Both the position numbers and the translations under genes were made by a program. This document shows, one piece after another, positions 1 to 35,927 of a stretch of 35,927 nucleotides of DNA. The notes beneath the pieces are model-generated. The model did not search any database. It saw only the letters and a program-made list of their open reading frames with translations, and was not told the DNA's origin. Where the stretch lies: the NCBI GenBank assembly GCA_902779785.1, contig CACZDC010000012.1, forward strand, positions 1-35,927, in the 5' to 3' direction. How positions within the stretch are numbered: the stretch's first letter is position 1; every line of letters starts with the position of its first letter. The stretch is from an uncultured Bacteroidia bacterium (GTDB taxonomy: Bacteria; Bacteroidota; Bacteroidia; Bacteroidales; UBA932).

Positions 1-95
1 AAAACGCCCTTGTTGTTGAAGAAGTATATTATATGGTACAGCAGCACCAGGAGCACCGTCACCCAGCGAAGATTATCGATCCAATGTTTTCTCAT
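1..95 (-). CDS. Acyltransferase-3 family membrane protein, N-terminal part (cut by window edge)
   Basis: Reading the minus strand from the ATG at 95, 31 codons run off the left edge. They begin MRKHWIDNLRWVTVLLVLLY and continue with a hydrophobic stretch and HIIYFFNNKGV. The pattern [R/D]-x-L-R-x-hydrophobic-[L/F]YH is the start of acyltransferase-3 (OafA/YrhL-like) proteins, which are multi-pass inner-membrane enzymes that O-acylate sugars. The His in the YHIIY segment matches the conserved histidine of the first membrane helix. The ATG overlaps the stop of the preceding stub (ATGA, 95-92), so translation would be coupled to it. There is too little sequence to say more. Family assignment is from the N-terminus only. 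The right edge of the window holds an acyltransferase-3 C-terminus on the same strand. Confidence 0.6.
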   Translation of the reverse strand, partial: MRKHWIDNLRWVTVLLVLLYHIIYFFNNKGV

Positions 96-247
96 TTCGA
101 CAGGCCCTCCATCGCCTGGTCTATTGCGGCCTGGAAGACCATGTTGTCGCTGAAAAAGGAAGGTAGCGTCACCTTGGCACTGGCGTCAAAACATGCTGCG
201 GCAAGCAAGACAGCCAGAAATACGGATATGCGGATAATCTGTTTCAT
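92..247 (-). pseudogene. Truncated sialate O-acetylesterase-like gene (signal peptide plus first ~15 mature residues)
   Basis: A 51-codon frame starts MKQIIRISVFLAVLLAAA, a good signal peptide, followed by KVTLPSFFSDNMVFQ. That segment is the hallmark N-terminus of the secreted SGNH-type sialate 9-O-acetylesterase family (V-x-L-P-x-x-F-S-D-N-M-V-x-Q). The full family has about 450-650 residues, but here the frame changes character after Gln39 (AAIDQAMEGLSK) and stops. The stop overlaps the acyltransferase start by ATGA. An intact housekeeping promoter (251-282) lies in front, so the remnant may still be transcribed and serve as leader for the acyltransferase. Its end shares ten bases (92-101) with the palindromic repeat at 34532-34541, a possible hint of how it was broken. 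It could instead be a genuine small secreted protein, but the esterase signature makes a relic more likely. Confidence 0.6.
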
Positions 248-250
248 GTC

Positions 251-282
251 CAAATATAACAATCATTACCGAATTTCCCAAA
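251..282 (-). promoter_or_regulatory. Housekeeping (sigma-ABfr type) promoter of the stub/acyltransferase unit
   Basis: On the minus strand TTTG (282-279) is followed after exactly 20 bases by TATATTTG (258-251), matching the Bacteroides primary-sigma consensus TTTG-N19-21-TAnnTTTG. Only three bases separate it from the ATG at 247, so the transcript would be leaderless or nearly so. Confidence 0.7.
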
Positions 283-308
283 CCGCCGACCTTTCCGAGA
301 TTGTAATC

Positions 309-340
309 GTTGTCTTTTCTCTTTATTCTTCTTATTTTTG
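309..340 (+). promoter_or_regulatory. Housekeeping-type promoter of the GH92 gene
   Basis: TATTTTTG (333-340) fits TAnnTTTG. An imperfect -33 element, GTTG (309-312), sits 20 bases upstream. The -7 element ends five bases before the chosen ATG at 346. It lies back to back with the promoter of the minus-strand unit in the 98-base divergent gap. Confidence 0.55.
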
Positions 341-345
341 TACTT

Positions 346-2310
346 ATGAAAAAGACTCTCTTACTCCTTTCAGCGCTCCTTTGCCTGAGCGCCTGCGCCA
401 AGCCTCTCGGCAAATGGGTCAATCCCTTCATCGGCACTGATTACACCGGCCATACGGCCCCTTCCGCCGCCTGTCCCCTTGGCATGGTCCAGCCCGGGCC
501 TCAGAGCGGAAACTACCTCTGGAAGTATTGCAGCGGCTATAACTGGTCCGATTCCCTGCTTACCGGTTTCACCCAGAACCGCCTCAGCGGCACTGGCTGC
601 CCTTCGCTCTGCAATCTGCTTATAATGCCCTTCTCGGGCTCTCACGGGGCGGATTATACAAGCCGCAAAACAGACGAAAAGGCAGCCGTAGGATATTACT
701 CCGTAAGCCTTCCGGACAACGGAGCAAAGGTGGAGATTACTTGTTCCGAGCGCGTGGCCTGCTACGAAATGCTTTTCGAGGGGAAGCAGCGTCATCTTCT
801 TGTCAACCCCCAGCACATTCAGCTGCGAAGCAATGACCCGAAGGCAACCCTGGCCCACGGCATAAAGGCATGGGACGGAAGTTCCCCTGACAACAGCACA
901 CTTTGCGGGCATATTCTCGCAAACAGCTGGGTGCAATACGACATGTGGTACGAGATTTCTTTCGACCAGCCCTTTGTCTCTTGCGATACGCTCCAGCTTC
1001 ATCCCGACTATAAAGCTCCCTCGTACGTGCTCGACTTCGGCGAGGGGAAAAAGCCGTTGAAAGTCAAGATAGCTCTTTCTTACACAAACGCTGACGGGGC
1101 CCATAAGAACATGGGCGAAGTGCCGGGATGGGACTTCCGGAAAGTCAGGAAGACGGCTGAGAGCAAATGGGAGAAGATTTTCAAACTCCTGCCGATAGAA
1201 GCCCCGGATGACAAAATGACGGCGTTTTATACTTCGATGTACCATATGTACTTCCAGCCGAATGTCATAAGCGACTCCGGAGCACCTGTCCGCTATTCAA
1301 CTTTCTCCCAATGGGACACCTTCAGGGCGGCGGACCTGCTGCGCACACTGCTGACGCCGGATATTGAGGCCGATGTCGTAAACAGCATGCTCGCCGAGGC
1401 CGAGGAGCGCGGGCATCTTCCTGTATGGGACCTCTGCGGCAAGGACAATTACTGCATGATAGGAAACCATGCCGTGCCGACGGTTGTGGACGCCGCCCTG
1501 AGAGAACTTCCAGGAGTTGACAAGGAAAGGGCCTGGAAAGCGGTCAAGGCATCCCTTACCAGTTCGCATCTTAAGTCAGACTGGGAAATATACGACAAAT
1601 ACGGTTACTATCCCTTCGATCTAGTGAAAGACGAGTCCGTCTCGCGCACCCTCGAGTCCTGCTACGACGATTGGTGCGCCGCACAGCTTGCAAAAGCCCT
1701 CGGGAAAGATGACGATGCCGCTTTCTTCGAAGCGCGCAGCCGCAACTACCGTAACATCTTCGACCCTTCAACGGGCTTTTTCAGGGGGAAGGACTCCAAT
1801 GGAAACTGGAGGGAGCCTTTCGAGCCTTATCGCTATGCCCATGCCGGGAAACAGGGCGGGGATTATACCGAGGCCAATGCCTGGCATTATCTCTGGCATG
1901 TACTCCACGCCCCGGAAGACTTGATTGAACTGCTTGGCGGGAAAGAGCATTTCGTCGAAAAACTGGACACTTTGTTTGAAGTCAGCCCGCCATCATCGCA
2001 GACCGGCACCGTTCAGGACATTACAGGCCTCATAGGCCAGTATTCCCACGGAAACGAGCCCTGCCATCATGTCATTTACCTCTACACCCTTGCAGGAAGG
2101 CAGGACAAGGCGGCCGAAAGAATCCGTCAGGTATTCCAGGAGTTTTACAAGTGTGAACCAGGGGGGCTCTGCGGCAACGATGACTGCGGACAGATGAGCG
2201 CCTGGTATATCTTCTCCGCCCTCGGATATTATCCCCTCAATCCGGTCGGCGGCAACTTCGTCGAAGGCGAGGCCCAGGTGAAAGCCTTGAAAAAACTGAC
2301 ATGGAAATAA
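346..2310 (+). CDS. GH92 family alpha-mannosidase-like lipoprotein, C-terminally short
   Basis: This is a predicted surface or periplasmic exo-alpha-mannosidase of family GH92, which uses calcium. The start at 346 gives a lipoprotein signal (MKKTLLLLSALLCLSAC, Cys17); a longer frame from 310 puts hydrophobic residues before it and overlaps the promoter. Family motifs are WVNPFIGTD-type at about residue 22, KDESVSRTLE near 430 (containing the general-acid Glu of GH92), QDITGLIGQYSHGNEPCHH near 563, and GNDDCGQMSAWY near 610 (catalytic-base Asp residues). Family members normally have about 720-760 residues and continue for some 80 residues after the NPV motif. This one has 654 and ends 20 residues after NPVGG with an unrelated basic tail (KALKKLTWK). 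The missing C-terminal beta-sandwich strand region may impair folding. It stands outside the proposed ECF regulon. The family call is firm; activity is uncertain. Confidence 0.85.
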   Translation: MKKTLLLLSALLCLSACAKPLGKWVNPFIGTDYTGHTAPSAACPLGMVQPGPQSGNYLWKYCSGYNWSDSLLTGFTQNRLSGTGCPSLCNLLIMPFSGSHGADYTSRKTDEKAAVGYYSVSLPDNGAKVEITCSERVACYEMLFEGKQRHLLVNPQHIQLRSNDPKATLAHGIKAWDGSSPDNSTLCGHILANSWVQYDMWYEISFDQPFVSCDTLQLHPDYKAPSYVLDFGEGKKPLKVKIALSYTNADGAHKNMGEVPGWDFRKVRKTAESKWEKIFKLLPIEAPDDKMTAFYTSMYHMYFQPNVISDSGAPVRYSTFSQWDTFRAADLLRTLLTPDIEADVVNSMLAEAEERGHLPVWDLCGKDNYCMIGNHAVPTVVDAALRELPGVDKERAWKAVKASLTSSHLKSDWEIYDKYGYYPFDLVKDESVSRTLESCYDDWCAAQLAKALGKDDDAAFFEARSRNYRNIFDPSTGFFRGKDSNGNWREPFEPYRYAHAGKQGGDYTEANAWHYLWHVLHAPEDLIELLGGKEHFVEKLDTLFEVSPPSSQTGTVQDITGLIGQYSHGNEPCHHVIYLYTLAGRQDKAAERIRQVFQEFYKCEPGGLCGNDDCGQMSAWYIFSALGYYPLNPVGGNFVEGEAQVKALKKLTWK

Positions 2311-2585
2311 AGAAAGGTTTCACTCTGGCGGCTGCTCTTATTGCGGCGACATCATTGATGGCCCAGACACGCCTTTTGACGGAGGGCGGCGTCGCTTTTA
2401 CCGACGCCTATGGCAGCCAGGGCGAGCAGATTCAGCACACTAATTTCGCCCAGCACGGGGATATGTCCAACGTGTACAAACTTCGCGGAGGCTATTCGGA
2501 AACATGGACCGTGTTCTGGATAACAGCCCATTTCCTCAACGCCGCGGCCAGATTCGTCGAATACGGGGAGGAAAGTCTCTATTAA
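2301..2585 (+). CDS. Small secreted protein or N-terminal gene fragment, unknown
   Basis: This 94-residue frame overlaps the GH92 stop by ten bases and ends exactly one base before the stop codon of the convergent GH78 gene. Residues 1-21 (MEIKKGFTLAAALIAATSLM, then AQ) form a credible signal peptide, followed by a soluble stretch rich in aromatic and charged residues. I do not recognise a family. The overlap suggests coupling to GH92. A clear signal peptide followed by an abrupt end against an oppositely oriented gene suggests the 5' part of a larger secreted protein cut off by rearrangement. It may be a real short protein; there is no domain support either way. Confidence 0.4.
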   Translation: MEIKKGFTLAAALIAATSLMAQTRLLTEGGVAFTDAYGSQGEQIQHTNFAQHGDMSNVYKLRGGYSETWTVFWITAHFLNAAARFVEYGEESLY

Positions 2586-5201
2586 TTATAGCTTCAAAGC
2601 GATATTGTGCGTACCGGCGGAGAGTTCTTCGCTGTGGCCGTTCGGATAGATGAATGTTGCGACGGCGCCGCAGGGGACGAGGGCAGTGAAGCTGACTTTT
2701 CTTTTTATCCGAGTCCATGAGACCTCAATCTTCCCGCGCGGGGAATCATACGAGCAGCTGAAACTGTCAAGCCCGTCCGGGAAACATGGGCGCAGGATTA
2801 TGTGCCTGAACCCGGGATCCTCCGGGTCCGGGTTGATGCCGCCCAGAGCCCGATGGAACCAGGCCCCGATGTCGCCGAACATAATGTGGTTGTCGGAGTT
2901 GTCGCGGGTGACGTCCAGACGCCAGTTCTCTATCAGCGTGGTCTTGCCATTCGCGAGCCACCAGCCCCAGGAAGGATAGTCCTTAGCCGTTGCCAGACGA
3001 TATGCAAGAGCACCGTGGCCGTTCTCCGCAAGGACATTCAGCACCGCCTTGGCGCCATGGACACCGGCATTGATATGGTATCCGTCTTCCTCGATCCTTT
3101 TCACCAAGGCAGCCACGACGGCCTGACGGGACTCTTCCGGCACGAGACCGAAAGCAAGGGGCAGGCTCTGGTCGGTCTGCATTCCTCCGGCATAGACTCC
3201 GCTTCCGGCATTGAGGAACTTTTTATTGACGGCGCTGCGCACGGTTTCCGCTATCTTCCCATACCTGGCGGCATCATCGTCGCGGCCACTCAAAAGGGCT
3301 GCTCGGCGGAGTATGTCAAGATCCTTATAGAGGAAGCAGCTGCAAATCAGCGTCTTGTTGGAACGTGTCGTCACCGGGACCCAGTCGCCACGGCCCCAGG
3401 AACAGAGGCCGTCTTTTGTGAGCGTGAGGGCGTAATCCACATAGCGGCGAATATTGTCGTAGTTGTCCAAAAGCGGCTTGAGGTCACCGTAGAAAAGGTA
3501 CAACTCCCATGGAATCAGGGCCACGCTGCTTGTCCAGTCAAGTCCGTTGCCGTTGGCCGCAGGGTTCCAATAGCCCCAGCCGCAGGTCGGGATGATGTCC
3601 GGCAGGAGGCCGTTCGGCTGCTGCTCGTCACGATGGTCGGCCATCCATTTTTCATAGACGGAGATTGCGTCGTAGTTGTATAGTCCGGACTCGACGGCGA
3701 TGTGGGCATCGGCGGTCCAGCCGTTCTTTTCCCTCTGGGGGCAGTCGGTGGGATAGCCCGGAAGGTTGGACAGATAGCTCCGACGGGTGGCGTTCCAAAG
3801 CTCTCCGACAATCGCGGCGGAACTCTCCAGGCTCGAGGCCTCGGGGACGGCGCTATGGACTTTGACAGCCTTGAGTTCATCTTTGCCCCATTTCAAGGAT
3901 GACGAAGCATTTACCTCTACATAGCGGAAACCCTTGTAGCTGTACTGCGGGGAGAAGAAAACTTCTTCGCAGCTGAGTGTCACAATGTCGGTCTGCAGGG
4001 GCTCTGCGTTGCGGTCGCCGAAATAGTAGTAATTGATATTGTCCTGATCGGCCCGGCCGGCTGAGTTCAGCCTTTCGGCGTAGGTCAGTTCTATAGTGGT
4101 CCCGCGGCGGCCGTTTATGCGGAGATGCACGTTCCCGGCCATGTTTTCGCCGAAATCGTAAATCCAGCGGTTGTTGTTGATTTTAATGATATTGACGGCC
4201 TCGATTTCCCCGCTTTCGCGGATAGGGACCAGCTGCTGGGCGCTCACCCTGGTCGCGGGGCAGCTCCGAAGCGTCGCCCCGACCCAGTCCCTATCGTCAA
4301 ATCCTGGCTCCGCCCATCCCTTCTGTTCCCGGCGGGCGTCGTAGTGCTCGCCGGTATAGATGTTATTATAAATGAGCGGACCGTCTGACGAAGTCTGCCA
4401 CCCCGGGCCCGTAGAGACGATCTGTTCACTGCCGTCCCCGTAGCGGATTCTGATGTCCATGCAAAATGTCGGACGCGCCCTCCAGGGAGCCCTGTCGAAA
4501 TGCCAGGTAGTTACAGCCTGGTGATTATACCAGCCATTTCCGAGCTCCACGCCGACAGCATTTGTGCCGTCTTTGATAAGGTCCGTAATGTCGTACGCCG
4601 TGTAGAGCACCCTGCGGTCGAAGCGGGTGAAAGCCGGATCAAGCACTCTGTCTCCGACTTTTTCTCCGTTGATATACATGGTGTAGAGTCCGGCTGCGGC
4701 GATATAGGCCCGGGCTTCGCTGATGCCGCCCCTGGTCTTGAATTCCTCCCTGAAGCGCGGCGCGGGCTTGAAATCCGTACCCATATTGTCGGAAATCCAG
4801 CATCCCCGCCACTTGCTCTGATCCATCATTCCGGTCTCGAAGAAAGCCACTCCGGATTGTACGTTGCCCCCGTCCTTGTCCTCACAGTTAACCTTCCACC
4901 AGTAGCGGGTGAATGGGGTCAATTCGGGACCGCCGTATGTCGCAAGTACCGCATCCGAGGCCACACGGCCAGAATCCCAGACTATCTTCCCGTCGAAATC
5001 CAGAGAATCCCTCGACACCATGATACGGTATGCCATCTGGCATGCGCCGGGGGCCGCGTCCTCCAGATGCCAGGAAAAACGCGGGGAGGGATTGTCGATT
5101 CCAATGGGATTATCGAGATGCTCGGTCCTCAGGCCGGAAACGTTCCGGGCGCCGGAGGACATTGCCGCGAGCAGAAGTAACAGTATCAGACAATGGTTCA
5201 T
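2586..5201 (-). CDS. GH78 family alpha-L-rhamnosidase, secreted
   Basis: This 871-residue protein begins with a signal peptide (MNHCLILLLLLAAMSSGA) without a lipobox, so it is probably periplasmic. The order is that of Bacteroides GH78 enzymes: an N-terminal Ig-like domain (about 20-125, with NPIGIDNPSPRFSW), jelly-roll domains (about 130-430, with GxxTMYINGEKVGDRVLDPA), an (alpha/alpha)6 catalytic barrel (about 450-790) and a C-terminal beta domain. The general acid is Glu491 in DCPQREKNGW; the general base is Glu758 in TTLIENW. Length and motifs look intact. It hydrolyses terminal alpha-L-rhamnose from oligosaccharides. The ATG directly follows the GTGTATATATAAT element (5202-5214), implying a leaderless message. 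It is transcribed alone, convergent with the 94-residue ORF with no base between the stop codons. Confidence 0.93.
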   Translation of the reverse strand: MNHCLILLLLLAAMSSGARNVSGLRTEHLDNPIGIDNPSPRFSWHLEDAAPGACQMAYRIMVSRDSLDFDGKIVWDSGRVASDAVLATYGGPELTPFTRYWWKVNCEDKDGGNVQSGVAFFETGMMDQSKWRGCWISDNMGTDFKPAPRFREEFKTRGGISEARAYIAAAGLYTMYINGEKVGDRVLDPAFTRFDRRVLYTAYDITDLIKDGTNAVGVELGNGWYNHQAVTTWHFDRAPWRARPTFCMDIRIRYGDGSEQIVSTGPGWQTSSDGPLIYNNIYTGEHYDARREQKGWAEPGFDDRDWVGATLRSCPATRVSAQQLVPIRESGEIEAVNIIKINNNRWIYDFGENMAGNVHLRINGRRGTTIELTYAERLNSAGRADQDNINYYYFGDRNAEPLQTDIVTLSCEEVFFSPQYSYKGFRYVEVNASSSLKWGKDELKAVKVHSAVPEASSLESSAAIVGELWNATRRSYLSNLPGYPTDCPQREKNGWTADAHIAVESGLYNYDAISVYEKWMADHRDEQQPNGLLPDIIPTCGWGYWNPAANGNGLDWTSSVALIPWELYLFYGDLKPLLDNYDNIRRYVDYALTLTKDGLCSWGRGDWVPVTTRSNKTLICSCFLYKDLDILRRAALLSGRDDDAARYGKIAETVRSAVNKKFLNAGSGVYAGGMQTDQSLPLAFGLVPEESRQAVVAALVKRIEEDGYHINAGVHGAKAVLNVLAENGHGALAYRLATAKDYPSWGWWLANGKTTLIENWRLDVTRDNSDNHIMFGDIGAWFHRALGGINPDPEDPGFRHIILRPCFPDGLDSFSCSYDSPRGKIEVSWTRIKRKVSFTALVPCGAVATFIYPNGHSEELSAGTHNIALKL

Positions 5202-5233
5202 ATTATATATACACGAAACAAGTTTGCAAACCC
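5202..5233 (-). promoter_or_regulatory. Candidate ECF-sigma promoter of GH78 (GGG-N16-GTGTATATATAAT)
   Basis: On the minus strand GGG (5233-5231) is followed after 16 bases by GTGTATATATAAT (5214-5202), preceded by C. The 14-base string CGTGTATATATAAT recurs exactly in front of the 24600 gene. The spacing is one base longer than at the other five sites. The spacer contains the palindrome GTTTGCAAAC (5222-5231). Confidence 0.55.
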
Positions 5234-5506
5234 TACCATTGACGACTCAAGATAACTCAGCCCAGCAGGCAAAAGGGCCTGCCAGGCTGAAAGATGAAGA
5301 AAAACGAGAGTCAGATTACTCCGAGTAGGTCTCCTGGGCTACAACGGTGACGGTAATAGGCGCATCGGACCAGCCGCTGAACCATTTCTTTATAAGTATC
5401 CAGGTAAACCCTGGTGAATCCGTTGTCAGACATACATTCGTAAATGTATGCACTATTTGAGACAAAAGCAAATTTTACAACGGAGAGCGGGCAAAGACGG
5501 AGACGC
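5234..5506. other. Gene-poor stretch between FecR and GH78
   Basis: No intact gene is visible on either strand. It holds a 52-codon minus-strand relic frame (5316-5474), a perfect 8-bp hairpin CATACATT-CGTA-AATGTATG (5431-5450), and an imperfect GC-rich hairpin (about 5269-5302) with no T-run on either side. This is a plausible place for the end of the GH3-sigma-FecR message, but no clear terminator is present. Confidence 0.5.
5316..5474 (-). pseudogene. C-terminal gene relic, 52 codons, no start
   Basis: An open minus-strand frame without ATG ends at 5316. Its last part (SDAPITVTVVAQETYSE) reads like the end of a beta-sandwich or Ig-like domain. It follows FecR in the same direction, so it could be the leftover 3' end of a gene once in that operon. 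The frame is short and unrecognised, so chance cannot be excluded. Confidence 0.25.
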
Positions 5507-6505
5507 TCAGGACTTGTCCTTACGTATATACACTTCCTTGCCGTTGATGGTGTACTGGAGCATTGACGAGAAACGTATAAGGTCCAGGACGCGGGTTATG
5601 GATTCCGTGGTAAAGGTTGCTGTCAGACGGTAATTAAGGATGTCTTGGTCCGCGACATGGACATGGACACCGTACCAGCGCTCCAGCTGTTTGATTATTT
5701 CCGGCATCGGAGTATTGTCGAAAACCAGTTCCCCGTTGACCCAGGCGGTGTTTTTCTGGACATTAGCCGCGCGGATGACCGGCTTTTCAATGCTTGTCCC
5801 GGCGCCATCCGAGGCAAGCGAGAGCTTGATTTCCTGCAAAGGTTTCACTTCATGTTCCGAGCCCGTCCTCTCTTCCTTGACGACCACCTTGCCCTCAATG
5901 AGGGTCAGCTTGACGTTCTCGTCGTTTTCATAGGCGGAAAGGTCGAATGTCGTTCCCAGCACTTTGATTACTACGCCTTTGGAAGTATGGATATTCATGG
6001 GCCAGTCATCGTGGTGACGGATGTCAAAGTAACCCTCTCCTGAAAGGTACAACTCTCTCGATGAGGCATTGAAACGGGAAGGGACCGTCAGCGTGGAAGC
6101 CCCGTTTAGCCTTACCGTAGAGCTGTCGGGCAGGACGATGATTCCATTGGTCCCTGGATTGGCGATATAGGTAACATCTCCGCCCCCCTGACGCTGATAA
6201 ACAGCTATTTCGCGGGAAACCTCGGCATACTGCTCAATCACTTGCTTGCGAGACAGATACAAGTACACCACCCCGACCAGAAGAGGAACTGCAATGAGAG
6301 CCGCCAGACTCACTGCAGCGTGACGAAAAAAAGGCTTGCGCTCCGGGAGAATGCGGTTCGGAAAACCCGAAAAAACATACTGCGCACGTAGAGAAGCGAA
6401 GCGCTCCAAATGCTCCGGCGACTCGTTGATCCATTCGACAACCTCCCGGCGCTCACGCTTGCCGGCCTTGTCCATAATATATCTTCTGAGTAGTTTGTCG
6501 TCCAT
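5507..6505 (-). CDS. FecR-family anti-sigma factor
   Basis: This 332-residue inner-membrane anti-sigma regulator would hold the ECF sigma encoded just upstream. The N-terminal cytosolic segment (1-60, MDDKLLRRYIMDKAGKRERR, EVVEWI) is the sigma-binding part. One membrane helix lies at about 64-84 (AAVSLAALIAVPLLVGVVYLY). The periplasmic FecR domain spans about 115-235, with LPDSSTVRLNGASTLTVP, GEGYFDI and IKVLGTTFDLSAY motifs. A DUF4974-type C-terminal domain (about 255-330, VFDNTPMPEIIKQLERWYGV) is the part that contacts the STN domain of transducing SusC proteins. Its ATG shares a base with the sigma stop (TAATG, 6507-6503). All expected domains are present and the length is normal. Confidence 0.93.
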   Translation of the reverse strand: MDDKLLRRYIMDKAGKRERREVVEWINESPEHLERFASLRAQYVFSGFPNRILPERKPFFRHAAVSLAALIAVPLLVGVVYLYLSRKQVIEQYAEVSREIAVYQRQGGGDVTYIANPGTNGIIVLPDSSTVRLNGASTLTVPSRFNASSRELYLSGEGYFDIRHHDDWPMNIHTSKGVVIKVLGTTFDLSAYENDENVKLTLIEGKVVVKEERTGSEHEVKPLQEIKLSLASDGAGTSIEKPVIRAANVQKNTAWVNGELVFDNTPMPEIIKQLERWYGVHVHVADQDILNYRLTATFTTESITRVLDLIRFSSMLQYTINGKEVYIRKDKS

Positions 6506-7119
6506 TATTTTTTGGCGGGATGCACCGCGATGCTATAGTTGTCTGTTCCGATTCTTAGGCGAAGGGCCCTCAATGTAATGCTGATATGATACTCCACAAC
6601 CTTTGTGGAGATGCCGAGGCGCTCTGCTATCTCGTTGTAAGTCAGGCCTTCCTGGCGACTCATCCGGAAAGTGTTCACAACCTTTTCCGGGAGCGAGAGA
6701 TATACCCTGTCGATAAATTCCTGCAATTCCAGAGCGTTGATTTCCTCCTCTACGGAAGGAGAACTCAGGGCCAGGGAGTTAATAAGGGTTTCCGACTCCT
6801 GCAGAGAGCTGTCTTTCATCCGTTTGGCATTGTCTCTGAGGTAGTTGAGGGATTTGTTCCTGGCAATGGTGTAGAGATAGGAGCGGAAATTCCTCATCGG
6901 ATCCAGGCTCTCCCTGCCCTCCCAGATTGCCAGCATAGTCTCCTGTACCAAATCCTCGGCGTCCTGTTTGTTTTTCGTATAACTGTTGACGAAATGGACC
7001 AGATTGGTATATTCCGCCCGGTAAACCGAACGGAACACATCCTCACTCCCCGCCTTGATGGCGAGGGTGATTTCCCGCATTCGTTCCAGTATATCTATTT
7101 GTTGTTCCATCAAACTCAT
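6505..7119 (-). CDS. ECF RNA polymerase sigma factor (FecI-like, sigma-70 family)
   Basis: This 204-residue sigma factor has region 2 at about 22-95 (FRSVYRAEYTNLVHFV, DAEDLVQETMLAIW, FRSYLYTIARNKSLNYLRD) and region 4 at about 140-190 (LPEKVVNTFRMSRQEGLTYN, EIAERLGISTKVVEYHI, helix-turn-helix). I chose the ATG at 7119 because it forms TAATG with the GH3 stop; a frame from 7203 would lie inside GH3, and 7110 is a possible alternative. It is the third-last step of a GH3-sigma-FecR operon whose promoter carries the GGG-N15-GTGTA element, implying positive autoregulation. I propose that it reads the six such promoters in the window. The proposal rests on co-location and the ECF-like layout of the element. 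Confidence 0.93.
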   Translation of the reverse strand: MSLMEQQIDILERMREITLAIKAGSEDVFRSVYRAEYTNLVHFVNSYTKNKQDAEDLVQETMLAIWEGRESLDPMRNFRSYLYTIARNKSLNYLRDNAKRMKDSSLQESETLINSLALSSPSVEEEINALELQEFIDRVYLSLPEKVVNTFRMSRQEGLTYNEIAERLGISTKVVEYHISITLRALRLRIGTDNYSIAVHPAKK

Positions 7120-9263
7120 TATTTGCGGAATCGGCCTTCCAGAAGAGGATTCCGGACATTGGCACCAATCCGGACCAGGTATTGCCCACGGGCTATTTCC
7201 CATTTCCCTTTTTCCTCATTATAAGATGCCAGGGAAGACATCGGTATTTCCAGGCGGACCTGCTCCGACTCGCCGGGGGCAAGAAGAGTCGTTTTCCCGA
7301 ATGCCTTCAACTCCCTCGCCGGCTTATCCAGACCTCTTTCCGGAGCTGAGATGTAAGCTCCATAAGCCTCCCTCCCACTCTTATTTCCGCAGTTTTTAAC
7401 AGCAAAAGAAATGCTTACGCCCTTCCCGGTTTTCTTCACCCTGAAGTTCGAATACTCAAAATCTGTGTAGCTGAGGCCATAACCGAAAGGATAGGACACC
7501 CGGACATTCCGCGTGTCGTAATGCCTGTATCCCACATATATTCCCTCGGAATAGCTGGTCTGGTCGTAGTTTTTGCCTTCTTTCGGGTGATTATAAGGGA
7601 AGTCCATTGCGGAAGGACAGTCAAAATAATCCACGGGGAAAGACAGCGCCAGGCGGCCGGAAGGATTACTCCTCCCGACAAGAAGGTCATAAACCGCGCT
7701 GCCTCCTTCCTGTCCGGGAAGCCAGACGTTAAGGATGGCATCTGGAAGTGATCTCCAACTTTCCACCTCAATTATTCCGGCAATATTCAAAACAACGGCG
7801 ACTTTCTTTCCTTTTGCGTGGAATGCTTCGCAAACATTCTCAATCAGCTTTTTCTCCGTCTCCGAAAGATAGTAATCATCTTCCAGGAAACGGTCAACTC
7901 CTTCCTCAGAAGAGCGTCCGATTGTTATGACGGCATAATCATCACGTTCCGCGACCTTGTCAATAAACGTTCTGGATAAATCCAGCTCAGGAAGCAGCGG
8001 AAGGCCGATACTGACCTTGACTTTTTCGTTGTAAGCGATATCTGCAGAGGCAAAGTCTGCATACTTGAGGTACAAGTCCTGAAGTTCCGCATCCGTCCCG
8101 ACGCCTGCCTCGCTGAAGGCGGTATATATCTGCCGGACATAGGGACAAACCACATAGGCCGAGCCTGAGCCCGTGGCCACAAGTCGATACGAACGGACTC
8201 CGAAGAGCGCCGCCTTTCCGCCTGAAGTCAAGGGTAACATCCCATTGTTCTCCAGGAGTACGGCTGACTCGCAGGCGGCTTTTTTAGATGCCACAGCGCC
8301 CAGGGACAGATCGGGGACGGGGCGCAGTTCGCCGCGGGCTGTCCTGTCGCAGAGCCGGACAATATTGCTGCAGGCCCGGTCAAGGTCTTTGATGTCAATG
8401 CTTCCGTCCTTTACCCCGCCGATTATGTCCTGCATCTGCTTGTCGCTTCCGGGCGTGAAAAAGTCGTTCCCGGCGTGAAGTTGGGCGGCCGTATTATGGT
8501 CGGATATGCTCCAGTCTGTCATTATCAGGCCGTCGAAACCCCACTCTCCCCGCAGTATTCCATTCACCAGATCATGGTTTTCCTGCACCGGCAGGCCGTT
8601 GAGGCTGTTGTATGATGTCATCAGGGACCATGGAGAAGCCTCCTTGACGCAGATTTCGTAGCCCTTGAGGAATATCTCCCGGAGAGCCCTATCCCCGACG
8701 AGGGTGTTTACATGGGAACGGTTTGTTTCCTGATTGTTGCAGGTAAAATGCTTGATACAGGCCGCCACTCCGTTTGCCTGCACTCCGCGGACATAGGCCG
8801 CAGCCATTTTCCCGGCTATCAGCGGATCCTCGGAGAAGTATTCGAAATTCCTGCCGCAGAGCGGATTGCGGATAATGTTCATGCCAGGGGAAAGGAACAC
8901 GTGGATACGATATCCTCTAGCTTCATATCCGGCGGCTGATCCAACCTCCCCTGCAATGCCAGGGTCCCATGACGAGGCCAGAGCCATGTTCGACGGGAAC
9001 GCAGTGGCCTTGTCCGTTTCCCTGCGGCTCAGACGGACTCCGGAAGAGCCATCGGCCAAAGCCAGAGTCGGGATATTGTAGGCTGGGAAGGGCGCTGTCC
9101 TGGCGCAGATTCCTTTATTGGTAGGAGGAAAATCCTCTCGCTTGATTCCGACGACACACCTGGCCTTCTCTTCAAGCGACATTCTGTCAACCTGGGCCTG
9201 CGCCACTGCGGGCAGCATGGCCACCAAGACGAGACACAGCGGAAATATGACTTTTACCCTCAT
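7119..9263 (-). CDS. GH3 family beta-glucosidase-like glycoside hydrolase, secreted
   Basis: This 714-residue protein has a signal peptide (MRVKVIFPLCLVLVAMLPAV, AQAQ) and the three-domain GH3 layout. A TIM barrel occupies about 25-330, with KHFTCNNQETNRSHVN and the nucleophile Asp250 in IMTDWSISDH. An alpha/beta sandwich covers about 340-570 and contains the acid/base candidates Glu453/Glu454 in GRSSEEGVDR. A C-terminal Fn3-like domain covers about 610-710, with YPFGYGLSYTDFEY and GREAYGAYISAP. It would release terminal beta-linked glucose or a related sugar from oligosaccharides in the periplasm. It is the first gene of the operon that also encodes the sigma factor and FecR, an unusual arrangement that ties enzyme level to regulator level. 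The start follows the ECF-like element by few bases. The GH3 family is certain; the sugar specificity is inferred. Confidence 0.93.
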   Translation of the reverse strand: MRVKVIFPLCLVLVAMLPAVAQAQVDRMSLEEKARCVVGIKREDFPPTNKGICARTAPFPAYNIPTLALADGSSGVRLSRRETDKATAFPSNMALASSWDPGIAGEVGSAAGYEARGYRIHVFLSPGMNIIRNPLCGRNFEYFSEDPLIAGKMAAAYVRGVQANGVAACIKHFTCNNQETNRSHVNTLVGDRALREIFLKGYEICVKEASPWSLMTSYNSLNGLPVQENHDLVNGILRGEWGFDGLIMTDWSISDHNTAAQLHAGNDFFTPGSDKQMQDIIGGVKDGSIDIKDLDRACSNIVRLCDRTARGELRPVPDLSLGAVASKKAACESAVLLENNGMLPLTSGGKAALFGVRSYRLVATGSGSAYVVCPYVRQIYTAFSEAGVGTDAELQDLYLKYADFASADIAYNEKVKVSIGLPLLPELDLSRTFIDKVAERDDYAVITIGRSSEEGVDRFLEDDYYLSETEKKLIENVCEAFHAKGKKVAVVLNIAGIIEVESWRSLPDAILNVWLPGQEGGSAVYDLLVGRSNPSGRLALSFPVDYFDCPSAMDFPYNHPKEGKNYDQTSYSEGIYVGYRHYDTRNVRVSYPFGYGLSYTDFEYSNFRVKKTGKGVSISFAVKNCGNKSGREAYGAYISAPERGLDKPARELKAFGKTTLLAPGESEQVRLEIPMSSLASYNEEKGKWEIARGQYLVRIGANVRNPLLEGRFRK

Positions 9264-9268
9264 ACAGA

Positions 9269-9295
9269 ATAATACACCTATTCGGGGCTTTTCCC
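9269..9295 (-). promoter_or_regulatory. Candidate ECF-sigma promoter of GH3-sigma-FecR (GGG-N15-GTGTATTAT)
   Basis: On the minus strand GGG (9295-9293), in an ATTAAGGGAA context, is followed after 15 bases by GTGTATTAT (9277-9269). The ATG lies at 9263, so the leader would be absent or only a few bases. With the opposing SusC promoter it forms a perfect 9-bp inverted repeat (9269-9277 and 9303-9311) centred in the 73-base divergent gap. Confidence 0.6.
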
Positions 9296-9311
9296 TTAAT
9301 TAGTGTATTAT
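9284..9311 (+). promoter_or_regulatory. Candidate ECF-sigma promoter of susC-susD-phosphatase (GGGG-N15-GTGTATTAT)
   Basis: GGGG (9284-9287) is followed after 15 bases by GTGTATTAT (9303-9311); the ATG at 9337 is 25 bases further on. The -35-like elements of the two divergent promoters interleave, so polymerases probably compete for this gap. Confidence 0.6.
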
Positions 9312-9336
9312 GTAGGAATAGATTTATATATAGAGT

Positions 9337-12300
9337 ATGACTCCATTACGAAAAGCAATCGCCGTACTGCTCCTGCTGCTCGGATCAGTCCTCGCGGGCG
9401 CGCAGACGATTTCCGTGGACTATGATTCCGTCAAACTGAGCCAAGCCCTTTCGGACATCCAGAAACAATCAGGATACAGTTTCGTGTACAACAACTCCCT
9501 AGTGGACGTGGAGACCCCTGTCAGCGCAAAGGTAGATGGTGATATTCGCCACATACTGGACGCCGTCCTGTCCGGACTGCCCATAAGCTATGAAATCCTT
9601 GACCAGCAGATTACCCTGAGCCCAAAGAAAGTCAGGGAAGAGCCGAAAAAGGTTACAGTCTCCGGAGTCATCACTGACGATTCCGGCGCGCCTCTGCCAG
9701 GAGTCATAGTTCAAGAAAAAGGGAGCATGAACGTCAGCATGACAGACCTCGACGGCAAATACTCCCTTACGCTGAATCTGGGAGCCCTTTTCACCGTCAA
9801 CTGCATGGGTTTCAAGGAACAGGAATTCGCGGCGCCCCGCGGTGGAGGAAAAATGGACATAAAGCTCGAATCAGACATTAATTACCTTGACGAGGTAGTC
9901 ATTGTCGGCTACGGTGTGCAGAAAAGGGCGAACCTGACAGGCGCCGTATCCTCCATCAATTTCAGCGAAGGGCTGGAATCCAGGCCCATAACCTCCACAT
10001 CCACCGCCCTTGCCGGCCTCGCTCCCGGCCTTGCCGTCACCCAGACCTCGGGGCAGCCAGGTGATGACGGAGCTACCCTCCGCATCCGCGGCAACACCAC
10101 CCTCAACACCAACAGCCCTCTGGTGCTCGTCGACGGAATCGAATATTCCATGGACAACATCAACCCCCAGGATATCGAAACCATCACCGTCCTGAAAGAC
10201 GCTTCATCGACCGCAATTTACGGTTCCCGTGCTGCAAACGGCGTCATACTGATTACCACCAAGGGAGGGACCGAGGGGAAGATCCATGTCTCCTACAGCA
10301 ACAACCTGACCCTCCAGATGCCCTATCTCGGAGGCCTGGAATATGTCACTGACTATGCCGAATCCATGAGGCTGGTCAACGAAGGCGCCGACAATATCGG
10401 CATTGCCCATGTTTATTCGGACCAGACGATCGCGCTCTGGGAAAACGCCAAGGAGCACCCGGACGAACTTAACGCCTACGGGGTGAAGAACAGCATCGCT
10501 TATCCCAATACCGACTGGTTCAAGGAAGCCTTCCACAATGGCTTCCTGCAGAAGCACAACATCTCCTTCTCCGGCGGTACCGAAAAGGTGAAGGCCTATG
10601 CCTCGGCGGGGTTCCTGGACAACCGGGGCGTGATGAGCCACCACGGGATGAACAGCGGAACTACCAAGTTTGACATCCGCACGAATGTGGAAATAAAGTT
10701 TTCCAACTGGCTCACCGCCGGCGCAAAACTCTTCGGAGAGCGCCAGGATTACGGCATGATGGACCTCTCGTCCGGATTCCAGTATCTCAAGATGACCATC
10801 CCGGGCATGTATCCCGGCGAGCCGGACAAATGGGGCTACATCGCCACGAACGAAGAGAACGCCAACGCGAACAATATTTTCAAAAACATGGCGTCCCGCG
10901 ACGGCGAAAAATACACCTACAGGGGTTCTGCTTCCGCTTTCCTCAAGGCACAGATTTTCAAGGGGCTCTCCTTCGAAGTCAACGCCAACCACAACTTCAC
11001 CCACGGCTACGAGCACAAATACACCGCCTCCGCGAGGATTTGGAACTACGTCTCCGACACCGTTCAGAAAGAAACGGCACTTAACACCGCCTCCAACACA
11101 ATCAGCGTTTCCGACAATTTCCGCACCAACGGAGAAGCCCTGCTCCGCTACAACGGAGTTTTCGGCAAACATGAAATCGGAGCACTTGCAGGTTATTCCG
11201 TCAACTATTACATCGCGCCCTGGAGCAATGTTTCCAAGGAAGGGAAAAGCGACTGGGCCATTACCGAACTCTCGGCATACACCAACCTGATTGACTCCGA
11301 CAGCGGCAATTCGGAATGGGGACTGATGTCCGGTTTCGGCCGCGTCAACTATGCCTATGACGGCAAATACCTGCTGGAAGCCAACATCCGCTACGATGGT
11401 TCTTCCCGTTTCGCGCCGGAGTCCAGATGGGGCCTCTTCCCTTCCTTCTCCGCCGGCTGGCGAATCAGCGAGGAGCCTTGGATGAAGGGCACCAAGTCCT
11501 GGATGGACAATCTTAAAATCCGCGGCTCCTGGGGCGTTACCGGAAACAACAATTCCGGAAACTACGCCTGGCAGAGCACCTATACTACCCATGACGTCGT
11601 TTCCGGCGGAGTTGAGACCTCCGCACTCACGGTAACAGCAATCGGCAACCGTCAGCTTGAGTGGGAGACGACAAAGACCGGAGACATCGGTTTGGATTTC
11701 GGCTTCCTCGGGAACCGCCTCACCGGTGAGATCGACGCCTACATCCGCAACACCAGCGGCATTCTCTTCAGGCCTACCATCCATCTGACCATGGGCACCG
11801 TAACCGCCCCTTACGAAAACCTCGCCGCAGTCCAGAACAAGGGACTGGAACTCGGACTCAAATGGAGGGACGGAATCGGCAAGGATTTCAGCTATTCCGC
11901 AGGCCTGAACCTTGCCTACAACATAACCACGGTAAAAAAATACAAGGGCAAGCTGGTCCAGGAGTGGCAGGAGGACGAACAAGGCGATCGTGTCTATGTC
12001 AACAACATAGGCGATGTGGCCCAGAGCGGCTTCGGCGGCTATATTGTAGAGGACCATATCCTCGGCGACCAGTATATGCGCAGCCTCTACAGTGGGACCG
12101 GAGCCGGCTATTCCGGTGAAGGCGACGTGGACATAAACGCCGGACCGGTGGACGGCATGATCCGGACGGAGAACGACATGAACTGGCTCATCGCCATGAT
12201 AACTGCCGGCTACAAGTTCCAGGGCGGTCAGAGGATTTCAAAGAACACGCTCTACTACGGAGACTTCATCTATGCCGACCTCAACGGGGACGGCGACTAC

Positions 12301-12813
12301 GGCGATGAAAATGACAAACACTTCACAGGACACAGCTACACGCCCAAGTTCACCGCCGGCCTCAACATCAACATGCGCTGGAAGAACCTGGACTTCTACG
12401 CCCTGCTGACCGGAGCCTTCGGATTCTACCTGAACTGGAACACCAGCGTGTACAACACCACCCTGGTCAACCAGGCCCAGGCCATAATGCGCAGGATAGC
12501 CGACAACCATTACAGCAGTGAGAATCCAAACGGTACCTATCCGAGGCTCACCTACAACAAGACGCTCAACGACTCTCTTTGCGAGTTCTACCATTACCGG
12601 GGCGACTACGTCAAGGTGAAAAGCCTGCAGCTGGGCTACACCCTGCCCAAGGCATGGATGGAGAAAATCCATGTGGACTCTTTCCGAGTCTTTGTCAACG
12701 GGGACAATCTGTTCACCTTCACCTCCTATCCCGGGCAGGATCCGGAAAAGGGCACTTCAGTAGGCTATCCGCTGATGAGAAGCATAAGCGGGGGTATCCA
12801 GTTGAACTTCTAA
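9337..12813 (+). CDS. SusC-like TonB-dependent outer-membrane transporter with STN signalling domain
   Basis: This 1158-residue protein imports glycan fragments across the outer membrane using TonB energy. After the signal peptide (MTPLRKAIAVLLLLLGSVLA, GAQ) comes an STN domain (about 25-95, LSQALSDIQKQSGYSFVYNN), then a carboxypeptidase-regulatory-like domain (about 105-180, SGVITDDSGAPLPGVIV, TDLDGKYSL). The plug covers about 185-310 (LDEVVIVGYGVQKRANLTGA, LRIRGNTTLN, VLVDGIEY, IETITVLKDASSTAIYGSRA). The barrel runs to the end and closes with an aromatic terminal residue (GGIQLNF). The STN extension is known to pass substrate signals to FecR proteins, which fits the adjacent sigma/FecR genes. 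It heads a three-gene operon, with SusD 12 bases downstream. It looks intact. Confidence 0.97.
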   Translation: MTPLRKAIAVLLLLLGSVLAGAQTISVDYDSVKLSQALSDIQKQSGYSFVYNNSLVDVETPVSAKVDGDIRHILDAVLSGLPISYEILDQQITLSPKKVREEPKKVTVSGVITDDSGAPLPGVIVQEKGSMNVSMTDLDGKYSLTLNLGALFTVNCMGFKEQEFAAPRGGGKMDIKLESDINYLDEVVIVGYGVQKRANLTGAVSSINFSEGLESRPITSTSTALAGLAPGLAVTQTSGQPGDDGATLRIRGNTTLNTNSPLVLVDGIEYSMDNINPQDIETITVLKDASSTAIYGSRAANGVILITTKGGTEGKIHVSYSNNLTLQMPYLGGLEYVTDYAESMRLVNEGADNIGIAHVYSDQTIALWENAKEHPDELNAYGVKNSIAYPNTDWFKEAFHNGFLQKHNISFSGGTEKVKAYASAGFLDNRGVMSHHGMNSGTTKFDIRTNVEIKFSNWLTAGAKLFGERQDYGMMDLSSGFQYLKMTIPGMYPGEPDKWGYIATNEENANANNIFKNMASRDGEKYTYRGSASAFLKAQIFKGLSFEVNANHNFTHGYEHKYTASARIWNYVSDTVQKETALNTASNTISVSDNFRTNGEALLRYNGVFGKHEIGALAGYSVNYYIAPWSNVSKEGKSDWAITELSAYTNLIDSDSGNSEWGLMSGFGRVNYAYDGKYLLEANIRYDGSSRFAPESRWGLFPSFSAGWRISEEPWMKGTKSWMDNLKIRGSWGVTGNNNSGNYAWQSTYTTHDVVSGGVETSALTVTAIGNRQLEWETTKTGDIGLDFGFLGNRLTGEIDAYIRNTSGILFRPTIHLTMGTVTAPYENLAAVQNKGLELGLKWRDGIGKDFSYSAGLNLAYNITTVKKYKGKLVQEWQEDEQGDRVYVNNIGDVAQSGFGGYIVEDHILGDQYMRSLYSGTGAGYSGEGDVDINAGPVDGMIRTENDMNWLIAMITAGYKFQGGQRISKNTLYYGDFIYADLNGDGDYGDENDKHFTGHSYTPKFTAGLNINMRWKNLDFYALLTGAFGFYLNWNTSVYNTTLVNQAQAIMRRIADNHYSSENPNGTYPRLTYNKTLNDSLCEFYHYRGDYVKVKSLQLGYTLPKAWMEKIHVDSFRVFVNGDNLFTFTSYPGQDPEKGTSVGYPLMRSISGGIQLNF

Positions 12814-12825
12814 ATCGCTTCGACC

Positions 12826-14730
12826 ATGAAAAAGCACATCATATTTTCAGCGCTTGGAATAATCCTCCTCAGCTCTTGTGTAGGAATTCTTGACACCGCT
12901 CCGAGGAGCCAGATTTCCGACGGCAACATGTGGACTACGCCCAACCTTTCGCGGGCCGGAGTGGACGGACTGATGCAGACCCTCTACAGGCATATAGACG
13001 GTCTCAGCACCATCATCCCCGGCGACGGCACCGGAGGGCTCAACAGGATAGGCATGGAAGGCATGGGCTATACCAGCATACTCGACGCCGGCAGCAACGT
13101 GGCTTTTCTGAGGGCAGCCACGAAAACCGCGTCCGGCAGAGAAAATTCCGAAGAATGGAAAAGCATGTACCAGACCATCCACGCCTGCAACAGGGCAATT
13201 GCCCATCTTGACAGGAGCGTGGTCGGCGACGCCCTTTACGAGCAGTACATCTGTGAGGCCAAAATGATCAGAGCCTTCTGCTATACCCGCCTAACCATGA
13301 TCTTCGGGGAAGTCCCGGTCTATCTGGAAGAGGTGGACGACGTCAACTGCACCAAGGGCCAGAGTTCCTGGGACGAGTGCTGGGCAATGATTATCAATGA
13401 ATGCAATGAATGCATTGAGAACGCAGGCTTCCAGACAAACAATTTCTCCGGAGAACGGCTATGCAAGCCTTCCAAGGGCATGGCCTATGCCCTCAGGGGG
13501 AATGCCTATATGTGGCTTGCCGCAGACAAGAACCCGGAGATTTATCCCGACGGAAAGAGCATCGGTGTGGCCAAGGCAAAGGAGTATTATGGTTTGGCAG
13601 CCGCCGATTTTGCAAAGGTCAAGGAATGCGGCTTCGGGCTCTGGACAGGGAAGTGGGAAGACTTCTACAGCTATAAAAATGAGCACAACATCGAGATGAT
13701 CTTCCCCATGGAATTCACCTTTACTGATAACTTCTGCTCTATCTGGCAGTGGGTCATAGGCGCAAGGTCCCACCTGAACAGCTGGACCAGGCTTGTCCCT
13801 TCCGCAGATTATGTGGATGATTTCCAGTGGGCGGACGGCAGGGAGTTCAAATGGAATGAAGTCTTTACGGACTGGAACAAACTCACGGCAAAGAAACGCG
13901 AGGTGTTTTTCCTAAGGGACTCTCTGTTTGCCTACAGGGACTCCGTCATTAAGGGAACAACAGTAGAAAAATATATTGCCCTCAACGGCGAACTTGAGAA
14001 AGTAATCAGCCGTGTAGGAGAAGAAACCCTTAACGATTATTATATTAATATTGGTAACGAGGCGCGGCTTCGCTCGGCATTCGACGGACGCGACCCCCGC
14101 CTTGACAAATCCGTAGTCACTCCCTATAAGAAATATAAATTCATCAACGAGAATTCCGTCAACGCCATTGATTTCCAACTTCGCTGGCCACGTTTCAAGC
14201 GGCAGGATGATGTGGACGATTCCGACCTCTTCCCTGAATTCGCATCCAACATGGTCTATCTCTGGAACAAGGGAATCGTCAATGACGGGAGCACTATCGA
14301 CAGGGTAAGAGACGGAACAGACTGGCCCCTTATCCGTTTCACTGAGATCCAGCTCCTCTGGGCCGAAGCGCTTGTCGGCGCGGGCCGGGTCAATGAGGCT
14401 ATTCCTCTAGTGAATGAAATCCGCTCAAGGGGAGGAATGCCGGACGTCAGCGGCACAAGCCCCGAAGAAGTACTCGAGACCATACGCTACGAAACCCGGG
14501 TGGAACTCGGCCTGGAAGGTAAAGACTTCTTCAATGAAATCCGTTGGGGGACATTCAAGGAAACCAAGTTCCAGGGCAATGATTTCTGGGACCCGCAGTC
14601 ATGCTGGGGACTCGGAGGCTGGAAGACCGGATACTATTATGTCGAGCACATGTGGCCTCTCAGCGCTCCCCTGGACGAAATCCTTATGAACGCCAACCTG
14701 AAGCGCCGTCCCTGGTGCTGGACCTACTAA
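12826..14730 (+). CDS. SusD/RagB-family nutrient-binding outer-membrane lipoprotein
   Basis: This 634-residue lipoprotein (signal MKKHIIFSALGIILLSSC, Cys18) forms the lid of the SusC transporter and captures oligosaccharides at the cell surface. The N-terminal SusD-like motif begins right after the lipobox (LDTAPRSQISDGNMWTT). TPR-like helices follow (YQTIHACNRAIAHLD, EQYICEAKMIRAFCY, KGMAYALRGNAYMWLA), and the C-terminal RagB/SusD segment has WPLIRFTEIQLLWAEAL, EAIPLVNEIRSRGG and RYETRVELGLEGKDFFNEIR. The length is slightly above the family mean. It is paired with SusC and followed after six bases by a phosphatase-like lipoprotein. Confidence 0.96.
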   Translation: MKKHIIFSALGIILLSSCVGILDTAPRSQISDGNMWTTPNLSRAGVDGLMQTLYRHIDGLSTIIPGDGTGGLNRIGMEGMGYTSILDAGSNVAFLRAATKTASGRENSEEWKSMYQTIHACNRAIAHLDRSVVGDALYEQYICEAKMIRAFCYTRLTMIFGEVPVYLEEVDDVNCTKGQSSWDECWAMIINECNECIENAGFQTNNFSGERLCKPSKGMAYALRGNAYMWLAADKNPEIYPDGKSIGVAKAKEYYGLAAADFAKVKECGFGLWTGKWEDFYSYKNEHNIEMIFPMEFTFTDNFCSIWQWVIGARSHLNSWTRLVPSADYVDDFQWADGREFKWNEVFTDWNKLTAKKREVFFLRDSLFAYRDSVIKGTTVEKYIALNGELEKVISRVGEETLNDYYINIGNEARLRSAFDGRDPRLDKSVVTPYKKYKFINENSVNAIDFQLRWPRFKRQDDVDDSDLFPEFASNMVYLWNKGIVNDGSTIDRVRDGTDWPLIRFTEIQLLWAEALVGAGRVNEAIPLVNEIRSRGGMPDVSGTSPEEVLETIRYETRVELGLEGKDFFNEIRWGTFKETKFQGNDFWDPQSCWGLGGWKTGYYYVEHMWPLSAPLDEILMNANLKRRPWCWTY

Positions 14731-14736
14731 CCCACA

Positions 14737-15924
14737 ATGAAACGCTGGGCTCTATGGGCTGTTGCCGCCCTGCTTGTCATCTTTTCCTGCACCCGGGAGG
14801 AGATACCAAGTCTGGTCAGACTGGACGGAGAGCCTTCAACCCCGGGCAACAAGGTCCCGGAATATACCCTTGAGAACGCGACGGTCCGCGCCTATTTGAA
14901 TTTCCTGGAGAAGATGCCCTACGAGGACGGGGATTATACTTACTCCATTATTGACGACTATTACCGTCTGACTTCCGTCTATCGTAAAGACCATCCGCGG
15001 GCGGTGAGCCTGTCCTGGGAGAAAGCGGCCGGAGGCGGGACACAGCGTCTATTTCTAGCTGAGAATCAGGAGTTTGAAGGAAGCACGGTCCTGTCCATCT
15101 CGGGAATGAAGACCAGTTATGAGGTTTACAACCTGATTCCCGGAAGGGAATACTGGTGGAAAGTAACTTCCACAGAGGGGAACATCGCCGGAGAAGGAAA
15201 GTTCCGCACCATAGGCCGCCGGCGTTTTCTCAAGTTGGACAATATCTGCAATGTGCGAGACCTTGGCGGCATTCCGACGGCGGACGGGAAGAAACGCATC
15301 CGCTATGGGCTCTTATTCCGCGGAGGAGAGATGAACGGCTATCACCAGGACTATGACTTCAATTACTGCCGTATAAATACCAATGGAATAGCTGCTGCGA
15401 AAAGGCTGGGGATCAAGGCAGACCTGGATCTCAGGACTGCAAGCGAAGCTGTTGAGATCACAGCATCCCCCATGGGCGAGGATATCGACTATGTCCGCTT
15501 CGAAAATGCCAACGCCTATTATTACGACAAGTTCTGGAATACGGATGAATATGTCAAGGCCCTCCAATGGACTATCGATGAGCTGCAGGAAGGAAAACCT
15601 GTCTTTTTCCACTGCATCTACGGAGCGGACCGTACCGGCACCCTGGCCTTCATAATGGAAGCCCTTCTCGGCGTCGGCGAGAACCAGCTCGCTATAGACT
15701 ATGAGCTGACTTCCTTTTCCTATGGTCTCGATACCCCGCCCCGCCGCCGCGGCCCCAAGAACGAACTCAGCGTCTATCGCTACCGGCAAATGCTCGAAGG
15801 CCTGCTCTCGCCACAATTCAGCGGAGCAAGCCTTCAGGAAAAAATCCGGGGATGGCTTTCAGGAAAAATCCCGGAGGACGACCTGAACTGGTTTGTCTCC
15901 CATATGCTGGAAGACAAAGTCTGA
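14737..15924 (+). CDS. Lipoprotein tyrosine-phosphatase-like protein (Y_phosphatase3 type)
   Basis: This 395-residue lipoprotein (MKRWALWAVAALLVIFSC, Cys18) has an Fn3-like domain at about 85-155 (VSLSWEKAAGGG, YEVYNLIPGREYWWKV). A P-loop phosphatase domain follows at about 160-375, opening with LDNICNVRDLGGIPTADGKK and LFRGGEM, typical of the tyrosine-phosphatase/phosphoinositide-phosphatase family represented by MptpB and LipA. The signature HCIYGADRTG gives the nucleophile Cys293 and Arg299; the Asp before Arg is shared with lipid- and inositol-phosphate-specific members. Because it is lipid-anchored and encoded six bases after SusD, it should act outside the cytoplasm, so protein tyrosines are an unlikely main target. 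A phosphorylated sugar, inositol or lipid is more plausible. The catalytic motif is intact. The substrate is unknown. Confidence 0.88.
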   Translation: MKRWALWAVAALLVIFSCTREEIPSLVRLDGEPSTPGNKVPEYTLENATVRAYLNFLEKMPYEDGDYTYSIIDDYYRLTSVYRKDHPRAVSLSWEKAAGGGTQRLFLAENQEFEGSTVLSISGMKTSYEVYNLIPGREYWWKVTSTEGNIAGEGKFRTIGRRRFLKLDNICNVRDLGGIPTADGKKRIRYGLLFRGGEMNGYHQDYDFNYCRINTNGIAAAKRLGIKADLDLRTASEAVEITASPMGEDIDYVRFENANAYYYDKFWNTDEYVKALQWTIDELQEGKPVFFHCIYGADRTGTLAFIMEALLGVGENQLAIDYELTSFSYGLDTPPRRRGPKNELSVYRYRQMLEGLLSPQFSGASLQEKIRGWLSGKIPEDDLNWFVSHMLEDKV

Positions 15925-17613
15925 TTATTCGTTCAGCACGGCACGGACACTGAGTCCGTTCCATATCCATCCCATGTTGTTTATGTAATTATCAACACCG
16001 CCGTTATAAACGTCCAGGCGGATGTGGACAGCACGGTTCCAATAATTGCCGGATGATGCATCAGGGTTGTTGCCATAGTCCGTGGTTGAAGTCCAGTAAC
16101 GGCCTCGTGCAGCATTTGAAATAACAGCCTTGTCCTCTGTAAAAGGAACGTGGTAAAGAGCCAGCTCAGCTCCGTTGGCCTTGAAGGTATCGACTCCGAA
16201 AGCCGTTGACTTGTATTTGTACGAGTTTGTATATGTGCCGGCATCATATCTGTCGGACGTAACTAAATCCTGAGTATCTCTCTCGTCCGTAAGACGGTAT
16301 TTGCTATCTTTCAACAGGTTGCAACAGACTTCATTGGATGGCATTCTCCACTCGCTGCCCCATTTCACACGGGCCACATCGAACTTGGTACCACCGATGT
16401 CATAGTAGGTTCCGGGACCGGTAAAGAATCCCTTGCCGCCGGCATAATGCACCTCGATAAAAGGTTCGACTCCCTCCATCGCTCCGATGAATTTGTTGCC
16501 GAGTGTTGTCTGGTAGTTCGTCCCTGTCTTCCACTTGTAATTAGCATCACTGAAAGTAGCCTTAGGCTCAATCTCGCCCCATGCATAGAGATTTCCCTTG
16601 ATGGCCTCGTCGGAGGTAGGGATGTCTCCGCCTACATTGAAAGGAGCCCAGCTGCCGAGAGGATAATCCTTGCCGTCATAAGTCACCTTGCCGAGACGGA
16701 TAGCATCGCTGGCGAGAGGACGGGCCATGAGTTCCAGACTGCTCATGTCGAAGGTACCCATGTGACCTCCCTTTGAATTGAGATTGAGGGAGAACACTTT
16801 GCCCTGGGACTTGCGCTTGTCGGAAGACAAGATGGTAACAATGAGTCCGGCGAAACGGTTGCCCGTGCCGGTTTCGTGCTTAAGGTCAATAGCGGGAATC
16901 GCAAGATAGGCAATCTGCTTCGCTGTGGATACCGAAGGAAGGGTCAGCATCCTGACAGCCTCCTTCGAAGGGTTGGAAACCGTTGCCAGAGCCTTGCCGT
17001 CGGAGCCGATGTTCCAGCCGCCGTTATATTCCTTTCCGGTATTGAACTCTATGTACTGAATACCCGCAGGCAGCAGCAGCCTCATTAGATAGGTAAGCGG
17101 CTTTACCTCTTTCGCGGAGAAGTCGAATACCGGAGAGGTACCGCTGCCCTTCGCCATGACAAAGTCATAATTACCTATTTTGGCAAGGCTTCCGTCCTGG
17201 CCGTCGTATTCGCAGATCAAAATACCGTTTTCAACACGAGCCTTGCCGCTTACGGCAATCCACTGAGTGTTTTCATTGGCCTCGACGGCTCCGCTGGACT
17301 TGAATTCCGCACTCGCTCCGCTGCCACTTGCGGTGAAGGTGACGGCTGTAACTGCAGTGCCGTTGATCTCAAGGGCGGAGAAACTGTCTCCGCTGCTCCA
17401 GGCACCGGCGGCGACATCGGTAATATTTTCGATATCAGAGTAGGCGTCGGTATAATTGACTTTAGTACTGATGGTTGCGCCGGGGGCAATTGCTGTGGCG
17501 ATAATCTTGGCTCCGTCCACAACTGCCTCCGCCGCAGGAGCCGGAGCGACTTCCTTTGTGCAGGCAGCAAGGGCAATAATGGCTGCAAAGAGCGTAATTC
17601 TGTATAGTTTCAT
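15925..17613 (-). CDS. Fimbrillin-like/FISUMP surface lipoprotein (paralogue A)
   Basis: This 562-residue lipoprotein (MKLYRITLFAAIIALAAC, Cys18) is last in the 21074 operon. Two parts are visible. Residues about 30-310 are a fimbrillin-like beta region shared with three other proteins here (WSSGDSFSALEINGTAV, CEYDGQDGSLAKIGNYDFV, YLAIPAIDL). The C-terminal module is FISUMP-like: WAPFNVG near 322, LYAWGEIEP, FDVARVKWGSEWRMP with its Trp at 422, and a final GLSVRAVLNE. FISUMP modules occur in surface proteins of Fibrobacter and Bacteroidota; their biochemical role is not settled. By position it may be a surface glycan-binding protein. The start at 17613 is fixed by AAAGGAGG five bases upstream and by the lipobox; a longer frame from 17679 overlaps the previous gene. 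It has no phosphoesterase domain. Confidence 0.8.
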   Translation of the reverse strand: MKLYRITLFAAIIALAACTKEVAPAPAAEAVVDGAKIIATAIAPGATISTKVNYTDAYSDIENITDVAAGAWSSGDSFSALEINGTAVTAVTFTASGSGASAEFKSSGAVEANENTQWIAVSGKARVENGILICEYDGQDGSLAKIGNYDFVMAKGSGTSPVFDFSAKEVKPLTYLMRLLLPAGIQYIEFNTGKEYNGGWNIGSDGKALATVSNPSKEAVRMLTLPSVSTAKQIAYLAIPAIDLKHETGTGNRFAGLIVTILSSDKRKSQGKVFSLNLNSKGGHMGTFDMSSLELMARPLASDAIRLGKVTYDGKDYPLGSWAPFNVGGDIPTSDEAIKGNLYAWGEIEPKATFSDANYKWKTGTNYQTTLGNKFIGAMEGVEPFIEVHYAGGKGFFTGPGTYYDIGGTKFDVARVKWGSEWRMPSNEVCCNLLKDSKYRLTDERDTQDLVTSDRYDAGTYTNSYKYKSTAFGVDTFKANGAELALYHVPFTEDKAVISNAARGRYWTSTTDYGNNPDASSGNYWNRAVHIRLDVYNGGVDNYINNMGWIWNGLSVRAVLNE

Positions 17614-17618
17614 ACTGA

Positions 17619-17626
17619 CCTCCTTT
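17619..17626 (-). promoter_or_regulatory. Strong Shine-Dalgarno site (AAAGGAGG) before paralogue A
   Basis: AAAGGAGG on the minus strand ends five bases before the ATG at 17613, at near-ideal spacing, and abuts the stop codon of the 67-residue lipoprotein. No other gene in the window has such a site, which is expected for Bacteroidota. It decides the start and may secure re-initiation inside the operon. Confidence 0.7.
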
Positions 17627-17830
17627 CTATTCATCCCAATCAGTAGGGCCGTCATCGACAAAGCCTGCAGGGGCGGCATTGTTGGATGTTATCTCACTTA
17701 CAGGTCCCGGAGGAGTGGTGTTCCCATTACCGTTTCCGTTGTCCGGCTCTTCTGGGTTGTTTTTCGGAGTGCAGGCGGCTCCCGCGAGAGCGACCATCAC
17801 TGCGACTAGAATCAAATACAATTTTTTCAT
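17627..17830 (-). CDS. 67-residue lipoprotein with acidic tail, unknown function
   Basis: A short gene lies between the phosphoesterase fusion (25 bases upstream) and paralogue A (13 bases downstream) in one operon. The signal peptide MKKLYLILVAVMVALAGAAC has a clean lipobox (Cys20). The mature part of 47 residues is a low-complexity linker (PEEPDNGNGNGNTTPPGP) with a strongly acidic end (FVDDGPTDWDE). It has no predicted fold and no recognised family. Being lipid-anchored, flexible and acidic, it could be a small surface tether or binding partner of the two large lipoproteins; that is speculation. The intact signal and operon spacing support a real gene. Confidence 0.65.
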   Translation of the reverse strand: MKKLYLILVAVMVALAGAACTPKNNPEEPDNGNGNGNTTPPGPVSEITSNNAAPAGFVDDGPTDWDE

Positions 17831-17855
17831 AATCTTATGTGTTTGTTGTTATCAA

Positions 17856-20800
17856 TCAGAATGAAGTATCCTCTGTCAACGAAGGCGAAACTGCTCCTCC
17901 ATCCGGGTTGGAACCTGGATCCAGTTCATTTTCATCTATAGACCAGAGGAAGCGAGTTCCGACACCGTAGCCGGTATAATCCCTTGACAGGATAGATTCC
18001 GTGTATGTCTTTTCCTTCCCGGGCAGTTTGTGCGTAGCGGTAATTTTCCAGTTTTTCACTGCAGCAGGGTCTCCGCCGGGTGCATCAATGACCCACCACG
18101 TATATGAGGTCTTGGACCAGTTCCCAAAACGGGAATGAAGCGTTTCTACATAATAAGAATCTGCGCACTGGTCGATTATGGCCTTTTTCAGGCGTGTCAT
18201 GGGCACGGACTCTCCGTTATGAATGAAGTTGAGTGTCCATGTCTCGTCTCCGGCGGCGGTTTCCGGATCGTCCCCGTCCCATACGCGGGCCAGGAACTTT
18301 CCTCTGTATTCAGAATCCCAGCTGTAGCCGGAATAGTCATCGTTGCCGCTATAGACACGAATCTGGAAATTTTCGTTCTCCTTCCATGTCTTGTTGTACT
18401 CCCATGACAGGGAAGAGCCGGAGAAGGTATATACGCCATACCCTGCAGGCGAGCCATTGGCTGAAACATCTGCAATCCAGATCTGGCCGCTGAGCGACTG
18501 CATATTGTGCTCAAAGATAGGTTTCCCGTTCAACGACTTGTAAGCCCGGTGGGAATAATTGGTCAGGTTATGGAGGTGCCCCGAGAAAACATGGGCCTCA
18601 TTGAAATCGTTCAGCATTGATTTGACCTCGCCGACATTCATTATAGGGTTGTATATCGGCGCGTGCGTACAGAACAGGACGACTTTGTTTGCTTTGTCCT
18701 TTACAAGGGCCATATCCTCCTTCAGCCAATGCAACTGTTCGCCGTTTATGCCTTCGCTGTACTTGATATGTTCTCCGCTGCTTCCCCCCTCCGTGCTGCC
18801 GTTGAACTGTATATCGTCCATCACGACAATATGGGCATTTCCGATGTCAAAGGAGTAGTCGGTCGGACCGAAATTATGCAGGAAACTGTCCGTACTCTGG
18901 TCGTCCGTTCCTCCGGCTACAGGCTCATGGTCGTGATTCCCGATCACATAGAAGAAAGGCATAACTCCGGAAGACAACTTGACGCCGGTATAGACTTCGC
19001 GGACAGCGGCAGACACACTTATATCATTAGACAACTGGTCGCCAAGAGCTATTCCGATGACAGGACCTGAAGATTCCAGCTTCTTTACGGTTTTCTGTAT
19101 ATCTGCGAAGGGGCCGTTTTTGAACATTTCCAGCTGGTCCTCTGTCTGTACATGGGCGTCAGCTACCGTTATAAGCGAGAAAGCGGACAAGGCTTCCTTT
19201 CGCGGTGTAAGCGAGAAATCCGCTACGGTTTCTCCGCCATAGGAGAAATCCACAAGCTTATAGAAAGCCGGACGTCCGTCTTCACCGAGCGGGATTTCGT
19301 AGGCTGCTGGTATGGTCACTGCGATGTAACGTGCCCTGGTGTCTGCATTCATCTGATATGCACCATCCGCATCCGTGGAGCAGCATGTGTATCCGTCAGA
19401 AACCGTTACGCCGGCAATTCCCTTGCCGCTGACGGCATCTGTGACGCGGCCGCTTGCGATGGCCTTACCGGGCTCGTCAGTTTCTTGGGCGAGAACCGGA
19501 CGCACGGAATAGGCAAATTCGCAGCCTTCAGCTAGGACGTCAACCTGATTGCCTCTTACGTACAGGCGATAAGCATCGCTTCTGCCTGCGGTAATATTAT
19601 GGACACCGCCGAAGTAGAATCCGGCCTTTCCGACCAGGGAAGGAGCTGCGGCTTCGGAGCCCTCGGTATAATAATATCTTCCCGAGAAAGGGAAGAATAC
19701 GGTAACGCCGTTTCTGCTAAAGGTCCGTCCATTGACTGCGACGCCTTTGTATTCGGACACGTCAATTGTTTTAAAAGTATTAGCTGTAGATGCAGTCCGC
19801 CCGGATGAGCAGGAGAAAATCTCGTTATCTCCCGTGAATGTCAGCATTTCCTCGAGGAAAGGCATTCTCCAGGCGCTCCCCCATTTCACCCTGGCGACGT
19901 CGTATTTGGTACCTGATATCACTTTTAGGTCAAGGCGGATATCCTTTTGTCCGGGATGGGATCTTGTATAGCCCATCGTTCCGTCCTTACCGTCATGCTT
20001 GTATGAACTGTGACTGTAAGACGCCCGCTGCTCTGTTTCTCCCCAGGCGAAATAAGAACCATAGGCTTCCTCCGCAGTGGAGGGAGAAGCTTTGGCACCT
20101 ACATTGAACGGGGCCCAGGATGGCGAAGTGGAAAAGTTGTATTTATCTGTCAACCCGTCCCAGGAACTATTGTTGATAAAATGCAGACTGCAGGATAATT
20201 GCGTCAGGAAATTGAGCGCGTCCTCCGGGAGAGGCCTGTCGATAAGGGCGTCCATTTCGTATGTGCCGACGCGTCCGCCTTTCGCGGAAAGATCGGCGCT
20301 GAGCACCTTACCCTGGGATTGGGTACCGGCACTGTTGAATGCAGTTACTATGAGCCCGGCATCGGAATAGTCCACAGCAGGGACTGCAAGATAAGCATTT
20401 TCCCCGGCTGCGGTCTCTTTTGCAAACTGGAAAAGCTTGGCGGCAGCGGGACGATAGTCCGCCGTACAGCCCTTCACCGAACCGTCACTTCCGACTGACC
20501 ATTCAGGGCCTTCCGCCCAGGTATTGAACTCCATTGCTCCGACGCCCTCCGGCATCTTGATCCTCAGGACGTAAGTGAGATGTTTGCCGTTTCCATAGTT
20601 GAAGTCCGGTGTGTCTCCGCTGGAAGTGGCCACCATGTAGTCACACTTCTCGAGACCGGAGAGGGAACCGTCCTGTCCGGCGTAGGAGCAGCTGATGGAC
20701 CCGTCGTTGAAACTTGCGCCTTTGCCAAGGACCGCCACCCAGCGTGTCGAGCTGTTAGCCTCAACTGCACCTGAAGATACGAAGCTAGCCTTCACATCGG

Positions 20801-21074
20801 CGGAAGCCGTCGCCGTGAAGGTCACCGGAGTAACTGTGCTTCCGTTGATTTCCAGGGCGAGGAAAGTATCACCGGTCTTCCATCCGGCCTTGATTCCGCC
20901 CGCTCCCTCCTCGTAAACCATCTTTGTGCGGGATTCCGGCAATGACGCCGTTGCCGTGATAATCACCTCTTCGCCGGAAATAGTATCTATTTGTTCCCTG
21001 ACACAAGAAAGAGAAAGGGCCAGAATGACAGCCGCAGTCAGGGAATAAGTGGTTATTTGCTCCATTACACGCAT
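17856..21074 (-). CDS. Surface lipoprotein: fimbrillin-like + FISUMP + calcineurin-like metallophosphoesterase (paralogue B)
   Basis: This protein of about 1072 residues has these parts in order: lipoprotein signal (MRVMEQITTYSLTAAVILAL, SLSC); fimbrillin-like region about 30-310; FISUMP-like module about 315-555 (WAPFNVG near 320, WRMP near 402, YSVRPVL); Ig-like MetallophosN domain about 560-625 (GRVTDAVSGKGIAGVTVSDG); metallophosphoesterase about 632-850; MetallophosC about 870-1030. The metal-binding motifs are complete: DAH at 639, GDQLSN, GNHDHE at 712, FCTHAP and GHLH at 832. It would hydrolyse phosphomonoesters or diesters at the cell surface. Start codons at 21080, 21074 and 21065 are possible; 21074 supplies an Arg to the signal peptide and matches the leader spacing of other promoters here. 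The frame open upstream to 21311 covers the promoter and a relic and is not coding for this protein. The C-terminus ends SPSLTEDTSF. Confidence 0.88.
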   Translation of the reverse strand: MRVMEQITTYSLTAAVILALSLSCVREQIDTISGEEVIITATASLPESRTKMVYEEGAGGIKAGWKTGDTFLALEINGSTVTPVTFTATASADVKASFVSSGAVEANSSTRWVAVLGKGASFNDGSISCSYAGQDGSLSGLEKCDYMVATSSGDTPDFNYGNGKHLTYVLRIKMPEGVGAMEFNTWAEGPEWSVGSDGSVKGCTADYRPAAAKLFQFAKETAAGENAYLAVPAVDYSDAGLIVTAFNSAGTQSQGKVLSADLSAKGGRVGTYEMDALIDRPLPEDALNFLTQLSCSLHFINNSSWDGLTDKYNFSTSPSWAPFNVGAKASPSTAEEAYGSYFAWGETEQRASYSHSSYKHDGKDGTMGYTRSHPGQKDIRLDLKVISGTKYDVARVKWGSAWRMPFLEEMLTFTGDNEIFSCSSGRTASTANTFKTIDVSEYKGVAVNGRTFSRNGVTVFFPFSGRYYYTEGSEAAAPSLVGKAGFYFGGVHNITAGRSDAYRLYVRGNQVDVLAEGCEFAYSVRPVLAQETDEPGKAIASGRVTDAVSGKGIAGVTVSDGYTCCSTDADGAYQMNADTRARYIAVTIPAAYEIPLGEDGRPAFYKLVDFSYGGETVADFSLTPRKEALSAFSLITVADAHVQTEDQLEMFKNGPFADIQKTVKKLESSGPVIGIALGDQLSNDISVSAAVREVYTGVKLSSGVMPFFYVIGNHDHEPVAGGTDDQSTDSFLHNFGPTDYSFDIGNAHIVVMDDIQFNGSTEGGSSGEHIKYSEGINGEQLHWLKEDMALVKDKANKVVLFCTHAPIYNPIMNVGEVKSMLNDFNEAHVFSGHLHNLTNYSHRAYKSLNGKPIFEHNMQSLSGQIWIADVSANGSPAGYGVYTFSGSSLSWEYNKTWKENENFQIRVYSGNDDYSGYSWDSEYRGKFLARVWDGDDPETAAGDETWTLNFIHNGESVPMTRLKKAIIDQCADSYYVETLHSRFGNWSKTSYTWWVIDAPGGDPAAVKNWKITATHKLPGKEKTYTESILSRDYTGYGVGTRFLWSIDENELDPGSNPDGGAVSPSLTEDTSF

Positions 21075-21078
21075 ACAC

Positions 21079-21106
21079 ATTATACACGCGAAGGGCACAT
21101 TCCCCC
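21079..21106 (-). promoter_or_regulatory. Candidate ECF-sigma promoter of the paralogue B operon (GGGG-N15-GTGTATAAT)
   Basis: On the minus strand a run of five G (21106-21102) precedes CGTGTATAAT; counting from the first four G the spacer is 15 bases, as at the other sites. GTGTATAAT occupies 21087-21079 and overlaps the first possible ATG, so the message is probably leaderless or uses a later ATG. Confidence 0.6.
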
Positions 21107-21130
21107 GAAAGACTTGGCGCGGGGATGCTG

Positions 21131-21373
<243 letters not shown>

Positions 21374-21425
21374 TTAAAGAAGATCCGCCACGGGACCAGA
21401 ATTATGTAGCCTTAAATTATTTAAG

Positions 21426-21457
21426 TTTGAATAATTGAGGAATAATTATTATATTTG
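21426..21457 (+). promoter_or_regulatory. Housekeeping (sigma-ABfr type) promoter of the AAA ATPase gene
   Basis: TTTG (21426-21429), 20 bases, then TATATTTG (21450-21457): an exact fit to the Bacteroides consensus. The ATG lies 17 bases further on. The gene is thus set apart from the ECF-type regulon around it. Confidence 0.8.
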
Positions 21458-21474
21458 CAGCAAAGATTGATGTT

Positions 21475-22608
21475 ATGCAACTGCCCAATCCATTCATTAT
21501 CACAGCAGACTATATGGGCCCTGAGTACTTTTGTGACAGGCTTGACGAAACAAAGGTCCTTGAAAACAACATCAGAAACGGCCGGAATACCGTTTTAATT
21601 TCCTCAAGGAGGATGGGGAAGTCGGGGCTGATCGCACACGTCTTCAATCAGGAGTATGTGAGTAAGAGTTACAGGACTTTTTCTGTGGATATTTATCCCA
21701 CCTCTTCTTTGGCAGAGATGGTTTTTTTGCTTGCAAAGGAAATAGCCGGGCCACTGAAAAGTAAAGAAGAAAGATTTCTTGAATCGTTTCTTACCATTGT
21801 AAAATCGCTCAGGTTGGGATTCAAAATGGATTCTGTCACAGGTCGTTTAGTATTTGACCTTTCTCTGGGAGAAATAATCAAACCGGCAGAAACGCTTTCT
21901 GAGATATTCACCTATCTTGAAGCAAGTGAATCCCCATGTGTTGTGGCCATGGATGAGTTTCAGCAGATTGCCGAATATCCGGAGAAGAATGTAATAGAAC
22001 TCCTGCGTTCGCACGTCCAAAAATGCAGGAAAACCTGGTTCGTTTTTGCAGGAAGCAACAGAAGGATGATGGAAAAGCTTTTTAACAACCCATCTGAACC
22101 ATTCTACATGAGTTGCTCCCCTTTATATTTGGAGGCCATACCATACGACAGTTACCTTTCTTTTGCCAATCATCACTTTGAGGCAGCAGGTAAAAAAATC
22201 CGGGAAGACTGTTTTAAATCTGTATACGACTTGTTTGAGGGGCACACATGGTACGTTCAGAGAATACTGAACGAATTATATGCATGGACCAATAAAGGAG
22301 ATGAAGCGACAGAGCAATTGATGAGGGAAGTGCTTACCTATGTGATTAATACATATGCCCGTACTTTCCAGGAACAGATAAGTGTAGTCCCGGAAGCTCA
22401 GAAGCAACTGATGATCGCAATTGCAAAAGAAGAGAATGCCGAACAGGTAACATCTATCGCCTTCTGCAAAAAACACTCACTGAAAAGCCCAAGTACAGTA
22501 CAAAGTGCCCTCCGTGTCTTGCATGACAAGGGGACGGTCAGCAGGAAGGGCAATACCTATTCCATAACAAACAGGCTGTTGAGAATCTGGCTGGTCCGGG
22601 AATATTAA
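21475..22608 (+). CDS. AAA ATPase with C-terminal winged helix (archaeal-type ATPase family)
   Basis: This 377-residue cytosolic P-loop ATPase has a Walker A-like motif SSRRMGKSGL at about 43-52 (the first glycine of the canonical motif is absent, as usual in this family), Walker B VVAMDEFQQI with Asp160-Glu161, and sensor-type VFAGSNRRMM near 196. A C-terminal winged-helix segment lies at about 320-377 (QKQLMIAIAKEENAEQVTSI, SPSTVQSALRVLHDKGTV). Such genes occur in many copies in Bacteroidota and archaea, and their role is poorly known. Base composition is visibly more AT-rich than the flanking genes, and it has its own housekeeping promoter, so it looks like an insertion into the PUL rather than part of it. 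No signal peptide. It ends at a terminator hairpin shared with the convergent gene. Confidence 0.85.
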   Translation: MQLPNPFIITADYMGPEYFCDRLDETKVLENNIRNGRNTVLISSRRMGKSGLIAHVFNQEYVSKSYRTFSVDIYPTSSLAEMVFLLAKEIAGPLKSKEERFLESFLTIVKSLRLGFKMDSVTGRLVFDLSLGEIIKPAETLSEIFTYLEASESPCVVAMDEFQQIAEYPEKNVIELLRSHVQKCRKTWFVFAGSNRRMMEKLFNNPSEPFYMSCSPLYLEAIPYDSYLSFANHHFEAAGKKIREDCFKSVYDLFEGHTWYVQRILNELYAWTNKGDEATEQLMREVLTYVINTYARTFQEQISVVPEAQKQLMIAIAKEENAEQVTSIAFCKKHSLKSPSTVQSALRVLHDKGTVSRKGNTYSITNRLLRIWLVREY

Positions 22609-22610
22609 AA

Positions 22611-22640
22611 CGCCCCGGGACCGGTGAGGGCCGCGGGGCG
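22611..22640 (-). terminator. Hairpin terminator between convergent genes
   Basis: CGCCCCG (22611-22617) pairs with CGGGGCG (22634-22640). On the minus strand the hairpin is followed by TTTT (22610-22607), giving a rho-independent-like terminator for the FISUMP gene. On the plus strand it directly follows the ATPase stop but lacks a T-run. Confidence 0.65.
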
Positions 22641-22663
22641 GTTGTAAGAAACAAAGGTCTCTA

Positions 22664-24328
22664 CTACTCTACCGTAATAGACGTAGATGCGAGGACAGCC
22701 CTCACGGGAACAGCGCGCTCCCTCCATGTCTTTCCATCCCACCAGTCCCAGTCGGTGCCGTCCGACACATGTCCCATCATCATGGCTGCAGCATAGCCTG
22801 GTAAGTTGCATTTCCTGTTTTGCTGGGTAGCTGTCCAGAAACAAGCACAATCGTACGTCAACTGCTTACCATTGGAGCCAGGTGTAGGTCTTTGAGGATT
22901 AGCATAACCTTTGGTTTTCCAGTTTGAACGGAAGATGGTAATGCTGTTGCCTGTGCCATTGCTTGTCATCGTCCAGGTATCAGATGTAAGGCTATATGTT
23001 GAGTTCTGTGCAGTTGCTGAGGCTTCGGGGAAATTAGGCATTCTCCAAGCCGATCCCCACAATACTCGGGCCGCATCATACCTTGACTGTTGGATTGTGA
23101 AGAACGACGAACTCTTGCTGCCCAAGCCCTGATATTGCAAGACCGAAATGGTGTTGTACGCGTCATACGTGCTATTGCTGATTGTAATGGCGTCTGAACC
23201 TGATGCGAATGCATAGTTTGAATAGGCCGGGCTGCCTCCAGAATCCTCTACCTCACCCCATTGGAAATAATAACCGGCTTCTGCAGCGCTTGTCGCTCCT
23301 ACGTTGTACGGAGCCCAATAAACTGCGCCACTGGCATTGAATGTGGGATTACTAGTACGGTTATAGGATGCCGTCATCTCGATTGCCTGAGCAGGTGTCG
23401 GCCTGGAAATCATCTCAGTGGCCGTGCAGTCCAGGGTCTTAATCTGGCCACCCTTGGTCGAAAGATCGTTGCCGATAACCATACCCCATGATTGCGTAGC
23501 TTCAGCGGAAGTGTTGTTAAGGAAGGTGAGTATAACGCCCCCTTTCAAGTTTCCGTCCTCATACGGCGACGTCCCGTATGGATATCTGTTAAACTTGTAG
23601 TTGATTGCAGGAAGGGCCAGATAAACGATATCACCGGCAGAAGCAGCCGCACTGAGCGAGATCGTGGAGGTATTTGCCGGCAACCATGCTGCATATGCGG
23701 ACCCATCCGTGCTATTCTCTGCATACACTGATGAAGTGTAATGGACTTCGCTAATTTCAGCAGAAGTAACCTTCCAATATATACACGGGGTATATTCGAT
23801 ACACTTGGTGCCTGCCGGGACTTTGATGCGTACAATATAAGACAGGGCTGTACCATTCGCAAAGTCAAATGACGGCGTGACGCCAGTGCTAGTGGCTTGC
23901 ACATAGTTGAACTTATTCAGATTGGCAATTGAACCGTTCTGGCTCTGGTACCCGCAATGGATTTCGGCGCCATGAACAGACGCATTCTTGCCAAGGACAG
24001 CCACCCATTCTGTAGAAGAGGTAACGCCTTCGGCTTCAGCAGTAAATGTCGCAGTTGTATTGCCGGCACCGGAAGCGAGCGTGAAGGTTACGACAGTGCT
24101 TCCGTCCTGAATAGCATAGAACTTGTCGCCGTCTTCCCAGACCGAACTTATGCCGGCGCCGCCGCCGGGAGTATTCTCAGAGTACGCTACCTTAGTAGCG
24201 CAGTTCACAGTCGCGGTGATGATCTGCTTCCCCTCAGGCTGCGCGGAAGCTTCCTTCTGGATATCCTTCTCCTTTTCGCAGGCGCAAAAGACTGCGAGGA
24301 TAGCTATGGATGTAAGTATTTTCTTCAT
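22664..24328 (-). CDS. Fimbrillin-like/FISUMP surface lipoprotein (paralogue C)
   Basis: This 554-residue lipoprotein (MKKILTSIAILAVFCAC, Cys17) has the same two-part plan as paralogue A. The fimbrillin-like region covers about 30-320 (SVWEDGDKFYAIQDGSTV, WVAVLGKNASVHG, CGYQSQNGSIANLNKFNYV, YLALPAINYKF, STKGGQIKTLD). The FISUMP-like module starts at WAPYNVG near 338 and includes YYFQWGEVED, RYDAARVLWGSAWRMP (Trp at 428) and a final AVPVRAVLA. It is more Ser/Thr/Asn-rich and more divergent than A, B and D, and lacks the phosphoesterase part. I start it at 24328, where the lipobox signal begins; the frame from 24346 adds six residues across the preceding ORF's stop. It is preceded on the same strand by a 43-codon ORF that carries the promoter. 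The role is probably surface glycan or matrix binding, by inference. Confidence 0.78.
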   Translation of the reverse strand: MKKILTSIAILAVFCACEKEKDIQKEASAQPEGKQIITATVNCATKVAYSENTPGGGAGISSVWEDGDKFYAIQDGSTVVTFTLASGAGNTTATFTAEAEGVTSSTEWVAVLGKNASVHGAEIHCGYQSQNGSIANLNKFNYVQATSTGVTPSFDFANGTALSYIVRIKVPAGTKCIEYTPCIYWKVTSAEISEVHYTSSVYAENSTDGSAYAAWLPANTSTISLSAAASAGDIVYLALPAINYKFNRYPYGTSPYEDGNLKGGVILTFLNNTSAEATQSWGMVIGNDLSTKGGQIKTLDCTATEMISRPTPAQAIEMTASYNRTSNPTFNASGAVYWAPYNVGATSAAEAGYYFQWGEVEDSGGSPAYSNYAFASGSDAITISNSTYDAYNTISVLQYQGLGSKSSSFFTIQQSRYDAARVLWGSAWRMPNFPEASATAQNSTYSLTSDTWTMTSNGTGNSITIFRSNWKTKGYANPQRPTPGSNGKQLTYDCACFWTATQQNRKCNLPGYAAAMMMGHVSDGTDWDWWDGKTWRERAVPVRAVLASTSITVE

Positions 24329-24349
24329 AACGATACTGTTTTGCAATTA

Positions 24350-24481
24350 CTAATAGTTGGAGAATTCGGTATCGTCATCCTCTCCGATGCCCGGAGAAGT
24401 GCTCGAGCCGCTTACGACGAAGTTCTCTTCGAACCTCAACCAGGTTGATGTTGTTTTGGGTTCAGAATATTCTTTTCTCAT
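24350..24481 (-). CDS. 43-codon ORF resembling the C-terminal tail of paralogue B; remnant or microprotein
   Basis: The frame starts at the ATG at 24481, 20 bases after a GTGTATAATT element, and ends 21 bases before paralogue C. It has no signal peptide. Its second half (STWLRFEENFVVSGSSTSPG, IGEDDDTEFSNY) can be aligned with the last residues of paralogue B (FLWSIDENELDPGSNPDGGA, VSPSLTEDTSF): W-x-[I/F]-[D/E]-E-N, then S-P-x-[I/L]-x-E-D and T-x-F at the end. The 21074 operon has a B-type protein upstream of an A-type protein. Here only the B-type tail remains upstream of C. I read it as the 3' remnant of a deleted fusion gene, but it could be translated. Confidence 0.45.
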   Translation of the reverse strand: MRKEYSEPKTTSTWLRFEENFVVSGSSTSPGIGEDDDTEFSNY

Positions 24482-24501
24482 AAAAAAACATTTTTACCAT
24501 A

Positions 24502-24529
24502 ATTATACACAGAAGTTCGGATACTCCCC
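24502..24529 (-). promoter_or_regulatory. Candidate ECF-sigma promoter of the 24481/paralogue C unit (GGGG-N15-GTGTATAAT)
   Basis: On the minus strand GGGG (24529-24526), in a TTTCGGGG context, then 15 bases, then GTGTATAAT (24510-24502). It is divergent from the 24600 promoter within a 118-base gap. Confidence 0.6.
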
Positions 24530-24547
24530 GAAAAAAGTCGGAATTAA

Positions 24548-24578
24548 GGGAAGAAACCTACTTACGTGTATATATAAT
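24548..24578 (+). promoter_or_regulatory. Candidate ECF-sigma promoter of the 24600 operon (GGG-N15-GTGTATATATAAT)
   Basis: GGG (24548-24550), in an AATTAAGGGAA context shared with the GH3 promoter, then 15 bases, then GTGTATATATAAT (24566-24578). The -10 string including the preceding C is identical over 14 bases to that of GH78. The ATG is 21 bases downstream. Confidence 0.6.
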
Positions 24579-24599
24579 GATATGCTAACTATTAGACCA

Positions 24600-27500
24600 A
24601 TGAACATATTCCGCAATCTTCTTGCCGGCCTCTCCCTTGCCGGAGCGATTCTGGCCGTATCATGCATTAAAGAAAAAGAAACCGAACTCCCTCAGGCCGC
24701 TGAAGGACAGCAAATCATCTATGCGAGCGTAACCCTCCCGGAGAAAAGCGGGACCAAACTCCTTTACGAAGAGACCAACCCTACTGACAAGAACGAAGGA
24801 TTGAAGTCCACCTGGGAAGATGGCGATTGTTTCGACGCGCTCACGAACAAGGGCAGAAACATCCACTTCGTACTGCAGAGCGGAGCCGGTCAGCAGACAG
24901 CCGTTTTTTCGGCAACCGTAGAGGAAGGTGTAATTGACGAATCCACCCAATGGTTTGCAGTTCTCGGAGCTAACGCCCAGTCATCGACCGGGACAATCTC
25001 CTGCAGCTACGAGGGGCAGGACGGCAGCCTCGCACAGCTTGGCGATTATGACTATATCATCGCCTCCGCGACCAGCGCCTCACCCGTGTTCAGTTTTTCG
25101 GGCGGCACCAGGCTTTCCTACTATCTGAGGATAAAGCTCCCCGCAGGAGTGCGTTACCTCGAGTATTGCACTACCGCGTCATGGAAAGTCAATTCCGCCG
25201 GAACTCCCACTTCAGAACTTGACGGCAATTTCGACAATGTCTCCGTCGCCGACCTCGGGCACGAGTCTGCCGCAGGGGAATACTGCTACCTTGCGATTCC
25301 CGCAATAGCTTATGGCAATCAAATTACCGAGACACAGAGGGGAGTTATCATCACCTTTATGAATGCCGGCAAGACAAAGTCCAACGGCCGGGTGATCAAT
25401 TCAAACCTGAGCACCAAAGGAGGAAAAGTAGGAACACTGGATGTTTCCTCGCTGGAACTTATCGACCGTCCGCTTCCCGGAGAGGCCATTTCACTCGGTT
25501 CCCGTGGAGTAAGTATAGAAAAAGACCCGGACACAGATTTCTGCGACAAGTACAATAATCTTAACGAATACGTATATAGTTCCATCGTCTCACCCGCCTG
25601 GGCTCCCTTCAACCTTGGTTCCAACATCAGTTCGCCAGCCGATAAGTACGATCTTTATGGAAGCTACTTCATGTGGGGGGAAATAGCCCCCAGGACTTCT
25701 TTCTCCTCTTCTGAATGGACCTACGATGGCAACCATACCGTCGGAGGTGTAGAGAACTTCCCTTCCACACAGATCGGCTATTTCAGCTTATACTCGGTTT
25801 CTAACAGTACCTCCAACGGCACCATGAAACTCCAGCATATTTCCGGAACTAAGTACGACGCAGCCCGCGTCCGCTGGGGACACGACTGGAGGATGCCCAC
25901 CATTGAAGAACTTGTAAGCCTTACCGGCAGCACGGTCAACATAGACTCAAGTTCTTCTGCCGAAGAAACCACAGGAAGCGGGCTTCGTACTCAGATTGTG
26001 ATTGGAGATTACTATGGCACCGGAATAAGTGTCAAAGGTCGCAAATTCACGGATGGTTCCAATACCGTATTCTTCCCGTTTGGCGGAATCTACAGCACCA
26101 GTGCCAATTATGAGTACTCTCGCGGCTTCTACTGGAGCGACACACGGATGAGGGCGACGCCCGATTACAGCGGGCTCACCAATTCTGCCTTACGTTTCGA
26201 AATGACCAACGGCGGCATCAATTACGGTAGGAACAGCGGCCCTGAAACCCGGATGTATTATGGCCTCAGCATCCGTCCGGTACGCAATATTATAGAGATG
26301 AAATCCTCTGGATCTACCTCTCCTTCCCTCTGGGAGGACTGTGGCGAGAGCACAATCAATCCGACCTCCAACCTTTGGGGCGTGATAAAGGATACGGACA
26401 ACAATCCAATCCCCGGCGTCACTGTCTCAGACGGATACAGTTGCGTAAGAACCGACATCAACGGCACCTATCAGATGCAGGCCGATTCCAGGGCACGTAC
26501 AGTCAACGTAACCATCCCCGCCGGATATGAAATCCCCATTGACGGCAACGGCCGCCCTGCTTTCTTCCAGTATGTGACCATTCCTTCCACCGGTAACATC
26601 CAGAAGGACTTCACGCTCACCAAACGTTCGAGCATTCCCAGCAGGTTCACAATCCTTGCCATTGCCGATGCCCACGTGCAGACCAGCGCACAGCTCACGA
26701 AGTTCCAGACTGCAATCTACGATATCGAGGAAACGGCCACCACACTCAAGACCTCTGGAATTCCCGTTGGCGACGGCGGCGATGCAGGTGAAGTTATTGC
26801 AATTGCCCTCGGAGACCAGCTGTCCGACAAAATGTCGATGGCATCCGACGTGGTGACAAAGTTCTCCAGCCTGAGCGTCCCCGTGTTCTACGTCATCGGC
26901 AACCACGACCATGATTCGTCACAGGACAGCGATTATGACTCCGAAACTGCCTTCGTCAATGCATTCGGTCCCACGAACTATTCCTTCGACATCGGTAATA
27001 CCCACGTTATTGTTATGGACGACATTGTACGCCGAAGCGGCAACACCGACAGAGGCGACGGATATTACAGCATCAATTACGGCGAAGGATTCACCCAGGA
27101 GCAGGTTGACTGGCTTCAGGCAGATATTGCAAAGGTTAACGGATCCAAGACAAAAGTGGCGGTATTCTGCACCCACGCCCCGCTGAACAAGGCATCCGGC
27201 GGCGACAGCGGCACCCAGAATGCCGTGATGAGCGCCCTGAAGAACAACTTCTACAACGTGCACGTTTTCTCCGGCCACACTCACGCCATCAACAACAACC
27301 TCTACGCAGGCTGGTCCGCCAAAAGCGGACGGCAGATGTACGAGCACACGCTGCAAACGCTGTCCGGATACTTCTGGGATGCGGACATTGCCTATGACAT
27401 CGGTTCCCCTGCAGGTTACGGAGTGTTCACTTTCGGCAGCGACGACCTCTACGCAGAGTATAACAAGGTCACGAAAGAGGAACCCACGTTCCAGTTCCGC

Positions 27501-27920
27501 ACCTACAACGGCGGCGAAACTTATACCCGCAGCGGAAAGTCTTACAGCTGGGACAGCAGCGTAAGCGGGAAATACGTAGTACGCTTACCCGACGCCGGAG
27601 ACCCGGACGACAGCGAAGACTACTGGAGAGTATATCTAACGAAGGGTGGCACCACCACTGAACTGACCAGGGTGTCAACTGCCATCAACGATCGCGCGGC
27701 CCACTGCTATATTGCAAAAACGTTCGACAACGCGCATGGCGGCGCAGGTGAAGACACAGACCAGTTCTGGTATTCCTCCGCTTCTTTTGCCAGCAGCGGA
27801 TATACCATCACTGCAGTTCACCACATGAAGAGCGGCTGGGAAGCCACTTACACCGGCAAGCACTATGTTGGCAACAACACATTCAAGGGCTTTGCCTACG
27901 GCGAAAGGTATAACGAATAA
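24600..27920 (+). CDS. Surface lipoprotein: fimbrillin-like + FISUMP + calcineurin-like metallophosphoesterase (paralogue D)
   Basis: This protein of 1106 residues shares the whole plan of paralogue B, on the other strand. The lipoprotein signal is MNIFRNLLAGLSLAGAILAV then SC (Cys22). The fimbrillin-like region covers about 35-310 (STWEDGDCFDALTNKG, CSYEGQDGSLAQLGDYDYII). The FISUMP-like module includes WAPFNLG near 334, YFMWGEIAP, YDAARVRWGHDWRMP (Trp at 430) and LSIRPVRN near 560. MetallophosN covers about 595-670 and the phosphoesterase about 680-905, with DAH at 690, GDQLSD, GNHDHD at 767, FCTHAP and GHTH at 892. A MetallophosC-like end follows. The frame stays open upstream to 24357, but that part is antisense to the 43-codon ORF and crosses the promoter; the lipobox fixes the start at 24600. 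It heads a four-gene operon, and the next ATG is 11 bases after its stop. Confidence 0.88.
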   Translation: MNIFRNLLAGLSLAGAILAVSCIKEKETELPQAAEGQQIIYASVTLPEKSGTKLLYEETNPTDKNEGLKSTWEDGDCFDALTNKGRNIHFVLQSGAGQQTAVFSATVEEGVIDESTQWFAVLGANAQSSTGTISCSYEGQDGSLAQLGDYDYIIASATSASPVFSFSGGTRLSYYLRIKLPAGVRYLEYCTTASWKVNSAGTPTSELDGNFDNVSVADLGHESAAGEYCYLAIPAIAYGNQITETQRGVIITFMNAGKTKSNGRVINSNLSTKGGKVGTLDVSSLELIDRPLPGEAISLGSRGVSIEKDPDTDFCDKYNNLNEYVYSSIVSPAWAPFNLGSNISSPADKYDLYGSYFMWGEIAPRTSFSSSEWTYDGNHTVGGVENFPSTQIGYFSLYSVSNSTSNGTMKLQHISGTKYDAARVRWGHDWRMPTIEELVSLTGSTVNIDSSSSAEETTGSGLRTQIVIGDYYGTGISVKGRKFTDGSNTVFFPFGGIYSTSANYEYSRGFYWSDTRMRATPDYSGLTNSALRFEMTNGGINYGRNSGPETRMYYGLSIRPVRNIIEMKSSGSTSPSLWEDCGESTINPTSNLWGVIKDTDNNPIPGVTVSDGYSCVRTDINGTYQMQADSRARTVNVTIPAGYEIPIDGNGRPAFFQYVTIPSTGNIQKDFTLTKRSSIPSRFTILAIADAHVQTSAQLTKFQTAIYDIEETATTLKTSGIPVGDGGDAGEVIAIALGDQLSDKMSMASDVVTKFSSLSVPVFYVIGNHDHDSSQDSDYDSETAFVNAFGPTNYSFDIGNTHVIVMDDIVRRSGNTDRGDGYYSINYGEGFTQEQVDWLQADIAKVNGSKTKVAVFCTHAPLNKASGGDSGTQNAVMSALKNNFYNVHVFSGHTHAINNNLYAGWSAKSGRQMYEHTLQTLSGYFWDADIAYDIGSPAGYGVFTFGSDDLYAEYNKVTKEEPTFQFRTYNGGETYTRSGKSYSWDSSVSGKYVVRLPDAGDPDDSEDYWRVYLTKGGTTTELTRVSTAINDRAAHCYIAKTFDNAHGGAGEDTDQFWYSSASFASSGYTITAVHHMKSGWEATYTGKHYVGNNTFKGFAYGERYNE

Positions 27921-27931
27921 GCCTCCGGCCT

Positions 27932-29470
27932 ATGCTGAAATTGCTGTTTCTGATACTGGCCATCCCGCTTTCCGGAATCGTTACCAATGAGCGTAGCGGT
28001 AAAGGAATCGAAGGGGTGGTCGTATCGGATGGGTACAGCTGCACCCTGACCGATGCTTCCGGCCGTTACACTCTGGAGGCCGACTCGCTCGCGAGGACGG
28101 TCAGCATCACCGTCCCGGCAGAATATGAGATTCCGCTCGGAGCCGACGGCGCCCCCGCTTTCTTCAAATACATAAGCAGCGGAAGTCTGGATTTCAGCCT
28201 CAGGCCGCGAAAGAAGGTTTCGGACAAGTTCACGCTCGTGGCCGTGACGGACGCCCATTTCAGCCATACCGACAGCCATGAAAGGTTCAGCTCCGAGAGC
28301 ATCCCGGACATTCAGAAAACCATCAATCTGCATTCTGCTTCCGGACCGGTCATAGGTATAGCCCTCGGCGACCAGCTCTCGGACAGGATGGAGGCCGCTC
28401 CCCTGGTGAAACCGCTATACAACAGCCTCAAGGCTTCCGGGAAGACCATGCCCCTGTTCTACTGCATAGGGAACCATGACCACGACAACACCGGCGGCAA
28501 GAGCGAATATGCCGTTACGGAACATTTCGTACGCAATTTCGGGCCGCTGGACTATTCCTTCGACATGGGCAGGGTCCATTTTGTGGTGATGGACGACATC
28601 CTGTACAAAGGCACGCAGAGGGACGGAGTCAAGATCGCCTACAACTGCGGCCTGAGCGACGCCCAGCTGGAATGGCTCAAGCAGGACCTGTCGCTGGTGA
28701 AAGACAAGAAGGACAAGGCCGTGGTCTTCTGCATCCATGCCCCGCTCTTCGGAAGATTCCTGCATAAAGACGAGGTGAAGGCCCTTCTCGGGGAGTTCAA
28801 CGAGGCCCATATCCTTTCCGGCCACGAGCACAATATCAACAATATCCGCCTCGGCGAAACCGTCTGGGAACATAACCTGCAGTCTATAGGCGGAGCATGG
28901 TGGTTCAGCAATCTCTCCCCCAGCGGCTGTCCGGTCGGATACGGCGTATTCACTTTCAATGGCGGGCAGCTGTGGGAAGAATACAACAAGGCCACAACCG
29001 AAGCGAGCGACTTCCAGTTGAGGATTTACAACGGGGATGACCATTATAACGCCTGGACGGCATACGCTCTCGGCGCCCCGAAACGCTTCAACACCTACTC
29101 CTGGCCGGAAGACTTGAAAGGCCATTTTGTAGTCCGCGTATGGGACGGCACGAAGGACTGGGAAGTCTATTTTATCCAGAACGGAGTCGAGACGCCCATG
29201 GAGCAAACCAAGGTTAAATTCTTCGACGCGGCCACGGCCGGCTACATGGTCGACATATGCGGAGCGCCCTTTGGCGGAAGCCGGGTTTATAAAGGCACAT
29301 TGGACACTTTCTGGACCATCAAGGCCCCTTCCGGAGATCCGGCGTCGGAGAAAGATTGGGAAATAGTCGCCGTCCACAAGATGCCTTCCGGGAAGAAAGA
29401 ATACTATCGCAGCAAGGTCCTGATGCGGGATTATCTCGGATTCGCGACCGGAACTCATTATCTAAGGTAA
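27932..29470 (+). CDS. Secreted calcineurin-like metallophosphoesterase (stand-alone)
   Basis: This 512-residue protein is close in sequence to the C-terminal half of paralogues B and D but has no FISUMP part. A short signal peptide (MLKLLFLILAIPLSG) runs straight into the Ig-like MetallophosN domain (about 14-95, TNERSGKGIEGVVVSDGYSC). The phosphoesterase domain (about 100-310) has DAH at 107, GDQLSD, GNHDHD at 180, FCIHAP and GHEH at 297, a complete two-metal site. The MetallophosC-like domain covers about 330-510. It has no lipobox Cys and is probably periplasmic. It could take over from the surface fusions by dephosphorylating imported oligosaccharides; that is inference. It lies one base ahead of the heparinase-like gene. 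Confidence 0.9.
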   Translation: MLKLLFLILAIPLSGIVTNERSGKGIEGVVVSDGYSCTLTDASGRYTLEADSLARTVSITVPAEYEIPLGADGAPAFFKYISSGSLDFSLRPRKKVSDKFTLVAVTDAHFSHTDSHERFSSESIPDIQKTINLHSASGPVIGIALGDQLSDRMEAAPLVKPLYNSLKASGKTMPLFYCIGNHDHDNTGGKSEYAVTEHFVRNFGPLDYSFDMGRVHFVVMDDILYKGTQRDGVKIAYNCGLSDAQLEWLKQDLSLVKDKKDKAVVFCIHAPLFGRFLHKDEVKALLGEFNEAHILSGHEHNINNIRLGETVWEHNLQSIGGAWWFSNLSPSGCPVGYGVFTFNGGQLWEEYNKATTEASDFQLRIYNGDDHYNAWTAYALGAPKRFNTYSWPEDLKGHFVVRVWDGTKDWEVYFIQNGVETPMEQTKVKFFDAATAGYMVDICGAPFGGSRVYKGTLDTFWTIKAPSGDPASEKDWEIVAVHKMPSGKKEYYRSKVLMRDYLGFATGTHYLR

Positions 29471-29471
29471 T

Positions 29472-31373
29472 ATGGCCAGATTCTGCCTCACCCTTATCCT
29501 TGCCCTCCTGCCACTGGTGACGGAAGGGCAGATTCTTTATAATTCCATTGCCGGCAAAGACCTTGGGTCCATGCTTGTCACCGGCCAAAAATGGGTCCCC
29601 TATCCGGACTACCGGGACAGGGAAGGCTGGGACGCAATGCTTGGGGAATATAAGGACGGCCTTATCAGCGCAGGTGAGCAGTATCTTGATTTTGACTGGC
29701 TGGTAGTCCGCGCCACAGATTATCTGGACTATAAGCGAAGCGGCAACCGCTATACTCAGGAAAGCCGTCTCCGAAAGAACGCCGATGCCCTGAGCTGCCT
29801 TATGGTGGCGGAGCTCGCCGAAGGGAAGGGACGTTTCATGGACGACATAATTAACGGAGCCTTCCTTTTCTGCGAATATACTTCATGGGCAGTATCCCAC
29901 CATCTGGCAAGTTTCCAGAAAGTCCGGAGCCCGATTCCGGATTACAAAGAAGACATCCTGGCCCTCTATCAGGGCAATTTCTCGCAGATGCTTTCATGGG
30001 TATGGTATTTCTTCCATAAAGAGTTTGACAAGGAAGACCCCGGCATTTCGGAAAGGTTGCGCCATGAAATCGAAAAACGTGAGCTGACGCCTTTCCTCGA
30101 ACGGAATGATTTCGACTGGATGGGCTTCAAGGACCATATCCGGCCAAACAATTGGAATCCATGGTGCAACTCCAACGCGCTGATCTGCTTTATGCTGATG
30201 GAAAATGATCCGGGCAGGCTTGAGGCGGCCCTGCGCAAATGCATTGCATCCCTGGACAAGTACCTCTCCAGCCTGCCCTCGGACGGAGGCTGCGACGAAG
30301 GGCCTGTTTACTGGTATTCTTCGGCCGGTAACCTGCTCTGCTGCCTGGAATGCCTCTCTCTTATCACAGGGGGGCAAATCAATTTCTACGACAATGCCTT
30401 TGTCAGAAGCTTCGGCGATTTTATAGTCGATGCAAACATCCAGGGTGACTGGCAGGCCAATTTCTCCGATTCCGCCCCTGTGGACAAGGTCGGGGCTGCA
30501 ACCCTCTTCCGATATTCGGAAATGAGCGGGAGCAGGAAAATGTATAATTTCGCCGTCCATTGTTTCAAGACTGACGGAGAAGATCCCGTCGATGCCAACT
30601 GGACCACATTTTACCGTGCAATGCAGAATCTACGGGCCTGTTCCAGGATGAAAGGCCTGGAAGACACTCCCTTCAAGCCTTCGGACTTTGCGTGGTACCC
30701 CGTCACCGAACTCTGCTTCATGCGCTCCGGGAAAGGCTACCTCGCCGTCAAGGGCGGCCACAACCACGAACGCCACAACCATAATGACGTCGGTTCCTGC
30801 ATCTATTTCTACGACGGAAAACCGGTACTTATAGATGCCGGACCGGCCACCTACAATTCCAGAACCTTCGACAAGCGCTACCGCTACAAAATGTGGAACA
30901 TGTCCAGCAACTACCATAATGTTCCGCAGATCAACGGGTTCGCGCAGGAATATGGCTATGAATTCAAGGCTCGGGGGACACGCGCTGACAGCAAGGCGAA
31001 ACGTTTTGTCACGGATATTGCCGCTGCTTATCCGGATTCGACCGGAGTGGCCTCATGGAAACTGGACTACAGCCTTAAAAAGGACGGCTCGCTTTCACTG
31101 AACGAGACTTTCAAGTTGAAAAATTCCGCCTCAACAGCGCTTCATTTCCTGCTTCCAACGGCTCCTGACCTGTCTAAGCCGGGACGGATCGGACTCAATG
31201 CCGGATTGACGCTCCGGTATGACGAGAAGGCCCTTTCGGCCAGCTGTGAGGAGATTCCTGTCAGCGGAACAGGCATAGGCTGGGAACAATTCGGCCCGTC
31301 ACTCTGGCGCATCACCCTCAGGTCCAGGGGAGCAGCGTCAAAGGGATCTTACCGCCTGAAAATAGGAAAATAA
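29472..31373 (+). CDS. Heparinase II/III-family protein, candidate polysaccharide lyase
   Basis: This 633-residue protein has a signal peptide (MARFCLTLILALLPLVTEG, Q). An alpha/alpha toroid (about 30-360) contains RPNNWNPWCNSNAL near 224 and the DEGPVYWYSSAGN segment near 276. The C-terminal beta-sandwich (about 385-630) contains the family's signature GGHNHERHNHNDVGSCIYFY near 429, DAGPATYNSRTF and NMSSNYHNVPQINGFAQ. Heparinase II/III-like proteins (families PL12, 15, 17, 21 and 33 among others) cleave uronic-acid-containing polysaccharides by beta-elimination, leaving an unsaturated uronate at the new non-reducing end. The next gene's GH88 module would remove exactly that residue, which supports lyase activity. 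The specific PL family and polymer cannot be told by eye. Confidence 0.85.
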   Translation: MARFCLTLILALLPLVTEGQILYNSIAGKDLGSMLVTGQKWVPYPDYRDREGWDAMLGEYKDGLISAGEQYLDFDWLVVRATDYLDYKRSGNRYTQESRLRKNADALSCLMVAELAEGKGRFMDDIINGAFLFCEYTSWAVSHHLASFQKVRSPIPDYKEDILALYQGNFSQMLSWVWYFFHKEFDKEDPGISERLRHEIEKRELTPFLERNDFDWMGFKDHIRPNNWNPWCNSNALICFMLMENDPGRLEAALRKCIASLDKYLSSLPSDGGCDEGPVYWYSSAGNLLCCLECLSLITGGQINFYDNAFVRSFGDFIVDANIQGDWQANFSDSAPVDKVGAATLFRYSEMSGSRKMYNFAVHCFKTDGEDPVDANWTTFYRAMQNLRACSRMKGLEDTPFKPSDFAWYPVTELCFMRSGKGYLAVKGGHNHERHNHNDVGSCIYFYDGKPVLIDAGPATYNSRTFDKRYRYKMWNMSSNYHNVPQINGFAQEYGYEFKARGTRADSKAKRFVTDIAAAYPDSTGVASWKLDYSLKKDGSLSLNETFKLKNSASTALHFLLPTAPDLSKPGRIGLNAGLTLRYDEKALSASCEEIPVSGTGIGWEQFGPSLWRITLRSRGAASKGSYRLKIGK

Positions 31374-31379
31374 CACGCG

Positions 31380-34300
31380 ATGAAACGCCTTCTATTTATA
31401 CTACTGCCTCTGGCACTTGCCGCCTGCAGCCAGGCTGAGCTTGGCAATATAGCCCTGAACAGGACGGCTGTGGCCTCTTCAAATTACGACTATAATCTTA
31501 CCGCCCAGCTTGCAACTGACGGTATTGTCCACGAAGGTGAGCCGGCTTTTATCGAGGTCAGCTCGTCCGACGGGCCAGTGAGCAGGGTGGAGAGGGAGAA
31601 TGCCCTGGACGGGGACAGGAATTCCCGCAACATAATTACCGGGCAAAGCGGATGGCTGGAATGGCGTTTCCATGGATATGAAGTCCTTGCCGACAAGGCC
31701 GAAGTTCTATATCAGGAAGCGTTGAAAGGAGGACGCGGAGGCCCAGAGCATAAAGTGTCCGTCCCGCTGTCGGTGCAGGAGGACGGAGCCCTGCGCCTGG
31801 ACATGGACTTTCCCCACGAGGGCCGCTGGAGAGTAAAAAGCGTGGATTTCTACCAGGACGGAGTTTCCCTCGGAAACCTCCTTCCCTCTGAGCATTTTAC
31901 CAGTGCCTGGAAAAGCGACGAAGGGCAGGAGCAATGGATCAGCGTGGATCTCGGCAGCATCAGGAAGGTCTGTGAGGTAAAGCCGCACTGGATAGACGCT
32001 CCGGAACATTGGACGGTGGAGGCGTCAAAGGACGGAAGCAATTGGAAAGCCTTCAGCAAGGGCCGCTGGCGCTATGTCAGGCTGCTCATTCAGGGACCGG
32101 CCTGCCTTACGGAACTGGAGGTAATGGGCCCGGAAAAGAAAGAGCCATCGGAAAAGATCTGGAAGATCGTGCGGGCCTCCGAGGTCCATGCCGACGGCGC
32201 GGCCATGTCTTCCCCCGGATTCGACGACAGCAGCTGGCTTCCGGCCACAGTCCCCGGGACCGTGCTTGCCAATTATATCCGCGCCGGAGCCGTTCCTGAC
32301 CCCGCATTCGGCGACAATTGGAGCCAGATTTCCGATTCTTTCTTCAACAGCGACTTCTGGTACAGGTTGGAGTTCGACTGGGCTCCGGGAGGAAAACGAA
32401 CTTTCATAGATTTCGACGGAATCAACTGGAAAGCGGACATTTGGCTGAACGGGAGCAAACTGGGCCGGATCGAGGGCGCATTCATGCGCGGGCATTTCGA
32501 TGCTTCCGCGCTGCTGAAGGAAGGCCGCAACGCCCTGGCAGTTAGGGTTGAGCGCAATGCCCATCCCGGCGCGGTCAAGGAAAAGACGGCCAGATGGACA
32601 GGATACAACGGCGGCGTACTAGGAGCCGACAATCCGACTTTCCACGCTAGCATCGGCTGGGACTGGATGACAACGGTGCGGGGACGCAACTGCGGCATCT
32701 GGAACGATGTGCGCATGGTCGAAAAAGGGCTGGCGGAAGTGTCTGATCCAATGATCGTTTCAAAAATCGGACAGGACGGGAGCGCCAGCATGGAGGCGTC
32801 CGTGGTGGTTAGTGGCTGTAGAGGAGGAAAGGTGGAAGTGGAAGGATGGATAGGCGACATACATTTCAGCAAGGAGGTCGGAGAGGATGGAGCGGCCGTC
32901 TTTTCTCCGGAAGATTTTCCTCAGCTGAAAGACAGGAAAATGGAGCTCTGGTGGCCTGTAGGCTATGGCGAACCAAAGCTTTACGATGCCGGTTTTGCAG
33001 TAAAAGTGGATGATGTTGTCTCCGATTCCCTGCATTTCAAGGCGGGTGTCCGTGAGATGAGCTGGGACAGTTCCGACGGGGCGCTCAAGCTTTATGTCAA
33101 TGGCCGGAGGTTTATCCCTCAGGGCGGCAACTGGGGCTTCTCCGAGCAGAACCTAATCTTCGGTGCACGCGAATATGACATAGCCCTGAACTACCACCGC
33201 CAGATGGGCATGAATATGATACGGAACTGGGTGGGGCAGGTCGCCGACGAAGAGTTCTACGAGGCCTGCGACCGCTACGGAGTGATGGTCTGGCAGGATT
33301 TCTGGCTGGCCAACCCGGGCGACGGGCCTAATCCGGACGACGAAGGGATGTTCCTTGCCAACGCCACGGACTGGGTAAGCAGAATCAGGCAGCACCCCTG
33401 CCTCGCACTCTACTGCGGACGAAACGAAGGCGATCCGCCGGCATCTCTGGACAAGGCCCTTCGCGAAGATGTGGTGGCGAGGCTTCATCCGGGAATGCTC
33501 TATATCTCCAATTCGGCGGATGGGATCGTGAGCGGCCATGGACCATACAAAGCCATGCCGACGGCTTATTATTTCGGTGACCAGAGCGGAAAACTGCATT
33601 CCGAAAGGGGCCTTCCGAATGTCGTCACCTGGGAGAGCCTTCAGCGGATGATGGGACCTCAGGACCGCTGGCCACAGGGCGAGATGTGGGGCAAGCATGA
33701 TTTCACCACTGACGGAGCCCAGAGCGTAAAGACTTATAACGGTATCATTGAAGAAAACCTCGGCAAGGCATACTCGGCCGAGGAGTTCTGCCACCTCTCC
33801 CAGTGGCTCAATTACGAGGGTTGCAGGGCCATTTTCGAATCAGCCAACGCGGCCGGGCGCAATGGCGTCCTCCTTTGGATGAGCCACTCCAGCTGGCCCT
33901 CACTCGTGTACTGCACCTATGACTACTGGTTCGAGCCAACGGGAGCGTTTTTCGGGAGCAAGAAGGGCTGCGAGCCGCTTCATATCCAATACAACGCCCT
34001 GACCGGAGAGGTCGAAATGGTCAATCTCTGCTGCGGCCTGAAGTACGGACTAAAGGCGGCGCTGGACGTTTACAATTATATGGGAGAACATATCGGAAGC
34101 CAAGCTCTTATACTTGACAGCCCGGATGATTCCACTATCTCCTGTTTCCGTGCCTATCTGCCGGAGGAAGAGCCAATCTGCCTTTTGAAACTCCAGCTGC
34201 TTGACGCTGACGGCAAGGTGCTTTCGGAGAACTTCTACATGGTTCCGGGACCGGATGCCGTAGCCAGCCCCTTCGGAGGCCTCAAACTCCTGAGGACCCT

Positions 34301-35711
34301 GCCGCCTGCAAAGATTTCCCAAAAGGTCGAAGAGAGCGAAGCTGGAATCAAGCTTGTTTTGAAGAATGAAGATTCCGTCCCTGCATATCTTGTACAGCTC
34401 ATACTCAAAGACCGCCAGGGCGACGAAATACTGCCTGTAAGCTATTCTGACAACTATTTCACTCTCCTGCCGGGGGAAGAAAAGACGGTTGATATAAGAG
34501 ATCTCTCGACTTCGCTCGAGATGACAGCTTGTCATTTCGACCGAGCAAAGCGAGTGGAGAAATCTCAAATTGTCATTCGTCAACTCGGGGATTTCTCGCG
34601 CAGCGAGATGGGACTGATTGCAGACGGGGTATCGGAACTTGCGTCAAAACAGTGCCTGCTCCTTGGCAGTCAACTGACGGACGGCATCATGCCGCAGACC
34701 TTCGAGGACGGGGTGCTTGTCACCTCCGGCCTGGAAAGATGGACCAGCGGCTATTTTCCGGGGACCTGCTGGTATGCCAGCCTCCTGAGCGGGGATGACA
34801 AAGTCCGCGACCTCGCAGAAAAACTCACCGCCGGGATGCTCGACGTGGACTCTTATTTCAAAGACCATGACATCGGCTTCCAGATAATGTGCTCCGCAGG
34901 TCTGGCCTACAAGATTACAGGCGATGAAAAATACCTCCCGGCCATCCGCAGGGCGGCTGAACTTCTTGCCGGACGCTTCACTCCCGCATCCGGCACCATT
35001 ATGAGCTGGAACAGCAGCCGCCCCGTGTGCAAAGTTATCATAGACAATATGATGAACCTGGAACTGCTGACCTTCGCCTCGCGGCAGTTCGGAGTCCCCG
35101 AATGGGAGGAAATGGCCGTTTCCCATGCCGACAAGACCATGGCCAATCATTTCAGGGAAGACGGGTCGTCATATCATCTTCTGGAATATGATCTCGAAAG
35201 CGGGGAGGTCCTCGTCAAAAAGACGGTCCAGGGCTACAGCGACGACTCGGCATGGTCACGGGGACAGGCATGGGGCCTCTACGGCTATACTATGATGTAT
35301 AGAGAGACCAAAGAGAAACGCTATCTGGAGCAGGCTGAAAAGATAGCCCGCTATCTGCTTCCCCTGCTGGCGGAAAGGCCGGTTCCAGCCTGGGATTTCA
35401 ACGCTCCCGAACCCTATTCGTTCCAGGCCGACGCCTCCGCCGGGGCAGTCATGGCCTCAGCCTTTATTCAACTGGATAGTCTTACAGAGGACGCTGAACT
35501 CGCGCAGGAATGCATGGACAAGGCAAAAGCAACTATCAAGGCCCTGTCCTCGTCGGAGTATCTTGCCACTCCCGGAGAAGTCGGAGGCTTCCTGTTGAAA
35601 CACAGCACAGGCTTCTACCGCAAAAACAGCGAGGTGGACGTTCCGCTCTCCTACGCTGATTATTACTTCCTTGAGGCTTTATACCGCCTGCACATCTGCC
35701 GCAAAGACTGA
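31380..35711 (+). CDS. GH2-GH88 fusion lipoprotein (discoidin-like/GH2 hydrolase plus unsaturated glucuronyl hydrolase)
   Basis: This 1443-residue protein has a lipobox signal (MKRLLFILLPLALAAC, Cys16) and a discoidin-like region (about 20-250, with ENALDGDRNSRN and QWISVDLGSIRKVCEVKPHW). The GH2 part (about 260-900) resembles exo-beta-glucosaminidase/mannosidase-type enzymes, with acid/base Glu683 in CGRNEGDPP and probable nucleophile Glu742 in HSERGLPNVV. A beta region follows at about 900-1035. Residues about 1077-1440 are a GH88 domain, with GYFPGTCWY, Asp1164 in HDIGFQI, Asp1222 in DNMMNLELL, and QGYSDDSAWSRGQAWGLYGY. Between them, residues about 1040-1078 are translated from a palindromic repeat (34497-34612). 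GH88 is normally a separate protein with its own signal peptide, absent here, so two genes appear to have been fused through the repeat. It is last in the operon and convergent with the acyltransferase. Confidence 0.9.
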   Translation: MKRLLFILLPLALAACSQAELGNIALNRTAVASSNYDYNLTAQLATDGIVHEGEPAFIEVSSSDGPVSRVERENALDGDRNSRNIITGQSGWLEWRFHGYEVLADKAEVLYQEALKGGRGGPEHKVSVPLSVQEDGALRLDMDFPHEGRWRVKSVDFYQDGVSLGNLLPSEHFTSAWKSDEGQEQWISVDLGSIRKVCEVKPHWIDAPEHWTVEASKDGSNWKAFSKGRWRYVRLLIQGPACLTELEVMGPEKKEPSEKIWKIVRASEVHADGAAMSSPGFDDSSWLPATVPGTVLANYIRAGAVPDPAFGDNWSQISDSFFNSDFWYRLEFDWAPGGKRTFIDFDGINWKADIWLNGSKLGRIEGAFMRGHFDASALLKEGRNALAVRVERNAHPGAVKEKTARWTGYNGGVLGADNPTFHASIGWDWMTTVRGRNCGIWNDVRMVEKGLAEVSDPMIVSKIGQDGSASMEASVVVSGCRGGKVEVEGWIGDIHFSKEVGEDGAAVFSPEDFPQLKDRKMELWWPVGYGEPKLYDAGFAVKVDDVVSDSLHFKAGVREMSWDSSDGALKLYVNGRRFIPQGGNWGFSEQNLIFGAREYDIALNYHRQMGMNMIRNWVGQVADEEFYEACDRYGVMVWQDFWLANPGDGPNPDDEGMFLANATDWVSRIRQHPCLALYCGRNEGDPPASLDKALREDVVARLHPGMLYISNSADGIVSGHGPYKAMPTAYYFGDQSGKLHSERGLPNVVTWESLQRMMGPQDRWPQGEMWGKHDFTTDGAQSVKTYNGIIEENLGKAYSAEEFCHLSQWLNYEGCRAIFESANAAGRNGVLLWMSHSSWPSLVYCTYDYWFEPTGAFFGSKKGCEPLHIQYNALTGEVEMVNLCCGLKYGLKAALDVYNYMGEHIGSQALILDSPDDSTISCFRAYLPEEEPICLLKLQLLDADGKVLSENFYMVPGPDAVASPFGGLKLLRTLPPAKISQKVEESEAGIKLVLKNEDSVPAYLVQLILKDRQGDEILPVSYSDNYFTLLPGEEKTVDIRDLSTSLEMTACHFDRAKRVEKSQIVIRQLGDFSRSEMGLIADGVSELASKQCLLLGSQLTDGIMPQTFEDGVLVTSGLERWTSGYFPGTCWYASLLSGDDKVRDLAEKLTAGMLDVDSYFKDHDIGFQIMCSAGLAYKITGDEKYLPAIRRAAELLAGRFTPASGTIMSWNSSRPVCKVIIDNMMNLELLTFASRQFGVPEWEEMAVSHADKTMANHFREDGSSYHLLEYDLESGEVLVKKTVQGYSDDSAWSRGQAWGLYGYTMMYRETKEKRYLEQAEKIARYLLPLLAERPVPAWDFNAPEPYSFQADASAGAVMASAFIQLDSLTEDAELAQECMDKAKATIKALSSSEYLATPGEVGGFLLKHSTGFYRKNSEVDVPLSYADYYFLEALYRLHICRKD
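34497..34612 (+). repeat. REP-like palindromic repeat embedded in frame inside the GH2-GH88 gene
   Basis: Left arm 34497-34527 (core TCTCGACTTCGCTCGAGATG) faces a right arm at 34528-34567 (core TGTCATTTCGACCGAGCAAA, then GCGAGTGGAGAAATCTC) as an imperfect inverted pair. A third related stretch follows, ending in the perfect small hairpin TCTCGC-GCA-GCGAGA (34594-34608). This kind of palindrome is typical of interspersed repeats between genes. Here all 116 bases stay open and are translated as an Arg/Ser/Glu-rich linker. Confidence 0.7.
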
Positions 35712-35713
35712 GA

Positions 35714-35927
35714 TCATTTCTTCTCCCCGAGTACGCACCAGCGGACAAAGGGAATGCGGCGGATGATTTCGTAGATTAGCGGGGAAAGGGCAAAGACGGC
35801 GATGGTCAGGATTATGTACATGGCCGCGGGCGGCAGCTGGGTATACTGTTTCATCTGATAGCCCAGGGCGGCAATCACCAGATAATGGACTATATATATT
35901 CCGAAGCTGGCTTTTGTCATATAGCCG
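35714..35927 (-). CDS. Acyltransferase-3 family membrane protein, C-terminal part (cut by window edge)
   Basis: The last 70 codons of a minus-strand gene enter from the right edge. They read YMTKASFGIYIVHYLVIAAL, then a second membrane segment (MYIILTIAVFALSPLIYEII) and a basic end (RRIPFVRWCVLGEKK). S-[S/F]-F-G-I-Y-[L/I]-[V/I]-H-Y before a hydrophobic helix is the typical C-terminal part of acyltransferase-3 (OafA-like) proteins that O-acylate carbohydrates in the envelope. The ATG at 35920 is internal, because coding context continues to the edge. The stop lies two bases from that of the GH2-GH88 gene. Together with the left-edge fragment it accounts for roughly 100 of the usual 340-380 residues. 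Confidence 0.7.
   Translation of the reverse strand, partial: GYMTKASFGIYIVHYLVIAALGYQMKQYTQLPPAAMYIILTIAVFALSPLIYEIIRRIPFVRWCVLGEKK

Follow-up and report, generated by a model that had tools for sequence, protein, structure and literature searches.

Bacteroidales genomes contain tens of ECF sigma factors, and many of these are encoded inside PULs. The locus described here raises the question of which promoters such a factor reads. Within a window of 35,927 nucleotides (the whole stretch of DNA that was analysed, nearly all of contig C12 with its 36,724 bases, from a draft genome of 2.78 Mb), a bipartite element composed of GGG, a spacer of 15 or 16 bases and GTGTAT precedes six transcription units, one of which includes the gene of a FecI-like ECF sigma factor. 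The first-pass annotation had proposed the element as the promoter of this factor. In B. thetaiotaomicron, 50 ECF sigma factors are counted, nearly half of them in PULs, according to the available part of one report (PMC12596196). A regulon study of 2013 described the prediction of these promoters as challenging and in need of transcription starts (PMC3878776), and at the time of a 2020 map none of the B. thetaiotaomicron ECFs had a known motif (PMC7366714), as far as the accessible portions of these two articles state. Such promoter signals have been hard to find in Bacteroidales; a sign of the same kind is seen again in many other members of the order, one of its letters tracking one residue of the regulator. 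If a motif can be obtained from conservation alone and linked to one residue of the sigma factor, PUL regulons would become predictable.

The six sites were checked directly against the letters of the window, and their coordinates and strands agreed with those first given (Table 1). The pattern GGG-N15-GTGTAT is present at 9295 (minus), 9285 (plus), 21105 (minus), 24528 (minus) and 24548 (plus), and the form with a spacer of 16 at 5233 (minus). Two sites have AATTAAGGGAA in common and three have TTCGGGG, as had been reported, and the C that was said to usually stand before the -10 box is present at three of the six. The sites had also been described as lying just upstream of start codons. This holds for five, in which GTGTAT is separated by 7–28 nt from an in-frame ATG, and fails for the site at 24505, which is located 176 nt from the likely lipoprotein ATG. 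All six sites are intergenic, outside the 16 genes taken as coding, and the non-coding share of the window is 6.1%. The motif was counted six times in the window, against a mean of 0.15 and a maximum of 2 in 300 dinucleotide shuffles. Across the whole genome, GGGN15GTGTATWW gave five matches, all of them in the window, and the N16 form gave the GH78 site in the window and two elsewhere; six of the eight distinct strict sites of the genome (GTGTATWW, spacer 15 or 16) therefore fall in the window. One off-window site, on contig C36, lies inside a long frame and was set aside. As the motif was derived from the same six sites, these shuffle and genome counts are post hoc and descriptive, and the independent tests are those made on relatives. 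Gene starts were taken as the first ATGs and sites were called with a simple score; most of the genomes are drafts, and many are MAGs.

Table 1. Genes of the locus and candidate promoter sites, in window positions.
Feature	Position	Strand	Remarks
GH78 alpha-L-rhamnosidase	2586..5201	minus	profile match
Site before GH78	5202..5233	minus	GGG-N16-GTGTATATATAAT; GTGTAT to ATG, 7 nt
FecR-type anti-sigma factor	5507..6505	minus	profile match
ECF sigma factor, TIGR02985 (Bacteroidetes FecI-like)	6505..7110	minus	Arg92 codon 6835-6837; Ala61 codon 6928-6930
GH3, first gene of the sigma-FecR unit	7119..9263	minus	profile match
Site before the GH3-sigma-FecR unit	9269..9295	minus	GGG-N15-GTGTATTAT; GTGTAT to ATG, 8 nt; conserved in orthologues
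Site before SusC-SusD-phosphatase	9284..9311	plus	GGG(G)-N15-GTGTATTAT; interleaved with the divergent GH3 site
SusC with STN (signalling) domain	9337..12813	plus	profile match
SusD	12826..14730	plus	profile match
Site before the metallophosphoesterase lipoprotein unit	21079..21106	minus	ATG at 21074 or 21065, unit to 15925; homologue in L388 also preceded by a site
Site before the lipoprotein gene 24328-22664	24502..24529	minus	176-nt leader containing a short ORF
Site before the unit 24600-35711	24548..24578	plus	lipoprotein/metallophosphoesterase, metallophosphoesterase, heparinase-like, GH2/GH88-like

The sigma factor was assigned to the TIGR02985 family (Sig70_bacteroi1) with a score of 145.3 bits, above the cut-off of 126.4, and Pfam matches to Sigma70_r2 and Sigma70_r4_2 were obtained. 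The parts of a FecI–FecR-type surface signalling system are present around it, with matches to FecR, FecR_C and STN, and the FecR gene adjoins that of sigma. GH3, sigma and FecR are arranged on the same strand, with a gap of eight bases between GH3 and sigma, and SusC, SusD and a tyrosine-phosphatase-like gene are divergent from them. Other units of the window had been described as having different promoters, and they do look different: TTTG-N-TAnnTTTG is found at 21426–21457 (plus) for the ATPase unit and a TAnnTTTG box at 333–340 (plus) for GH92, and a third site of the TAnnTTTG type is located at 282–251 (minus). A search for TTTG-N17-23-TAnnTTTG matched the window only at 21426–21457 (plus) and 282–251 (minus), and at none of the six sites.

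The conservation of the element was followed in the loci of eleven sigma orthologues (76–85% identity). In all nine orthologous loci that contain the GH3 start (L036–L039 and L041–L045), GH3 is preceded by a site with GGG, a spacer of 15 (16 in L045) and GTGTAT, or GTGTAC in L037 and L041. L040 starts inside GH3; in L046, a 6.9-kb contig, a GH3 match is absent from the 1 kb before sigma and no such site was found. Among the eight orthologues with DNA upstream of GH3, a divergent SusC is present in six (L036 and L041–L045, not L038 and L039), the contig of L037 ending 74 bases before GH3. In all six the divergent SusC is also faced by a site with a spacer of 15 or 16, which in L045 has GG only and GTGTAC. 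The boxes of these GH3 and SusC promoters are conserved while their spacers and surroundings diverge.

The genomes holding the orthologues were also examined for sites beyond these loci. Eight of them contain 31 exact GGGN15GTGTATWW sites, 30 of which were examined for the downstream gene, and 16 of the 30 lie 8–34 nt before homologues of GH3 (5), SusC (5) and the metallophosphoesterase lipoproteins (6). Eight of these 16 are outside the loci of the sigma search, before six lipoprotein genes and the SusC of L399 and L402, and the remaining eight are repeats of sites already seen. A homologue of a gene in the 24600–35711 unit is likewise preceded by a site in L394, L395, L397, L401 and L410. 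When T was substituted for the first G as a control (TTGTAT; same genomes and the window's own), 20 sites were obtained and none was before such genes. AGGG-N15-GTGTAT, counted in 149 genomes, was not visibly commoner than a reversed control; as these raw counts are at background, the motif alone is no predictor. The enrichment expected before genes linked to this sigma factor, checked here with a pattern rather than a matrix, was thus missing from the raw genome counts and present in the sigma-bearing genomes, where the majority of strict hits precede regulon genes, and the earlier proposal withstood the check to that extent.

A wider set of sixty loci, two of which belong to the genome of the window, was drawn from the same genome family; their sigma factors are about 27–48% identical to that of the window over the aligned part. 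GGG-N14-16-GTGTA was found in 20 of the 70 SusC upstream regions of the window, the orthologues and the sixty loci (shuffle mean 0.13); the opposite strand of the same regions, where divergent promoters also lie, gave seven matches. The corresponding counts were 6/74 for FecR regions and 0/79 for sigma regions. The SusC regions contain a few near-identical or repeated sequences (e.g., L090/L125 and L086/L087) and were thinned to 64 for an unbiased search of all trimer–tetramer dyads. GGG-N16-TGTA ranked first, in 20 of the 64 regions, where the best dyad of block shuffles reached at most 14, with the caveat that some AT-rich dyads also exceeded the shuffles (17 against a maximum of 14). Among the remaining 47 regions, GGG-N15-TTGT tied for first place at 11/47, which only equals the shuffle maximum. 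The -10 box varied across loci, with GTGTA, TTGTA, CTGTA, TGTGC and others.

For a further set, eighty loci were collected in 36 genomes, each belonging to another family within the order. The motif was not enriched upstream of SusC in these families (80 loci, 73 regions), and GGG-N16-TGT was present in 24 of the 80 FecR upstream regions, where 1.3 were expected. As the other families have no SusC enrichment and carry the signal before FecR, the idea of a universal SusC promoter was dropped. The form common to the class can be written (A/G)GGG-N15/16-xTGTy. In the sampled loci the sites usually lie before FecR or SusC, with single sites in other loci, and the layout is that of an ECF-type promoter, with two boxes at a fixed spacing just upstream of sigma-linked genes. 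A site before the sigma gene itself is rare (strict form 0/79, looser form 4/79, and no enrichment in other families), which is in line with the description of FecI systems as not autoregulated in the available text of PMC8103513.

Covariation was examined between residues of the sigma factors and bases of the -10 box. Within one locus, x and y of the SusC and FecR promoters agreed in 23 of 26 comparisons (14.9 when shuffled, P = 0.00015), as calculated from 13 loci with a confident site at both promoters and with L134 left out. A site was available for 64 sigmas, of which 56 passed a site score of 3.5; the rows of second sigmas (L134|9, L160|10, L111|13, L101|3 and L113|30) were dropped, and labels were entered by hand from known sites for the window, L037, L038, L041, L042, L045, L087, L088 and L092. 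The resulting discovery set of 60 sigmas includes five near-identical ones (L094 and L096–L099). Over about 170 columns of the sixty aligned sigmas, base x was most strongly associated with residue 92 (z = 22.6, next column 9.1). Arg92 occurred with G in 28 of 32 cases and Lys92 with T in 19 of 21. Base y was best matched by columns 61, 82, 71 and 70, which lie in or close to region 2.3, L3 and region 2.4. Ala, Ser or Thr at residue 61 accompanied A in 34 of 35 cases (5/5 in a later set), and Lys, Gln, His, Tyr, Glu or Arg mostly accompanied C. Enrichment of covariation over residues 57–95 as a region was not significant (P = 0.31 for x and 0.19 for y), and the signal is confined to single columns. 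The region names of this protein were placed by alignment and are to be taken as presumptive. Residue 92 is the Arg of NYLR, in region 2.4, and is aligned to the V of NYLV in E. coli sigma-E (1or7). The -10 box follows residues of sigma region 2, as in an ECF-type promoter. The sigma factor of the window has Arg92 and Ala61, for which G and A are expected, and GTGTA is present.

The later set consisted of 75 new sigmas, chosen from the 137 of 149 loci that had a focal sigma; none was more than 75% identical to a sigma of the first set or to another of the new ones. This set was scored afterwards with the same site score, which gives G and T at x the same weight. Only 22 of the 75 showed a confident site shortly after the sigma gene, and none did on the opposite strand. 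The association was again observed: 9 of 11 sigmas with Arg had G, and 6 of 7 with Lys had T (Arg/Lys by G/T 9/0/0/6, P = 0.0002). On a tree of 82 sigmas, path-disjoint Arg/Lys contrasts gave on average over 200 pairings 8.6 in the same direction, 0.0 in the opposite direction and 1.5 with no difference; the loci are not independent, and such contrasts mend kinship only partly. Strongly supported branches provided only three independent contrasts, a number that does not suffice for a test; in the first set, a few of the random pairings on such branches included one contrary pair. The exceptions to the residue rule among the 82 sigmas were Arg with T (3), A (2) or C (1), and Lys with G (1) or C (2). 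Asp, Glu, Asn or Ser at residue 92 occurred with C in 6 of 10.

This covariation with a region 2.4 residue is the strongest reason for calling the element a sigma promoter. Recognition by the sigma class is further indicated by the conservation in orthologues, the clustering before the same genes in eight genomes and the dyads obtained without bias at distant FecI loci, and the GGG-N15/16-GTGTAT element is very probably the promoter of this class. The same evidence supports the initial proposal, in which the FecI-type ECF sigma encoded at 7110–6505 uses all six elements as its promoters, and we hold it with high confidence. If the element belongs to the class, paralogous ECF sigmas of the same genome might also use the sites, and the six units would then not be a private regulon. 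The genome has ten TIGR02985 matches, and the FecR promoter of one paralogue (L137, on contig C7) is a similar GGG-N15-GTGTTC. This site differs at the y base, however, the sites of one locus mostly have x and y in common, and the strict sites are nearly confined to the locus of the window. Among the four paralogous sigma loci of the genome that were scanned, a plausible FecR site was seen only in L137, and none was clear in the other three. Such sharing is judged unlikely.

The divergent pairs of sites form inverted repeats, e.g., TAATACAC-N25-GTGTATTA, which gives them the look of an operator, and the two boxes might accordingly be bound by some other transcription factor, either an activator or a repressor, instead of a sigma factor. 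Each half is nevertheless directed, has a nearly fixed spacing and points at the start of a gene, and other loci have single sites. The covariation, moreover, is with sigma region 2.4, and no HTCS- or SusR-like regulator was found in a Pfam scan of the 16 large genes of the window, all of which makes a separate factor very improbable. The AT-rich -10 box has TATAAT-like letters, as would be the case for housekeeping sigma-A promoters or for chance occurrences. The 0.15 sites expected in shuffles, the conservation in relatives, the TTGTAT control (0/20) and the lack of the TTTG–TAnnTTTG pattern at all six sites argue against both, and we give this explanation practically no weight.

Sequence comparison establishes the sites, their conservation, their clustering in genomes and the covariation; for recognition by the FecI-type sigma, we infer from it the binding, the transcription start, the operon structure and the induction by substrate. 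Region 4 of the sigma factor would read a -35 box of the form (A/G)GGG and region 2 the -10 box xTGTy, with 15–16 bases between GGG and x; G at x would correspond to Arg92 and A at y to Ala61, so that the box reads GTGTA. A substrate would engage the STN-bearing SusC, on which FecR would free the sigma factor. Once free, it would start transcription of GH78, GH3–sigma–FecR, SusC–SusD, the two divergent lipoprotein units and the metallophosphoesterase unit. With sigma and FecR inside the GH3 unit, the switch would amplify both itself and its brake. As sigma and FecR lie downstream of GH3 and its site, positive feedback on sigma is the natural reading. The self-amplification suggested by the first-pass annotation is in this way supported by the gene order (GH3, sigma and FecR after one site) and is likely, cotranscription with GH3 being deduced from the common strand and the 8-nt spacing. 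The accessible part of PMC8103513 counts FecI-like systems among the exceptions to positive autoregulation; the present locus differs in that sigma is located downstream of GH3 and such a site.

The locus resembles FecI/FecR/FecA-type surface signalling, and its PUL version, in its sigma factor, FecR and STN-bearing SusC, and in the location of the site class before FecR and SusC genes elsewhere. Classical ECF promoters have AAC at -35 and CGT at -10, and loop L3 reads one flipped-out -10 base, as stated in the available sections of PMC8103513. The element is similar in its two boxes, its GT-containing -10 and one variable -10 base that would fit the one-base reading by L3, but differs in having AGGG rather than the AAC type at -35 and an extra base x before TGT that follows residue 92. 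The CGT-box motif SM6 of Flavobacterium psychrophilum resembles the element in the same three features, whereas the available part of PMC9723704 connects it with T9SS genes and low nutrients; this comparison covers features of SM6 other than its -35 letters. Residues of sigma regions 2 and 4 were matched to promoter bases by Todor et al. (2020), as described in portions of PMC8103513 and PMC11588781. That work was built on autoregulated ECFs (PMC8103513), whereas the loci here mostly have their site before FecR or SusC, and it may overlap with the present covariation.

Other alternative-sigma promoters in Bacteroidales include PM2 and the SigW-1/SigH-1 promoters of B. thetaiotaomicron (PMC7366714, PMC12596196, each as partly available). 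PM2, compared by its description, seems to differ: it is called near-palindromic, its boxes lie at -10 and -30, and it has been linked to oxidative stress (PMC7366714). SigW-1 belongs to a different group of ECFs and acts on a part of PUL59, and TGTT was reported near the -10 of a SigW-1 subset of PUL59 promoters, in a motif that was non-significant (PMC12596196). For PUL24 of B. thetaiotaomicron, which has an ECF sigma, two transcript ends were mapped, one 17 nt before BT1871 and the other 291 nt before BT1875, within the end of BT1876, and no housekeeping consensus was reported before one of them in the accessible text of PMC11501099. In the literature searched, part of it in excerpt, no promoter motif was found for PUL FecI-type sigmas, the nearest being the non-significant TGTT-bearing SigW-1 motif (PMC12596196).

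We consider it rather probable that PUL-type FecI sigmas across Bacteroidales, and in some other sampled Bacteroidota, use one layout, AGGG-N15/16-xTGTy, with a constant -35 and with loci kept apart by the -10 box, where residue 92 (region 2.4) would set x and residues around 61–71 (region 2.3/L3) would set y. If this is true, the promoters, and hence the regulons, of many PUL sigmas would be predictable from sequence, and the relation of one residue to one base can be tested by swaps.

A minor observation concerns the distance between the -10 box and the start codon. The ATG of GH78 and that of one metallophosphoesterase lipoprotein gene in the window are 7 nt from GTGTAT, and GTGTAT/C is 8–10 nt from the GH3 start in each orthologous locus that contains this start. 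With an ATG so near and a transcription start at the usual distance, the messages would be almost without a leader. In B. thetaiotaomicron, 5' UTRs under 10 nt are uncommon, at about 3.7% according to the available part of PMC7366714.

The divergent promoters of the GH3 and SusC units in the window (9269-9311) were found to be interleaved, with the GGG (-35) of each lying inside the spacer of the other. The same arrangement was observed at two loci of sigma orthologues, L044 (5171-5207) and L045 (7803-7840). With this interleaving, which leaves ~25 bp between the two -10 boxes in these three pairs, simultaneous binding by two polymerases is probably excluded. At the orthologous loci L036, L041, L042 and L043, the two divergent promoters stand apart without interleaving.

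The GTGTAT (-10) element lies very close to the start codon in three units of the window, and a distance of 8–10 nt to the GH3 start is kept in the GH3 orthologues (L036-L039, L041-L045). Given this spacing in the sequence, nearly leaderless messages would be expected for the three genes.

Start codons close to the -10 element in the window
Gene	Position	ATG past GTGTAT
GH78	5214-5199	7-10 nt
GH3	9277-9261	7-10 nt
One lipoprotein gene	21087-21072	7-10 nt

At another lipoprotein gene, a 176-nt leader (24505-24328) separates the site from the gene and holds a 12-codon ORF, MVKMFFYEKRIF, starting 4 nt past GTGTAT. The ATPase gene (21426-22608), located between regulon units, has its own TTTG-N-TAnnTTTG site and is perhaps an insertion.

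The SusC upstream regions of three further loci (L128, L135, L145) carry TTAGGG or ATAGGG with GTCTT, in place of TGT, at a comparable distance downstream; this is perhaps another -10 type within the same promoter class. Elsewhere in the window's own genome, TCAGGG-N16-GTGTAT (G000:C56:19140-19166; L228, L232) lies 22 nt upstream of a gene that may be a remote member of the regulon; this gene shares 44% identity with the GH88-like end of 31380-35711. A divergent site pair at G744:C50:9892-9963 (L387, L395) mirrors the window pair at 24502-24578; both of the genes that it precedes are lipoprotein-like (in one case by visual judgement), and one of them is a homologue of 24600-27920.
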